IMG/VR virus record: IMGVR_UViG_3300035698_015009
Location: 1 to 48,993 of that record
Length of the DNA stretch: 48,993 nucleotides
Reading direction: 5' to 3' (one strand)
Source: a virus
A program made the position numbers and the translations under genes. This document shows positions 1 through 48,993 of this stretch, one piece after another (the first letter of the stretch is position 1; every line of letters starts with the position of its first letter). Under the pieces are notes generated by a model. It had not been told where the DNA came from. It searched no databases and saw only the letters and a program-made list of their open reading frames with translations.

Positions 1-183
1 TCAAGTTCATCAAGTAGTTCATCTTCAAGTAGTTCTGTTTCAAGTAGTTCATCATCTTCAAGCTCTTCAAGTTCAGTTTCATCTAGTTCAAGTAGTTCAT
101 CTTCATCAAGCTCTGTTTCAAGTAGTTTAGTATCAAGTTCTTTAAGTTTTTCAAGTTCATTTTCATCATCAAGTAGTTTAAGT
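1..183 (+). repeat. Polyserine-coding tract A
   Basis: Low-complexity DNA built from TCA, AGT, TCT and AGC serine codons in mixed order (TCAAGT-like hexamers), with occasional GTT/GTA/TTA codons. Codon mixing argues against recent slippage of one triplet. Confidence 0.9.
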
Positions 184-858
184 CTAACAACTACTAATGT
201 AGAAGTAGATTTAATACAGTTTGATGAAAGTTCATCTTCTTCGTTATCAAGTTCATCAAGTAGTTCATTGTATAGTTTTTCAAGTAGTTTATCTAGTTTT
301 TCTTCAAGTAGTTCTTATAGTTCATCAAGTTCGTCTAGCTCATTATCATCAAGTTCTTCAAGTAGTTCAAGTTCAGTATCAAGTAGTTCAAGTTCTTCGA
401 GTAGTTCAAGTTCATTATCTAGTTCTTCAAGTAGCTCTAGTTCTTCAAGTTCAGTTTCATCTAGTTCAAGTAGTTCATCTTCATCAAGTTCTTCTTCATC
501 TTCAAGTAGTTCATCTAGTTTAAGTAGTTCTAGTTCATCTTCATCAAGTTTAGTTTCAAGTAGTTTATCTAGTTCTGTATCAAGTAGTTCTTCTTCATCA
601 AGTTCATCAAGTTCTGCTTCAAGTAGTTCAAGTAGTTCTAGTTCTTCGAGCAGTTCTACTTCTTCATTAAGTTCTATTGTATCATCATCTTCTTTGAGTT
701 CAAGTTTTAGTAGTAGTAGTTCTTTTTCATCTACAAAAAGTGTTGATTGGATTAAAATAAAGAAGGTAAAGATTGAAGAATATATTTCTCAACAAACAAG
801 AATAAAAGAATATATCTCTCAACAAGTTAAGATAAGAGATAGTAAATATTATAAATAA
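1..858 (+). CDS. Ser-rich virion protein, 5' end outside window
   Basis: The reading frame is open from base 1, so the gene begins before the window; the first in-frame ATG (268) is inside the repeat and is not a credible start. About 90% of the visible product is serine with scattered L, V and F. One short ordinary segment (LTTTNVEVDLIQFDE, around 184-231) separates two polyserine tracts. The last 40 residues are charged (KIKKVKIEEYISQQ, with the EYISQQ unit repeated twice). The same type of tract occurs in downstream tail proteins, so a virion (tail or fibre) role is inferred. The long Gln/Val-rich frame overlapping this region is a shadow of the TCAAGT repeat. Stop TAA, 11 bases before the next gene. 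Confidence 0.75.
   Translation, partial: SSSSSSSSSSSSVSSSSSSSSSSSSVSSSSSSSSSSSSVSSSLVSSSLSFSSSFSSSSSLSLTTTNVEVDLIQFDESSSSSLSSSSSSSLYSFSSSLSSFSSSSSYSSSSSSSSLSSSSSSSSSSVSSSSSSSSSSSSLSSSSSSSSSSSSVSSSSSSSSSSSSSSSSSSSSSLSSSSSSSSSLVSSSLSSSVSSSSSSSSSSSSASSSSSSSSSSSSSTSSLSSIVSSSSLSSSFSSSSSFSSTKSVDWIKIKKVKIEEYISQQTRIKEYISQQVKIRDSKYYK
232..732 (+). repeat. Polyserine-coding tract B
   Basis: About 165 codons, nearly all serine, interrupted at irregular spacing by Leu, Val, Phe, Ala, Tyr, Thr or Ile. It is the longest such tract in the window. Imperfect TCAAGTAGTTCA units recur throughout and could support homologous recombination with the other tracts. Confidence 0.9.
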
Positions 859-869
859 AAAGGATAAAT

Positions 870-2723
870 ATGTCAAAAGAGCAATTAAAAAATTTACAAG
901 AAATAGTTTCACAAAGAACTTTAACTCAAAAAGTATATAATAATTCTGTGAACAAATCTGGTACTTATCGTTTTCTAATTAACTCTGCTCATTTACATTA
1001 TGAAAAAAATGGTAAATTAGAAGATATTGATACCAAACTTTCTTTTGACAATACTAATAAGAAATGGAAACATAATAAAGCATCGTACAGTCCAACCATT
1101 CCAGAATATGCAGATGATTGGTTCGAGTTTTACAATGGATTTAAAGGTGCAAATCACACAATCAAGGCAAAACCAATATGTGAACATGTTAAAGGAACCT
1201 ATGCTTTAGATGCTGATGATAGACCACAAGTAATTTATAAAGATGCTTTTGGTTCTGGTATTGATTTAACTGTAGATTCTTATTGGGCAGGACTTAGAAA
1301 AATAATAACAATTAACAATAAACCAGCAGATACTTCACAAGCATTGACTTTTGATTTTGAGATAGAGTTTCCAAGTGACCCCTCTTTTAAAGTAAAAGAC
1401 AAGAAAAATGATAAAGAGTGGAATAAACAAAAGAAAATGAGTTTTAAAGGGAAAACTCTTAAACTAGGAAAAAAAGGAAAAGAAAGTTATTTTCGTAACG
1501 CAATGGTTTGGGATGATGATGATTTAATTCTCCCTGTTGATATTGAATTGTTTACTGAAAACAGTAAAATTTATTTACGAAAAACAATAACTTCTGAAGT
1601 ACTAGGAAAAGCTAAGTTTCCACTTTATACTGACCATCCAACTTCTTTTATAGGTCATGTTGCAGACGGATGGATAGAAATGCAAAGAGACCAAGGTGAC
1701 GGAAATGACTGGGACATAACTCATGACACAACAGATGGTTTAGATTGTGATAGTCGTATAAAGTACGATAACTGGTATCTTAGACTTAGAGCAGAAAATA
1801 CTGTAGGGACATTTTTTGCTTCTCAAGCTAGAATATTTATACCTTTTGATACCTCAGCAATTTGGGACTCTGCTACCGTAACTGATGTAGATATGTATTT
1901 TTTCCCATATATAGCATGGGTAGAAGATAATGTTCCAGATGAGTTTATTACAGTTGTTAAGTCATTTCAAGCAGACCCTGAAAATTTAGCATTTGAAGAT
2001 TATGACAAATGTGGAGATTCTGTAGATGACCCAACAGAAGGAGTTGATGTTGGTGATAGACTTCTTTTTGACCAACCCACACCGACCTGGGAAGACACTT
2101 ATGTGTCTCTTCCGTTTAATGCAACAGGTCGTAGCTGGATTAATAAATCAGGATATACTGCATTAGGTTTAAGATTAGGTAGTGATGTACTGGATATTAT
2201 GCCAGATGGTTCTCCTCCAGCTGAGTTCCCAGGAAGTGTAAATGGTTCTAGAATACGTCAATCAGAATATGGAAGTAATGAACCTTATTTAGATATTTTA
2301 GTAAATCCAACTTTTAGTAAAGAAGATGCAGCAGCATTATCCGCAGATGATACAGATTTAGACCATGCTTTTATATCAAGTGAATATGATAATGTAGCAT
2401 CAGATGATGGTAATTATGCAAGTCAGGGAATATCATTAACAGCTAGATATGGAACATTTTTATTTAAGAATAAAAACTCTTACACTCAAAGTGGTTCTAT
2501 AACTCCGTCAGCAATAGTAAAGTCGGAAATAGCACCGACTACTGAAACTGTTTATTTACAAATATATAATCGTAATTCTACAACATGGGAAACATTAGAT
2601 AGTGATGGGGCAACAGCAGCAGATACTGAATTTCCATTAACAGGAACTCAGTCAACAGATTTAAGTTTTTATTATGATGCAGAAGGATGGGTAGCGTGTA
2701 GAATATATCAACAGGCTCCTTAA
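870..2723 (+). CDS. Large structural protein of the tail/virion, 617 aa
   Basis: Starts at ATG after AAGGAT, 11 bases behind the Ser-rich gene, and ends in TAA. The product has no signal peptide or membrane segment. It has a Lys-rich N-terminal part and, from about residue 270, an acidic, beta-rich region with short motifs such as RIFIPFDTSAIWDSATVTDV and YTALGLRLGSD. These resemble DNRLRE-type beta-sandwich domains (a row of conserved hydrophobics, then a GLRL strand and a terminal LDILVNP strand). A second beta domain follows (540-617). Position between virion genes supports a structural, surface-exposed role; the exact role is unknown. Family assignment is by motif resemblance only. Confidence 0.6.
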   Translation: MSKEQLKNLQEIVSQRTLTQKVYNNSVNKSGTYRFLINSAHLHYEKNGKLEDIDTKLSFDNTNKKWKHNKASYSPTIPEYADDWFEFYNGFKGANHTIKAKPICEHVKGTYALDADDRPQVIYKDAFGSGIDLTVDSYWAGLRKIITINNKPADTSQALTFDFEIEFPSDPSFKVKDKKNDKEWNKQKKMSFKGKTLKLGKKGKESYFRNAMVWDDDDLILPVDIELFTENSKIYLRKTITSEVLGKAKFPLYTDHPTSFIGHVADGWIEMQRDQGDGNDWDITHDTTDGLDCDSRIKYDNWYLRLRAENTVGTFFASQARIFIPFDTSAIWDSATVTDVDMYFFPYIAWVEDNVPDEFITVVKSFQADPENLAFEDYDKCGDSVDDPTEGVDVGDRLLFDQPTPTWEDTYVSLPFNATGRSWINKSGYTALGLRLGSDVLDIMPDGSPPAEFPGSVNGSRIRQSEYGSNEPYLDILVNPTFSKEDAAALSADDTDLDHAFISSEYDNVASDDGNYASQGISLTARYGTFLFKNKNSYTQSGSITPSAIVKSEIAPTTETVYLQIYNRNSTTWETLDSDGATAADTEFPLTGTQSTDLSFYYDAEGWVACRIYQQAP

Positions 2724-2724
2724 T

Positions 2725-2757
2725 GAGTTATATAAAAAAAGATAAGATATATTACTC
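2725..2757 (+). other. Small intergenic hairpin
   Basis: GAGTTATAT at 2725-2733 and ATATTACTC at 2749-2757 pair except for one T-T mismatch, with a 15-base A-rich loop. It lies between the stop of the 617-residue gene and the RBS of the next. There is no U tract, so it may act in mRNA stability rather than termination. Confidence 0.35.
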
Positions 2758-2783
2758 AAAAAAAAGAAAAAGGACTTTTTAAA

Positions 2784-3074
2784 ATGGCAGATAACAGACC
2801 ACCACAAACATTTCATGAAGGTACAGCATTAAAAATCACTACAGTTTTAAGTGAAGCAACTGCTGATACTTGTACAATTACTATAGATGACCCTAGTGAA
2901 AATATAAAAGTAGATGAAGCAGCTATGACTAAAGAAGCTGACTATATTTACTCTTATGTATATCAAAGTAGTGTTGACAATGCTGAAGGAGATTGGATTG
3001 TTACAATTGAAGCAACTATAGGAGATTATACATCTGTAACTCAACGTAAATTTCAATTAGTTGAACAAACATAA
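2784..3074 (+). CDS. Small beta-rich virion protein, 96 aa
   Basis: ATG preceded by AAAGGAC at a slightly long spacing. The 96-residue acidic product has the alternating pattern of a single Ig-like or carbohydrate-binding-like beta sandwich (GTALKITTVLSEATADTCTI ... DWIVTIEATIGDYTSVTQRK). Small proteins of this kind are common beside phage fibre and decoration genes. No signal peptide and no cysteine pairs. Function is not recognised; a structural accessory role is inferred from its neighbours. Confidence 0.5.
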   Translation: MADNRPPQTFHEGTALKITTVLSEATADTCTITIDDPSENIKVDEAAMTKEADYIYSYVYQSSVDNAEGDWIVTIEATIGDYTSVTQRKFQLVEQT

Positions 3075-3099
3075 AATTTTATAGAGTAAATAGGCAATA

Positions 3100-3315
3100 A
3101 TGAAAATAACAGCAAAAAAAATATATGTTATAATTCATGAACTTTTACATATAGCTCACATTTTAAAAGTTATTAACAAAAATAATCTATCTGATGTTCA
3201 AAAACAAGTTATTCACAAGTGTGAAATTAACTTGATGGAAATTCGTCAAGAGATTTTGGAATCAGTTAGGGAAAGTAACAAATCTAAAAATAGGAGGAAA
3301 ATATGTTTGGATTAG
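3100..3315 (+). CDS. Hypothetical 71 aa helical protein
   Basis: Starts at ATG and ends in TAG at 3313-3315, overlapping the next gene by 13 bases. The product is basic and predicted to be helical: an amphipathic N-terminal half (VIIHELLHIAHILKVINK) and a coiled-coil-like second half (EINLMEIRQEILESVRES). No catalytic motif. Coupling to the hydrophobic gene at 3303 suggests they act together, possibly in lysis or at the membrane; this is only context. Confidence 0.5.
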   Translation: MKITAKKIYVIIHELLHIAHILKVINKNNLSDVQKQVIHKCEINLMEIRQEILESVRESNKSKNRRKICLD

Positions 3316-3557
3316 GAGCAATAGTAGCAAAAGTACTTTTATGGTTAAAAAAAGATGGAGCAGCTCTTTTCGGATTAGTCAATTCTCTTGTAAAAATTAT
3401 TAGAGAATTAATTATTATAGCTATCAGAATTGTTGCAATAGTATTACCTGATAAATTGGTAGAAGATGTAGTTATTGCAAAAATAAGTACAATTTTTGAT
3501 ACTGTAGAAGAAAAAATAAAACAAGTTACAGATTGGTTGTTAGGAATGACAAAATAA
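3303..3557 (+). CDS. Small hydrophobic protein, holin-like or membrane-associated, 84 aa
   Basis: A strong AGGAGG lies upstream of the ATG. The first 60 residues are hydrophobic or amphipathic: MFGLGAIVAKVLLWL, a Lys-Asp break, then a long hydrophobic run with ELIIIAIRIVAIVLP. An acidic helical tail follows (EDVVIAKISTIFDTVEEKIK). Length and layout are compatible with a small holin or membrane-active protein, but charged residues inside the hydrophobic stretch make the number of membrane segments uncertain. Function is inferred only. Confidence 0.45.
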   Translation: MFGLGAIVAKVLLWLKKDGAALFGLVNSLVKIIRELIIIAIRIVAIVLPDKLVEDVVIAKISTIFDTVEEKIKQVTDWLLGMTK

Positions 3558-3564
3558 ATGTGAT

Positions 3565-3589
3565 GAGAGAGATAGTTAATATCTCTCTC
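3565..3589 (+). promoter_or_regulatory. mRNA hairpin just upstream of RBS
   Basis: A perfect 10-bp stem, GAGAGAGATA (3565-3574) with TATCTCTCTC (3580-3589), closes a GTTAA loop. It is followed by CCAAAGGAG, the RBS of the HNH gene at 3604. No U run follows, so it is unlikely to be an intrinsic terminator. A hairpin with similar stem bases and loop sits at 8638-8665, also just before an RBS. Confidence 0.6.
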
Positions 3590-3603
3590 CAAAGGAGTTC
3601 TAA

Positions 3604-3621
3604 ATGATAAACATAAAAAAG
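3604..3621 (+). repeat. Copy 1 of duplicated gene start (MINIKK)
   Basis: ATGATAAACATAAAAAAG at the HNH start matches 16 of 18 bases of 4256-4273, the start of the gene immediately downstream. Both encode MINIKK. Confidence 0.7.
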
Positions 3622-4278
3622 CATGATAAAAATTGTCAATGTGCTTTTTGTAAAGCAAAATGTGGAGAGTATAAAGGTAAAGATAATCCTAACTATAGAA
3701 ATGGTTCTAGAATTATAACTGAAAAAAATTGTTTATTTTGTCATAAAAAATTTATAGCAGAAGCTAATAGAAAATATTGTTCTAGAAGTTGTATGAATTT
3801 ATATATTTGGAAATATACTAATAAAAGAGAAAAAGTTTCTAAAAAATTAAAAGGAATTCCTCTTTCAAAAGAAACAAAATTAAAATTAAGTTTAAATCAT
3901 GCAGATGTTTCAGGTTCAAATAATCCTAATTGGAAAAATGAAATAGATTCATTGAGAGATTACATTTATCGTTTACCTGAATATAAAGAATGGAGAACTA
4001 AAGTATTTGAGAGAGACTATTATACTTGCCAAGAATGTAATCAAATAGGATATAAATTACATGCTCATCATAGAAAATATTTATTTTCTGAAATATTAAA
4101 AAATTTTTTAAATTATTATAATCAATTTTCTCCAATAGATGACAAAGAAACATTAGTTCGTTTAGCAATAACTTATAAACCATTTTGGAATATTAATAAT
4201 GGTGAGACTCTATGTAAAAAATGTCATAATCAAATTCATAAAGGAAGCAGAAAAAATGATAAATATAAAAAAATCTAA
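3604..4278 (+). CDS. HNH homing endonuclease with zinc fingers, 224 aa
   Basis: Free-standing endonuclease. After the first six residues (MINIKK) comes the zinc module NCQCAFCKAKCGEYKG usual in this phage HNH group, then CLFCHKKF / YCSRSC, a NUMOD3-like segment (LSKETKLKLSLNHADVSGSN), and the HNH core: ERDYYTCQECNQIGYKLHAHH and ETLCKKCHNQIH. Such enzymes nick or cut at a target site and drive their own spread. It sits exactly at the start of the neck gene and overlaps it by 23 bases. Its first codons duplicate the start of that gene. RBS AAAGGAG. Confidence 0.88.
   Translation: MINIKKHDKNCQCAFCKAKCGEYKGKDNPNYRNGSRIITEKNCLFCHKKFIAEANRKYCSRSCMNLYIWKYTNKREKVSKKLKGIPLSKETKLKLSLNHADVSGSNNPNWKNEIDSLRDYIYRLPEYKEWRTKVFERDYYTCQECNQIGYKLHAHHRKYLFSEILKNFLNYYNQFSPIDDKETLVRLAITYKPFWNINNGETLCKKCHNQIHKGSRKNDKYKKI
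4256..4273 (+). repeat. Copy 2 of duplicated gene start (MINIKK)
   Basis: The presumed genuine start of the neck gene, 652 bases downstream of copy 1 and separated from it by the HNH gene. Confidence 0.7.
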
Positions 4279-4660
4279 TAAAGAAATTAATAAATTGTTA
4301 GAAAATAGTAATCTTTGTACTAAAATACAAGTATTTTTTTCATACAGAACATTTCCGGATGATTACGATTCCTACGAAAATAACTTTACAGATGCAAAGT
4401 TAAATCCAAAAACATTGAAAGCTTATGTTACTGATATTTCTCCAAAAGCATTAGTATATAAACAATATGGACTACATGAAATTGGAGCAAAAGAAATACT
4501 TTGTAAATCTAAATATAAAGAATGGTTTGAACAATGTGCTAAAATCATTATTGATGGAGATGAATATCAAGTTTTTAAGGAAGGTGCTGGAAGTAGAATG
4601 ATAATTACTAATAGACCTTTTAATTTAATTCGTGTCGTTGTTAGTCGTAGGACACAATAA
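4256..4660 (+). CDS. Probable head-tail joining (neck) protein, 134 aa
   Basis: The start chosen is ATG 4256, behind AAAGGAAG; longer reading would run into the HNH gene. The product has the size and layout of a head-closure or stopper protein: a helical start (SNKEINKLLENSNLC), then a beta-rich body with DISPKALVYKQYGLHEIG and a terminal strand FNLIRVVVSRRTQ. The position before the tail terminator and tail tube genes fits. No enzymatic motif. Its N-terminus is mirrored by the HNH gene upstream and its C-terminus (VSRRTQ) by the HNH gene downstream, so this gene seems to have been hit by homing elements at both ends. Confidence 0.55.
   Translation: MINIKKSNKEINKLLENSNLCTKIQVFFSYRTFPDDYDSYENNFTDAKLNPKTLKAYVTDISPKALVYKQYGLHEIGAKEILCKSKYKEWFEQCAKIIIDGDEYQVFKEGAGSRMIITNRPFNLIRVVVSRRTQ
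4637..4660 (+). repeat. Copy 1 of duplicated gene end (VSRRTQ-stop)
   Basis: The final 24 bases of the neck gene. They match 18 of 24 bases of 5409-5432, and both encode V-VSRRTQ followed by TAA (the first residue differs, V or I). Confidence 0.65.
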
Positions 4661-4661
4661 A

Positions 4662-5432
4662 ATGTATTATTGTATAAAAAGAAATTGTAATAATATTGTA
4701 AAAAAGAAAAATAAAAGATGTAAATCTTGTGCAAGAAAAGATTATATTAAAAAATATAATATAAAAATGGATAAAAAAAATAGTCCTAGTTGGAAAGGTG
4801 GTTTACCTATTTGTAAAAAATGTGGAAAACAATTAAGTAGATATGATGCTAAAAGCTGTAAAAAATGTATGAAAAAAACAATTTCAGAAAAATTAAAAAA
4901 AAGATTTAAAAATCAAAAACATCATCCATGTTATATAGATGGTAGAACATTAAAAGATTATTTTTGTATTGATTGTAATAAAAAATTGAATAAAATTGGT
5001 TATAAATCTAAACGTTGTAAAAGTTGTACTATTAAATGGAGACATAAAATAGGAGTCCTAAATAGTAAAAAAGAAAATAACCCTTTTTATGGTAGAACTC
5101 ATACTATAGAAACTAGAAGTAAAATTAGTTTATCTGAAGGAGGGACTGGTATTCCTTATGAAAATTCAGAATATGGTCCAGAATTTGATAATAATTTAAA
5201 AGAACAAGTAAGATTTAGAGATAAATATAAATGTCAATTATGTGGTTGTTCTCAATTAGAAAATGGTAGACAATTAGATGTACATCATAAGAATTATAAT
5301 AAACAAAATAATAAACTAAATAATTTAGTAAGTCTTTGTAAAAGTTGTCATTCTCGCACAAACGTTGACCGAAAATATTGGATAAATTATTTTAATAAAA
5401 CAAATATAATAGTAAGTAGGAGGACTCAATAA
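4662..5432 (+). CDS. HNH homing endonuclease, multiple zinc knuckles, 256 aa
   Basis: Start taken at ATG 4662, one base after the neck gene stop; a longer frame reads back into that gene. Four CxxC or CxxxxC pairs make a zinc-rich N-terminal region (MYYCIKRNCNN, CKSCARKD, CKKCGKQLSRYDAKSCKKC, CIDCNKKL). A NUMOD3-like stretch follows (NNPFYGRTHTIETRSKISLS), then the HNH core RFRDKYKCQLCGCSQ, LDVHHKNYNKQNNKLNNLVS and LCKSCHSRTN. The last residues, IVSRRTQ, do not belong to the HNH family and copy the end of the upstream neck protein. The stop codon overlaps the start of the next gene. Confidence 0.88.
   Translation: MYYCIKRNCNNIVKKKNKRCKSCARKDYIKKYNIKMDKKNSPSWKGGLPICKKCGKQLSRYDAKSCKKCMKKTISEKLKKRFKNQKHHPCYIDGRTLKDYFCIDCNKKLNKIGYKSKRCKSCTIKWRHKIGVLNSKKENNPFYGRTHTIETRSKISLSEGGTGIPYENSEYGPEFDNNLKEQVRFRDKYKCQLCGCSQLENGRQLDVHHKNYNKQNNKLNNLVSLCKSCHSRTNVDRKYWINYFNKTNIIVSRRTQ
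5409..5432 (+). repeat. Copy 2 of duplicated gene end (IVSRRTQ-stop)
   Basis: The end of the HNH gene. It carries the AGGAGG that serves as RBS for the gene at 5432, suggesting this is the original junction between neck gene and downstream gene. Confidence 0.65.
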
Positions 5433-6088
5433 TGGCTTTCTATAATGGTAGTAAAAAAGAATATCGAAAAAATTCTATTTGTATAGATTGTGAGAAAAAA
5501 TTAGTTAGTCATTATGCATTGAGATGTCAAAGTTGTAATACTAAAGGCAAAAGAAATCCTAAATATGGAAAATATAATAAAACACAATATTTTTGTCTAG
5601 ATTGTAATAAAGAAATAAATCATGGATATAAAAGATGTCATTCTTGTGCGGCAAAATATTTTTGGAAGAAACCTGAAGTTCGAGAAAAAATGAAAAAAAG
5701 AATTAATCCTATGCTGGGGAAAAAACATTCTATTGATACTATTAGAAAAATTATATTAAATAGTAGAAGACATAACTCCCCAAATAAATTAGAAGAAAAA
5801 TTTATTGATTTTTTAACTGATAATAAATTATCCAAATATGAATTTGTTGGGAATGGAAAATTCATGTTAAGTGTTTTTAACCCTGATTTTGTTTGTAAAA
5901 ATGACAGAAAAATTATAGAATTATATGGAGATTATTGGCATAAAAATGATTTAAATCATGAAAAAAGAATGAAAACTTATACTGATAATGATTATGACAC
6001 TTTAGTTATATATGAATCTGAATTTAAAACAAATAGAAAAAAGGTATTACAAGAACTTACAAATTTTGAAGCTTTGGAGGTTTATTAA
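5432..6088 (+). CDS. Vsr-like (EDxHD/PD-(D/E)XK fold) homing endonuclease, 218 aa
   Basis: Zinc-knuckle N-terminus (SICIDCEKKL, CQSCNTKGKRNP, FCLDCNKEINHGYKRCHSC), then a NUMOD3-like segment (NPMLGKKHSIDTIRKII). The C-terminal nuclease domain resembles the Vsr/DUF559 fold: LEEKFIDFLTDNKL, FNPDFVCKNDRKIIELYGDY, then WHKND. The Glu, Asp and His of the EDxHD-type homing endonucleases are visible. AGGAGG precedes the ATG. It ends one base before the tail terminator gene and contains that gene's RBS (GGAGG). Its start (MAFY) faintly resembles the start of the downstream gene (MGQY), too weak to count alone. Confidence 0.8.
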   Translation: MAFYNGSKKEYRKNSICIDCEKKLVSHYALRCQSCNTKGKRNPKYGKYNKTQYFCLDCNKEINHGYKRCHSCAAKYFWKKPEVREKMKKRINPMLGKKHSIDTIRKIILNSRRHNSPNKLEEKFIDFLTDNKLSKYEFVGNGKFMLSVFNPDFVCKNDRKIIELYGDYWHKNDLNHEKRMKTYTDNDYDTLVIYESEFKTNRKKVLQELTNFEALEVY

Positions 6089-6089
6089 T

Positions 6090-6569
6090 ATGGGACAGTA
6101 TTTTTCACCTTCTCGAAATATCGAATTATCTTCTCTTGCATTTCTCGAAACTAATCTTAATAATGATTGGACAGGAATCACTACTATTAAAACATTTAAG
6201 AAAGCATATGATACTAATACTGCTGTTCCTATTGTTTGTGTTAGATTGGCAAGTACTAATAATGCCCGTTTAGAAATAGGAGCAACAACCCTAGCAAATA
6301 GATATTTACTTATAATAGATATTTTTTCAAGTTCAGATGCTCAACGTGTTGATTTATCAGATTATGTTGTAGATAAATTGAGACTTGGGTGGACATATAA
6401 TACATATACTCATGTTTCTGGTGACAAAAGTTCAATTGTAGGTACCGATGATGGAAGAGTATTTGTTACAGATTGGGTAGGAAATGCTAAAGTTGATTTA
6501 GGAGAAGAAGGAGACCCAAAAGACCGCTACCGTCATACTATATCTGTTTTAGTTAGGAAATCTTCATGA
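6090..6569 (+). CDS. Probable tail terminator / tail completion protein, 159 aa
   Basis: ATG 6090 follows GGAGG; a longer frame to 6012 would lie inside the endonuclease gene. An alpha/beta protein with YLLIIDIFSSSDAQRVDLSD and a helix VVDKLRLGW, then paired strands ending in RYRHTISVLVRKSS. This arrangement, the length and the position directly before the gp10-like gene and the tail tube gene fit a tail terminator that caps the tube at the head side. TGA overlaps the next ATG. Confidence 0.55.
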   Translation: MGQYFSPSRNIELSSLAFLETNLNNDWTGITTIKTFKKAYDTNTAVPIVCVRLASTNNARLEIGATTLANRYLLIIDIFSSSDAQRVDLSDYVVDKLRLGWTYNTYTHVSGDKSSIVGTDDGRVFVTDWVGNAKVDLGEEGDPKDRYRHTISVLVRKSS

Positions 6570-6691
6570 GAAAAAAATATTATTGTATAAATTGTAAAGT
6601 AGAAATAAGCGGAAGTAGAGCAAAAAGATGTAGAAGTTGTAGACAAATAGGAAAATTAAATCATAATTTTGGGAAAAAGTACTTAATATGA
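6566..6691 (+). CDS. 41 aa zinc-ribbon mini-protein, probable HNH endonuclease remnant
   Basis: An ATG overlapping the preceding stop (ATGA) opens a 41-residue frame, MRKKYYCINCKVEISGSRAK..., with two CxxC pairs, ending KLNHNFGKKYLI. This is the same zinc-knuckle plus 'N..FGKK' start seen in the larger endonucleases nearby, with no nuclease core. Its stop again overlaps the next ATG, so it links two tail genes by translational coupling on both sides. It is either a leftover N-terminus of a lost homing endonuclease or a retained small zinc protein. Confidence 0.6.
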   Translation: MRKKYYCINCKVEISGSRAKRCRSCRQIGKLNHNFGKKYLI

Positions 6692-7215
6692 TTAAAATAA
6701 CTCAAAAAGGTAGCGTAAATGCAATGCTTAAAGATATAAAAAAGAATATTGCATATGTACAACAAGGGCAAATAGCATTTAGTAAAAAAGCAGCTGAATA
6801 TATGGCAAGAGTAATTAGAGATAATACAAAACGTAAGCCTTCATCAGGAAGATTAGCTAATTCTATTAAACATTATGTAGATTGGGGTGGAGGAATAAGT
6901 GTAGGAGGAGGAAATGTTACTTTTGGTGTAGGCAGAAAACCAGACTTACCTGTATATTGGGAAGTTGTTAATTATGGAGGATATGTTCCTGCATGGGGAG
7001 GATTTGTTAAAGGAAGTTTTGGTGGAGAAAGACCAGACGGTAATTATTCAAACTCAGCGGGAGGCGGAGGTGTAAGATTTAAAGCAGGTGGAAAAGGAAT
7101 AGCTATGAGAGCAAAACATGCAATATCGCCTATGAATTATATTGAAAAAACAACTGCTTGGTTTAGTGCAACCTGGCCACAGTATTCATTAAGTACGATG
7201 AAACGAAAAAAATAA
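6688..7215 (+). CDS. Minor tail / head-tail connector protein (HK97 gp10-like), 175 aa
   Basis: Begins with a helical stretch (LKDIKKNIAYVQQGQIAFSKKAAEYMARVIRDNTK), followed by RKPSSGRLANSIKHYVDW and strands such as FGVGRKPDLPVYWEVVNYGG, then Gly-rich loops and a final AISPMNYIEKTTAWF. The 'SGRLANSI ... YWEVVNYGG ... P..Yi..t' pattern is typical of HK97 gp10-type tail completion proteins. Its place between terminator and tail tube agrees. Stop TAA is followed by a 140-base leader. Confidence 0.6.
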   Translation: MIKITQKGSVNAMLKDIKKNIAYVQQGQIAFSKKAAEYMARVIRDNTKRKPSSGRLANSIKHYVDWGGGISVGGGNVTFGVGRKPDLPVYWEVVNYGGYVPAWGGFVKGSFGGERPDGNYSNSAGGGGVRFKAGGKGIAMRAKHAISPMNYIEKTTAWFSATWPQYSLSTMKRKK

Positions 7216-7252
7216 GGAAATATGTAGGAAAAAAGTAAGGCTGAAGATAAAA

Positions 7253-7272
7253 GCTTTCTAAGGAGAGAAAGC
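7253..7272 (+). promoter_or_regulatory. Leader hairpin upstream of tail tube gene
   Basis: GCTTTCT (7253-7259) pairs with AGAAAGC (7266-7272) around a 6-base AAGGAG loop. It lies in the 95-base stretch between the gp10-like gene and the AGGAGG at 7299-7304. The loop contains an SD-like sequence. Role unknown; mRNA stabilisation or translation control is possible. Confidence 0.4.
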
Positions 7273-7310
7273 GAACCCAAATCAATTAATTTTCAAAGGA
7301 GGAAAAAAAA

Positions 7311-7352
7311 TTGATACATTCATCATATTATAGACCTAGAGTTTACCCATAG
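7311..7352 (+). other. TTG-initiated 13-codon leader frame ending in TAG, in frame with tail tube gene
   Basis: A strong AAAGGAGG is followed after eight A by TTG 7311. That frame reads MIHSSYYRPRVYP (if TTG is read as Met) and then TAG (7350-7352), AAA and GTG 7356, where the long frame begins. The best RBS therefore serves the leader, not the GTG. The options are a coupled leader peptide, amber readthrough giving an N-terminal extension, or a sequence error in that codon. Confidence 0.5.
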
Positions 7353-7355
7353 AAA

Positions 7356-8618
7356 GTGGGAGCATGTACATCAACACAGATAGACAGAGTACAAGAAATA
7401 ACCGGTTCTATTACTTTAAATAGAACAAAAATAGAAGAGGTAGGAAGAGATGGAATAGTTTGTTGGAAAAGTGGAACCCCTACTGTTACATTAACAGTAA
7501 GACAGTTGGAATATGGAGATGTAGAATTTTTCAGAAAATTAGCTAACGGTCTTGACGCAACAAATAAATTCGAGATGACAGATTATAAAACACCTGCTGT
7601 TGGTATTGCAGGATATTTAACAGATGATGATAGTAATTTTTTAGGTACAGTTTGGTATCCTAAAACTAGAGTTGCTGGTTTTGGTTTTACTATAGGAGAC
7701 CCTGAAGCTAGTATGGAAAGAACCTTTTCATTAGTTGGAGAAGATGAAATTGTATTACAAGGAAATAACAAATATTTGATTGAGTTAGTAGATGAAACTT
7801 GTGCAGGTGCGTCTCATACGATTCAAATTGGTGCTGGAGATTGGGCTAATTGGCCTACACCTGTAGAAGACCCGGATAGAGCAGGTTCAGATAAATATAT
7901 GCTTAGAGTTACAAGAATAAGAGCAACTGTAGCTACTGATTTAGTAGACGGTACTGATTTTACTTATAGTAGTGTTACTACAACAATTACGATACCTGCT
8001 TCTCTTGCTGATGATGATTATAAAGTTTATTATTCAGCAGCAGCTTATATAACTGATGCAAGTACATTTACAGAGAATGATACAGATTTATGTTCTATAA
8101 GTGCTGATTCTGCTAGTATTTATTTAGCTACTGGTAATTATTTATATAGATTACAAAGTGTTGCTGTTGATGTTAATTGGGATAGATACGATGTAAAAGA
8201 AATTGGTAACAATGAAGTTGTAGCATTTGGAGCTAGAGATATTACAACTAGAATAACTCTTGGAAGAATTTTAGAAGATTATACTATTGAAGAAGTTTTA
8301 AGAGGACAAGCTTCAGATTATGGAAAGATTGATATTAGAGAATTTGTTGACGATGCTGTTTTAACAATAAAAATTTATTCAGATGATACTAAAGCAACTT
8401 TTAAATGTGGTTATGAATTCTCAGGTTTATCACCTGTTGGAATAGATGATGGAACACCTCTTAATGATTATGTTACTAAAGGTGTAACTCTGGAAGGTGA
8501 AGAAGGTTTTGTTACTGCTACTGAATCAGATTTAACAACTGTTAGTTCTTCATCTAGTGAATCATCAAGTTCAAGTTCTAGTTTCTCATCAAGCAGTTCA
8601 AGTTCAAGTACTACATAA
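7356..8618 (+). CDS. Probable major tail tube protein with Ser-rich C-terminal tail, 420 aa
   Basis: GTG is the first start downstream of an in-frame TAG at 7350; no good RBS precedes it, so the true start is uncertain. The N-terminal domain (VQEITGSITLNRTKIEEVGR, then TVTLTVRQLEYGDVEFFRKL) resembles tail tube proteins of long-tailed phages. The rest is acidic and beta-rich. Residues 396-419 are an added Ser tract ending SSSTT. If this is the tube protein, a Ser tail would be displayed in many copies along the tail. Position before the chaperone and tape measure genes supports the call. Confidence 0.6.
   Translation: MGACTSTQIDRVQEITGSITLNRTKIEEVGRDGIVCWKSGTPTVTLTVRQLEYGDVEFFRKLANGLDATNKFEMTDYKTPAVGIAGYLTDDDSNFLGTVWYPKTRVAGFGFTIGDPEASMERTFSLVGEDEIVLQGNNKYLIELVDETCAGASHTIQIGAGDWANWPTPVEDPDRAGSDKYMLRVTRIRATVATDLVDGTDFTYSSVTTTITIPASLADDDYKVYYSAAAYITDASTFTENDTDLCSISADSASIYLATGNYLYRLQSVAVDVNWDRYDVKEIGNNEVVAFGARDITTRITLGRILEDYTIEEVLRGQASDYGKIDIREFVDDAVLTIKIYSDDTKATFKCGYEFSGLSPVGIDDGTPLNDYVTKGVTLEGEEGFVTATESDLTTVSSSSSESSSSSSSFSSSSSSSSTT
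8544..8612 (+). repeat. Polyserine-coding tract at C-terminus of tail tube gene
   Basis: About 23 codons, nearly all Ser with one Glu and one Phe, ending in Thr-Thr-stop. The same ending, SSSTT, occurs at the end of the fibre gene at 27231-28604. Confidence 0.85.
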
Positions 8619-8637
8619 ATAGTATAGTTTATATAAT

Positions 8638-8665
8638 AGAGAGGTTAGTTAATTCTAACCTCTCT
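8638..8665 (+). promoter_or_regulatory. mRNA hairpin upstream of RBS, similar to the one at 3565
   Basis: AGAGAGGTTAG (8638-8648) pairs perfectly with CTAACCTCTCT (8655-8665) around TTAATT. CCAATCC and the RBS AAGGAGG follow. No U tract. The shared GTTAA loop region and the CTCTCTCC flank with the hairpin at 3565-3589 suggest one repeated element. Confidence 0.65.
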
Positions 8666-8686
8666 CCAATCCTGTAAGGAGGAAAA

Positions 8687-8944
8687 ATGGAAAGTAAGAA
8701 TTTACAAATAAGTGAAGAATATTTAAAGGAATTAATAGATTTCTGTGGAAGAGCTAGTTGTGGAAAGATTCTAAAACGTTTTGAAATAATCCCTGATAGA
8801 GATGTATTGAAAGGAGTAGTTAAAGAATTAATATATGAGGGATTTAGAAATTTTAAAAACTTATTAGAAGCTCACAACAAAGGTCTTAATATAACACAAT
8901 TTAATATGAAACCTAAAAAGAAGAAGGCATCTACTCAAGAGTAG
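8687..8944 (+). CDS. Hypothetical 85 aa helical protein between tail tube and chaperone genes
   Basis: ATG behind AAGGAGG. A helical, mixed-charge product (EEYLKELIDFCGRASCGKIL, then DVLKGVVKELIYEGFRNFKN) with a Lys-rich tail. Size and layout resemble a winged-helix or small chaperone, but no family is recognised. It ends in TAG inside a terminator hairpin. A role in tail assembly is inferred only from position. Confidence 0.5.
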   Translation: MESKNLQISEEYLKELIDFCGRASCGKILKRFEIIPDRDVLKGVVKELIYEGFRNFKNLLEAHNKGLNITQFNMKPKKKKASTQE

Positions 8945-8962
8945 AAGTGTCTTCTCTTTTTT
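8920..8962 (+). terminator. Intrinsic terminator overlapping the end of the 85-residue gene
   Basis: A long hairpin: AGAAGGCA...CTACTC pairs with GAGTAG...TG.CTTCT (about 8924-8954, small bulges), followed by TCTTTTTT. It overlaps the TAG stop at 8942-8944 and separates the tail tube genes from the chaperone and tape measure genes. It may set the ratio between abundant tube protein and scarce tape measure. Confidence 0.65.
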
Positions 8963-8980
8963 ATTTAAGGAGAATATGAT

Positions 8981-9661
8981 ATGGGAAATACAGAAGAAAA
9001 AAAAGTAGTAGAAACAAAAATAACTGATACAAAAGTTGATAAAATCAAAGAAGATATAAATAAAAGTATAGATTTATCTAAGATAGAAGAATTTATAGCT
9101 AAAAATGAAATAGAATTTTTTCATGAAGGAACTAAATATAGAGTAAGAAAACCTACTTATAAAGAGAAACAACAAGCATATCAACAACAAGTAGAAAAAA
9201 CTATAGAATTGTTAGATAATAAAGCTTATTTAATGGAAGAAGTATTAAAAGAAAAATATAAAAATAAAGGAATAGATGTAGATAAGATGACACAACAAAT
9301 GACTGCTCTTGAAATTAAAAAATCAAATTATAAAATAAAATTAGGAAAATTATTAAAAGAAAAAACTTCAGATAAAGATAGAGAAACTTATAGAAATGAA
9401 ATAGCAAAGATTCAAGAAGAACAATTAATATTATCAATAAGGAAAACAAGTTTGCTACAATATTCTGTTGAACATCAAACTTTAATTTATGTATATTCTT
9501 TTCTAACATATTTAGTAGTTGAAAAAGACATAGCAAAAGATGATGAAAAAGAATCAAAATGGGTAAAAGCATTTAAAGATTATGAAGATTTTGCAAATCA
9601 AAAAGAGGATTTAATAAACGAAGCGTCTGGTAAAGCCTCATTAATTATTGGAAGCTTGTAA
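8981..9661 (+). CDS. Probable tail assembly chaperone (gpG-like), 226 aa
   Basis: ATG behind AAGGAG. A highly charged, mostly helical protein; after an unstructured Lys/Asp start it has IEFFHEGTKYRVRKPTYKEK, a common motif of tail tube-adjacent chaperones, then long helices with coiled-coil character (KIKLGKLLKEKTSDKDR). It lies directly before a second small gene and the tape measure gene, the usual place for tail assembly chaperones. Unlike lambda G/GT, the two frames here are the same frame, separated by TAA and a new ATG, so no frameshift fusion is indicated. Confidence 0.6.
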   Translation: MGNTEEKKVVETKITDTKVDKIKEDINKSIDLSKIEEFIAKNEIEFFHEGTKYRVRKPTYKEKQQAYQQQVEKTIELLDNKAYLMEEVLKEKYKNKGIDVDKMTQQMTALEIKKSNYKIKLGKLLKEKTSDKDRETYRNEIAKIQEEQLILSIRKTSLLQYSVEHQTLIYVYSFLTYLVVEKDIAKDDEKESKWVKAFKDYEDFANQKEDLINEASGKASLIIGSL

Positions 9662-9673
9662 GCAGGTAATAAT

Positions 9674-10042
9674 ATGAATTATCAAACTTTTAAATACTTA
9701 CGAGAATTAGCTAAAAGCAATTATTATCAAAGTTTATTTAGTCAAGTAAAAGAATTACATTTAAGATTGTTTGAAAATGACCGAGATTTATCAGATATTC
9801 AAATGCAGTTTATAAGTTTTTTAAACTTTTATGCAAATTTGTTTTTAGACTTTGCTTTAGGAGAGATAGAAGAAATTGTTTTTACAGACGAAATTTACGA
9901 GGACGCTTATACATATTATAAACAACATAAAAAAGAAGATTCAAATGAATCAATAACAAAACCAGATAAAAAAGAAGTTACAAAAAATTCAAAAAATTCT
10001 TTTGAATGGGTTTTTAAGCGACCTAATAAGAAGGTGACATAG
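9674..10042 (+). CDS. Second tail assembly chaperone-like protein, 122 aa
   Basis: Starts 12 bases after the previous stop (GCAGGTAATAATATG) and ends in TAG one base before the tape measure ATG. Mostly helical (QVKELHLRLFENDRDLSDIQ, FYANLFLDFALGEIEEIVF) with a hydrophilic linker and a C-terminal NSFEWVFKRPNKK. The 'WVFKRP' ending and the location fit the T-part of phage tail chaperones. Together with the previous gene it probably keeps the tape measure protein soluble until the tube polymerises around it. Confidence 0.55.
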   Translation: MNYQTFKYLRELAKSNYYQSLFSQVKELHLRLFENDRDLSDIQMQFISFLNFYANLFLDFALGEIEEIVFTDEIYEDAYTYYKQHKKEDSNESITKPDKKEVTKNSKNSFEWVFKRPNKKVT

Positions 10043-10043
10043 A

Positions 10044-13000
10044 ATGGCACTACAAGCAAATGTAGTATATGTAATTAGTTCAGTATGGCAAGGAAAAGGA
10101 GCAACTCAAGCTAGTAAGTCTCTTGAAAATATGGCAAGAAAAAATACTGCTGCTATGCAAAAATCAAATAGTAGTATAAAAGAAACTGGTAGAGTTTATT
10201 CCTCATTTTATAAACAGACTAAAGAAGGACAAGTTGCTATGGTAGGGTTGTCCCAAACTCATCAAGATGCAGCAGGAGTAGTGTCTAATAGTACTCGGGT
10301 TTATAGACGATGGGGTAGAGGATTTAGAGAAATAACAAAAGAAACTAAATTAAATTCTGGAGCTATGGCTAAACATAAACAGGGTTTGGCAGGATTAACT
10401 GAGGGATATGGTAAATTAGCTCTTAGAGCTGTTTCTGTTATTCCTATATGGATGACACTTAGAATGATAATGGGAGGATTAACTAAATTAGTTGGAGATA
10501 GTTTAAAAACTTGGAATGAATTAAATCAAGAAATGGGAAGAGTTGCAACTGTTACTCGTGGTACTGCTCAAGATATTAATAATTTAAGACAAGAAATATT
10601 AACTTTTAGTTCAGATTCATCTCGAGGATTTAAAGAAGCCGCTTCTGTTATGTATGCTTTAGGTAGTGCTGGATTGAATGTAAAAGAACAGATGATTGGT
10701 ATGAGTCATATTATGAATGTAACTATTGGTACTTTTGGTAATGCTGAACAAATAGCTAAATTAGTTTCTGGAGCATATAATGTATTTGGTGATTCTATAG
10801 AAGGAGTTACAACTTCTTCAGAAAAATTTCAACATATATCAGATATGTTAGCTTATACATATTCTAAACAACAAGTAGAATTATCTGAAATAGCTAATGC
10901 TATGACATATGTTGCTTCTATTGGAAGTTTATTAAATATATCATTCGACACCTTAGTAACTACTATAGGTGTTTTAAATACAGGAATGTTAAAAGGTAGT
11001 AAATCTGGATGTTATGATGAAGAAACTGAAGTATTGACTAAAGAGGGATTTAAATTTTGGAAAGATGCAACTAAAAATGATGAGTATGCTACACTTAATC
11101 CTAAAACACATGAATTAGAATATCAAAAACCTACAAGAATGGTTAAAGAAAAGTATAATGGATTAATGTATAAAGCAAAAAATAAACATTTAGATTTGTT
11201 AGTTACTCCTGACCATTGGATGTATACTAGAACACAACATAAAGATTATGAGAGTAACCATGCTAGAGATATTTTTGGGAAAGAAAGTATCTATTTAAGA
11301 GGGGCTGATTGGACTGGGAAAGAACCAAAATATTTTACCCTATCTTCTTTTGAAAGAAGTGAAGGAAAAAATAGAGAACATGCTGTTGTTCCAAAAAAGA
11401 AAATAAAAATAGAAGACTATCTAGAATTCATGGGATGGTATTTATCTGAAGGTCATGTTAGTTTTTCTGAAAAATTTATTAACAATTCTCTTTATTCTAT
11501 TGTTGTTAGCCAAAATAAATCTGGAAAATATTTTTCTGAACTTAAAAAATGTTTAGAAAAATTACCCTATAATTTCAATTATGGTTTAACACAACATTAT
11601 GCTAGAAACCAACAGTTGTGGAGATATTTAAAACAGTTTGGAAAATCTCATGAAAAATATATTCCTAAAGAAATAAAAGAATTATCTCCAAGATTGTTAA
11701 AAATATTCTTAAAAACTTATGTTATGGGAGATGGAGTTTTTATTAGAGATGGGTTTAGGATTATAACTAGTTCTACTATGATGAGAGATGATTTGGAAGA
11801 AATTGCTTTGAAAGCTGGTTATGGAGTTCAACATAATAAAGTTAAGAGTAAAGGAAGTTTAGCAATATTTAAACATTGTACTTGTAAAAGAAATCACGAT
11901 TTATGGCAAATTAGTATTACTCCAAGAATAGAATTTTCTTTTAGAGGTAAAAGAAGAATAACTAATAAAGTAAACTTTGGAAATTCTAAAATAGAAGAAA
12001 AATGGGCCCAATATAGTGGAAATATTTATTGTGCTGAAGTTCCTAATCATATACTTTTTGTTCGTAGAAATGGGAAAACTGTTTGGTGTAAAAATACCGC
12101 CTTAATGAATGCTTTTGTAAAATTAGCTGTTAGTGGAGATAAATTAGCAAATTTAGGTATAATATTTGACCCTAATCAACCTTTGGACTTTCTTGATGTA
12201 ATGACACAATTAAATAAATTATATGGTGGTCAAGCTTTATCACTACAAAATTTAAAAGAAATAATGGATGTATTTGGTCGTAGAGGTGGTAGAGCTGCTG
12301 CTCAATTAATTAAAGATTTTGATAGATGGAAAGAAGCTATAGATGATTCTAAAGCTGAGTTTAAAGATTTTGCTCAATACATGAAAGATACAGCAGAAAA
12401 TACTTTACCTGGTTCCTGGGCAAAATTATGGAATTCTGTAAAAGTAAATATAGCTGGAAGTTTAGGTGAAATGAAAGGATTAATCGATTATATTGTAAAA
12501 GCTTCAGAAAAGTTGGAAAGAGGAAGAGTAATAAGTCAATATGAAAAATTTCTTGATAAAGGAGATGTTAGAACAAGTAAATTTGCTAGTGTTTTACCTA
12601 GTCTTATTAGTTCTGTTGCTGGTCCTTTAGGAACAAGACCAGGATTAGTGATAGAGGAAAAAATTGCTGGAAAAACAAGAGATTCTCTGCAAAAACAGAT
12701 AGAAGCGAATAAAACTTTAATGGATTTTTATAATCAAGCAGAGGTATCAGCTAATAGAACAAAAAAAGAAAAAGAAGAAACAGTAACTTTTGACAAAATT
12801 TTAGCAAAATTAGGAGAAGACAAACTTAAATATAGTTGGTCTGAAACATTAGTTAATGAAAAATTAAACAAAATAATTGATACTAGATTAGGAGGAGTAA
12901 AAGCTGAAGGTAAAACACGTGAAGAACTTTTAAAGATATTAAATGATGAACTAAAAATACAAGAAAAACTTTTAATAGGAGCTTCAAAGTTAAATAGAGA

Positions 13001-14639
13001 AGATAAAGTAAAATTTGAAAAGATAAAAAATACTGCTAAATATGAAATGATGTCTCTTAAACATGTAAGAGAAAGTGTTATTGCAAGAGAAAAATTATCA
13101 GATGTAGTTAACCGTGTAAATGTAGTAATTGCTGAAACTAATAAAAAAGAAGAAGACACTGCAAAAACAGAAAAAAGACAAATTAAATTTAAGTTAGAAA
13201 GTTTAAGTGTTGCTAAATTAATTGCTGGAGAAAATAACGAAGCGATTGCAGCTTATCTAAAAATAGGTGGAGTTCAAACAGATATTCTTGATATAGATAA
13301 AAAACGATTAGAAGTACAAAAAGAATTGGCTGCAGAAATTCAAAACTATTCTGATAAATTAGAAAGTTCTTTATCTGGTATATTTAAAGAGATTTTAACA
13401 GGTGAAGAACAAGTGGTTAATGTTTTTCAAAGAATTGGTGATTCAATGAGAGATACATTATATGGTGCAATGGCAGATTCTTTTTCTAAAGCTCTAATAA
13501 GTACTGGATTAGGTGATGCTTTTGGAGGAATTGGTAATAGTTTAGAAAATATGTTTCAAACTCCTGAACAAAAATTAGAAAAAGCTGGAGAAGATGGCAT
13601 TACTGCAGGGTCTGTTATTCTTAATACAGCCTTGCTAGAAACTTTTGTTAAAGGGGCAGAAATTATAAGAAGTGTTTCTCCTCTTCGCCCAGCTAGTACA
13701 AAAGAATCTATAGAAGGTATAGAAGAAGCTCTTAATTATAGAGGGTCCGCTGACTCAGCATCAGCATTGAAATCATCTTTAATGAGTGATTTCTTTACAA
13801 AGATATTTACAGACAAAGAGGAACCTGTTGCTACTGTTATGGGAAAACCAGTTTTTGAAAGCCAAACAAAAAGTGTAGGTGAAGATTTTAATAACACAGT
13901 AATAAAATCTGGTGCAGAGATGGGTAAAGAAGGTGGTAAAGAGTTAGTAAGAGGTGCTAGAGAAGTAAGTGAGATTGCTAAAGAAGATAGTACAAAATTA
14001 CTTACTGGTATGGCAGCAATATTTTCGCAAGCTGCTTATTCAGGTAGAGCTGGGGAAAGTAGTGCTTTAAGGGGAATATCAACGGGGCAAGGAATTATTA
14101 GTACTCTAGCAGCTCCGTTTTCAAAAGCTCAATCAGGATATGGACAAAAAGGTGGACAAATTGGTCCACCAACTCAAGCTCAAGCTAGAACTCAAGCATG
14201 GGGCCAAGCAGGTAATATAGCAGGTGGTGCAATAACTGGTGCAATAGCTGGGTATTCTCAATATAAAGCTATGACAGGTGGAGGAATAAGTAAAGGATAT
14301 TCAGGAGTAGCAAGTGGTTTAACAGCAGCAGGAGCAATGATATCAATGATTCCAGGTTATGGGACAGTAATTGGTGGTCTTATGATGGTAGCAGGAGCAC
14401 TTATGCAAGTATTTGCACAACCTAAAGCAGCAGAAGCAGCAAGAAGTATAGAAAGTAGAGTACAAACAAATCAAGTTACAAGTCGTATAGATGTATCTAA
14501 TAAACAATTAGAACTAGTAAATAGAAACTTATTAGCTTTAAAAGATGAAATGACATATATAATGCAATCCTCTTATTATTTTAGAGAAAAAACTGTTGAG
14601 GACAGATTTGCAATAGACTCTCAGAGAGGAAACCTATAA
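10044..14639 (+). CDS. Tail tape measure protein interrupted by an intein, 1531 aa precursor
   Basis: Largest gene in the window. Residues 1-322 and 685-1531 form the tape measure protein (about 1169 aa after splicing); 323-684 are an intein. The N-terminal part has the TP901-type core (TWNELNQEMGRVATVTRGTA, VMYALGSAGLNVKEQMIGMS). The middle is helical coiled coil (about 880-1100), and the C-terminus has Gly/Ala hydrophobic segments (AAGAMISMIPGYGTVIGGLM) able to insert in a membrane. It sets tail length and takes part in DNA ejection. Joining the flanks restores KGSKSG-TALMNAF, a typical uninterrupted core sequence. The stop overlaps the next ATG (TAATG). Confidence 0.9.
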   Translation: MALQANVVYVISSVWQGKGATQASKSLENMARKNTAAMQKSNSSIKETGRVYSSFYKQTKEGQVAMVGLSQTHQDAAGVVSNSTRVYRRWGRGFREITKETKLNSGAMAKHKQGLAGLTEGYGKLALRAVSVIPIWMTLRMIMGGLTKLVGDSLKTWNELNQEMGRVATVTRGTAQDINNLRQEILTFSSDSSRGFKEAASVMYALGSAGLNVKEQMIGMSHIMNVTIGTFGNAEQIAKLVSGAYNVFGDSIEGVTTSSEKFQHISDMLAYTYSKQQVELSEIANAMTYVASIGSLLNISFDTLVTTIGVLNTGMLKGSKSGCYDEETEVLTKEGFKFWKDATKNDEYATLNPKTHELEYQKPTRMVKEKYNGLMYKAKNKHLDLLVTPDHWMYTRTQHKDYESNHARDIFGKESIYLRGADWTGKEPKYFTLSSFERSEGKNREHAVVPKKKIKIEDYLEFMGWYLSEGHVSFSEKFINNSLYSIVVSQNKSGKYFSELKKCLEKLPYNFNYGLTQHYARNQQLWRYLKQFGKSHEKYIPKEIKELSPRLLKIFLKTYVMGDGVFIRDGFRIITSSTMMRDDLEEIALKAGYGVQHNKVKSKGSLAIFKHCTCKRNHDLWQISITPRIEFSFRGKRRITNKVNFGNSKIEEKWAQYSGNIYCAEVPNHILFVRRNGKTVWCKNTALMNAFVKLAVSGDKLANLGIIFDPNQPLDFLDVMTQLNKLYGGQALSLQNLKEIMDVFGRRGGRAAAQLIKDFDRWKEAIDDSKAEFKDFAQYMKDTAENTLPGSWAKLWNSVKVNIAGSLGEMKGLIDYIVKASEKLERGRVISQYEKFLDKGDVRTSKFASVLPSLISSVAGPLGTRPGLVIEEKIAGKTRDSLQKQIEANKTLMDFYNQAEVSANRTKKEKEETVTFDKILAKLGEDKLKYSWSETLVNEKLNKIIDTRLGGVKAEGKTREELLKILNDELKIQEKLLIGASKLNREDKVKFEKIKNTAKYEMMSLKHVRESVIAREKLSDVVNRVNVVIAETNKKEEDTAKTEKRQIKFKLESLSVAKLIAGENNEAIAAYLKIGGVQTDILDIDKKRLEVQKELAAEIQNYSDKLESSLSGIFKEILTGEEQVVNVFQRIGDSMRDTLYGAMADSFSKALISTGLGDAFGGIGNSLENMFQTPEQKLEKAGEDGITAGSVILNTALLETFVKGAEIIRSVSPLRPASTKESIEGIEEALNYRGSADSASALKSSLMSDFFTKIFTDKEEPVATVMGKPVFESQTKSVGEDFNNTVIKSGAEMGKEGGKELVRGAREVSEIAKEDSTKLLTGMAAIFSQAAYSGRAGESSALRGISTGQGIISTLAAPFSKAQSGYGQKGGQIGPPTQAQARTQAWGQAGNIAGGAITGAIAGYSQYKAMTGGGISKGYSGVASGLTAAGAMISMIPGYGTVIGGLMMVAGALMQVFAQPKAAEAARSIESRVQTNQVTSRIDVSNKQLELVNRNLLALKDEMTYIMQSSYYFREKTVEDRFAIDSQRGNL
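11010..12095 (+). mobile_element. LAGLIDADG-type intein in the tape measure gene, 362 aa
   Basis: Starts with Cys (codon 323: CYDEETEVLTKEGF, block A) and has block B DLLVTPDHWMYTR. Two LAGLIDADG-like helices (YLEFMGWYLSEGH and FLKTYVMGDGVF) indicate a homing endonuclease domain. It ends with block F/G NIYCAEVPNHILFVRR and VWCKN, with Thr as first C-extein residue. The terminal Asn and +1 Thr are suitable for splicing. The penultimate residue is Lys instead of the usual His. Both endonuclease helices keep an acidic residue (Glu or Asp) at the catalytic position. Confidence 0.92.
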
Positions 14640-15739
14640 TGTCACGAAAAACTTGGATAGTATATAAGAAAGTAGGAAGTTATTGGAGTTTGGATGGAGC
14701 TTTATATCGTCCTAATGATAATTTTCCTTTACAAAAAGTTTCTACTCAAAAAAGAGTTCCTTTAGTTGATGGAAGTAAAGCTTTTGTAACAACTTCTACT
14801 TATTATGTTAATCAACCTTTAGTGTTTCAATGGTATTATGATGACGGAACTACTAAAACAAAAGTAGAAACTTATATTAATAATCAGAATGATTTAAAAA
14901 TAACAGACCAAAATAATACAGAATATACAGGAAGATTTGTTTCTCTTGATTCTAACTTAATGTTAGGAATAGAACCAGACACTTATGATTTAACAGCTAA
15001 GTTTGAAAGAATGCCAGATATTACTGCATCAAGTTCTATATCTAGTTCCTTATCAAGTAGTTCAAGTAGTAGTTCAAGTTCTTCAAGTTCGAGTATTAGT
15101 TCTAGTAGTAGCTTTAGTTCTAGTAGTAGTAGTTCAAGTTATGGAGGAAATACTGTAAGTTTTACTGGTTCAGATAATATGAAAGATACTTATACTTCTA
15201 GTAGCGATGCAGCTAGTAATTTTTCAGGTGAAAGTGGTGTTCTACAAATTGGATATGAACCTGTTACTATTAAACGTGGTTATTTTAAAGTTACTAATTT
15301 ATTATGGGATATTCAATCTACTGCTGTAATAGAGTCTGCTGTATTAAAAACATATTGTTTTAATAGTAGATATTCTAAAAGTTGTAGAGTTTATAGATGT
15401 ACTCAAGATGTAGATACTACTGCTATAACATGGAATACTAATGTTACATTTACAACAGATGATGGTGCTTCACCAAATGTATCAGACCCTGCTTGGATTG
15501 AAGCAGATGTTACTGATATGGTTCAATGGATAATTACTAATCAAACAAATTATGGTTTTGTTATGAAACAAGATAATGAAGCAGTTCAAGGTTCATGGGA
15601 CATTCGTCTTACTGAATATACTTCTCATAAACCTGTTTTAGAAGTAACTTATTACTTAACTTCTAGTTCTTCATCATTAAGTTCATCTTCAAGTTCATCT
15701 TTTTCAAGTTCTTCAAGTAGCAGTTCTATAGGAGCGTAA
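14639..15739 (+). CDS. Tail-tip protein: distal-tail-like domain, Ser linker, DNRLRE-like domain, 366 aa
   Basis: Start ATG overlaps the tape measure stop; RBS GAGAGGAAA. Residues 1-129 form a beta domain (TWIVYKKVGSYWSLDGALYR ... VETYINNQNDLKI) that is clearly paralogous to the start of the next gene. A Ser tract occupies 130-168. Residues 172-335 match the DNRLRE pattern: adhesive-like beta sandwich with 'VLQIGYEPVTIKRGYFKV', 'VIESAVLKTYCF', 'TAITWNTNVTF', DVTDMVQWI and 'NYGFVMK', ending KPVLEVTYYL. A second Ser tract forms the C-terminus. Probably a tail-tip or distal tail protein with a surface-binding domain. Confidence 0.65.
   Translation: MSRKTWIVYKKVGSYWSLDGALYRPNDNFPLQKVSTQKRVPLVDGSKAFVTTSTYYVNQPLVFQWYYDDGTTKTKVETYINNQNDLKITDQNNTEYTGRFVSLDSNLMLGIEPDTYDLTAKFERMPDITASSSISSSLSSSSSSSSSSSSSSISSSSSFSSSSSSSSYGGNTVSFTGSDNMKDTYTSSSDAASNFSGESGVLQIGYEPVTIKRGYFKVTNLLWDIQSTAVIESAVLKTYCFNSRYSKSCRVYRCTQDVDTTAITWNTNVTFTTDDGASPNVSDPAWIEADVTDMVQWIITNQTNYGFVMKQDNEAVQGSWDIRLTEYTSHKPVLEVTYYLTSSSSSLSSSSSSSFSSSSSSSSIGA
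15029..15142 (+). repeat. Polyserine-coding linker in 366 aa tail protein
   Basis: About 38 codons, almost all AGT/TCA/TCT/AGC, with Ile, Leu and Phe interruptions. It separates the conserved N-terminal domain from the DNRLRE-like domain. Confidence 0.9.
15661..15730 (+). repeat. Polyserine-coding C-terminal tract of 366 aa tail protein
   Basis: About 23 Ser codons with one Leu and one Phe, followed by Ile-Gly-Ala-stop. Confidence 0.9.
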
Positions 15740-15743
15740 AATT

Positions 15744-18626
15744 ATGGCAAGAAGCACATGGTCAATATATAAAAAAGTAGGAGTTTACTGGATTGCAGAC
15801 GGTACTTTTTATCGTCCTAACGAGACTCTTATTACTAATAAACTATCTACACAATCAAATATTCAAAGAAGTCAGGGTGGTAATGTTTACATGACTCCTT
15901 CTACAAAATATATTGATGAAGTAATAAGTTTTATTTGGTATTATGATGATTCTACTATGAAAAATAAAGTAGAAACTTATATTGAGAATCATAATGATAT
16001 AAAAATAGTTGACCATAGTAGTAATGAATATATTGGAAGATTTTTATCTATAGATGTTGGGTGGATACATGGAGAATCTTCAAATAGATATGATATTCAA
16101 ACTACTTTTGAATTTATGCCATTAATGACTGCTTCTAGTTCAAGTAGTAGTCTTAGTAGTTCAGTAAGTTCTTCAAGTTCTTCAAGCTCTGTTTCAAGTA
16201 GTTCAAGTAGTTCAAGCTCTTCAAGTTTATCTTCAAGTTCTTCATCAAGTTCAGTTTCATCTAGTTCTAGTAGTTCTAGCTCTTCAAGTTCAGTATCAAG
16301 TTCTTCAAGTAGTTCATCATCATCAAGTTCATTATCAAGTTCATCAAGTAGCTCATCTTCAAGTTCTTCTAGTTCACTATCAAGTAGTGTAAGTTCTTCT
16401 AGTAGTTCATCTTTTGCTTGTATTTATGATATGTTTGACATTGATGCTAATCTAGTGTCTCATTGGAAAATGAATGATAATGCTACTAATACTACAATTG
16501 TTGACAGTAAAGGAACTAATACTGGTACATTAGGAGTAAACACAAATACTATGACTACAAATGGTAAAATAAATACTGCTTTGTTTTTTACTAATGGAAC
16601 AGCTAATTTCGGAAATGATGCTAGTTTAGATTTAGATGTATTATCTATTGCCTTTTGGATTAAAGGTCCTGCACAAAGTGCATACAAAGATTTACTATAT
16701 AAAACAATATGGAATACTACAGGTTATCGTATTTCAGGAGATTTTGGTACAACAAACATTAGAGTAAGAATTGATACTTCTGCTGGTACTAATCAATCAA
16801 ATGCTCCACTAACAGTTTATGATAATACTTGGAATCATGTTGTTTATACAATAAATAATAATACTGGTAGAGTAGAAGGTTTTCTTAATGGAAACTATAC
16901 TTCTGGCTATAATTATTTACCAGGAACAGGAATTAAAGTTCCCGCTAATAATTTTTATTTTGCTGGTAGTATGAATTCAGTTGCAATTGATGATTATCGT
17001 ATTTATAATGCTATTATTACAAGAAATAAAATTAGAGCTATATATAATCAAGGAGAAGGTACTGAAAATCCATTAGGTTGTGCTAGTAGTTCTTCTAGTT
17101 CTAGTAGTTTGAGTGTGAGTTCTAGTAGTAGTTCTTCTAGTTCATCAAGTTCTGTTTCAAGTTCTTCTAGTAATTCATCTTCATCAAGTAGTTCTAGTCT
17201 AAGTTCTTCTTCATCATCTATTAGTTGTAGTACAGGTAATCAATTCTGGAACTTAGAAGATAATTTAGTAGCTCAATGGAAATTAAATGATAATGCTGCT
17301 AATACTACTGTTGTATGTTCAAATAATGCTACTCATAATGGAATAATGTCTGTAAATACCGATGTTGCATCTGTAGCAGGTAAAATAGGAACTGCTTTAG
17401 ATTTTAATGGTGATAGAATAGTTACTGTTTCTAACCATTCAGATTTTACATTTACTAATGACTCTCAAGATGAACCGTTTTCTGTAGCAGCTTGGGCATA
17501 TATGGATGAAATAAATGGTTATGATGTAATAATATGTAAATATTCTGGAGGTAGTCAATCAGAATGGTGGTTTGGAATAGATTGGACAGAAAGACCTGCT
17601 CTTTTTCTACGTGATAAAACAAATGCTATAGCCTGTTTTAGACAAATAGATGATGCTTTAGCTAAAGGAAATTGGTATTTTATTGTTGCTACTTATGATG
17701 GTTCAGGTGGAAGCACTGCTACTAATGGAATAAAAATATATATAGATAATTTAGAAGTTGCCTCAACTCCAAATAATGAAGCTTCATATGTCTGTATGAG
17801 AGCCACTCCTACAGATGTAACTATAGGAGATAATGCTGGCAGAACTACACCTTATGAAACAGAATTAGACAATATACTGGTATTTAATAAAGAATTATCG
17901 CATAATGAAACTCTTGGTTTATATAATGAAGGAAGTGGAACAGAAGCATTAAGAGGTTGTTGGTCAAGTAGTAGTTCTTCTTCATCATTTTCAAGTTCAT
18001 TATCAAGTTCATCAAGTAGTTTATCCTTATCTTCATCTAGTTCTTCATCATCAAGTAGCAGTTTATCAAGTAGTTCATCAAGCTTATCATCATCAAGTTC
18101 AAGTAGTACTTTATCTACAAGTTCTTCATTTTCAAATTCAGTTAGTAGTTGTGTTCCTAGTTTAGCCACTTATTATTTTGATAGTTATGATTCAGGTGGT
18201 GAGGAGTGGCCTCAAAATCCTGAGTACATGGTTGATAATAATACTGCAAATCTTGCTCAAAGTAGCAATGTAGCAGATGTAGTTGAACTTCTTACTGGAA
18301 ATACTTGTGATGGAACAGATTTAGGAACAATAACAAAAGTTGAATTACGAGCCTTTGCATATACTCTTTTCAATGCCCAAGACAACTATACATATCTCAG
18401 ACCTGTATTTGGTGGGGGCGATGGAGATAATCATAGTATTACTGACCAAAGTCCTGCTCAATGGTCTCCTTATTATGAAATTACAACAGATTCTAATGCA
18501 CCTAGTCCTTGGACTTGGGCTGCCGTCCAAGCCTTGAATTGTGATGTTGATTATAGAGTTGGACCCTCCACAAAGGTAGAACATACGGCTAGTAAGGTAG
18601 AAATCCGGGTTACTTATTGTGAGTAA
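15744..18626 (+). CDS. Tail fibre-like protein with two LamG/concanavalin-like domains joined by Ser linkers, 960 aa
   Basis: RBS GGAG, ATG 4 bases after the previous stop. Residues 1-128 are paralogous to the previous protein (TWSIYKKVGVYWIADGTFYR). Then come Ser tract 129-223, LamG-like domain 1 (about 227-445; VSHWKMNDNATNTTIVDSKG, NHVVYTINNNTGRVEGFLNG), Ser tract 448-494, LamG-like domain 2 (about 497-738; VAQWKLNDNAANTTVVCSNN, FIVATYDGSGG), Ser tract 740-800, and a final beta domain (805-960). The 'L..HWKmnDn' start and the 'W..v..TyD' strand are hallmarks of LamG/ConA lectin folds, so carbohydrate binding at the host surface is likely. Confidence 0.75.
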   Translation: MARSTWSIYKKVGVYWIADGTFYRPNETLITNKLSTQSNIQRSQGGNVYMTPSTKYIDEVISFIWYYDDSTMKNKVETYIENHNDIKIVDHSSNEYIGRFLSIDVGWIHGESSNRYDIQTTFEFMPLMTASSSSSSLSSSVSSSSSSSSVSSSSSSSSSSSLSSSSSSSSVSSSSSSSSSSSSVSSSSSSSSSSSSLSSSSSSSSSSSSSSLSSSVSSSSSSSFACIYDMFDIDANLVSHWKMNDNATNTTIVDSKGTNTGTLGVNTNTMTTNGKINTALFFTNGTANFGNDASLDLDVLSIAFWIKGPAQSAYKDLLYKTIWNTTGYRISGDFGTTNIRVRIDTSAGTNQSNAPLTVYDNTWNHVVYTINNNTGRVEGFLNGNYTSGYNYLPGTGIKVPANNFYFAGSMNSVAIDDYRIYNAIITRNKIRAIYNQGEGTENPLGCASSSSSSSSLSVSSSSSSSSSSSSVSSSSSNSSSSSSSSLSSSSSSISCSTGNQFWNLEDNLVAQWKLNDNAANTTVVCSNNATHNGIMSVNTDVASVAGKIGTALDFNGDRIVTVSNHSDFTFTNDSQDEPFSVAAWAYMDEINGYDVIICKYSGGSQSEWWFGIDWTERPALFLRDKTNAIACFRQIDDALAKGNWYFIVATYDGSGGSTATNGIKIYIDNLEVASTPNNEASYVCMRATPTDVTIGDNAGRTTPYETELDNILVFNKELSHNETLGLYNEGSGTEALRGCWSSSSSSSSFSSSLSSSSSSLSLSSSSSSSSSSSLSSSSSSLSSSSSSSTLSTSSSFSNSVSSCVPSLATYYFDSYDSGGEEWPQNPEYMVDNNTANLAQSSNVADVVELLTGNTCDGTDLGTITKVELRAFAYTLFNAQDNYTYLRPVFGGGDGDNHSITDQSPAQWSPYYEITTDSNAPSPWTWAAVQALNCDVDYRVGPSTKVEHTASKVEIRVTYCE
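16132..16413 (+). repeat. Polyserine-coding linker 1 of the LamG fibre
   Basis: About 94 codons of mixed Ser codons with Leu or Val interruptions at irregular spacing (4, 9, 12, 13 or 15 residues). Confidence 0.9.
17089..17226 (+). repeat. Polyserine-coding linker 2 of the LamG fibre
   Basis: About 46 codons between the two LamG-like domains, with Leu, Val and Asn interruptions, ending before a Cys (SISCSTG). Confidence 0.9.
17965..18143 (+). repeat. Polyserine-coding linker 3 of the LamG fibre
   Basis: About 60 codons between LamG-like domain 2 and the C-terminal domain. It is less pure than the others (Phe, Leu, Thr, Asn present). Confidence 0.9.
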
Positions 18627-18630
18627 TTAA

Positions 18631-18795
18631 ATGAAAATATTAGAAAATAAAATTGAATTTAAAATAGATTTCATGTGTAAATGTGAAAATTCTAGATTTA
18701 TAAAAAAAGAAATATGTTCTACACATATAACATTATTATGTGTAAAATGTGAGAAAAAATTTAGAATCAAAATCTTTACTGAGGAGATAAAATAG
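18631..18795 (+). CDS. 54 aa zinc-ribbon protein
   Basis: ATG 18631 starts four bases after the previous stop; the frame ends in TAG overlapping the GTG start of the hub gene (TAGTG). The product contains MCKCEN ... ICSTHITLLCVKCEKKFRIK: a CxC, a Cys-x3-His and a CxxC, suggesting one zinc ribbon. It also carries the hub gene's RBS (GAGGAGA). Function unknown; it may be a small zinc protein or a remnant of an endonuclease N-terminus. Confidence 0.55.
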   Translation: MKILENKIEFKIDFMCKCENSRFIKKEICSTHITLLCVKCEKKFRIKIFTEEIK

Positions 18796-21700
18796 TGGCT
18801 AAACAATTAACACCAGTGATACAATCGCAAATTTCAAGTCAAGATATAAAAATAACTTTCATATTTAAAATTAATAATGTTGTTTATTCTAGTTTTTTAC
18901 TTGATTGGAGTATTTCTGCAAGTAAAGAGTTTGGTTCTGTTTCAGCAACATTTTCACTTAATAACAATGATGAAAGATTTAGTACCGACGGGAGTGCAAC
19001 AATACAAGTTGGAGATGTTATAGAATTTATAGAAACCTATACTGATGACCCAACTGAGTGGACAAGATTTTATGGAAAAGTTAATCAACGTGCATTAAAT
19101 AAAGGAGTAACAAGTCGTACAATATCTCTTAATTGTTTAGATTATCTGTCTGATTTACAAACTTGGGACATAGATTTAGAAGTTGAAGGTACTAAATTTG
19201 AAGTTACTGAAGAAACTTTAACTCCAAATTATTTAGCATCTCCTAATAATATGTTTGCACAACTATTCGATTTTACTAATGATGCTATAGCAACCAATCC
19301 TATGCCAATATTAATGATTAGAAATAAAGATACCTCAGTTGATGACCCTCAATATGATGGTTTTGATATTCTTTATGCTGTTGGTCAAGTTCAATTTGGA
19401 GCTCCATTAAATGCAAGAGATAATTATGATGTAGTAGCTACTTCTTATTATTTTTATTCAACTGGAGTATATTGTGAAGATGTATTAGAGGAAATTTTAA
19501 CTACTCCAGATGGTTATGGAAATTATTTATTTGGTGAATCTTCTGCTCAAGATGTAATAGATAATCATTTAACATCTACTTATCAAACCGAAATAGGTGC
19601 AGGAACTACAGATACTTTAACACCAAACTCAATATCATCAGATGTTACTATTCAAACCCAATGTGCTGCTTGTTCTGCTGGGGACACTAGTCTTGTTCTT
19701 GTTTCTTCAGATGGCTTTCCAACTATTGGTCAAGCTAGTTTAAATGGAGATATATTTACTTGGACAGGTATTACTAGTAATACTCTAACAGGTATTCCTG
19801 CTACTGGTAGCTATGCTTTAAAAGCTCATCCTGCTTGGAGTTATGCAAAATATGAAGCAACTTATCTTCCTGGACAAGTTTGGTATTTAAAATATTCTAA
19901 TTTAGTTACTACTTTAACTAATGGTGATTTCACAATTCCTGGAGCTACAATGACTTATCTTGATAAACGAAGAGGTAAAATTATTCTTAATACAGCAATT
20001 TCTACAAGTGCTACTGTAGTTTGTGATATTAATTACACATTTAAAACTTTACAAGCTTCTGGAGTAGAATTAAATAGAATAACATTTCGTTCTAGAGAAA
20101 TAGACAATAGACTTGGAGCTATAAATAAATTACGTGAGTATTTAGCACCAAATTATATTATACGTACTGAGGGAAATGACAAAATTTGGGCAACCTATCT
20201 GACTCAAAAAACCAATGCTGATTATACATTAACATTAGTTCAACAAAATTCATATTTAGAAGATGAAGATTTATATACAAGAGTATTATTTTATAGAAAA
20301 AATAAAAATCCTACCAATCTATTATTTGATGAAAGTGTAACATTTAAAACTACTGGATACCCTTATAAAGCTTATACAAATAGTCCTGTTACATTAACTT
20401 TTGATGGAACTACTGATGGGTGGCATACTTACTCAACTACTATTAGTAATGCAGGGTATATTAAGTTAGATGTTTATAAACCTAAAATCTGGATAAATAA
20501 TGTTCAAATAGATGATACTCCTTTACATCTAATATCACAACCAATTAAATACGAAAAAACAACAAGAGTGGATTCTTGGACAGAACAGGAAGATGGTAAA
20601 GATGAAGAAGTAGAAATACATACTAGAACTTTTAATTATTATAAAATTAAGTTTTTTGGACACCAGAGCTTGGCACCTAATAAAGATATAAATGTATATG
20701 ATGTTAATGGGGCAGAAATATTAACAATTCCTGCAAACGATACTGCTATGGATTATGCTAGAGGAGTTTATACAGTTCCTGGTAGTGGATGGAGAATAAG
20801 AGAATTAACAGAAGATGAAAAAATAATAAATGAACGATTTCCAGGACTAATAGTAAATCCACTAGAAGCCATGCCTATTAGTAATGCTATAATAGAAACT
20901 GTTTCTACAGCATCTTATTGGGTAATGTATTCTACAGCAGGATTAGAAATAGATTATGATAATGTTTTATTTAAGATTGATAATATAAATATACCAGACC
21001 CTACAAAAGCAGTAGTTACTGCTCAATTTGAATATATATCAGTACATACATCTGTTCAAGGAATAGCAGCAATCACTGATGGAAGATGGGATACTCAATG
21101 CCAAACAGAATTTTATTCATCTCCTCCAGGGGGATATACTTATGGAATTTTGGATTTAGGAGCAACTAAAACTATACAAGCAATTGATATAATATCAGGT
21201 TTTTATAAACCAGATGAATATAGAAAATTTGATACAGAAGTAAATTTTACTTTACAATATTCTTTAGATAATGCTTCTTATTATGAAATCAGTGATAAAA
21301 CTCATAATTTTCAATTAGTTGGAGGAGAAGCTAAAAGCATTGAAGAAAGTGATTTAGGAGTAAATTTTGAAGCAAGATATATAAAACTTATATTAGAAAA
21401 TGTTAAAAAAATAGATTTTAAAATTGGATTATATCCTGTAGTTATAACTGAAGTGGCTATGTATGATAATATTATCTTAAAAGCAGAAGCAAAATTAATA
21501 GGAACAACTAAATTAACTCAAAATGTATCTCCAGGAGATACAACTATTTATGTAACAGATACTTCTACATTTACTGACCCTGTTAGTAGTTCTTCTAGCT
21601 CATTATCTAGTTCTTCAAGTAGTTCATCTTCATCTAGTTCATCATCAAGTTCTGTAAGTAGTTGGAGTAGTTCATCTTCATTAAGTTCTTCATCTAGTCT

Positions 21701-22316
21701 TTCTTTGAGTTCTTGGAGTTCATCTTTAAGTTTCAGTTATTCTTCTACAAGTTTAAGTTCTACTTCAAGTAGTTCAAGTACTTCATCTTCAAGCAGTTTT
21801 TCTTCAAGTAGCGTATCTTTTTCAAGTTCATCTTCATTGTCATTATCAAATACAGAAGATATAGCTTATATTAAAGATAGTAGTGGAAATTTTCATGTAT
21901 TTACATATACTGGAATAACTTCTACTTCATTTACTGGTTGTACTGTAGATTCTGGAGTGTCTGGTCTAGTAGGAGATTATGTATATCAAAGTATGGAAAG
22001 TGATACAACATTATATGATGATGATGGATTATTATCTCAACTTGGAGATAAAGTATTTAAAGAAGTAAAAATAAGTGATGAAAACTTGTATACTCAAACT
22101 CAATTAGATAGTTTAGCTAAAAATTATTTAAGAGAGTTTTACAAAAATCATTCTAAAATGAAAGTAGATGTTTTATATTCTCCTTATTTAAAAATAGGAC
22201 AAACTATATCTGTAACTGATAGCTATAATAATATATCTGCCGTTAATTATTTTATAGAAGAAATAACAGATAAACAGGGCTCTTATGCGTTAGTGTTAGC
22301 TAGGTACCCTGGTTAA
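18795..22316 (+). CDS. Tail hub / tail-associated protein with discoidin-like domain and Ser insert, 1173 aa
   Basis: GTG start after GAGGAGATAAAATA. The N-terminal part (SISASKEFGSVSATFSLNNN, VGDVIEFIETY, 'FYGKVNQRAL') has the layout of phage baseplate hub or tail-tip proteins. A region at about 745-892 matches F5/8 type C (discoidin) domains: 'AAITDGRWDTQ', GYTYGILDLGATKTIQAID, 'FTLQYSLDNASYYEI', 'EARYIKLILENV'. A Ser tract follows (929-1018). The last 150 residues return to hub-like sequence (SLAKNYLREFYKNHSKMKVD, 'LKIGQTISVTDSYNNIS'). The Ser tract is thus an insert within the hub protein rather than a tail. Confidence 0.65.
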   Translation: MAKQLTPVIQSQISSQDIKITFIFKINNVVYSSFLLDWSISASKEFGSVSATFSLNNNDERFSTDGSATIQVGDVIEFIETYTDDPTEWTRFYGKVNQRALNKGVTSRTISLNCLDYLSDLQTWDIDLEVEGTKFEVTEETLTPNYLASPNNMFAQLFDFTNDAIATNPMPILMIRNKDTSVDDPQYDGFDILYAVGQVQFGAPLNARDNYDVVATSYYFYSTGVYCEDVLEEILTTPDGYGNYLFGESSAQDVIDNHLTSTYQTEIGAGTTDTLTPNSISSDVTIQTQCAACSAGDTSLVLVSSDGFPTIGQASLNGDIFTWTGITSNTLTGIPATGSYALKAHPAWSYAKYEATYLPGQVWYLKYSNLVTTLTNGDFTIPGATMTYLDKRRGKIILNTAISTSATVVCDINYTFKTLQASGVELNRITFRSREIDNRLGAINKLREYLAPNYIIRTEGNDKIWATYLTQKTNADYTLTLVQQNSYLEDEDLYTRVLFYRKNKNPTNLLFDESVTFKTTGYPYKAYTNSPVTLTFDGTTDGWHTYSTTISNAGYIKLDVYKPKIWINNVQIDDTPLHLISQPIKYEKTTRVDSWTEQEDGKDEEVEIHTRTFNYYKIKFFGHQSLAPNKDINVYDVNGAEILTIPANDTAMDYARGVYTVPGSGWRIRELTEDEKIINERFPGLIVNPLEAMPISNAIIETVSTASYWVMYSTAGLEIDYDNVLFKIDNINIPDPTKAVVTAQFEYISVHTSVQGIAAITDGRWDTQCQTEFYSSPPGGYTYGILDLGATKTIQAIDIISGFYKPDEYRKFDTEVNFTLQYSLDNASYYEISDKTHNFQLVGGEAKSIEESDLGVNFEARYIKLILENVKKIDFKIGLYPVVITEVAMYDNIILKAEAKLIGTTKLTQNVSPGDTTIYVTDTSTFTDPVSSSSSSLSSSSSSSSSSSSSSSSVSSWSSSSSLSSSSSLSLSSWSSSLSFSYSSTSLSSTSSSSSTSSSSSFSSSSVSFSSSSSLSLSNTEDIAYIKDSSGNFHVFTYTGITSTSFTGCTVDSGVSGLVGDYVYQSMESDTTLYDDDGLLSQLGDKVFKEVKISDENLYTQTQLDSLAKNYLREFYKNHSKMKVDVLYSPYLKIGQTISVTDSYNNISAVNYFIEEITDKQGSYALVLARYPG
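21583..21848 (+). repeat. Polyserine-coding insert in the hub gene
   Basis: About 88 codons. Richer in Trp, Thr, Leu, Tyr and Phe than other tracts (SSWSSSSSLSS, SFSYSSTSLSSTSSS), suggesting an older or differently selected copy. Confidence 0.88.
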
Positions 22317-22335
22317 ATAGAAAAGGAAACATGAT

Positions 22336-22836
22336 ATGAAAAAACCCATGACTAATGATTTACGTAAAAAAATAGCAATGTATATTAAGAATCATATAGA
22401 TATAAGTGATTTGATAAAAGATACTAGTATTAAAGGAGAAAATTTATCTAGAGCTATTATTACAGCTTTTAATCGTCCAGGAGATGATATTTCAGGATGT
22501 AATTTCTGTGAAGCTATTATAGGTGAAGAAGATAAAATTACTAATCTTAGTAGTATTACTGGTATAAATACAAATTGGCAAAGAGTAATATTTAAAGGGA
22601 AAATATGGTTTCGAAAAGCTAATATGAAAAATAGTAATTTTAAAGGAGCTTTTGCTCCACTACTAGATTATAGATTTGCTGATTTAAGAAATTGTAATTT
22701 TTGTGATATGGTAATTAACAATGGTTCTAGTAAAGCTACTGGAGCAATATTAGATGCTAATTTTTTCAAAGGATTTGCTGAACAGTGGGGAGTAGAAATA
22801 ACAATGAAAAAAAGTAAGAAAGAGGAGACAAAATGA
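22336..22836 (+). CDS. Pentapeptide-repeat-like protein, 166 aa
   Basis: RBS AAAGGAAAC, ATG 22336. Residues about 90-140 have the A(N/D)LxN(S/C)NF spacing of pentapeptide repeats: KANMKNSNFKGAF, FADLRNCNFCDMV, GAILDANFFKGFA. An earlier turn may be 'GENLSRAIITAFNRPGDDIS'. The family forms a right-handed quadrilateral beta helix; in phages such proteins are often of unknown role. It overlaps the next gene by ATGA. Located between hub and fibre genes, so either a tail accessory or a fibre partner. Confidence 0.6.
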   Translation: MKKPMTNDLRKKIAMYIKNHIDISDLIKDTSIKGENLSRAIITAFNRPGDDISGCNFCEAIIGEEDKITNLSSITGINTNWQRVIFKGKIWFRKANMKNSNFKGAFAPLLDYRFADLRNCNFCDMVINNGSSKATGAILDANFFKGFAEQWGVEITMKKSKKEETK

Positions 22837-23039
22837 CAGAAGAAAAGAAAACAGAAATTAAGGTTATTACTTTAGAAGAATTGGAAAAAGATTTAGAAAG
22901 CAAAAAAACTGTAAAGGTAGAGATGGAAAGAATATTTCAGCAAGTTTTAGGACAAATTAGTTGTTTAAAAACATTGATAGAAAAAGTTAAAGGTGAAGAT
23001 AAGAAAGAGGAAAATAAAAACAAGGAAGTTAAAAACTAA
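22833..23039 (+). CDS. Coiled-coil 68 aa protein
   Basis: ATG overlaps the previous stop, with AGAGGAGA upstream. Very charged and helical: TLEELEKDLESKKTVKVEME and IFQQVLGQISCLKTLIEKV form heptad-like runs; the tail is Lys/Glu/Asn. No family recognised. A similar small coiled-coil gene follows the large fibre (26760), so these may be small helical fibre accessory proteins. Confidence 0.5.
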   Translation: MTEEKKTEIKVITLEELEKDLESKKTVKVEMERIFQQVLGQISCLKTLIEKVKGEDKKEENKNKEVKN

Positions 23040-23041
23040 AC

Positions 23042-23342
23042 ATGCTTACTTATTGTAAGGATTGCGGAAAAGAAATTTTGGAAAAGTCAACTTATTGTCA
23101 AAAATGTTACTTATATAATCATAATCCAATGGGAAATTTTAATAAAAAACATCGTTTATTTTGGGGAGATAATATTCCTAAATGTACAGACTGCAATACT
23201 AAATATTGATTATAATAAAAATAATAATAAAACAGATAATTTAATTACACTATGTAAATCGTGTAATGTTAGAGCAAATTATAACCGGTCTCATTGGTTA
23301 GCTTTTTATCAGCAAAAAATGGGAGAGGTGATATCATTTTAA
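23042..23342 (+). pseudogene. Decayed HNH homing endonuclease
   Basis: Frame 1 from ATG 23042 reads MLTYCKDCGKEILEKSTYCQ..., zinc-knuckle start, and stops at TGA 23207-23209 after CTDCNTKY. The HNH C-terminus continues in another frame from 23208: DYNKNNNKTDNLITLCKSCN, then VRANYNRSHWLAFY, ending at TAA 23340-23342. The catalytic HH and the first CxxC of the core are missing, so an internal deletion with frame change has inactivated it. Its first residues (MLTY) resemble the start of the fibre gene that follows ([M/I]LTYKS), as in the other endonuclease junctions of this window. Confidence 0.8.
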
Positions 23343-26300
23343 CTTATAAAAGTCTATTCTCTCTTGTAAATGAACAAATTAATCAGAGAGCACAATATAA
23401 AACTCAAGAACCATATGGAATACAACTAAATCGTTCTCAAACTATGTCAGAACCTTTTATGATGTCTGGTAGTGGTAGACGAGATATAAATTCTCAGTCA
23501 TTAATAGCAGCTATGCAAACTGTACTAAATGATGCGTTGCCTAATAATATTATAGAAGGTCTTGAAGTAACTCAAACTTCACCAATTTCTAATGCTGTAA
23601 TAGTGACTGCAGGAAAAGGTTCTAGTGCTGGAGTAGTTTATGAATTAGATGAAGATACTACATTAACTGTTCCTTTTGACAATGATACTCAAGTATATTA
23701 TGTAAATTTATACGCTGATAAAATAGTATTTGATAAGAAAAAAGATGATACTAGACTTAATATAGCTAAAATTATAGTTCCTAATCCAGGAACTAGTGAT
23801 AAAGTTAAAGACAGAAGAAAAGATGATTATCCATGGGATGCTTATATTATTAATATGCATAAATATTATCTATATGGAATAAATAATCAACTTGAAGAAG
23901 ATAGTATAGATTTATTAAGAGATGCTATTGGTGATATTTTAGCAGATAATATAGTAGGAAATCTTCGTCTTAGTGAAAACTTAAAAATTATAAATACTTC
24001 AGGGAGTTTGGAATTAGATAGTCAATCAATAAAGATATTAAATGAAGATGAAGATATTATGGCTAAGTTTGATAAAAACGGAACATTCTTTTACGACACT
24101 GATGGAATAGAAGTTGCTAAATTTAGTATAGATGGAGCAAGAATAGGTAATATAGTAATTAATACTAATTCTTTACAATCTAGTAATTTTCTATCTGGAG
24201 CCTTAGGTGCAGGATTTCAAATTAATGATGATGGAGATGCAGAATTTAATAATATCTATGCTAGAGGAAAAATATCAACTTCTGTTTTTGAATACGATAC
24301 TATTTCAGCAGTTGGTGGTAATGTATTAGTATCTCATGATGCTGATACCTTAGATGCAGATATGACAGCATTAGATGCTTCTACATTACAAATAGTTGGA
24401 GATGTAACTTTTGAAGTAGGAGATATATTGAGAATGAAAGACGGCACTGATGATGAATGGTTAGAAGTTACAAATGTAGGTTCTGCTCCAATTTACTCTG
24501 TTACTAGAGATAAAATTAACTTATATAGTGCTAATAACAATCCAGCTTGGACTAAAGGAACTGCTGTAGTAAATTATGGTGTAAGTGGAGAAGGTGGTAT
24601 ATTTTTAACAGCTTCTGAAACTAATGCTCCTTATATGTCAGTCTATACTCATACAGGAACTCCATGGTCTTCAATTAATACTAGATTAAGAATTGGTAAT
24701 CTTAACGGATATTTAGGATATTCTAGTGATGAATATGGTATTGCTATTGGAGAAGAAACTAAGTATTTAAAATATGATACAACAAATGGATTAAGGATTG
24801 CAGGAAATACTTTACTAGGAGCTTTAGATGTTTCTACAGGGGGTTATATATCTTCAGGTCAATCTGATTATGATACAGGTACAGGTTTTTGGCTTGACTA
24901 TAATAGTGGAACTCCAAGATTTAGTATAGGTAATTCTGCTGGAGATAAACTTACTTGGGATGGCTCTGCATTATCTATTACAGGTGTTATCACAGCAGAA
25001 GCAGGTTCTAGTGGTATGGGAGGTAACTCTAATCAGTTATTAGGTAATGGTGATTTTGAAAAATGGGCAGCTGGTGTTTCTGCAGCACCTGATGATTGGA
25101 CGTTGAGTGGTGGAGGAAGTGTTGCTCAAGAAGACACAATAAAGAAACTTAGTCTTTACTCTATGGAAGTTGTAAGTGATGCAAGTGGTAATTATGTTTA
25201 TCAAGCATTTGGTGCTGAGTTAGGTCTTACATATTGGCAAGATAGAACAGTAACTTTTAGTTGTTGGACATATGCTACAGATGTTTCATCTGCAAGACTT
25301 AGACTATATTTTAAAGCCGCTGATAGTAATTATTCAGATTACCATACTGGAGATAGTACATGGCAACTTTTAACAGTTTCAGCTACTCTCCCTGCAGATG
25401 CTACTAACGTAGAAGCGTATTGTTATAATAATGGTAATACAAAAACAGTTTATTTTGACGGAGCAATGTGTGTAGATGGTTCAGCTTCTCAACCTTATGC
25501 TCCAAAGAATTATTCTCAAGAATGGGTACATTCATCAGATGTTACAAGAATAGATGGTGGAACTATATACACTGGTACAATAATTGCAAGTGCAATAACT
25601 ACAGCTACATTATCAGCAATAGCAGCAGATTTAGGAACAATTACAGCAGGAACAATTACAGGAGCTACTATTCAAACAGCAACTAATGGTTCTAGAGTAT
25701 TAATGGACACTGATAAATTGGTAGCTTATGATGATTCTTCTGCTCCAGGAGCAGAGATATTTAAAATTTTGTTAACTGGTGCAAATGTTGGCGATGTAAT
25801 TATGGGAGATAGTACAGAAGCAGGAGACCATGTAAAATGGGATGCATCGGAACAGGAATTATTACTTGTAACACAAGGTAGAGAAATTAACCTTGCATTT
25901 ACAGACCCATTTGTAGGATTTACAGCAGGTTTTGGTGGTGATAGTTCAGATGGAGTTGTTACGATTTCTGGGGCAACAGATATATCAGAAACAACTAAGC
26001 AGTACAGTAATTTAACAATTAATAATGCTATTACATTAACTGCACAGAATTGTGTTATAGGAGTTACAGGAACACTTGTAGTTATAGGAACTATATCAGC
26101 TATTGGTGGTGGTGGTGCTGGAGGTGGTGGTGGTTCATTTAATGGTGATGGAAGTGTTGGAACTAATGGTGATGACCCTGGTACTGGAGCTAGTGGTGGA
26201 GGTGGTGGTGCTGCACATTATAGTGCAGAAGACCACCAAGGGGGAGCAGGTGGTGATACAACTGCTTCAGGTGGTGCTGGTGGTGATGATAGTAATGGGT

Positions 26301-26743
26301 CAGCAGGAGATGCTCCTGCTGGTGCATATGTAGATGCTGCAAAAGCATGGTATAGACAAGATAGATTATTAGCAGTAGGTAAAGGTGCTGGTGGTGGCGG
26401 TGGTGCTGCTTCAGGTGGTGGTGGTAGTTGTACAGGAGGTGAAGGTGGAGCAGGTGGTGGTTATTTATATATTGAATGTGAAAAATTCGATTTAAGAGCT
26501 ACAGGAACAATATCAGTAGCTGGAGCTAATGGTAACCAAGGTTCTGTTAGTTCAAATACTGGAGCCGGTGGTGGTGGAGGTGGTGGAGGTGGAACACTTT
26601 GGATACGATATGGTTCTGTTATAAACAATTTAGGTTCTACTGTGGCAGGTGGAGGAACAGGAGCTACTGGTGTTCAGAATGATGGTGTACCAGTATGGAA
26701 TGGTGCAGCAGGTGGAGCAGGTACAACTTATTTATCACAGTAG
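23336..26743 (+). CDS. Large tail fibre / receptor-binding protein with carbohydrate-binding-like domain and polyglycine tip, about 1135 aa
   Basis: No ATG, GTG or TTG lies at a proper distance from the RBS GGGAGAGGTG; ATT 23336 (ILTYKSLFSLVNEQINQRAQ) is the best-placed codon, and the next upstream candidate, TTG 23294, would fall inside the HNH remnant. The N-terminal 200 residues suit baseplate attachment, followed by repeated beta segments (AKFDKNGTFFYDTDGIEVAK). Residues 565-725 resemble a CBM4/9-type jelly roll (NQLLGNGDFEKW, YWQDRTVTFSCWTY, TKTVYFDGAMCVDGS). From 922 on the protein is Gly-rich (GGGGAGGGGGSFNG), like polyglycine-II receptor tips. TAG and TGA stand in tandem at the end. 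Confidence 0.75.
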   Translation: MLTYKSLFSLVNEQINQRAQYKTQEPYGIQLNRSQTMSEPFMMSGSGRRDINSQSLIAAMQTVLNDALPNNIIEGLEVTQTSPISNAVIVTAGKGSSAGVVYELDEDTTLTVPFDNDTQVYYVNLYADKIVFDKKKDDTRLNIAKIIVPNPGTSDKVKDRRKDDYPWDAYIINMHKYYLYGINNQLEEDSIDLLRDAIGDILADNIVGNLRLSENLKIINTSGSLELDSQSIKILNEDEDIMAKFDKNGTFFYDTDGIEVAKFSIDGARIGNIVINTNSLQSSNFLSGALGAGFQINDDGDAEFNNIYARGKISTSVFEYDTISAVGGNVLVSHDADTLDADMTALDASTLQIVGDVTFEVGDILRMKDGTDDEWLEVTNVGSAPIYSVTRDKINLYSANNNPAWTKGTAVVNYGVSGEGGIFLTASETNAPYMSVYTHTGTPWSSINTRLRIGNLNGYLGYSSDEYGIAIGEETKYLKYDTTNGLRIAGNTLLGALDVSTGGYISSGQSDYDTGTGFWLDYNSGTPRFSIGNSAGDKLTWDGSALSITGVITAEAGSSGMGGNSNQLLGNGDFEKWAAGVSAAPDDWTLSGGGSVAQEDTIKKLSLYSMEVVSDASGNYVYQAFGAELGLTYWQDRTVTFSCWTYATDVSSARLRLYFKAADSNYSDYHTGDSTWQLLTVSATLPADATNVEAYCYNNGNTKTVYFDGAMCVDGSASQPYAPKNYSQEWVHSSDVTRIDGGTIYTGTIIASAITTATLSAIAADLGTITAGTITGATIQTATNGSRVLMDTDKLVAYDDSSAPGAEIFKILLTGANVGDVIMGDSTEAGDHVKWDASEQELLLVTQGREINLAFTDPFVGFTAGFGGDSSDGVVTISGATDISETTKQYSNLTINNAITLTAQNCVIGVTGTLVVIGTISAIGGGGAGGGGGSFNGDGSVGTNGDDPGTGASGGGGGAAHYSAEDHQGGAGGDTTASGGAGGDDSNGSAGDAPAGAYVDAAKAWYRQDRLLAVGKGAGGGGGAASGGGGSCTGGEGGAGGGYLYIECEKFDLRATGTISVAGANGNQGSVSSNTGAGGGGGGGGGTLWIRYGSVINNLGSTVAGGGTGATGVQNDGVPVWNGAAGGAGTTYLSQ

Positions 26744-26759
26744 TGAGGGAGATAATCTT

Positions 26760-26972
26760 ATGAAGGGTACAATTCAAGAACTAAAAAATAAAACTTTAAA
26801 AACATATGAATCATTTAATCAAAATAGACATAATTTAAAAGCTGAATTAATGCGAACAGTTATGTCATTACAGCGTACAATAAATGATATGAAAGAAACA
26901 ATTGAAATTCAAAATAAGAATATAGCAGAATTAGAGGATAAAGTAAATGAAATTAGAAAAGTTTCTCCATAA
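26760..26972 (+). CDS. Coiled-coil 70 aa protein after the fibre gene
   Basis: ATG 26760 preceded by GAGGGAGATAATCTT. The product is one long helix with heptad pattern (MRTVMSLQRTINDMKETIEI, QNKNIAELEDKVNEI). It overlaps the next gene by 26 bases. A fibre trimerisation helper or small tail protein is possible; no family recognised. Confidence 0.55.
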   Translation: MKGTIQELKNKTLKTYESFNQNRHNLKAELMRTVMSLQRTINDMKETIEIQNKNIAELEDKVNEIRKVSP

Positions 26973-27228
26973 AAAGAAAGAGTATCCCATTAGTATAAAC
27001 GGATTTACTATGACAATGGTTTGTATAGATGGTAAAGTAATATCAGCTCATAAGAGAAAACCTGGAGTGATTATAAATAATGGAACTATTGAAACAGCTT
27101 ACAATGGAGCTTACTGGTTAAGGCCAGATTTTAATGAATCTATGGAAGAAATGGCTTGTGAATTAGAAACCAAATTACAGCAGATAAAAAAGAAAACTAT
27201 TTTAATAAAATTATATAAGGAGAAATAG
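26947..27228 (+). CDS. Hypothetical 93 aa protein
   Basis: ATG after GAGGATAAA. A small beta-rich start (EYPISINGFTMTMVCIDGKV) and helical end (NESMEEMACELETKLQQIKK). It ends in TAG two bases before the next ATG and supplies that gene's RBS (AAGGAG). Not recognised; context suggests tail or fibre assembly. Confidence 0.5.
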   Translation: MKLEKFLHKKKEYPISINGFTMTMVCIDGKVISAHKRKPGVIINNGTIETAYNGAYWLRPDFNESMEEMACELETKLQQIKKKTILIKLYKEK

Positions 27229-27230
27229 AT

Positions 27231-28604
27231 ATGGCAACAGATAAAATTTATAGAGTTGCACCGAATGATACTAACTTAAATAAAATTAAAAATCTTAACG
27301 ATATGATTATCTATCTGGAAGGGTTGGTTGAAAAAGGAAGATTTAATAAGAATGAACTTGACCAATTATATGAGATAGCTGATATTGCTAGAAAATATAA
27401 AAGAAATCAAGGAATAGGTAATACTACAGGAACATATACTGGTTGGACTCATTTGAAAGAAGAAGACGGATATAGTATCTGGTATTATATACAAAGTGAT
27501 TATGTTTATAATGCAGTAAACAAACTGTATTTTGATGAACAAGTTCTTTCTAACAAAGGAAATGCCGATTCTGAAAGTGCTACTGCATTTGATAAAGTTT
27601 ATTTATATGATGGAAGTTATGAAGACCATACAACAGAAGCAGCAACTGAAGGAGGAACAGAATTTAGTTTAATGGATGCTACTGGAGAATATTTATATGT
27701 TGGAGAGGCTGCTACATTTGCAGGTACTAAGATGGAGTGGCAAACCAGAGGAAGTAATTATACTTTAGTTGTTCAATATTGGAATGGTGCTGCATGGACA
27801 ACAATGACAGCTAATGCAAACACCTTAGATGATGATACTAATAGTTTTGAAAGTAATGGTAGAATTACTTGGGTAATTCCAGATGATTGGGCTACGGTTG
27901 CTATTAGTGGACAAACTAAATATTGGATAAAAATTTCAACTTCAACAACCCCAGTAACTACTGCAAAAGCTTATTATATTATTCCTGGAGATAGTGTAAT
28001 ATCATTATTAGCTTTATCTAGCACTGAAATTATAAATGAAGATTGGGCATGGTGTAGTTGTTCTGCATCACCTACTCGTATCTATGTTACTATTAGAAAT
28101 ACAGGAAGTACTTCATATGAAGGAGATTATTATATCAATTCTTCTAGTAGTGTTACTAATAAACAAAACTTTCTTATTTACAATCATCCTTTTACAGCAG
28201 ATTATAAAGATACTGATTATGATGCTGTAATAACTAAAACCAATAATTATACTATTCTTTCTAATGATGGTACTATATTAGGAAATACTACAAGTAATGA
28301 TATAACACTTTATTTACCGACAGCAGTAGGAATAGAAGGAAAGCGTTATACAATCAAAAAAATATCTGCTTCAAATGCTTTATCTATTAATGGAAACAAT
28401 ACAGAAACTGTTGATGGGAAGTCTAATAGAGTTTTAAAAGATGATAATCAATCTTTAACTGTTGAAAGTGATGGAACAGGATGGCAAATAATTTATTCTC
28501 ATACTTTATCATTATCATGGTCATCATCTAGTTCAAGTCTTAGTTCAAGTAGTTCATCTAGTTCATCATTTAGTTCTTCATCTAGTTCATCTTCAACAAC
28601 ATAA
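27231..28604 (+). CDS. Tail fibre protein with Ser-rich C-terminus, 457 aa
   Basis: RBS AAGGAG. N-terminal helix and attachment part (KIKNLNDMIIYLEGLVEKGR), then a beta domain with 'YLYVGEAATFAGTKMEW', 'LVVQYWNGAAWTTMTANANT' and 'TKYWIKISTSTTPVTTAKAY', a motif series common in phage fibre beta sandwiches. Next is a tail-fibre style repeat (NYTILSNDGTILGNTTSNDI ... LYLPTA ... YTIKKISASNALSI). Residues 424-455 are Ser-rich, ending SSSTT like the tail tube protein. Role: host contact or fibre scaffold. Confidence 0.65.
   Translation: MATDKIYRVAPNDTNLNKIKNLNDMIIYLEGLVEKGRFNKNELDQLYEIADIARKYKRNQGIGNTTGTYTGWTHLKEEDGYSIWYYIQSDYVYNAVNKLYFDEQVLSNKGNADSESATAFDKVYLYDGSYEDHTTEAATEGGTEFSLMDATGEYLYVGEAATFAGTKMEWQTRGSNYTLVVQYWNGAAWTTMTANANTLDDDTNSFESNGRITWVIPDDWATVAISGQTKYWIKISTSTTPVTTAKAYYIIPGDSVISLLALSSTEIINEDWAWCSCSASPTRIYVTIRNTGSTSYEGDYYINSSSSVTNKQNFLIYNHPFTADYKDTDYDAVITKTNNYTILSNDGTILGNTTSNDITLYLPTAVGIEGKRYTIKKISASNALSINGNNTETVDGKSNRVLKDDNQSLTVESDGTGWQIIYSHTLSLSWSSSSSSLSSSSSSSSSFSSSSSSSSTT
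28504..28595 (+). repeat. Polyserine-coding C-terminal tract of the 457 aa fibre
   Basis: About 30 Ser codons with Trp, Leu and Phe interruptions, ending in Thr-Thr-stop. Confidence 0.9.
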
Positions 28605-28628
28605 ACATAATAAATTTGAAAGAATAAT

Positions 28629-29186
28629 ATGAAAGAAATACAACAAAGAACTTCTAAAGAAATAAGAAAACCTATAAAATTCATAAAAAATATATTAGGG
28701 AAGAATTTAATTGGTGCAGAAGTAGGTGTTTACAGAGGAAAACATGCAAAACAAATGCTTAGTTTTTTATCACTAAAAAAATTGTATTTAATAGATGATT
28801 GGAAAGTGAAATGGTATTTATGGATTAAAGAACAAAATGCTTATCAAGTTCAAAAAAATAAAAAAGATATATATGACAAAATTGTAAAATATTTTTCTAA
28901 ACATCCCAATACTGAAATTATAAAAGAACCTTCAGTACTAGCTTCTCAAAGATTTAAAAACAATAGTTTAGATTTTGTATATATAGATGCTAATCATAAT
29001 TATGACTGTGTGTTAAATGATTTATATGCTTGGAAAGAAAAGGTGAAAAAAGGTGGGGTTTTATGTGGTCATGATTATAATTGGTCTGAAGTACAAAATG
29101 CTGTTAAAACATATCTTAAAACACATACTAGAAAATTAAAAACTTATAATAGTGTTAGAGGAGATTGGTGGTGGGTTATTTCGTAA
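28629..29186 (+). CDS. SAM-dependent methyltransferase (Methyltransf_24/TylF-like), 185 aa
   Basis: Class I methyltransferase: motif I GAEVGVYRGKHAKQ, a later acidic strand LYLIDDW, motif IV-like LDFVYIDANHNYDCVLNDLY, and KKGGVLCGHDYNW. The VYIDA-HxY and 'GG.L.GHDY' signatures are typical of Methyltransf_24 enzymes that methylate sugar hydroxyls (for example in rhamnosyl or capsular glycans). It is the last gene of the + strand tail module, just before the terminator. With the glycosyltransferases on the opposite strand, methylation of a glycan is the most likely job (inference). Confidence 0.75.
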   Translation: MKEIQQRTSKEIRKPIKFIKNILGKNLIGAEVGVYRGKHAKQMLSFLSLKKLYLIDDWKVKWYLWIKEQNAYQVQKNKKDIYDKIVKYFSKHPNTEIIKEPSVLASQRFKNNSLDFVYIDANHNYDCVLNDLYAWKEKVKKGGVLCGHDYNWSEVQNAVKTYLKTHTRKLKTYNSVRGDWWWVIS

Positions 29187-29215
29187 TTAACCCCCCTCTA
29201 AAAGAGCAATAAACC

Positions 29216-29274
29216 GGGCTAATAAGCTTACTGAGCATACTTTCTGCTCAAAAAGCTACTTAGCCCTGTTTTTT
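29216..29274 (+). terminator. Large three-tier terminator hairpin between convergent gene blocks
   Basis: GGGCTAA (29216-29222) pairs with TTAGCCC (29260-29266). Inside, AGCTT pairs with AAGCT, then GAGCA with TGCTC around a TACTTTC loop. TGTTTTTT follows. It lies where the + strand tail genes and the - strand accessory operon converge, so it should end the tail transcript. There is no equally good U tract for the - strand. Confidence 0.8.
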
Positions 29275-29305
29275 GTTTAAATTCGTTAAAACGCTTATAA
29301 TAGTG

Positions 29306-29524
29306 CTATTTGAATCGTATTTTGAATACATGTTTAGCTGTATTATCATCCAAAAATATACCATCATACACAATAATTTCTTCTGTACCATTAGTTCTGG
29401 TTATTTTATCTCCTTTATTAATCAACATAAAGTTCTCATTTTTCATTACGAATAAATTAGCACTTGAACAACCTGATAAAAATATACATGATACAATTAA
29501 CAAACTAATTAACTTTGTTTTCAT
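29306..29524 (-). CDS. Small lipoprotein, 72 aa
   Basis: RBS GGAGATAAA, ATG 29524. Signal peptide MKTKLISLLIVSCIFLSGC with a lipobox (LSGC) at Cys19, then SSANLFVMKNENF and a short beta-rich domain containing 'KGDKITRTNGTEEIIVYDG'. It should be lipid-anchored on the outer side of the cytoplasmic or outer membrane. Candidates are an outer-membrane spanin-like lysis protein or a superinfection-exclusion lipoprotein. Ends in TAG. It is the last gene of the - strand operon. Confidence 0.7.
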   Translation of the reverse strand: MKTKLISLLIVSCIFLSGCSSANLFVMKNENFMLINKGDKITRTNGTEEIIVYDGIFLDDNTAKHVFKIRFK

Positions 29525-29532
29525 TTTATCTC

Positions 29533-29709
29533 CTATAGGTTCATTCCGTCATTAATAGCATCTATTATATCTTTTCTACTTCTTTTCTTAAAGCCTTCAT
29601 TCATCTTTGTAACAGCTTTTTTCTTTTTTTCTCTTTTATCCTTATCAATTTCCAACCATCTTGTAACAAATAACATAACTGTTTTTAATGCAAGTAATAT
29701 AGCAGCCAT
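29533..29709 (-). CDS. Small N-terminally anchored basic protein, 58 aa
   Basis: ATG 29709 behind AGGAGAATAAAA; stop TAG. The product MAAILLALKTVMLFVTRWLE starts with a hydrophobic helix, followed by a strongly basic segment (DKDKREKKKKAVTKMNEGF) and a helical end IIDAINDGMNL. One membrane segment with a soluble basic tail. Its position directly before a lipoprotein gene is reminiscent of inner/outer spanin pairs, but it is short for an inner spanin; function unproven. Confidence 0.5.
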   Translation of the reverse strand: MAAILLALKTVMLFVTRWLEIDKDKREKKKKAVTKMNEGFKKRSRKDIIDAINDGMNL

Positions 29710-29711
29710 TT

Positions 29712-29921
29712 TTATTCTCCTATTCTAAACATTTTTAGGAATATGTAATGATATAAATAATATAATCCCATATTTATACAATTCCAAGTTATGGAAGTAG
29801 TTATAGCTAATTTAAATTCTCCTGTAATTATCCAAACAAATATTGTTAAACAAGATATAACGAACAAACGATAAACTAATCCACTTCCTATTAATCTCTT
29901 TACTTTAATTTGTCTCCACAT
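29712..29921 (-). CDS. DUF2061-like membrane protein, 69 aa
   Basis: ATG overlaps the stop of the upstream gene (TAATG). Two membrane helices: 'GLVYRLFVISCLTIFVWIIT' and 'ITTSITWNCINMGLYYLYHY', with a short GEFKLA turn. The spacing 'YR...TG..KLA....W......Y..Y' matches DUF2061 proteins, also seen twice in the gene at 31851-32240. Location: cytoplasmic membrane. Function unknown. Confidence 0.6.
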   Translation of the reverse strand: MWRQIKVKRLIGSGLVYRLFVISCLTIFVWIITGEFKLAITTSITWNCINMGLYYLYHYIFLKMFRIGE

Positions 29922-30397
29922 TATTTTTTATTTTTACTTTCTAAAGTTTTATTCATTAACCCTATATTTTCTGAACACACTCTCATCATTACTTTATGAG
30001 CAAAATTACGAGTTACTTTTTTATGAATCTTTTGAGCTTTTTTTATTATTTGTATTTGTTTATAATTTTTCGGTTGATATAATAAAATACCATATTTTTC
30101 ATTAGTTTTAGTTACCCATTTTTTAGCTTCTCCAAGTAAATAATCAGGAACACACATATAATATCTATTAGGTAAACAATAATTGTTACCTGCTATTGTA
30201 TTTTTATATCTTTTATGTATAAACTTTTTAGCTTCTCCTACCCATAAATCTTGTTTACTTATTTTTATTTCAATTTCAATAATATCTTTCTTAGTTATAA
30301 CTAGTACATCAGAATTAAGACACTCACTTGCACAAAGATATTGTCTATCATATCTGAAATAAGACATTACTGCATATTTAATTTCTAAACTATTCAT
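29921..30397 (-). CDS. PD-(D/E)XK nuclease-like protein, 158 aa
   Basis: Core motif SDVLVITKKDIIEIEIKISK shows the Asp ... Glu-x-Lys arrangement of PD-(D/E)XK (MmcB-like) nucleases: SD on one strand, EIEIK on the next. Further on come 'PNRYYMCVPDYLLGEAKKWV' and YGILLYQ, conserved in small phage proteins that resemble restriction-endonuclease folds. Basic C-terminus (KKAQKIHKKVTRNFAHK). It could process or cut DNA; no zinc knuckles, so it is not one of the homing HNH genes. Start ATG 30397. Confidence 0.5.
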   Translation of the reverse strand: MNSLEIKYAVMSYFRYDRQYLCASECLNSDVLVITKKDIIEIEIKISKQDLWVGEAKKFIHKRYKNTIAGNNYCLPNRYYMCVPDYLLGEAKKWVTKTNEKYGILLYQPKNYKQIQIIKKAQKIHKKVTRNFAHKVMMRVCSENIGLMNKTLESKNKK

Positions 30398-30402
30398 AGT
30401 TA

Positions 30403-30963
30403 TTATAATTTTCTTTCCTTTTTAGTATGTCTATTTGCTTGTAAATGAGAAATGCTCTTATAATTGTTTAAATAGATTATAGATTTTTTAAGAATTTTTA
30501 TAGAATCTTTAGCATAGCCAAGTACAGAATTACAATTAATACACAATAATCCTCTTATTTGATTTGTAATATGATTATGGTCTACATGCAAAGAAATATT
30601 AGTATCTGATTGGGGTATTCCACAAATAGCACAGCAACCATTTTGTTTATTAAATATTATTTTATATTGCTCTAAAGTAATATTGTATTTTTTTATCAGT
30701 TGATAATTTTTTCTTTTTTCTGGATATTTTTTATGATAGTTTTCTCTATATTTTTTTTCTTGTTCTTTATGATTTTCATAATAGTTTTTTCTTTGCATTT
30801 GATATTTTTCTTTATATTTTTTACGATTTTTTTTATGACGTTTATCTATTTTTTCTTTGTTATTTTTATAATATATTTTGTCATAATTTAAATGTTTTAT
30901 TTTCCACTCTTTTAAATATTTTTTATACTTTTCTGGATGTTCATTCCTCCATTTTTTATTCAT
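30403..30963 (-). CDS. Recombination endonuclease VII-like HNH nuclease, 186 aa
   Basis: The N-terminal half is a Lys/Tyr/Glu-rich helical stretch (MNKKWRNEHPEKYKKYLKEW). The C-terminal half matches the endonuclease VII family: LIKKYNITLEQYKIIFNKQN, GCCAICGIPQ, LHVDHNHITNQIRGLLCINC, NSVLGYAKDSI. Two CxxC pairs bind zinc and the VDHNH is catalytic. T4 endonuclease VII resolves branched DNA, but many phage relatives, including this type with Lys-rich N-terminus, are free-standing homing-like nucleases. It lies 6 bases from the next gene. Confidence 0.82.
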   Translation of the reverse strand: MNKKWRNEHPEKYKKYLKEWKIKHLNYDKIYYKNNKEKIDKRHKKNRKKYKEKYQMQRKNYYENHKEQEKKYRENYHKKYPEKRKNYQLIKKYNITLEQYKIIFNKQNGCCAICGIPQSDTNISLHVDHNHITNQIRGLLCINCNSVLGYAKDSIKILKKSIIYLNNYKSISHLQANRHTKKERKL

Positions 30964-30988
30964 ATTTGATTTTAATTATTTTTATTAA

Positions 30989-31609
30989 TTATAAATTATT
31001 ATTATGTTTTAAAATTCTGGATATCTGGTGATGTGCGATTACAATATTATTACATTTTACGTAAGGTTCTTTTCCATTAGGCATTGTTTTTATATAACAA
31101 TATTTTAGAGGTAATTCAAAAACTTTAATATCTTTTCTTTTTTCTAATATATCTTCTAATATACTTTGTTCCCAACTACTACCATCTTGAGCTTTTGCGT
31201 ACCATTCTGTACATAAATCTTTTACTATTTGTCGATTTCTAAAAAACATAGTCCCTGAAAGAAGTTCAGTAGTCTTGTCTTTTGGACGATTATACCAAGT
31301 ATTCCAATGAAGAGTATGAAATGCTAAGTCGTATTCTTCAGGAATTTCGTTGAAAATTTGAGGATATTGTTCTATTGTAGCATCTGCATCTACAAACACT
31401 ATATTGTCTTTTCCTTCATCTAATAATTGAAGAATAATTAAAGGTTTTTGAGCGGTATTTTTGTTCCAATGATGAAAGTTTTGAGCTTTAATAATTTCAA
31501 GAGGTACTTTTTTTTCTAGTTTATTAATAGAAGCTATTAAGTATTCATTAATTACTTCTTGATAAGGTGAATTCTCGGTGAAAAAGGCATAAACTGTAAA
31601 AGGTCTCAT
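30989..31609 (-). CDS. DxD glycosyltransferase, 206 aa
   Basis: Start taken at ATG 31609 (MRPFTVYAFFTEN), overlapping the upstream stop by ATGA with RBS GGGAGAAAA. Features of a small GT-A nucleotide-sugar transferase: KPLIILQLLDEGKDNIVFVD followed by ADATIE (the VDADA acts as DxD metal site), HTLHWNTWYNRP, 'LLSGTMFFRNRQIV', SSWEQSILEDIL, and the closing 'NNIVIAHHQISR'. Similar enzymes transfer sugars to glycans or proteins. Acceptor unknown. Confidence 0.65.
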   Translation of the reverse strand: MRPFTVYAFFTENSPYQEVINEYLIASINKLEKKVPLEIIKAQNFHHWNKNTAQKPLIILQLLDEGKDNIVFVDADATIEQYPQIFNEIPEEYDLAFHTLHWNTWYNRPKDKTTELLSGTMFFRNRQIVKDLCTEWYAKAQDGSSWEQSILEDILEKRKDIKVFELPLKYCYIKTMPNGKEPYVKCNNIVIAHHQISRILKHNNNL

Positions 31610-31851
31610 TTTTTCTCCCATTTATCAATTTGGTCTAACATGTCAAGTGAGTGATAGCAATCCATAGGAAGTTTTACTGCTTCTGAACCATCATACCAAC
31701 AAGTAACTACAAAGTCTTTAACATTCTCTGGTAATTTGGGATTTCTTATACAAAAACAGCATGGTCTTTCACCAGAGGGTTGACCAGGAAATTTGGCTAA
31801 TCCTGCTGAATGACAACATCCATAACATGTAAGATTTTTATCTTTTTCCAT
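31606..31851 (-). CDS. Cys-rich small protein, 81 aa
   Basis: Start ATG 31851 overlaps the previous stop (TAATG) behind AGGACAGAA. Cysteines: NLTCYGCCHSAG, RPCCFCIRNP, VVTCWYDGS, MDCYHS. The pattern suggests a zinc- or metal-binding fold. It also has 'PGQPSGERPCCFC', typical of short phage proteins of unknown function. No catalytic motif. Confidence 0.5.
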   Translation of the reverse strand: MEKDKNLTCYGCCHSAGLAKFPGQPSGERPCCFCIRNPKLPENVKDFVVTCWYDGSEAVKLPMDCYHSLDMLDQIDKWEKK

Positions 31852-32240
31852 TATTTCTGTCCTATTTTTATTTTTTTCCATATAAACTCGTTAAAAATAT
31901 ATGTTATATGTTTAATACCAATATATGTAATTGTAATAGCAGTCATCTGTTTCCAACTACCAGTAATTAAATAAGTTATTGTTCCAAGTATTATATTACC
32001 TAGTAAAGTTTCATATGTTATACATTTAACAATTTTTCTTTTTAATCCGGTAAAATTTATTTTTAACCATATTCTTTCATGAAAATAAAACACAAATAGA
32101 AATACTCCGTGATGTATAAATGTAATTAATCCAGTTTGTACCCAATGTTTAGTATAGAAATATGTAACTGCACCTAATATTACTACTCCCATTATTCTCC
32201 AAATAATACTCTTAATAGCACTTCTTATTTTAGTTTCCAT
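31851..32240 (-). CDS. Double DUF2061 membrane protein, 129 aa
   Basis: Two tandem copies of the DUF2061 motif. Copy 1 (residues 5-60): KSIIWRIMGVVILGAVTYFY ... 'ITFIHHGVFLFVFYFHERIW'. Copy 2 (68-125): 'TYETLLGNIILGTITYLITG' ... 'ITYIGIKHITYIFNEFIWKK'. Four predicted membrane helices. The HERIW and NEFIW ends are diagnostic of the family. Such proteins sit in the cytoplasmic membrane; function not established. Start overlaps the lipoprotein gene upstream. Confidence 0.75.
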   Translation of the reverse strand: METKIRSAIKSIIWRIMGVVILGAVTYFYTKHWVQTGLITFIHHGVFLFVFYFHERIWLKINFTGLKRKIVKCITYETLLGNIILGTITYLITGSWKQMTAITITYIGIKHITYIFNEFIWKKIKIGQK

Positions 32241-32413
32241 TTTACCCCCACTGTTACTTCATTACTTTTCCAATCATTTCTGGGATTCATATCTGTAGCA
32301 ATAGATAATTCATCTGGTACTAAAGTCGTTTTTTTATCAAGACCTAATCCAGCACATCCAGAAAATAAAGTTAGTAAACATAAAATTGTTATTAATTTGT
32401 AATACTTAATCAT
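32225..32413 (-). CDS. Small lipoprotein, 62 aa
   Basis: ATG 32413 (MIKYYKLITILCLLTLFSGC) is preferred to the ATG two codons upstream because of spacing to AAAGGAAG. Lipobox FSGC, Cys20, then AGLGLDKKTTLVPDELSIAT and a short beta end VTVGVKWKLK. Lipid-anchored, perhaps outer-membrane. It overlaps the start of the DUF2061 gene. Confidence 0.65.
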   Translation of the reverse strand: MIKYYKLITILCLLTLFSGCAGLGLDKKTTLVPDELSIATDMNPRNDWKSNEVTVGVKWKLK

Positions 32414-33374
32414 TAGCATCTTCCTTTCTGATTCTTGTTTTAATAGCAGTACTACTTTGTGTAGGGTAATAGGGTAAAGTAATAACTTTGCCCCCCCATT
32501 TTTTCATTATTTTTTTATATTTTTTTATATTATTCATATTATGACTAGAAGATTCTATTAGAATATTAGGTTTAATTTTCTTTATATTATTTTCTGGAGA
32601 ATAAGTATCTTGTAAAATTACAGCATTTACATATTTTAATGATTTTATAACTTTAGCTCTTTCTTCATATGATATAATGGGTTTAGATTTTTTCTCCATA
32701 ATTGCTTTTTTAGATAATACTCCAACATAAAGAAAAGTCCCATAGTTTTGAGCTTTTTTAAAATATTTTATATGACCTACATGTAATATATCCCCACAAG
32801 CATAAGTGTAAACAATTATTTTATTTTTATTATAATTTTTTTTCTTCAATTTATATTTTTTATCAAACCATTTTAAATAATTATCTATTTCTTTTTTACC
32901 TAGTTTTTCCATAAGATATTCAAAAGTCTTTTGATGAAGAAGAGAATGTTTTTTTCTAGATAAAAGTATAGTTTTTTCGGAATTTTCTTTTAAATAAATA
33001 TGATGTTTAACTGGATTTTCTCTCATTTTCCTTTTTGATTCTTCAGTGTGTTTTTTTCCTTTCATTCTTGATGCTCCATAGAAATGACTCTCTTTCCCTT
33101 TTATTCCTTTATTCCAAGCTTTTTGTCCTTTATGAGATTCACTTAATTTTTTTACATGTTCTCTAGATAATATTTTATTTTTCCAATAAGATGTTTGTAA
33201 TCTTTTTTTGTTTTTGTTCCATGGAATCATTCCTTTTTTAAATCTTCCTTCAGAACTCTTTCTCTCTTTTTGAGATTTGCTCATTTTTTCTATAGTTTTT
33301 AAAGATAATTTTCTACCTTTCATATGTCTTCCAGTTTTCATATTTTTAGTTCTTTTATAAATTCCTTTAGGCAT
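32406..33374 (-). CDS. HNH homing endonuclease fused to a cytidylyltransferase, 322 aa
   Basis: Residues 1-110 are NUMOD3-type segments (RHMKGRKLSLKTIEKMSKSQ, SREHVKKLSESHKGQKAWNK, KKHTEESKRKMRENP). Residues 112-160 look like the compact HNH seen with them (PVKHHIYLKENS ... SRKKHSLLHQKTFEYL). From about 185 a nucleotidyltransferase domain begins: KIIVYTYACGDILHVGHIKY, then KPIISYEERAKVIKSLKYVN, 'ILQDTYSPENNI' and SSTAIKTRI. HVGH and the SST-IK-R end are catalytic signatures of the glycerol-3-phosphate/choline-phosphate cytidylyltransferase group. The join is in frame with no start at the boundary. It may supply an activated CDP-alcohol for the LicD enzymes. Confidence 0.8.
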   Translation of the reverse strand: MPKGIYKRTKNMKTGRHMKGRKLSLKTIEKMSKSQKERKSSEGRFKKGMIPWNKNKKRLQTSYWKNKILSREHVKKLSESHKGQKAWNKGIKGKESHFYGASRMKGKKHTEESKRKMRENPVKHHIYLKENSEKTILLSRKKHSLLHQKTFEYLMEKLGKKEIDNYLKWFDKKYKLKKKNYNKNKIIVYTYACGDILHVGHIKYFKKAQNYGTFLYVGVLSKKAIMEKKSKPIISYEERAKVIKSLKYVNAVILQDTYSPENNIKKIKPNILIESSSHNMNNIKKYKKIMKKWGGKVITLPYYPTQSSTAIKTRIRKEDAND

Positions 33375-33411
33375 TATATATCTCTATGTAATAAGTATAT
33401 ACTAATTTCAT
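33367..33411 (-). other. Orphan gene start: MKLVYTY leader frame upstream of the fusion gene
   Basis: A 14-codon frame, MKLVYTYYIEIYNA-stop, ATG 33411. Its first codons resemble the cytidylyltransferase start found intact at 47187 (MKIIYTY) and the internal start copy in the fusion gene (KIIVYTY, about 32802-32822). It overlaps the fusion gene's ATG. It looks like the leftover 5' end of the cytidylyltransferase gene, cut off when the endonuclease inserted. Confidence 0.55.
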
Positions 33412-33614
33412 TTTTTTCCTCTTTTTTGTATTACATAATAGTTATTTATTTTATCTGTTTTTTCTTTAAATTTTTTACAATTGTTTGCTATTGCAAATGT
33501 GCCATCATCAAATAAAGTACTTGCATCTATTATCCATCTACCATCAAACCATATAATAATTCCATCCTTAATTTCTTCTATTCTTAATTTATCTTTAAAG
33601 TTCTTTAATTTACA
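33408..33614 (-). CDS. Hypothetical 68 aa frame without a standard start; possible frameshift partner of the preceding gene
   Basis: A frame from about 33614 to TGA 33408 reads CKLKNFKDKLRIEEIKDGII, IWFDGRWIIDASTLFDDGTF, AIANNCKKF..., a plausible soluble beta protein, but contains no ATG, GTG or TTG. It lies one frame away from the end of the Cys-rich gene at 33610-33864, just after an A6 run (33622-33627). Either ribosomal slippage, a homopolymer error or a rare start codon (ATT) would express it. Its stop overlaps the ATG of the orphan leader. Confidence 0.4.
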   Translation of the reverse strand, partial: CKLKNFKDKLRIEEIKDGIIIWFDGRWIIDASTLFDDGTFAIANNCKKFKEKTDKINNYYVIQKRGKK

Positions 33615-33864
33615 TTTCCTCTTTTTTCCCCTTTACTTTATATAATATTGTTTCTTTCATTATACTTCTCATTAATTTTATAAAATCTTTATCATGTACA
33701 ATCTCACAATCAGAACAATCCCAAATTTCTTCATTAGTTTTTTTGTTTATTATTATTTTACCCAATTCTTCTATGTTACAAGGATATAATGGACAAAAAC
33801 AAAATGTACAATCTTCTAATTTATGATGACATGGATAATAGCTACAATTTTTTTTCTTTTTCAT
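33610..33864 (-). CDS. Cysteine-rich small domain protein (PF04071-like), 84 aa
   Basis: CSYYPCHHKLEDCTFCFCPL, then YPCNIEELG, and a second cluster WDCSDCEIVHDKDF. The order C..YPCH...DC.FC.CP.YPC ... W.CS.C..VH is the pattern of the cysteine-rich small domain, a zinc-binding fold that often accompanies cobalamin or metal-related genes in bacteria. Here it is isolated in a phage operon. Function unknown. The ATG lies within the end of the upstream gene. Confidence 0.7.
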   Translation of the reverse strand: MKKKKNCSYYPCHHKLEDCTFCFCPLYPCNIEELGKIIINKKTNEEIWDCSDCEIVHDKDFIKLMRSIMKETILYKVKGKKEEM

Positions 33865-34177
33865 TTTTTTTAATTGTCCCGAACTTATATTTTTTCTCTG
33901 AAAATTTCAATAAATCTTTTGATAACCGTTTTGCATTTCTTTGACTTAATATAACTCCATCAAGAAAGGGAATTCCAGTTTTTATAAGATACCAAGCCCA
34001 TCTAAATCGTTGCAAAAAAGATAACGGATATCTACCTACAAACCCATGTTGAAAGAAAGCTATATCTATTAGTGGCAATCCTTTATCTTCACTATATTCG
34101 TAACTCATCATAATTCCTTCGGTATGACAATTACATTCATAATATTTCATCCAAGAATCTTCTTGATATTTTTTCAT
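33842..34177 (-). CDS. Hypothetical 111 aa protein, conserved phage type
   Basis: ATG 34177 with GGAGG upstream; an internal ATG (MKYYECNCHTEG) is a possible alternative start. The body has EYSEDKGLPLIDIAFFQHGF, then 'LQRFRWAWYLIKTGIPFLDG' and 'VILSQRNAKRLSKDLLKF'. The hydrophobic strand, 'RfrwaWyliktG.pf.D.viLs...A..L' run is found in small phage proteins near metabolism genes; its function is unknown. Ends TAG inside the next gene. Confidence 0.5.
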   Translation of the reverse strand: MKKYQEDSWMKYYECNCHTEGIMMSYEYSEDKGLPLIDIAFFQHGFVGRYPLSFLQRFRWAWYLIKTGIPFLDGVILSQRNAKRLSKDLLKFSEKKYKFGTIKKNEKEKKL

Positions 34178-34564
34178 TATATACCTCCATTATTATCTTA
34201 GTATAATAATCTTTCCAATATTTTTTGTTAAAATTAGCTCTACCATTACAACTTCTACAAACAGTAATTAAATTTGTTTTCTTACAATTCTTTTTATCAT
34301 AGTCTATATGATGTATTATTAATACTTGTCCTAAAACAATAATATGTTCTTCTTCTGTCATATCACAGTTTTGGCAAGTATAATTATCTCTTTCACGAAT
34401 TTCTAATTTTAAACTTTCGTTAAATATTTCGGGATATTCTTCAAATGATTTACCTCATTCTCTTAAACACTTACTAGTTGCAAACTGACAAGTACCACCT
34501 TTTTTTAATTCTCCAACAGGAAAATAAATAGCACCAACTGTTCCTGTATGATATACTATCTTCA
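34137..34564 (-). pseudogene. Broken composite: short gene start joined to a truncated HNH endonuclease
   Basis: From ATG 34564 the frame reads MKIVYHTGTVGAIYFPVGEL, KKGGTCQFATSKCLRE, then an in-frame TGA (about 34454-34456), and continues as GKSFEEYPEIFNESLKLEIR, ERDNYTCQNC, HHIDYDKKNCKKTNLITVCR, SCNGRANFNKKYW. The second part is the C-terminal half of an HNH homing endonuclease of the type at 44890-45591, without its N-terminus. The first 36 residues are unlike HNH proteins and may be the remains of a target gene. The only ATG for the HNH part (34361) would exclude the first CxxC pair. Confidence 0.65.
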
Positions 34565-34566
34565 TT

Positions 34567-35286
34567 TTATTTTTCTCCATAATCTACAATTGTATCAAAT
34601 CCTTCTTCAATTGTGGGATGTTCATATCTTCTATTAAAATTTTCCCAAACTGTTTCCCAAATTTCTTTAGTTTGATTTGCAGGGTTATTCATTCTTCTTT
34701 TTACAGATTCTTCTTTAGAAAGTTTAGGCATAACTAAAGCTTTAACTTTATACCCTTCTTCTTTTCCTGCTTGAATATAAGATTCTCTAGAAACTTTTGA
34801 TATATTTACTTCATCAACAAGTATATTAATTCCTAATTTTAGAAACTTTTTAAACTGTTCAAATGCTGTTACTTTTATTATAGGTTCATATTTTGGATTA
34901 AATATATATTCGCCAGCACCTATAGCAAATCTCAAATCATCTCTAGATATAATTACATACCCATCTTTTTGTAATTTTTTTGTTATAGTACTCTTACCAG
35001 AACCTATATTTCCTATCATTATTATTACTTGTTTTTTTGGAATAACTAAAGTATCAAAATCTAAATAAAGATAATAGGAATCCAATGTTAAAACTTTATC
35101 CAATTCTTTCTGTTGTTCATTATTCAAAGAACTCCAAAAATGTTTTATTAAGTTTATACTATCTTGATATTCTTTTGAAGATTTAAAACATTCTTTAGAA
35201 CAATATCCCTTACTTTTAATAAAATCATAATCACAACTACCACAATTATGAAATTTTGCTAAACAAGATTTACATTCTGTTCCCAT
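34567..35286 (-). CDS. Zinc-finger polynucleotide kinase-like P-loop protein, 239 aa
   Basis: N-terminal zinc module CKSCLAKFHNCGSC and GYCSKECFKSSKEY. Kinase domain from about residue 85: Walker A MIGNIGSGKSTITKKL, then VIISRDDLRFAIGAGEYIFN, 'NILVDEVNISKVSRESYIQA', and KEESVKRRMNNPANQTKE (lid arginines). This layout matches the AAA_33/T4 Pnk kinase group that phosphorylates 5' ends of DNA or RNA; there is no phosphatase domain. Possible role in tRNA or DNA end repair. The stop of the upstream GT10 gene overlaps its ATG (TAATG). Confidence 0.75.
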   Translation of the reverse strand: MGTECKSCLAKFHNCGSCDYDFIKSKGYCSKECFKSSKEYQDSINLIKHFWSSLNNEQQKELDKVLTLDSYYLYLDFDTLVIPKKQVIIMIGNIGSGKSTITKKLQKDGYVIISRDDLRFAIGAGEYIFNPKYEPIIKVTAFEQFKKFLKLGINILVDEVNISKVSRESYIQAGKEEGYKVKALVMPKLSKEESVKRRMNNPANQTKEIWETVWENFNRRYEHPTIEEGFDTIVDYGEK

Positions 35287-36209
35287 TATTTCCCCCTATA
35301 GTTATCTATATTATTTACTATTTCATGAATAAATGGCCATGTTTGATATTTATTAAGTAACAAATCTCTAGCTTCTGTTATAGCTTCAATATTTTGTTCT
35401 CTAGAATCACTATTAATTATGTCAAGTATTTTAGTTGTATCTAAAGTATTATAAATATCTATGTAATGAAAAGCTTCTTTGGGTATGATTTCATGAACAT
35501 TATTAGAACCAAAATATATTGGCATTGTCCATAGTAATAAAGCATCATAGAAACGTTCTGAAATATAATTTTTTGTAGGACCTACATCAAATTCTAAACT
35601 ATATCTGTAATCTATTATACATTCTTTTCCTATTAAATGTTGACCTAGTAAACCATCTGGAGTAGCATGTCCTAAAGCTCCTTTATAAGTTTTTGGTAAA
35701 ATAGGGTCCTCTCTAAATCTTTCTTCAGGTCTACCATAAAGGTCATAATCTTGATATTGATTTGTAAATTCTTGCATAAATTTAACTCTTTGAGCATACA
35801 TAGAAATTTGAGTTTGATAAGTCATTACACAAGCTAATTTTTTAGTTTTTGTAGGTGGTTTCATAGACATTAATTCATCATAAGTATGTTTTATCCACCA
35901 TTCACCTGCATTAAAATGTTTATCTAAAGACATTTTTATAGCACTATTGCCCATATCTTCAAAAGTTCTAAATACAGGACTATGAGATTCAACATAAGGG
36001 TGTTGACCACAATATATAGCTCTGTCTTTTGGATAACTTCCCTCATAACTATCAAAGATGACAGAAAAATCGGCTTTATTTGGGTTTAGAATAGCTGTCA
36101 TATTCTTCCATCTACCTTTACAACCTGGAGTCATTTTAAGCAAAGTGTTTAAAAAGACTTCTGGGTTCTTAAAATGTGTACTTAAAAAACATACTTTTAT
36201 ATTATCCAT
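35286..36209 (-). CDS. GT10 (fucosyltransferase-like) glycosyltransferase A, 307 aa
   Basis: N-terminal half carries MTPGCKGRWKNMTAILNPNK and YCGQHPYVESHSP; the C-terminal half has the GT10 donor-binding region ECIIDYRYSLEFDVGPTKNY, ISERFYDALLLWTMPIYFGS, then NNVHEIIPKEAFHYIDI. In known GT10 enzymes this region binds GDP-fucose (equivalent of FEN...TEK). Length suits a soluble, single-domain enzyme with no membrane anchor. The donor may not be fucose. Paralogs at 36629-37555 and 42220-43134 share the same layout. Confidence 0.78.
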   Translation of the reverse strand: MDNIKVCFLSTHFKNPEVFLNTLLKMTPGCKGRWKNMTAILNPNKADFSVIFDSYEGSYPKDRAIYCGQHPYVESHSPVFRTFEDMGNSAIKMSLDKHFNAGEWWIKHTYDELMSMKPPTKTKKLACVMTYQTQISMYAQRVKFMQEFTNQYQDYDLYGRPEERFREDPILPKTYKGALGHATPDGLLGQHLIGKECIIDYRYSLEFDVGPTKNYISERFYDALLLWTMPIYFGSNNVHEIIPKEAFHYIDIYNTLDTTKILDIINSDSREQNIEAITEARDLLLNKYQTWPFIHEIVNNIDNYRGK

Positions 36210-36618
36210 TTTTGTTCTTCTTTCTTTGTAGAAATAACCCTATACCAGATAATAAAAGAAACATAGGTTCTTCTTGCTTTTCAGGCGGATATAATTTACT
36301 TACAGGTACTTTCATTACTTCTTTACTATTAATGGATGCTGTAAAACACCATTCTCTTTTATCACAACCATTATCTTCACAATCTTCTTTGTGACTTTTT
36401 ACTGGGCACCAGGTTTCTTCATAACCAAAATAAAATTTATATTTGCCACATTCTAAACCTGCATAATCATCTGAACGATAAACATCTAAATGTTGTGTTT
36501 TACGATATTCAGTTTCTCTTTTTAATTTTTCTAATCTTTCTTCTTCTGCAGCTTCATATTCTAATTTACGAGCTTCTTCTTTTAGTTTAAAAGCTTTTTG
36601 TCTTTTATTCATTTTCAA
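36202..36618 (-). CDS. Tail-anchored coiled-coil protein, 138 aa
   Basis: Start TTG 36618 (six bases after AAGGAG) or ATG 36612. Residues 1-45 form a charged helix (KAFKLKEEARKLEYEAAEEE). The middle has cysteines (LECGKYKFYFGYEETWCPVK, DCEDNGCDKREWC). The C-terminus is one hydrophobic stretch, MFLLLSGIGLFLQRKKNKNG, with a basic end: a likely C-terminal membrane anchor, no LPXTG motif. It sits between two GT10 genes and might tether glycosylation enzymes to the membrane (speculative). Confidence 0.5.
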   Translation of the reverse strand: MKMNKRQKAFKLKEEARKLEYEAAEEERLEKLKRETEYRKTQHLDVYRSDDYAGLECGKYKFYFGYEETWCPVKSHKEDCEDNGCDKREWCFTASINSKEVMKVPVSKLYPPEKQEEPMFLLLSGIGLFLQRKKNKNG

Positions 36619-36628
36619 ACATTTCTCC

Positions 36629-37555
36629 TTATTTCTCCATATATTTATCCAAATTATTCACTATCTCATGAACTCTAGCAAATGTACTATATTTATGTAA
36701 TGCTAAATCTCTAGCTTCAGCTAGAGCATCCATATGTTGTTCTCTAAAGTCACTATTAACTAAATCTAATACTTTCTGAGATTCTCCCATATTATTATCT
36801 GCTATATCTACATATTTGAAAGAATTTTTAGGAAAGAATTTTTCTACATTAGTAGAACCATAATATATAGGAAATGTCCAAAGTAATAAAGCATCGTAAA
36901 ATCTTTCACATATATAATTGGTAGTTGGTCCCATATCAAACTCTAAAGAATATCTATAATCTATTATACATTCTTTTCCTTGAGTGTGGGCCATTTTAAA
37001 TGGGTCGTAAGTATTGAACCCTAGAACTCCTTTATATATCTTACGTAAAGCACAATTTTGAAACTTTTCTTCGGGTCTTCCATATAAATCTATATTTTCA
37101 GATAACTGCATAAATCTTTCCAAGAATTCTCTTCTATGTCTATAAGTAGGTCTAGTATCTTGATAAGTTACAACACAACATAAATCTTTCTTTTTTTCTG
37201 GTGCTTTTAATTTAACTAAAGTATCATAATCATAATTTATCCACCATTCTGCTAGATTTAAATGTTTTTCTAGAGGAAATGAGGCTAAACACTTTATGTC
37301 TTTAAAGTCTCTATAATCTGCACATGCTTCGACACTATGAGGATGTTGTCCAAAATATAAAGCTCTTTCTCTAGGGAACTCTTCTTTGTAGCCGTCAAAC
37401 ACAATGAAATAATCAGCTTCTTTTATATTAGTTGTCGCTTCAATATTACCCCATTTACCTGAACAATTTGGAGTTTGTTTTTTCAATGTTTCTAAAAACA
37501 TTTCTGGACTACGATAGTGCCAGGTTAAAAACATTACTTTATATTTTGTTGTCAT
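36629..37555 (-). CDS. GT10 (fucosyltransferase-like) glycosyltransferase B, 308 aa
   Basis: Close paralog of the gene at 35286-36209. It shares YFGQHPHSVEACADYRDFKD, 'DLYGRPEEKFQ', ECIIDYRYSLEFDMGPTTNY, ICERFYDALLLWTFPIYYGS and 'NVEKFFPKNSFKYVDIADN'. The Glu and Arg of the family's donor site are kept. Start ATG 37555 behind GGAGAGAATT. Probably adds a sugar to the same glycan as its neighbour with a different linkage or acceptor. Confidence 0.78.
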   Translation of the reverse strand: MTTKYKVMFLTWHYRSPEMFLETLKKQTPNCSGKWGNIEATTNIKEADYFIVFDGYKEEFPRERALYFGQHPHSVEACADYRDFKDIKCLASFPLEKHLNLAEWWINYDYDTLVKLKAPEKKKDLCCVVTYQDTRPTYRHRREFLERFMQLSENIDLYGRPEEKFQNCALRKIYKGVLGFNTYDPFKMAHTQGKECIIDYRYSLEFDMGPTTNYICERFYDALLLWTFPIYYGSTNVEKFFPKNSFKYVDIADNNMGESQKVLDLVNSDFREQHMDALAEARDLALHKYSTFARVHEIVNNLDKYMEK

Positions 37556-37572
37556 ATAATTCTCTCCTATTT

Positions 37573-37767
37573 TTATTCTTTTATTATTCTTCTTCCAGGT
37601 CTAATAGGATAAAGAGGAATTATTTTTTCTATAATTTCTCCACTTCCTCCACAGCGTAAACACATTGATTTTTCATTATCATCTTCATGTTCTTTTACAC
37701 TACCTTTACCTTTACAATCTGAGCAGGGAATCAACTTTACTTCTTTTCTTTCTCTATAAGGTCTCAT
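37573..37767 (-). CDS. DnaJ-type zinc-finger mini protein, 64 aa
   Basis: RBS AAGGAGATAAA. Two CxxCxGxG units: CSDCKGKGSVKEHEDD and CLRCGGSGEI, the zinc-binding unit of the DnaJ central domain, without a J domain. Basic ends (MRPYRERKEVK, RPGRRIIKE). Small DnaJ-type zinc fingers are common in phages; partner unknown. Confidence 0.65.
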   Translation of the reverse strand: MRPYRERKEVKLIPCSDCKGKGSVKEHEDDNEKSMCLRCGGSGEIIEKIIPLYPIRPGRRIIKE

Positions 37768-37777
37768 TTTATCTCCT

Positions 37778-38347
37778 TTATTTTTTTATAGCAAAACATG
37801 AAATCATAGGATAAGAATGTTCTACTATAGGTTCCCACATAATTTCTTTCCAACCTTTACCTAATAAGTTAGTGAATGACTTTTGTGTATATCCCCAAAA
37901 ATGAGTAGAATATTTATCTTTTTGATTACAATATAAAAGTCGCATACAAAACTCTGGGTTAGGAGTTAAATACTGTTTTACTGTTTCTTCAATATCTGGG
38001 AAATCTATTATTAATTGTCCATTAGATTTCAATACTCTTTTTATTTCTGACATAATAAACATAGCTTCTGATGAAGAAAAATGTTCAATAGTTGATATTG
38101 CTACAATTTCTTCTACAGAATTATCTTCTATATCCCAAGATTTAGTTATATCCATTTTTTTATCAACTATAACTTGTCTTCTTAACACACCAAAAACATA
38201 TTTAAAATAATTATCTATAGTTGTTTTGTTTTTTTCTAATTCTTCTTGAGAAACTTCAGATGTTAATTTACCTTTTATATCAATATTAGTGTATCCTGGA
38301 GATAAATATACATCTCCACAACATATATGTAACATTATTCTTTGCAT
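37778..38347 (-). CDS. SAM-dependent methyltransferase, 189 aa
   Basis: ATG 38347 (RBS AAAGGAAT) lies 13 bases inside the HNH gene. Motif I is shortened: MLHICCGDVYLSPGYTNIDI. Motifs further on: 'SWDIEDNSVEEIVAISTIEH', 'AMFIMSEIKRVLKSNGQLII', 'DFPDIEETVKQYL'. These are Methyltransf_11-type features (IEH after the acidic strand, LK-NGQLII). The same proteins are frequent in surface-glycan clusters. Substrate unknown; sugar methylation is inferred from context. Confidence 0.7.
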   Translation of the reverse strand: MQRIMLHICCGDVYLSPGYTNIDIKGKLTSEVSQEELEKNKTTIDNYFKYVFGVLRRQVIVDKKMDITKSWDIEDNSVEEIVAISTIEHFSSSEAMFIMSEIKRVLKSNGQLIIDFPDIEETVKQYLTPNPEFCMRLLYCNQKDKYSTHFWGYTQKSFTNLLGKGWKEIMWEPIVEHSYPMISCFAIKK

Positions 38348-39015
38348 TTTAATTCCTTTATTTTATTATGAAAATAATTAGCCCATTGTTTTCTAGAAAA
38401 ATTAACTATACTATTGCATTTTCTACATAATGAAATAAGATTATTTTCTTTACAATTTTCTTTATCATAATCCACATGATGAATGTGCAATTTTTCTTTT
38501 CGTAATTTAATATGTTCTTTTTGAGTCAAATCGCATAATTGACATTTATATTTATCTCTCTGTCGTATTTTTTCTTTTAATTTTTCATCAAATTTGAATG
38601 GATAAGGAAGTTTACTAATTCCATTTTTCCAATTTGGATGATTTCTACCAGTATAAGGTTTATAACATTTTTTACAATAAATAGAGTGATAACTATTTAA
38701 TTGCTTTTTGCAATTTTTACATCTTGGTTTTTCTATAGGAAGACCTTTTCTTTTTCTATTTTCTTTTTTTGTTTTTAATATTTTTTGAATATGTTCTTTA
38801 GTTTTTAGTTTATTTTGTAGAGATAATGAAATATTATTTTTCCATTTTTTAGTTTTTTTATATTGTCCTCTATTCGTTCTATTTGTTGACTGTAATTGTT
38901 TTGCAAGTTTAGTATGTTTTTTTCCAAACATAGGATTGTTTTTTCCTTTATATTCTCCTCGTTTAGATTTGCAAAAAGGGCATTTACAATTTATTTTATG
39001 TTTATATTTTTTCAT
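38335..39015 (-). CDS. HNH homing endonuclease with NUMOD3 region, 226 aa
   Basis: Zinc start INCKCPFCKSKRGEYKGKNN, NUMOD3-like PMFGKKHTKLAKQ, a second zinc pair RCKNCKKQLNSYHSIYCKKC, a linker YTGRNHPNWKNGISKLPYPF, then the HNH core IRQRDKYKCQLCDLTQKEHI, LHIHHVDYDKENCKENNLIS, LCRKCNSIVNFSRKQW. Overlaps the YopX gene (upstream) by 14 bases and the methyltransferase gene (downstream) by 13. It is the intact version of the type that is broken at 34137-34564. Confidence 0.88.
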   Translation of the reverse strand: MKKYKHKINCKCPFCKSKRGEYKGKNNPMFGKKHTKLAKQLQSTNRTNRGQYKKTKKWKNNISLSLQNKLKTKEHIQKILKTKKENRKRKGLPIEKPRCKNCKKQLNSYHSIYCKKCYKPYTGRNHPNWKNGISKLPYPFKFDEKLKEKIRQRDKYKCQLCDLTQKEHIKLRKEKLHIHHVDYDKENCKENNLISLCRKCNSIVNFSRKQWANYFHNKIKELKCKE

Positions 39016-39451
39016 GTTTTAATAATTCAGGGTTTTCATATATGTTACCAATGTTTTGTAAAAATTTTAATTTACCATCAGAGGGGTGTAAATCTTCTAT
39101 TCTTTTTTCTTTCGTTATTTTATCTTTTATTTCTAAATAATAACCGTAACCAGATATATTTTCTTCATAAGATTCTTCATTATTATAATATCCGAATTTT
39201 ATTAAAACCAATAAATCCTTATTAGGATATTGCAAAATATCATCTTCAAATATCTCTTTACCGTTCTTGTCCTTTAAACCTGTATATTGCATGAGAATAA
39301 TATTTGTTTCTTTTGTCCACTCTTCTCCTGTTGGACCATGAATTGTTTTTAATTTTCCATCTCTTAAACAATATTCATCATATAAATCAAATATATCATA
39401 TTCCATTTTTTGAATCTTTTTATTCCAAACTCTCAATTTAATTTTTCTCAT
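39002..39451 (-). CDS. YopX family protein, 149 aa
   Basis: Opens with MRKIKLRVWNKKIQKMEYDI, then the family's signature IILMQYTGLKDKNGKEIFED, DDILQYPNK, 'VLIKFGYYNNEESYEENISG', and ends LQNIGNIYENPELLK. YopX proteins are small phage proteins of unknown function, common in accessory regions of phages infecting both Gram-positive and Gram-negative bacteria. ATG overlaps the stop of the upstream glycosyltransferase (ATGA). Confidence 0.9.
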   Translation of the reverse strand: MRKIKLRVWNKKIQKMEYDIFDLYDEYCLRDGKLKTIHGPTGEEWTKETNIILMQYTGLKDKNGKEIFEDDILQYPNKDLLVLIKFGYYNNEESYEENISGYGYYLEIKDKITKEKRIEDLHPSDGKLKFLQNIGNIYENPELLKHEKI

Positions 39452-40440
39452 ACAGACACTCCAAATTCCTTTGTCAATATATTCATTAATTGATTTATTC
39501 GAACTTTATGATTATGATTTTCTCTAACATATTTCATTCCTTTTTTTGCAATAGCAATAGTATAAGATTTATCATTTACTATTTTTCTAGCTAATTGTAC
39601 TACATCTGAAAAATCTTCTTTATATGCAACATATGAATCATCAGGAAATAATTTTTGTAAACCATATCTATCTGATTTATTAGTAAATAATAATCCTCCA
39701 GAACTCATAATTTCAAACATTTTAGCAGGTGTATGATTAACTGCTGATGACCCATTCAAATAAGCTCTAAAACTTTGTAATGTTTTAATATATCTTTCTT
39801 CTCTATGATGATTACTAAAATCTACTAAATAATTATGAGGTCTCAATAATCTTTTTACTGCATTTCTATAAATATAACATCCTGTATATCCTCCCATATA
39901 ACATATTTTGTTTTCTTTTTCAATTACTCTCTCATTAGGAGAAAATATAGAAGTATCTACAGAAAATGGGAACCATAAAGATTTAACTTTTCCTTCTCTA
40001 ATTGATTGAGAATAATGACGTTGAAGAATTAAATCTATCCCAATGTCAGCGTACCAATCATCATTGTCTTCCCAATGATAGTCTTCTTCTATAACTACTT
40101 TAGGACAATCATATTCAGTAAAATCTCTTGGCATCCAAGTAGGGCTATGAGAATGAGGTAAATTATCTGGGTTTCTTGGAGGTAAATATTTTTCAAACAT
40201 TCTACTTTTAGTATTTAATATAACTATATCAAAATCGTAAGCTTTTTTTAAGTCTTTCATTGTTATTGTTTCTTCCCAAGGCATTACAACAAATTCAGGG
40301 TATTCTTCATGCATTCTATGACCATACCCTTTAACACTTGCTCCTGAATAAACATTCATCCACTTAGCAAAATCTACATGTAACCAATGGTCAAAGGCAT
40401 AATCTGGAGTGTATCTGTAAAACCACAATATACGCATCAT
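39448..40440 (-). CDS. CgeB-like glycosyltransferase (GT-B, Glyco_trans_1_2), 330 aa
   Basis: RBS AAGGAGAAT, ATG 40440. First half: MMRILWFYRYTPDYAFDHWL and 'DFDIVILNTKSRMFEKYLPP', with YDCPKVVIEEDYHWEDNDDW. Second half has the CgeB/YkvP pattern: 'NKICYMGGYTGCYIYRNAVK', 'SFRAYLNGSSAVNHTPAKMF', EIMSSGGLLFTNKSDRYGLQ, 'LARKIVNDKSYTIAIAKKGM'. The 'pAKmFEimssGglL' motif binds the nucleotide of the sugar donor. Such enzymes modify spore, capsule or glycoprotein sugars; the acceptor here is unknown. Confidence 0.78.
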   Translation of the reverse strand: MMRILWFYRYTPDYAFDHWLHVDFAKWMNVYSGASVKGYGHRMHEEYPEFVVMPWEETITMKDLKKAYDFDIVILNTKSRMFEKYLPPRNPDNLPHSHSPTWMPRDFTEYDCPKVVIEEDYHWEDNDDWYADIGIDLILQRHYSQSIREGKVKSLWFPFSVDTSIFSPNERVIEKENKICYMGGYTGCYIYRNAVKRLLRPHNYLVDFSNHHREERYIKTLQSFRAYLNGSSAVNHTPAKMFEIMSSGGLLFTNKSDRYGLQKLFPDDSYVAYKEDFSDVVQLARKIVNDKSYTIAIAKKGMKYVRENHNHKVRINQLMNILTKEFGVSV

Positions 40441-40871
40441 ATTCTCCTTGCTGGTTTATGAATTTTACAATGACATCCTACACAGGTACTAACTGTGTTT
40501 GATTTTACCCAACATAATTCAGGATAATTTTTTTTATTTTTTCGATGATGAATAGTTTTTGCTGTTTTTTGACAATAACAACATATAAATTTATCTCTAT
40601 TTAATATTTCTTCTCTAAACTTCAACCATTTTTTCCAGTGATGTATTAATCCATTTTGAATAGCCTCTAATTCTGTATATTTTCTTAGTTTTTTAGCTAC
40701 CAAAGGTCTCATTTTACCAAACAATGATTTTCTAATTTTTTCTTTTGTTTGCTGAGTGTGTTTTTGACCTGTCATACCTACATGATTTTCTCGTAGTTTT
40801 TTCTTAGTTTCTTCAGTGGGATGTTTACCAGTATTAGCTTTTGCTATTTTATCTCGCCATTCTTTATTCAT
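40437..40871 (-). CDS. NUMOD3-HNH homing endonuclease, 144 aa
   Basis: Start ATG 40871 chosen for AGAGGAAATT upstream. NUMOD3 repeats: WRDKIAKANTGKHPTEETKK, HVGMTGQKHTQQTKEKIRKS, LFGKMRPLVAKKLR. HNH core: EEILNRDKFICCYCQKTAKT, IHHRKNKKNYPELCWVKSNT, STCVGCHCKIHKPARRI. Intact-looking and compact. Inserted between a 51-residue gene and the CgeB-like gene, whose ATG overlaps its stop. Confidence 0.85.
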   Translation of the reverse strand: MNKEWRDKIAKANTGKHPTEETKKKLRENHVGMTGQKHTQQTKEKIRKSLFGKMRPLVAKKLRKYTELEAIQNGLIHHWKKWLKFREEILNRDKFICCYCQKTAKTIHHRKNKKNYPELCWVKSNTVSTCVGCHCKIHKPARRI

Positions 40872-40885
40872 ATTTAATTTCCTCT

Positions 40886-41041
40886 TTACCAAGTGAAAGC
40901 TTTTTTAAGAAATTCTGCTCTAGACAATTTAGTTTTTATCCACTTGTTATTTTTATTAAGTTTATAATGTTGTCCATGAATCATAGCTTCATCAATTATT
41001 TCATATCCAATAATTCCTGTTTTTAATTTTCTTTTTTTCAT
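40886..41041 (-). CDS. Hypothetical 51 aa basic protein
   Basis: ATG 41041 overlaps the upstream stop (ATGA). Product MKKRKLKTGIIGYEIIDEAM, IHGQHYKLNKNNKWIKTKLS, RAEFLKKAFTW. Basic, no motif recognised. It is followed 14 bases later by the HNH gene and supplies its RBS, so it may be a short accessory gene or a remnant. Confidence 0.45.
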   Translation of the reverse strand: MKKRKLKTGIIGYEIIDEAMIHGQHYKLNKNNKWIKTKLSRAEFLKKAFTW

Positions 41042-41835
41042 TTATACCAAACTTTTTCTATGGTCATATCTTTTGTTTCTATTAATGTAGGACCTGATTC
41101 TTTTCCTAATTCTGCAGCTACTAATCTATGTGTAACTAGTTCAACATTATTTCTTGTTTTGTTTAACATATCATATCTCTCAGATTTAAAAGGAGCCCAG
41201 TCATGATACTGATGTTCCATGTTTAAAGGCATCATAGGGAGTGGGTATTCACTATTATTACCTAAATTTTTATCGAACCATGACTGAACTCTCCACCACA
41301 TATCGTTGTCTTCTGCTCCATATCCAAAATAATTCTCGTTCATTCCTCCGAGAGTATTAAAGAAGAAGTCTTTGTAACAAAACCATGCTCCTCCTACTGC
41401 TTGTAAATAAGAAGAACTTGTTAATCGTTCTATGGGATTATCTTTTCCTACTGTTAATTTGAGATATAAGTATGCACAGAAAAATTTAAATTGTGGCTGG
41501 GCATCTCTGTAAGTAAATACTTCTCCTAAATGCATAATTTTCAGTTTACTATCTGCATCAATAACTAATAAACTATTAGTATTAGCTTTTCTAGCAGCTA
41601 CATTTATAATCCAACTTTTATTAAATTCTCCATCATCTCTTAGTACTATATGATTATTAACTCTTTCATGACCAGTAAAAGTTGCTTTAGCATCATTAAA
41701 AACTTCTTCAACTACAGTTAGTTCAAAAGGTTGAAATAATTGTGCTTTTAAGCTATCTAATAATACTTTTAAGGCACGTTCTCTAACTTCTCCACCATAT
41801 GTATAAGGTATTATTACACTAAATTGGGTGTCCAA
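41038..41835 (-). CDS. GT-A glycosyltransferase with GT7/GT27-like C-terminal motif, 265 aa
   Basis: Start taken at TTG 41835: AGGAGG lies six bases before it and the protein then begins MDTQFSVIIPYTYGGEVRER. Domain order: GT2-like start (VIIPYTY ... LLDSLKAQLFQPFELTVVEE), NKSWIINVAARKANTNSLLV, VIDADSKLK (metal-binding DxD), AVGGAWFCYKDFFFNTLGGM, NENYFGYGAEDNDMWWRVQS. The last segment is the GT7/GT27 (galactosyltransferase or GalNAc-transferase) 'GGmNE.f.GyG.ED.D.w.R' motif. It overlaps the zinc-ribbon gene by 22 bases. Confidence 0.8.
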   Translation of the reverse strand: MDTQFSVIIPYTYGGEVRERALKVLLDSLKAQLFQPFELTVVEEVFNDAKATFTGHERVNNHIVLRDDGEFNKSWIINVAARKANTNSLLVIDADSKLKIMHLGEVFTYRDAQPQFKFFCAYLYLKLTVGKDNPIERLTSSSYLQAVGGAWFCYKDFFFNTLGGMNENYFGYGAEDNDMWWRVQSWFDKNLGNNSEYPLPMMPLNMEHQYHDWAPFKSERYDMLNKTRNNVELVTHRLVAAELGKESGPTLIETKDMTIEKVWYK

Positions 41836-42020
41836 TCCAATCCTCCTTTTCTTCCAACTTGTTTTCCACAAAAGTTACATAATTTAACAAAATATCCACT
41901 TCCATGAGCAGGAGCCCACTGTTCTTCTATCCAATCAGATACTTCTTCATGAGGACAAAGAAATTGAAGTTCATTTATTTCGCTTTTATGTCTGTTTCTC
42001 ATTTCATTTATGTTTTCCAT
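41814..42020 (-). CDS. Zinc-ribbon small protein, 68 aa
   Basis: LQFLCPHEEVSDWIEEQWAP, then SGYFVKLCNFCGKQVGRKGG: a CPH ... CxxC set that can bind one zinc. Acidic helix at the N-terminus (NINEMRNRHKSEINE). Often found in phage operons with the 'CPHEE' start; function unknown. ATG lies inside the end of the PnuC-like gene. Confidence 0.5.
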   Translation of the reverse strand: MENINEMRNRHKSEINELQFLCPHEEVSDWIEEQWAPAHGSGYFVKLCNFCGKQVGRKGGLDWTPNLV

Positions 42021-42223
42021 TTAAACCACCCTATTGTATTTATAATTATGAATAAAAATTGTAATCCAACAATGATAAACAATTCAGAGATAGAATATAA
42101 ACAAATCAGAAGAACATTGCCTACTATCCAAATAGGCCAACACCATCTGTTTTTGTATGCATTTAATATTAAACCTATAGCCATTGTAATAGCAGCTATT
42201 ATCTGTAATGTTATAAGGTTCAT
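42008..42223 (-). CDS. Short PnuC-like membrane protein, 71 aa
   Basis: Three hydrophobic helices: LQIIAAITMAIGLILNAYKN, WCWPIWIVGNVLLICLYSIS, LFIIVGLQFLFIIINTIGWF. The 'WPIWIVGN...YS...l.....F.IiNtiGWfkW' pattern matches PnuC-type transporters of nicotinamide riboside or mononucleotide, here in a short form of under half the usual length. Short PnuC homologs occur in phages and may help NAD supply; alternatively a transporter subunit forming oligomers. ATG overlaps the upstream stop. Confidence 0.65.
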   Translation of the reverse strand: MNLITLQIIAAITMAIGLILNAYKNRWCWPIWIVGNVLLICLYSISELFIIVGLQFLFIIINTIGWFKWKT

Positions 42224-43134
42224 AAATTATCTATTACTGTTTTTATGCGAGGCCATACCTGATAGGTATTCAAAAGTAAATGTCTTGCTTCTTTCATATC
42301 ATCTATATGTTTTTCTCTGAAATTACTGTTTATAATATCTAATATATATTCTGGAGTATGATTTGGATTAAACAAATCTAAATATCTAAAAGAATTTTCT
42401 GGTAAATATTTATGTATATTAGTTCCTCCATAATAAATAGGCATTGCCCATAATAACATAGCATCAAAGAATCTTTCTGACCAATAATTTTCACATATTC
42501 CCATTTCTGGACTTCTACCCATATCAAATTCTAAAGAATAATTATATGGTTCTAAAGCTCTTTTTTTTCCAAACCAATATAGTTTTTCATAATTAGTATG
42601 AGATTCTTGTACTCCAGCAGGTCCTTTATAACTATTCAGTAAACTATCTTCCCCTTCTCCAACTACTATTCTTCCATACATATCTACTTTAGTAGGATGT
42701 TTACTACAAAAATCTGTCATAAATTCTATTCTTTTTCTATGATAATCAAACACTCTAGTATTACTTAATATACAAGTTAAATCTTTTCCTTTTTTAAAAT
42801 ATTGTAAACTAGATAATTCATCATAAGTTGCTTCTAGCCACCATTCTCCAAACCCAAAAGTTTTAGCTAAATCTAATTTAGCAACATAACCTCCTCTATC
42901 TTCAAAATCACTATACCCTGTACAACTAGTTGGATGTCCACCAATATATATTGCTTTTTTATTATCTACTTTAAATCTAGTTTCATCAATAACTATATGA
43001 AAATCTGCTATATCTGGATTTGTAACTCCCTATAAATCTTTCCATATTCCTCTGGAATTAGGAGTCATTTTAGAAAAAGTTTTCAGTAAATTTTCATGTG
43101 ATATTCCGCTTTGAAAAAAACAAATTTTAGTCAT
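42220..43134 (-). pseudogene. GT10 glycosyltransferase C with in-frame amber stop at codon 35
   Basis: From ATG 43134 the frame reads MTKICFFQSGISHENLLKTF, SKMTPNSRGIWKDL, TAG (43030-43032), then GVTNPDIADFHIVIDETRFK. The frame is otherwise open to 42220 with all GT10 features: YIGGHPTSCTGYSDFEDRGG, YNYSLEFDMGRSPEMGICEN, YWSERFFDAMLLWAMPIYYG. Position 35 aligns exactly with Thr or Glu in the two intact paralogs, with no gap, so a single base change or readthrough explains it. A downstream ATG (42753) gives only a half protein. It may still be made by amber suppression. Confidence 0.75.
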
Positions 43135-43867
43135 ATTGTTGGTTTATATTTTCTTTACTTTCAAATTCTAAAGGTTTAATTATCTTAGAAAATTCCTCAT
43201 ATTTATCTTTTTTACAGTAAGCTCTACTAATCATATTGTGGTCTGTGCATAATTCTACAAAATTATTTTCTTTTATTAATAACTTTTCAACTTGTTTTCC
43301 TAAAGCTTCGTTCCCATATCGGATGAATAATTCTACTGAATCTGCAACATGATTTTTAGGATAAACAGGATAACCACACATATTAACCACTATTGGTTTA
43401 CTATGATTGTCATTTAAAACATATTTAACATTTCCCATGGCTAAAGTTCCATCTAGTAAAAATTTTTTAAGTTGAGAAAAATCTTCTAAAACACTAAAAT
43501 TTGTGTATCCCTGTTTTGATAAAAAATAAATAAATCTTCCTGCTCCAGCACAAGCATCTTCTATCAATATGTTCTTATTATCTGCATATAAAAGATTTAT
43601 TAAAAGTAAACCAGTATAGTTAGGTGGATATATCATCACTCTATAATCTAATTGATTATAATTTAATTGATTTCTTTTTCTTAATCTTGATTTTACAGGT
43701 TCATCAATAAGGGTATTCTCTAATTCAGTAAATTTTTCTGGGTCAAACCACCATTCAGATGCTTCCCCACTATAATTTCCATATATATCCCAAGCTTTAC
43801 ACAAGTCTTTATTATACTTCATTAATTTATTAAAAATATCTTTTCTTTTAAATATGTTTATTTTCAT
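43127..43867 (-). CDS. Putative methyltransferase-like protein, 246 aa
   Basis: RBS AAAGGAATT. N-terminal part AWDIYGNYSGEASEWWFDPE (the dWd/WWF pair recurs in small phage methyltransferases); Rossmann motif NILIEDACAGAGRFIYFLSK with the following acidic strand NFSVLEDFSQL, and a later strand KPIVVNMCGYPVYP. Motif I is 'DACAGAGRF'. The post-motif layout is unusual, so substrate is not predictable. It overlaps the GT10 pseudogene at the end. Confidence 0.5.
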   Translation of the reverse strand: MKINIFKRKDIFNKLMKYNKDLCKAWDIYGNYSGEASEWWFDPEKFTELENTLIDEPVKSRLRKRNQLNYNQLDYRVMIYPPNYTGLLLINLLYADNKNILIEDACAGAGRFIYFLSKQGYTNFSVLEDFSQLKKFLLDGTLAMGNVKYVLNDNHSKPIVVNMCGYPVYPKNHVADSVELFIRYGNEALGKQVEKLLIKENNFVELCTDHNMISRAYCKKDKYEEFSKIIKPLEFESKENINQQYD

Positions 43868-44030
43868 TTAATTCCTTTTTTGGTTCTTCTTCACATAGTT
43901 TTTGCATATTTTCATGAGAACATTGCCAAGCTAATGCTTTAAGAGCTATATCAAGAGCAGCAAGTAAATTATAATTCCTTAAAGAACGTTTACTTCTTCT
44001 TATTAAATCGTAGGCTTCGTGACTTGTCAT
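43848..44030 (-). CDS. Hypothetical 60 aa protein
   Basis: Start ATG 44030 (MTSHEAYDLIRRSKRSLRNY), one base after the upstream stop; a TTG at 44051 is an alternative. Helical: NLLAALDIALKALAWQCSHE; acidic tail. No motif recognised. Confidence 0.45.
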   Translation of the reverse strand: MTSHEAYDLIRRSKRSLRNYNLLAALDIALKALAWQCSHENMQKLCEEEPKKELNENKHI

Positions 44031-44031
44031 T

Positions 44032-44229
44032 TTAAGTTGAGTAAGTTGCAATCAAAGACATAAGTTTAAAAACAATATGTAAATAGACAATGCTAGAAAT
44101 TATTGCAACACAAGCAAATACATTTCTTTGATTTTTTAATTGGTTAATTCTTATTTCCATTGAAATTGAATTTTCAAAATCTTCTTCATTTGTGGTAAAA
44201 ATTTTACTTATTTGTTTATTAATTCCCAT
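44032..44229 (-). CDS. Small C-terminally anchored membrane protein, 65 aa
   Basis: Start ATG 44229 (MGINKQISKIFTTNEEDFEN) behind GGGGAAA. Residues 1-35 soluble and charged; residues 38-60 hydrophobic (FACVAIISSIVYLHIVFKLM). One predicted membrane helix at the C-terminus. Function unknown. Confidence 0.5.
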   Translation of the reverse strand: MGINKQISKIFTTNEEDFENSISMEIRINQLKNQRNVFACVAIISSIVYLHIVFKLMSLIATYST

Positions 44230-44921
44230 GATTTTCCCCAATATAAGTCTTTTTTCTGTCTACGCTTATAAGTTAGCATATCATTACTTTTAATTTCATT
44301 TCTTGGTATTTTATGAGTTTCATCCATTTCTCGCTTATAGAAGTTTGCAGAATGATGAATAATATTAGCTTCTCTACAAAGCACAAACTTTTTTATAGAT
44401 TGAGCATATTCTAGTACTTCTTCATCTTGATAAAAGAATTTATAATCAGGGCAACATACTTGTCTATCTGGAAATCGTTCTATAAACTTCTTACCTATTG
44501 CACATTGTCCATTTTCTCTCCAGACAGCTTCTGTCATTAGAGGATATATTTGAGAAATTCCAACCATTCCATCTTTATCTGGAAAGTTCTTTAGAAAGGT
44601 TTCATTTAATTTTTCTAAACAATTTGGTAACAGTTCTACATCATCACATAAAAATACAAATAAGTCTTCTATTTTGTCAAAATAATCTTTAAAAAATAAA
44701 TTATTACATCCTATTATATAACCATGTTCAAGATTAATAACACTATGTATTTTATTATTATTTTTATAAGTTTCTTCTACCCATTTGTAAGTTTTTATAT
44801 CATTATTATCAGCCATTATATATAATTCCCAATCAATGTGGGTTTGTTTTTCTATAGAAGTAATTACTCGTGGTAATTTTTTTATTCTATCAAGAGTAGG
44901 AATTAAGATTGTAAATTTCAT
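44208..44921 (-). CDS. GT2-family glycosyltransferase, 237 aa
   Basis: RBS AAGGAG, ATG 44921. Typical GT2 start MKFTILIPTLDRIKKLPRVI, 'TSIEKQTHIDWELYIMADNN', D at the strand end, then 'GYIIGCNNLFFKDYFDKIED', LFVFLCDDVELLPN (CDD as metal-binding DxD), and a C-terminal part with VCCPDYKFFYQDEEVLEYAQ. Soluble, cytoplasmic. Initiates or extends a glycan. The upstream HNH gene ends inside its first codons. Confidence 0.75.
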   Translation of the reverse strand: MKFTILIPTLDRIKKLPRVITSIEKQTHIDWELYIMADNNDIKTYKWVEETYKNNNKIHSVINLEHGYIIGCNNLFFKDYFDKIEDLFVFLCDDVELLPNCLEKLNETFLKNFPDKDGMVGISQIYPLMTEAVWRENGQCAIGKKFIERFPDRQVCCPDYKFFYQDEEVLEYAQSIKKFVLCREANIIHHSANFYKREMDETHKIPRNEIKSNDMLTYKRRQKKDLYWGKSWELINK

Positions 44922-45591
44922 TAATAATCTCCTTAAAATGTTTTTTCCAGAGTTTTCTATTAAAGTTAACTCTAGTATTGCATTGTTTACATAATGTTAT
45001 TAGATTTGTTTTTTTACAGTTTTTCTTATTATAATCTATATGATGAATTAATAATATTGTAGCATATAATAAAATATGTTCTTCTTCAGTACAATTACAT
45101 AACTGACAAGTATAATCATCTCTTTTTCTGATTTCTCGTTTCAATATAGTATTAAATTCTATAGAATAAGGTTCAAATGATTTCCCACCTTGCCAATTAG
45201 GATTAAGTTTAGCAAGTATTTTATATCCATTTCTATAATTGGGATGGTTTATTCCAGTTTTGTCTTTACAAAAAGCACATTTACAGTTCTCTTTATGTTT
45301 TCTTCCTAATTGTTTCAATCTTATTTTCTCTCTAACTTCGGGTCTTTTAGCAGAATTTTTATTTTCTAATTGAGATAATTGCAACTTTTTTCTATGAATC
45401 TTTGTAGGACTATACTTCCAATAATGAATTATTTCTTTGTTATGACGTACTTTAATCTTATATTTAATCATATTTTTTTTTATAGTAGAAGAAGAACAAT
45501 ATAATTCTTTAGCTATCTGATTCATAGATAATTTGTGACAAATATATTTTTTAATTAGCAATTTTTTGTCAATTTTTATAGATTTCTTCAT
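44890..45591 (-). CDS. HNH homing endonuclease with N-terminal HTH, 233 aa
   Basis: HTH at 20-45 (LSMNQIAKELYCSSSTIKKN), then a linker, PEVREKIRLKQLGRKHKENC, zinc module CKCAFCKDKTGINHPNYRNG, NWQGGKSFEPYSIEFNTILK, and the HNH core REIRKRDDYTCQLCNCTEEE, LLIHHIDYNKKNCKKTNLIT, LCKQCNTRVNFNRKLW. The last 11 codons overlap the GT2 gene in another frame and contain its RBS. Intact-looking. Confidence 0.88.
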   Translation of the reverse strand: MKKSIKIDKKLLIKKYICHKLSMNQIAKELYCSSSTIKKNMIKYKIKVRHNKEIIHYWKYSPTKIHRKKLQLSQLENKNSAKRPEVREKIRLKQLGRKHKENCKCAFCKDKTGINHPNYRNGYKILAKLNPNWQGGKSFEPYSIEFNTILKREIRKRDDYTCQLCNCTEEEHILLYATILLIHHIDYNKKNCKKTNLITLCKQCNTRVNFNRKLWKKHFKEIINEIYNLNSYS

Positions 45592-45605
45592 AATTCTATT
45601 TTTCT

Positions 45606-46250
45606 TTAATCATCGTCATGGTGATTATATTTTTTCTTATTATTTGGAATATCCCAGTCTTCATCATAAAAATGAACTAACCAATCTTCTATATAATTAG
45701 GTGTAGGAAAAATAATTCCTTTAAATTTATAAGTACCTAATTTATCATAGAATTTAGCAGGATGTTTTAAAGCCCATCCAGACCTTTTTTCATCATAGAT
45801 ATAAAAAGCTTCTTTTTTATTTTTCTTTTTATTATAGATAAGTTTTCTATCATACCACCAACCTTCTATTTTTTCTCCTTTTCTAATAAAAACAGAATCA
45901 TAATAAGGTGCTAATGTAGGAAGTACTACAGTGTGTTTAATAGCTTCAGGAGGTATAAAAAAACCTATTTTTCTAGCATCTTCATAAGCAGCATAAATTT
46001 TCTCTCTATCTCTCATATCTAACCCTATATCAGCATCATCATCCCATTCTATAAAATTATTTTCTCTATAAACTCCTAACATAGTACCATGAGATAACCA
46101 CCATCTAATTTTATGTTTGTTTAATATCTCTCGTAAATCCATTAAATTTCTAAACATTACATCTCTGTCCATTGGTCTTGATAAACCACCTTCTTGACCA
46201 TGTTCCCAGATAGGATTTTTAATAGTAAATGTTTTGTCTTTTATATTCAT
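45606..46250 (-). CDS. LicD-family phosphotransferase A, 214 aa
   Basis: LicD core: MDLREILNKHKIRWWLSHGT, 'MLGVYRENNFIEWDDDADIG', LDMRDREKIYAAYEDA. The GT-L-x-R..fI.wDdD.D motif is the nucleotidyltransferase-fold active site. LicD enzymes move phosphocholine or related phospho-alcohols from a CDP carrier to cell-surface sugars. C-terminal part 'YDKLGTYKFKGIIFPTPNYI' fits the family. Neighbouring cytidylyltransferase genes could supply the CDP donor. Confidence 0.82.
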   Translation of the reverse strand: MNIKDKTFTIKNPIWEHGQEGGLSRPMDRDVMFRNLMDLREILNKHKIRWWLSHGTMLGVYRENNFIEWDDDADIGLDMRDREKIYAAYEDARKIGFFIPPEAIKHTVVLPTLAPYYDSVFIRKGEKIEGWWYDRKLIYNKKKNKKEAFYIYDEKRSGWALKHPAKFYDKLGTYKFKGIIFPTPNYIEDWLVHFYDEDWDIPNNKKKYNHHDDD

Positions 46251-46256
46251 AAATAG

Positions 46257-46784
46257 TTATATCCTCTCTTCAAAAATTACACCTTGTAATTCTAATAATG
46301 TTATTTGTTCTTGTTTACATATATGTCTAGTTTCGTCAATAAGTTTATTAAAAAGACAATTACTTTTTTGAACATCTAAATATAAATCTTCTTTGTCTAA
46401 TAGAATAGTTTTTGTTTTTGCAGTTTTTGTTAAATCTATTATAGTATCAACTCCTATAACAGTTTCTATTTTAGGAACTATAGTTATATGTTTTGGAATA
46501 AGTCTTCGTAAATGTAACATAGTAGTTGTATTTTCAGCATTAGAGATAGCAAAATATTTAATATGGTTATATTTTTTCATCATAAGTAATGCATCGTCTA
46601 ATTGTAGAATAGGGGTTGGTGGTTTTGTTCTTCCCTGTGGGAAATCTAAAAATATATCTTGTGTAATATCTTGTATAATACTCTCTAATTCTTTTACAGT
46701 TTTAACCCATGCCATATTAACTCTTATTACAGCATTTTTTGGAAGTGGCATTCTTCCTTTTACATTATTCGATATTATTATCAT
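46257..46784 (-). CDS. Pyruvate-kinase/aldolase-like TIM-barrel protein, 175 aa
   Basis: Short barrel-like protein: 'AVIRVNMAWVKTVKELESII', DIFLDFPQGRTKPPTP, 'IKYFAISNAENTTTMLHLRR', 'ITIVPKIETVIGVDTIIDLT', ILLDKEDLYLDV. The KIE..iGv..i motif and the LD-xPQGR-T segment resemble pyruvate kinase (K-IE; DtkGPeiR) or HpcH-type aldolases. The full enzyme is 2-3 times longer, so this is only the central barrel. Role in making a phospho-metabolite for the LicD/cytidylyltransferase pathway is conceivable. Confidence 0.4.
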   Translation of the reverse strand: MIIISNNVKGRMPLPKNAVIRVNMAWVKTVKELESIIQDITQDIFLDFPQGRTKPPTPILQLDDALLMMKKYNHIKYFAISNAENTTTMLHLRRLIPKHITIVPKIETVIGVDTIIDLTKTAKTKTILLDKEDLYLDVQKSNCLFNKLIDETRHICKQEQITLLELQGVIFEERI

Positions 46785-47187
46785 TTTTTCCTATTTTCTT
46801 TATTATATTACTTGTTGAATAAGCTTTACTATATCCTAACTTGATTAATGCTCCTCCAAGTTCATGAATGGTTTCTGTTCCTGGAATATATTCCCAATCA
46901 TCTCCTTTAACTAAGAAATCTATTTTTCCCTCATATGATTTTAAATAACTAGAGGGGTCGTATTTATCTTGTAATATAACTTCGTCTACACAACTTAAAC
47001 TCTCTATAAGAAAAGCTCTATCTTTTTGTGTTTGAATTGGTCTATCTGGACCTTTTAATTCTTTGATTGCATCATCTGCTACTATTCCTACTATTAAATA
47101 ATCTCCTAATTTTCTTGCTCTTTCTAAAAGTTTTATATGCCCTGGATGAAGTAAGTCAAAAGCACCGTAGGTATAAATTATCTTCAT
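46765..47187 (-). CDS. Cytidylyltransferase (glycerol-3-phosphate / choline-phosphate type), 140 aa
   Basis: MKIIYTYGAFDLLHPGHIKL starts with the strand and HxGH (HPGH) catalytic motif; then 'ERARKLGDYLIVGIVADDAI', 'GPDRPIQTQKDRAFLIESLS', 'CVDEVILQDKYDPSSYLKSY'. TagD-like size. It makes CDP-alcohols from CTP. The pairing with two LicD genes suggests a phosphocholine- or phosphoglycerol-type decoration. The ISSTxIR-like end is reduced to TSNIIKKI. ATG overlaps the upstream nuclease stop (ATGA). Confidence 0.82.
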   Translation of the reverse strand: MKIIYTYGAFDLLHPGHIKLLERARKLGDYLIVGIVADDAIKELKGPDRPIQTQKDRAFLIESLSCVDEVILQDKYDPSSYLKSYEGKIDFLVKGDDWEYIPGTETIHELGGALIKLGYSKAYSTSNIIKKIGKNDNNIE

Positions 47188-47882
47188 TTAATAGCTCCAA
47201 TTTTTTTAAGTTTTTTATATTGATATACTTTTATGTTGATATTAGAATATAATTTTCTAAATAGTTTAAATTTCTTTTTTGCTTCTGTTCTCCAATATCC
47301 TTTTATTTCAATCCATTCCTTTGTTTTAGTAAGATAGAAATCTGGTCTATAAGTACACTCTCCTAAATCAAAAGCTTTTGGTTCATATTTCCATTTTATT
47401 TTGTTCTTATCACACCATTTAGCATAAGCTATTTCCCACGAACTTCTCATCCAAATTCCTTTATAATAATCTCCTTTATAATATTTATTCTTACTTTGAC
47501 ATTTTTTACCAAAATTCCCATTATTTTTCCCCTTTATTTTATTTGATATATTAGGTCTTTTTTTACCTTTGAATATAATTATATTTTTACATGATGAACA
47601 TACTTTTTTACCATAAATACCACTAAAGGAACTTATTTTTTTATTACATATTTTACAATGATATTTTTTTGAATATCTTCCATCAATATATCTACCATTT
47701 TTTATTCCTTGAAGTTGTCCATTTCTAGGGCCCCCAAGTCTAGTACTAATATTAAATTTAGATAATCTTCTTGAAATCGTTGCTATACTACAACTCAGCT
47801 TTTCTGCAATATAATCCATTGTTTTTTCTTCTACAATATATTTTTGATATAAAATTTTTTTAGTAAGCTTTTTATTATTCAT
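47184..47882 (-). CDS. HTH / zinc-finger / PD-(D/E)XK homing-type endonuclease, 232 aa
   Basis: HTH (TMDYIAEKLSCSIATISRRL), zinc module HCKICNKKISSFSGIYGKKV with CSSCK, NUMOD-like KGKKRPNISNKIKGKNNGNF, then a nuclease domain GIWMRSSWEIAYAKWCDKNK, 'IKWKYEPKAFDLGECTYRPD', FYLTKTKEWIEIKGYW. The PD (YRPD) and ExK (EIKGYW) motifs are those of PD-(D/E)XK nucleases. Modular build mirrors the HNH genes but with a different catalytic fold. It sits between a LicD gene and a cytidylyltransferase gene. Confidence 0.82.
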   Translation of the reverse strand: MNNKKLTKKILYQKYIVEEKTMDYIAEKLSCSIATISRRLSKFNISTRLGGPRNGQLQGIKNGRYIDGRYSKKYHCKICNKKISSFSGIYGKKVCSSCKNIIIFKGKKRPNISNKIKGKNNGNFGKKCQSKNKYYKGDYYKGIWMRSSWEIAYAKWCDKNKIKWKYEPKAFDLGECTYRPDFYLTKTKEWIEIKGYWRTEAKKKFKLFRKLYSNINIKVYQYKKLKKIGAIK

Positions 47883-48472
47883 TTTGGTTTAATAGTTTTT
47901 CCCAGTATATAATCACTTCTACGGTCAGTAATATGATAAGGAGTTTTCCAATCTCCATAAGTTATTTCAAGAAATTTTTCTGGTTCTGCAGGTACTAAAA
48001 ACTTTTTATCTAAAAAATCTATTTCTATAGGCTTATCAAAAAAGGTTTTTGGATATCTAACTCCTATGTCATATATATATTCATCTTTTGTAGGTAAAAA
48101 CCACCATATATCAATTCTTTCTCCATCTTTAATAAAGAAATGGTCATGTAATGGACATTCATTTTTATCTGGAACATAAAAACCTTTATTTCGTAAAGTT
48201 TTTACTACATTAACAACTTTTTGATGGTCTTTAGCATAGCAAGCTACATCTGCATCAGAATCGTAGGCAATGAAACCCTTATCTCTAATAGCTCCTAATA
48301 AAGTACCAAAAATCAATATAAAAGGAATATTTGCACTATCCATTGCTTCTTTAAATACAAGCATATTTGAAGTCATAACTCCAATATTCATATTAGAGCC
48401 TTTGATTCTTACTCCCTTTTCCCAAGGTAAATGAAAAGGGCTTTTTAAAGGTACTATTTGTCCAGGTTCCAT
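47879..48472 (-). CDS. LicD-family phosphotransferase B, 197 aa
   Basis: Core 'FKEAMDSANIPFILIFGTLL', GAIRDKGFIAYDSDADVACY (G-T-L-x-G...fI..DsDaD active site), then DHFFIKDGERIDIWWFLPTK and 'FLEITYGDWKTPYHITDRRS' (Y-GDW, a family hallmark). RBS GGAGTAAAA. Transfers a phospho-alcohol to a glycan like LicD A; both sets of catalytic aspartates are present. Confidence 0.8.
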   Translation of the reverse strand: MEPGQIVPLKSPFHLPWEKGVRIKGSNMNIGVMTSNMLVFKEAMDSANIPFILIFGTLLGAIRDKGFIAYDSDADVACYAKDHQKVVNVVKTLRNKGFYVPDKNECPLHDHFFIKDGERIDIWWFLPTKDEYIYDIGVRYPKTFFDKPIEIDFLDKKFLVPAEPEKFLEITYGDWKTPYHITDRRSDYILGKTIKPK

Positions 48473-48474
48473 TT

Positions 48475-48702
48475 TTACTCCTTAAATTCTAATAAATGTA
48501 TATTATTTAATAACTCTATTAAACTATTTCGTAATTGTTCTGGACATTTTATTTCAAATTCATTACCATCTTCATGCCATTTACCAATAATAACATTTGC
48601 ATCAAGCCCTTCTCTATATTTTCCACCTAATGAACTTTTATCATAACTTAACGGAGCTATCATTCTTTGAAAATTTTCATTAGCATGTTCAATTATTGTC
48701 AT
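48475..48702 (-). CDS. Hypothetical 75 aa protein
   Basis: Start ATG 48702 chosen because AAAGGAG lies just upstream (a longer frame to 48759 would run through that RBS). Product MTIIEHANENFQRMIAPLSY, LDANVIIGKWHEDGNEFEIK, ending LLNNIHLLEFKE. No motif recognised. The frame ends two bases before the LicD B start. Confidence 0.45.
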   Translation of the reverse strand: MTIIEHANENFQRMIAPLSYDKSSLGGKYREGLDANVIIGKWHEDGNEFEIKCPEQLRNSLIELLNNIHLLEFKE

Positions 48703-48715
48703 ATTACTTTCTCCT

Positions 48716-48970
48716 TTAAATAGAAGACTTGGTTTTAAGATAATTACTAAACATCCCAAGTAATTCTGCCAAGAAACCAGTCATTATTAAGATAATTACT
48801 GTTCTTTTACAAATAAGCCAGCTAAAATATTGTCCCTCAGGTGCAAAGAAGAAAGCAATCAGTGGACCTAAAATAATACCTATTGTTAGACTACCCCAAA
48901 CTGCATTTTTCCCAGCGAAGAAATAGATTATTAACAAAGCTATACTTGTTATTCCAAGATATGTCCACAT
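48716..48970 (-). CDS. Small membrane protein, 84 aa
   Basis: RBS AAGGAG, ATG 48970. Three hydrophobic segments: LGITSIALLIIYFFAG, SLTIGIILGPLIAFFFAP, KRTVIILIMTGFLAELLGMF. Most likely an integral membrane protein; family not recognised. It is the first gene seen of the - strand block, so the promoter must lie outside the window (the 23 bases upstream show only the RBS). Confidence 0.55.
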   Translation of the reverse strand: MWTYLGITSIALLIIYFFAGKNAVWGSLTIGIILGPLIAFFFAPEGQYFSWLICKRTVIILIMTGFLAELLGMFSNYLKTKSSI

Positions 48971-48993
48971 TTTAATTCTCCTTGATAAAATAA

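Follow-up and report, generated by a model that had tools for sequence, protein, structure and literature searches.

Introduction

Very long serine-rich stretches are carried on surface proteins by the serine-rich repeat adhesins of Gram-positive bacteria. Saccharophagus and Cellvibrio carbohydrases have their functional domains set apart by polyserine linkers (PSL), and in the secreted carbohydrases of these genera, as well as of Teredinibacter and Microbulbifer, long serine runs join folded domains, often to carbohydrate-binding modules (PMC2386152). Serine-rich linkers are thought to be flexible (PMC10598543). On the tails of phages, major tail proteins can bear C-terminal additions that stick out from the tube and that some phages can do without (PMC8718954). 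Lambda gpV, T5 pb6 and SPP1 gp17.1* are tube subunits with such an extra segment, decorated with Ig-like or FN3 domains. Furthermore, mycobacteriophage virions are glycosylated; their capsid and tail tube subunits reportedly carry glycans at the C-terminus (Freeman et al. 2023, as cited in PMC12619734). When about 100 phage proteomes were surveyed for low-complexity regions, these proved rich in Ala, Gly and Pro and had at most 115 residues (PMC6821194). Polyserine is thus known as linkers in bacterial carbohydrases; as tails or tethers on phage virions, we found no description of it in the open-licence full-text literature.

Here we describe serine tracts in an uncultivated tailed phage, represented by a virus contig of 48,993 bp (IMGVR_UViG_3300035698_015009), which was analyzed as a whole and is called the window below. 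Genes are named by their coordinates or first position. Like the PSL, the internal tracts of genes 14639, 15744 and 18795 are near-homopolymeric serine between two folded domains. Unlike the PSL, the window tracts sit on phage virion proteins, three of them are free C-terminal tails, and they are interrupted by bulky hydrophobic residues instead of Gly and Thr. The genes do not encode secreted bacterial carbohydrate-active enzymes, but lie in a phage virion block adjoining the tape measure gene. As in lambda gpV, T5 pb6 and SPP1 gp17.1*, the presumed tube subunit has an extra C-terminal segment; unlike theirs, it is a low-complexity serine tract and not a folded Ig-like or FN3 domain, and in this virion the fibre and tip proteins have tracts as well. 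With the glycosylated mycobacteriophages, the window shares phage-encoded glycosyltransferases, the tail tube C-termini being the site there and the place of polyserine here. In contrast to those phages, modification is only a possibility for the window, and a relative keeps the glycan cassette without tracts. Long serine-rich surface stretches are common to the window proteins and the Gram-positive adhesins, but the window proteins are not cell-wall adhesins.

Serine tracts in the window

A six-frame scan for at least 8 Ser in 12 residues, with overlaps merged, revealed ten tracts, all on the + strand and within six genes, and none in other frames or on the - strand. All ten read as serine in the coding frame. 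These are far more than chance expects: an all-Ser-like 48-base pattern occurs 7 times in the window, versus 0 in 100 dinucleotide shuffles. Over 40 residues, the six tract proteins peak at 53-95% Ser, and the next ORF of the window at 30%. The serine codons are mixed (AGT 39%, TCA 34%, TCT 22%), and one tract has ~165 residues. The tracts are placed at C-termini or between domains of the following genes, listed together with the tape measure gene:

1..858, + strand: gene truncated by the contig start; tracts 1-189 and 220-744, ~70% Ser, followed by a basic C-terminus
7356..8618, + strand: presumed tail tube protein (synteny); C-terminal polyserine tail 8535-8615 (aa 394-420)
10044..14639, + strand: tape measure protein, the synteny anchor; intein-like insertion at ~aa 324-684, absent from the relative G055
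14639..15739, + strand: tail-tip/fibre-type protein; N-domain aa 1-128; tracts 15023-15151 (linker) and 15653-15736 (C-terminal tail)
15744..18626, + strand: paralogue of 14639; tracts 16125-16421, 17073-17237 and 17952-18149
18795..22316, + strand: large tail protein with tract 21576-21851 (aa 928-1019), which is inserted where the G055 homologue has a short linker
27231..28604, + strand: tail-fibre-type protein; C-terminal polyserine tail 28503-28601

Because the contig starts inside the first tract, gene 1-858 is N-terminally incomplete and can only tentatively be counted among the virion genes. The + strand block runs from an HK97-gp10-like gene through the presumed tail tube, small chaperone-like genes and the tape measure to the tail-tip/fibre genes. 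The order as far as the tape measure, which is the same in G055, is the basis for calling 7356-8618 a tail tube. This protein had no match in Pfam, PHROG or PDB and no confident fold, the AlphaFold models being too poor for use (pLDDT 34 for the tail tube, 44 for the N-domain). A profile comparison with Phage_tube_2 proteins gave no match either, so that its identity as a tail tube stays presumptive. The N-domain of 14639 is common to 15744 and a 131-aa G055 protein. In 15744, this N-domain, probably the anchor, is followed by a tract, a LamG-type domain, a second tract, another LamG-type domain, the third tract and a C-domain; the match to Laminin_G_3 (E 1.3e-22) covers two stretches.

An earlier note on this DNA had counted ten tracts in six + strand genes, with none on the - strand, and the scan agrees. 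It had also seen them as a uniform addition to unrelated proteins, at domain junctions or C-termini, which the mapping of the tracts and the comparison with G055 confirm. Its claim of a tract on the tail tube holds for the C-terminal tail, while the tube itself is recognized from gene order.

Relatives without tracts

Related contigs were reached through the glycan cassette of the window, described below: G001 via a GT10 gene, G002, G003 and G004 via alignment of GT10 proteins, and G055 and G056 via alignment of the cassette gene that lies closest to the virion block, the only route by which G055 was reached. G001 has the cassette in the same order as the window and none of its virion genes. 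G055, an IMG/VR contig of 90,259 bp, has both the same virion gene order and the same opposite-strand glycan cassette, and zero serine tracts. Identities are 57% for the tail tube, 34-41% for the N-domain of 14639 and 15744, 54-57% for 18795 and 52% for 27231, and there are also homologues of the tape measure and of the genes downstream of the tail tube. A homologue of gene 1-858 was not found in G055.

In all five tract genes with a G055 homologue, the tracts are add-ons at a C-terminus or domain border, with flanks conserved up to that border. The G055 tail tube homologue stops where the polyserine tail of the window starts, the 27231 homologue (431 aa) stops ahead of the tail, and the single 131-residue protein matched by the two paralogues ends at the onset of their tracts. 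The homologue of 18795 aligns at aa 1-926 and 1029-1173 and carries only a short linker where the window has its tract. Cassette genes are also present in G056, whose tail tube homologue again lacks a tail.

Since G055 has the same genes in the same order, the tracts are, to judge from these alignments, optional and lineage-specific additions, without effect on gene layout. The earlier note had proposed such a comparison of tract position among related genomes, and had listed tracts missing from close relatives with an unchanged layout as evidence against its own reading; G055 is such a case. Given the tail-less G056 and the cultured tail tubes described below, a gain in the lineage of the window would be simpler than a loss in G055, although two genomes cannot prove it. 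Cultured-phage relatives were not found for 870-2723, the 18795 protein, the 36629 glycosyltransferase or the presumed tail tube, nor were IMG/VR relatives of the tail tube or 18795 by a single-sequence pattern.

Other insertions were also observed in the window. Across the site of the intein-like insertion, the tape measure of G055 aligns continuously, and a stretch homologous to the insertion lies inside an upstream chaperone ORF of G056 (2911-4323), which together suggest a mobile intein. At 4199-5432, two successive ORFs both end in VSRRTQ, the second being an HNH/NUMOD3 endonuclease. The shared ending suggests that the first gene had its end duplicated by a homing insertion.

Recurrence in other phages

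A DNA pattern of mixed serine codons was found at 49 loci in IMG/VR, mostly in long tracts, and in some other contigs the tracts are several times longer than the ~165 residues seen in the window. Several tract genes per contig are usual: besides the window, at least two were present in 18 of the 25 distinct contigs examined, some of which are related and all of which were picked for having a tract. Polyserine C-terminal tails occur on tail tubes of the Pfam family Phage_tube_2 (PF18906) in L200, L032 and L222, as well as on DUF2460 proteins, and polyserine linkers adjoin F5/F8C sugar-binding domains. Five related phages share tail tubes with 74-82% identity across the tube domain; each of these tubes ends in a tail at a fixed position, ~23-33 residues long and with varying interruptions. 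Such a fixed position with drifting length and interruptions is as expected of a disordered segment. Four cultured homologues of tailed tubes, from a low-complexity-filtered search, end 3-6 codons past the homologous part, without a tail. No prophage hosts of polyserine tail tubes were found. With comparable runs at equivalent places in many unrelated uncultivated phages, the tracts look like optional flexible tails and linkers that were gained repeatedly, and not like a constant component of the virion.

Scanning cellular genomes with the DNA pattern retrieved many contigs of Microbulbifer, Teredinibacter, Cellvibrionaceae and rumen bacteria, with tracts flanked by Gly/Thr and interrupted mainly by Thr and Gly. 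Very long polyserine tracts were seen in L309, a Candidatus Peribacteraceae contig, and in SUUS01 contigs of rumen Alphaproteobacteria.

Residue pattern of the tracts

The residues interrupting the window tracts are 88% hydrophobic, versus 31% expected under one-step mutation of serine codons (p 6e-30). As tandem copying inflates these raw counts, we also left out the tracts with a repeated 39-nt unit and counted each residue type once per tract, and 20 of 25 interruptions were still hydrophobic (p 8e-7). Arg, Gly, Pro, Asn, Cys and Ala together account for 3 interruptions, versus 52 expected, and Val is two changes away from any serine codon. A universal spacing of the interruptions was not found, runs of 6, 8, 11 and 14 being commonest in places. 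Simple triplet slippage was rejected as the origin of the tracts because their codons are mixed.

Glycan cassette

Directly behind the virion genes, the - strand block from ~29.7 kb to the contig end holds a glycan cassette, interspersed with many homing-endonuclease genes. The cassette has seven genes resembling glycosyltransferases, two of LicD type, others like cytidylyltransferases, and a methyltransferase, and includes:

30989..31621, - strand: glycosyltransferase (Nucleotid_trans, PF03407)
35286..36209, - strand: GT10-like glycosyltransferase
36629..37555, - strand: GT10-like glycosyltransferase
39448..40440, - strand: Glyco_trans_1_2 glycosyltransferase
41038..41871, - strand: GT7-type glycosyltransferase
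42220..42753, - strand: GT10-like, probably truncated (only the C-terminal 177 residues of a 304-residue G001 homologue)
44208..44921, - strand: GT2 glycosyltransferase
45606..46250, - strand: LicD-type phosphotransferase
46765..47187, - strand: cytidylyltransferase-like protein (by sequence; 84% identity to G001)
47879..48472, - strand: second LicD-type protein

The cassette (30989-48472, with GT10, GT7, GT2, LicD and cytidylyltransferase-like genes) is conserved in G001, G002, G003, G055 and G056. By sequence inspection, its relatives add APS kinase-like and sulfotransferase-like genes and a DegT-like aminotransferase, and G002 (6173-7513) and G055 (84611-85867) have a nucleotidyltransferase-LicD fusion. 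In the window, a single - strand ORF (32406-33374) fuses a NUMOD3-type endonuclease sequence to a cytidylyltransferase-like domain.

Proposed function and origin of the tracts

On balance, we consider it just about probable that the tracts are disordered hydrophilic polyserine segments, acquired by several tail and fibre proteins in this lineage and serving as tethers and as a C-terminal brush. The internal tracts of 14639, 15744 and 18795 would be long, flexible tethers, with one end on a tail-anchoring domain and the other on a carbohydrate-binding or other surface domain, and would hold carbohydrate-binding domains off the tail tip. The extended linkers proposed by the earlier note are the best fit for these internal tracts, as 15744 alternates them with anchor, LamG-type and C-domains. 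The C-terminal tracts of 7356, 14639 and 27231 would be free tails, forming a hydrophilic brush over the tail exterior, in the position where other siphophages have their C-terminal Ig-like or FN3 decorations. Selection at the protein level would keep the pattern of serine with sparse bulky hydrophobics and almost no Gly, Pro, Arg or Asn, while tract length and the positions of the interruptions may drift freely. We infer disorder, virion exposure and the tether and brush functions. The C-terminal tails are left unexplained if the tracts are linkers only, as are the strongly selective hydrophobic interruptions if the tracts serve solubility only.

The same tracts could also be scaffolds for dense O-glycosylation by the phage glycosyltransferases and LicD/cytidylyltransferase-type enzymes, giving a mucin-like tail coat, a reading that we regard as rather unlikely. 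Besides the mycobacteriophage precedent, it draws on the position of these genes right behind the virion genes and on the cassette phage G003, which has serine-rich SG-aromatic repeats in tail proteins beside its cassette. These proteins (L014 2491-3906 and 7965-10517), made of repeats such as SGYSGFSGWSG, are scored by Pfam as collagen repeats. However, cassette and acceptor tract do not always co-occur: G055 has the homologous cassette and no tracts, and G056 the cassette genes and a tail-less tube. The cassette is thus independent of the tracts, which shows only that its enzymes have other work too, and they may act on the host surface, lipid or DNA instead. Among 25 polyserine contigs and 25 length-matched controls, all of them fragments, which limits the power of the comparison, there was no sign of enrichment for GT2 (0/25 vs 2/25), GT4 (Glyco_trans_1_4; 1/25 vs 1/25) or Glyco_trans_1_2 (0/25 vs 1/25), and a glycosyltransferase link as a general rule for polyserine phages was not supported. 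The shared modification site suggested by the earlier note is weakened by both results. In this particular phage, which owns the enzymes, phage-directed glycosylation is possible and the cassette could decorate the serines of the tracts; the evidence does not require it. It is less likely still that serine tracts were added simultaneously to several tail proteins so that the phage's own cassette would coat the entire tail with phosphate-bearing glycans, as a mucin-like virion, with G055-like relatives using the cassette on other sites.

Another reading places the cause mainly in the DNA, with a repetitive module that spreads by recombination, lengthens by tandem duplication and is tolerated at protein ends and linkers; it comes close to the recombination-prone module of the earlier note, and we think it improbable. 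Measured against a null that preserves codon pairs, tracts in different genes resemble each other in DNA slightly more than expected (P 0.013 for the sum, 0.010 for the best pair and 0.001 for the third best), with 66 bp at 88% between the 16.1k and 21.6k tracts and 117 bp at 78% between gene 1 and the 16.1k tract. A 39-nt (S12-V) unit is repeated in tandem in gene 1-858 and also in the 16.1k tract, and several tract genes per contig are the usual case. With this similarity, some copying between genes, chiefly 1, 15744 and 18795, is likely, DNA copying as such being weakly supported (P ~0.01). On the other hand, the tracts draw on both serine codon boxes in a thorough mixture, their interruptions depart far from the mutational expectation, every window tract is in the serine frame, and the protein pattern F-S8 common to the C-terminal tails sits in different codon boxes. 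The module idea of the earlier note is modestly supported. As for the interruptions themselves, the serines might be spacers and the spaced bulky residues stickers, making weak contacts between tails or with host material, so that the tracts are adhesive and not inert. Bulky residues (L/V/F/I/M/Y/W/R/K/Q/H) indeed make up a median of 93% of interruptions in phage tracts, versus 42% in the cellular tracts that favour Gly and Thr (p 1e-4), and polyserine alone is able to drive protein association in human cells (PMC9934293). That eukaryotic precedent is intracellular, however, and the spacing of interruptions ranges from 3 to more than 20 residues within and between phages. We regard an adhesive role as very unlikely.

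Returning to disordered tails and tethers, tracts of this kind were added again and again, in unrelated phages, to tail tubes, tip proteins and fibres, and their residue pattern is not the cellular one, which points to a common selective benefit. The natural pairs of tail tubes with and without a polyserine tail offer a simple test bed.

Follow-up and report, generated by a model that had tools for sequence, protein, structure and literature searches.

What does a phage decorate with some 20 genes for the synthesis and attachment of modified sugars? Such a set lies at 28.6-48.5 kb in an uncultivated phage, whose complete 48,993-nt record (IMGVR_UViG_3300035698_015009) is hereafter called the window. 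The module adjoins virion genes with polyserine tracts, and the preliminary description had joined the two, proposing a LicD-containing system dedicated to these tracts. Here we ask which proteins the module encodes, where it resides in related viruses, and whether virion, host surface or polyserine is its probable target.

Gene content of the module

Glycosyltransferase, LicD, cytidylyltransferase-fold and methyltransferase-type genes named previously were all recovered at 28.6-48.5 kb, with Pfam families called above the gathering cut-off for all except the protein at 43127..43867. The only one on the plus strand is a Methyltransf_24 methyltransferase (28629..29186), separated by 25 bp from the last Ser-tract gene, which lies upstream. 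The minus strand encodes a Nucleotid_trans glycosyltransferase (GT-A, DxD; 30989..31621) with relatives in records G002 and G098, a DUF2061 membrane protein (31851..32240), a cytidylyltransferase-fold domain (CTP_transf_like) following the N-terminus of a NUMOD3 homing endonuclease (32406..33374), a Methyltransf_11 methyltransferase (37778..38347), a CgeB-like glycosyltransferase with the CgeB-type domain Glyco_trans_1_2 (39448..40440), a GT7C/GT2-like glycosyltransferase (Glyco_transf_7C; 41038..41871), and a GT2 glycosyltransferase (Glycos_transf_2; 44208..44921). The minus-strand protein at 43127..43867 possesses a methyltransferase-like glycine motif, and its homologues occur in several copies in G001 and in one copy in G002. 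No match to a GtfA/GtfB-type core O-GlcNAc transferase was obtained among the scanned module proteins.

Three GT10 genes (PF00852) are present on the minus strand, at 35286..36209, 36629..37555 and 42220..43134 (end approximate), scoring 32.9, 35.2 and 26.0 bits against a cut-off of 23.9 bits. The number three thus agrees with the preliminary description, but the copy regarded there as broken is a full-length frame of 304 codons with a lone in-frame TAG at codon 35, of which the downstream ORF (42220..42753) carries the PF00852 match. Over its whole length this copy shares 80 % identity with a relative's intact copy, in which Gln takes the TAG position. Recoding of TAG was considered and is unsupported, as TAG terminates 5 of the 50 window genes. 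The GT10 proteins match fucosyltransferases of the PDB (E 3e-6) and keep the position of the alpha-1,3-fucosyltransferase motif FENS...EK, with the sequence FDMG...ER in its place; their donor may be other than GDP-fucose.

Two LicD genes (PF04991; 45606..46250 and 47879..48472, minus strand) score 55.0 and 46.6 bits against a cut-off of 22.6 bits, the profile match spanning only ~50 residues, and in both the DxDxD motif is intact, with D71, D73 and D75 being invariant. Also on the minus strand are a 175-aa protein with a predicted pyruvate-kinase/CitE-type barrel fold (46257..46784) and a nucleotidyltransferase (CTP_transf_like; 46765..47187) of the superfamily comprising ethanolamine-phosphate and glycerol-3-phosphate cytidylyltransferases and HldE-C. 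The triad of nucleotidyltransferase, barrel protein and LicD is conserved. Solved structures closest to the nucleotidyltransferase are ethanolamine-phosphate and glycerol-3-phosphate cytidylyltransferases, and its best NCBIfam model is HldE-C, below cut-off. Of the phosphocholine- or phosphoglycerol-type groups suggested earlier, phosphocholine as such is therefore unsupported.

The module in related virus records

Seven other virus records (G001, G002 and G096-G100) contain the module, which we compared by sequence with respect to gene content, synteny, position among virion genes and Ser tracts. The module genes of the window are collinear with those of G001 at ~51-88 % identity. In G099, the module follows an SU10-type major capsid gene (E 1e-69) with one small ORF between, and its end overlaps by 4 bases a gene preceding the tail genes; capsid gene, module and the genes that follow share one strand. 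By position and weak PHROG matches, the overlapped gene is a putative head-tail connector. G097 displays the same layout downstream of the terminase, and in G100 the module is found in two parts at the contig ends, one of them close to the capsid gene. In the window and in G096, which share tail genes and have the module at the same place, it adjoins the tail genes on the strand opposite to the virion genes, so co-expression with these is not implied there. Replication genes, not virion genes, are the module neighbours in G001 and G002 (an apparent tape-measure match in G002 proved to be an intein).

The relatives further encode DegT, sulfotransferase, FkbM and APS-kinase genes, and the GDP-mannose 4,6-dehydratase (GMD) of G001 scores above the equivalog cut-off (440.6 versus 415). 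Beyond these records, GT10, LicD and a tail protein gave no match in single-protein searches of viral contigs, and no relatives of them were detected by tblastn among 50,697 GenBank phages. Neither GT10 nor the terminase of the polyserine phages was found in 84,980 GTDB genomes, which thus point to no host.

Virion proteins or the host surface

We lean towards a phage-encoded cassette for glycan synthesis and transfer that would act within infected cells, ahead of phage release, on proteins of the virion itself (capsid and/or tail). The virion as target is favoured over a change of the host surface because in G099 the module is flanked by the major-capsid gene on one side and by the next virion genes on the other, with a similar arrangement in two further records, and its placement there on the same strand suggests late expression. 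The virion direction of the earlier proposal has thereby gained support, whereas its dedication to polyserine has not. For donor sugars and phospho-group we infer the following route. GDP-mannose 4,6-dehydratase and DegT aminotransferase, encoded in relatives and probably just off the window contig, would supply a GDP-6-deoxy- or GDP-4-amino-6-deoxy-hexose, from which the GT10, GT2, GT7C, CgeB-like and GT-A enzymes would assemble short glycans. These would be capped by methyltransferases and, in some relatives, also by sulfotransferases, and the triad of nucleotidyltransferase, barrel protein and LicD would both produce a CDP-activated phospho-substituent and transfer it. Polyserine would not be the specific acceptor.

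Alternatively, the module might serve during infection to alter the host's capsule, LPS or teichoic acid, for instance to exclude other phages or to avoid re-adsorption, which we regard as unlikely although several observations speak for it. Bacterial LicD proteins and cytidylyltransferases work on host polysaccharides, and the LicD and cytosolic glycosyltransferases of the module could equally use host surface precursors. The neighbouring replication genes in G001 and G002 fit such a role, as do the small transmembrane proteins and DUF2061 protein in the module region, and the licD and ispD genes of Flandersviridae were suggested by their authors to modify host teichoic acid (PMC8008677). However, a flippase, a polymerase and a lipid-sugar transferase for initiation were all missing from the scanned proteins, the module did not contain the membrane glycosyltransferase and flippase partners of a gtr-type seroconversion or surface-polymer cassette, and its glycosyltransferase, LicD and methyltransferase proteins are devoid of TM-like segments. 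The location between capsid and subsequent virion genes in G099, and by layout in G097 and G100, argues against the host surface and for the virion.

Polyserine tracts and their gene neighbours

On the plus strand of the window, Ser tracts occur in a tail-tube-like protein (7356..8618) that precedes the tail tape-measure gene and ends in a Ser tail of ~28 aa, and in virion proteins with internal and C-terminal tracts (14639..15739), with three Ser-tract linkers (15744..18626; the C-terminal ~150 aa match a polyserine protein of phage L020 at 51 %), with a tract of ~90 aa in a distal-tail-type protein (18795..22316), and with a terminal Ser tail (27231..28604). Serine contributes 540 of the 684 tract residues through interleaved codons (AGT 213, TCA 183, TCT 120), and this mixed-codon pattern gave four matches versus none in 100 shuffles. 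The mixing of TCN and AGY codons indicates that the tracts are real at the protein level.

That the entire set including LicD glycosylates and phospho-decorates these tracts is, in our judgement, improbable. The module does adjoin the Ser-tract genes in the window, with the Ser-tract-linked Methyltransf_24 at 28629, and polyserine phage G027 encodes a protein 63 % identical to the DUF2061 protein of the window, adjoining a cytidylyltransferase and LicD. Furthermore, Methyltransf_24 (15/43 polyserine records versus 4/47) and GT9 (8/43 versus 0/47) are enriched. Yet polyserine tracts are missing from G096-G100, relatives with both the module and virion-type genes (one run of five in G099), and G096 combines the shared tail genes and the module with a longest Ser run of three. 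Its homologue of the tail-tube-like protein (52.5 % identity) has no Ser tail; the window protein amounts to its G096 counterpart with a Ser tail appended. Across phages, the co-occurrence of tracts and LicD was not significant in either direction: LicD was found in 2/43 polyserine records versus 0/47 (p=0.23), and polyserine lay near 4/63 LicD groups versus 1/84 controls (p=0.16), even though the LicD loci are twice as long. GT2 was not enriched in polyserine records (7/43 versus 5/47), and GT10 was in no other polyserine record. Modification of DNA bases, or another substrate that is neither protein nor surface, is very improbable: phage glycosyltransferases of the T4 type modify DNA, but we know of no DNA-base pathway with LicD, GMD, DegT, sulfotransferase or several methyltransferases, nor did base-modification genes come up incidentally.

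On this reading, the polyserine tracts are to be kept apart from the LicD/GT10 module, and each can be tested independently. Many uncultivated phages have polyserine virion proteins, whose genes adjoin glycosyltransferase and methyltransferase genes of other families (GT8-fold, GT9, Methyltransf_24), including a GT-A family that resembles GlyE and further GT8 enzymes in its fold and is missing from the window. No gene family recurs more often near the polyserine genes of other phages than the BLAST-linked family of the methyltransferase at 28629, and of the window module it is mainly this enzyme that belongs to the polyserine-linked set; its mycobacteriophage homologue (24 % identity, no annotated glycosyltransferase alongside) was discarded as evidence. 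Tentatively, polyserine virion proteins could constitute a widespread, undescribed class of phage glycoproteins with their long tracts, those of tail proteins included, as acceptors of a co-encoded GT8-fold/GT9/Methyltransf_24 cassette; the window, having such tracts and the 28629 methyltransferase, would add a second, larger LicD/GT10 cassette for capsid or tail.

Comparison with known systems

Serine-rich repeat proteins of Gram-positive bacteria combine a Ser-rich acceptor with dedicated glycosyltransferases encoded alongside, such as GlyE acting on PsrP, and glycosylated polyserine would be their phage counterpart. Those acceptors are cell-wall adhesins, whereas in the phage they would be cytosolic virion proteins, and the GlyE-like GT8-fold family is located beside polyserine genes of other phages, not in the window. 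Flandersviridae gut phages also encode LicD, but their licD/ispD pair belongs to the replication module of some members only and lacks a large glycosyltransferase set (PMC8008677). Chlorovirus PBCV-1 likewise encodes several enzymes for an unusual capsid glycan, an N-glycan in its case; it is, however, a eukaryotic algal virus with other glycosyltransferase families and sugars, and its glycan structures are solved (PMC7826918).

A close likeness is with mycobacteriophages Che8, Corndog and Myrna, in which glycosylation of virion proteins by phage glycosyltransferases is reported as proven (work of Freeman et al. 2023, cited by PMC12363180 and PMC11600133). Their targets are capsid and tail-tube proteins, and a virion target is proposed here; cluster O phages furthermore have an O-methyltransferase gene beside the glycosyltransferase genes (PMC11600133, PMC12363180), and methyltransferase genes likewise accompany those of our module. 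Compared with these systems, the module is far larger, with GT10, LicD and the nucleotidyltransferase triad, and in relatives sugar-nucleotide synthesis and sulfation. If our reading is true, some uncultivated phages own near-complete glycan pathways (dehydratase, aminotransferase, sulfation, methylation and phospho-substitution) beside their capsid or tail genes, going far beyond the few transferases of mycobacteriophages.

Gene content of the window

The AT-rich window, a whole IMG/VR record of 48,993 bases in which no tRNA was found, carries its virion and tail genes on the plus strand up to 29.2 kb, among them a gene matching tail tape-measure families (10044-14639, plus strand), and minus-strand genes beyond. 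All gene types named in the preliminary description of the glycan decoration module were found, exceeding Pfam gathering cut-offs except at 43127-43867. The third GT10 gene, previously considered broken, is not truncated: its 304-codon frame is entire and 80% identical to the intact copy in the related record G001, with a single in-frame TAG (43030-43032) where G001 has Gln. The Ser tracts are genuine protein features, as Ser accounts for 540 of 684 tract residues and is encoded by interleaved TCN and AGY codons, whose interconversion takes two substitutions. The AAA_33 kinase domain at 34567-35286, with polynucleotide kinase as its nearest models, probably serves repair rather than a glycan function.

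About nine homing-endonuclease-like ORFs (3604-4278, 4632-5432, 5432-6088, 30403-30963, 34137-34361, 38335-39015, 40437-40892, 44890-45591 and 47184-47882) and one intein, within the tape-measure gene (10044-14639), are crowded into these 49 kb; the collinear module of G001 lacks those that sit inside the window's module. At 32406-33374, a NUMOD3-type homing-endonuclease N-terminus shares its reading frame with a cytidylyltransferase domain, which is free-standing in the polyserine phage G027; the arrangement reflects either a fusion or an internal start.

Relatives carrying the module

A search with a three-sequence GT10 profile yielded two records, both from metagenome 3300035698, an Antarctic lake co-assembly (PMC8542988). 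In G001 (IMGVR_UViG_3300035698_019895, 86 kb) the module is collinear with that of the window at ~51-88% identity, preceded upstream by genes for a GDP-mannose 4,6-dehydratase (exceeding the equivalog cut-off), FkbM methyltransferases, sulfotransferases and a DegT aminotransferase. Between its LicD and GT2 genes lies a gene (L003 1993-3147) that by eye resembles the beta clamp of DNA polymerase III. G002 (IMGVR_UViG_3300035698_035346) additionally encodes a nucleotidyltransferase-LicD fusion and an APS kinase (L004 5779-6225), which, together with a sulfotransferase (L004 2576-3169), may allow this phage to make PAPS and sulfate its own glycan. Because no virion genes were recognized in G001 or G002, neither can test the link to Ser tracts. 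A LicD profile scan added five records with a GT10 relative: G096 (3300017917_002096), G097 (3300035670_000388), G098 (3300022555_003201), G099 (3300035670_000841) and G100 (3300033148_002732).

In the window, G001, G097, G098 and G099, three consecutive genes encode the nucleotidyltransferase, a barrel protein of 175 aa and LicD. The nucleotidyltransferase best matches the solved structure of ethanolamine-phosphate cytidylyltransferase (E 4e-26), followed by glycerol-3-phosphate cytidylyltransferase among others, while NCBIfam prefers HldE-C at a score under cut-off; we infer that LicD transfers some CDP-activated phospho-compound. For the barrel protein, the model built on two aligned sequences (pLDDT 72.8) matches pyruvate kinase and lyases of the CitE type; the remaining four models were poor.

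Target of the module and its relation to polyserine

The window and G096 have a common tail gene order, their tail-tube-like proteins being 52.5% identical over 394 residues and the adjacent genes, through the tape-measure gene, also matching. The G096 module occupies the same position on the opposite strand, and Ser tracts are absent from G096, whose longest run is 3. In the window, the tail-tube-like protein equals that of G096 plus a C-terminal Ser tail, either gained in the window lineage or lost in G096. Ser tracts are likewise absent from the module-bearing G097, G099 (one run of 5) and G100. G098 is free of polyserine, its Ser-rich repeats being of the SGYSG/SGWSG type and confined to two large proteins (L410 2491-3906 and 7965-10517). 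Since G096-G100 all carry the module without polyserine, the module does not require polyserine. Conversely, polyserine occurred in the fetched DNA of 4/63 independent viral LicD groups versus 1/84 controls (p=0.16), the LicD loci averaging twice the control length.

In G099, genes for a terminase (phrog_38) and a portal-like protein are followed on a single strand by one for a major capsid protein of SU10 type (Pfam E 1e-69), a small ORF and the module; the next gene on that strand has a 4-base overlap with the module's final gene and leads into further virion-type genes. G097, in which no capsid gene was recognized, is arranged alike downstream of the terminase, and G100, with module genes at both contig ends and one part near a capsid gene, would be as well if its genome were circular. 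Because the module is thus placed as in a late operon, virion proteins are the favoured substrate; no TM-like segments were found in the module enzymes. The module is real and its glycosylation probably virion-directed, as had been proposed, but its dedication to polyserine is unsupported.

Polyserine proteins considered apart from the module

Searching viral contigs for Ser runs of mixed codons gave at least 119 matching stretches, among which 110 loci had Ser runs of at least 6 in an ORF. When ORFs of polyserine loci were clustered against 120 random viral loci, which were not virion-centred, the family that recurred most often was a methyltransferase group linked by BLAST, partly GT9-fused and including the window's 28629-29186 (16 independent case groups versus 0 control groups), followed by GT9-like and GT-A families (6 versus 0 each). 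Overall, 17/86 case groups compared with 0/83 control groups, a partly circular comparison as the families were chosen from the case loci themselves. Whole-record Pfam counts, for families picked after seeing the clustering and in records overlapping with it, gave Methyltransf_24 in 15/43 polyserine records versus 4/47 (p=0.004) and GT9 in 8/43 versus 0/47 (p=0.002); the counts did not differ significantly for GT2 (7/43 versus 5/47, p=0.54) or LicD (2/43 versus 0/47, p=0.23).

Throughout a terminase-matched clade of ~31 loci, many near-identical, polyserine lies upstream of the terminase, with GT9, GT-A or Methyltransf_24 genes upstream in most lineages having enough upstream DNA (L302 has none). 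A protein encoded upstream of a terminase (L288 6178-9099; 973 aa, 88% serine) is kept in several near-identical virus records. G027 and the window have in common a DUF2061 protein (63%) and a cytidylyltransferase domain (47%).

Polyserine phage proteins merit study separate from the module. The nearest GenBank-virus relative (38%) of the 28629-29186 methyltransferase is found in Lokiarchaeota virus WyrdV1 (L323 4821-5516). In the GT-A family a DAD is invariant, and the structural matches to the family's AlphaFold model (mean pLDDT 64.6) include the GT8 enzymes glycogenin, LgtC, LARGE1 and GlyE.
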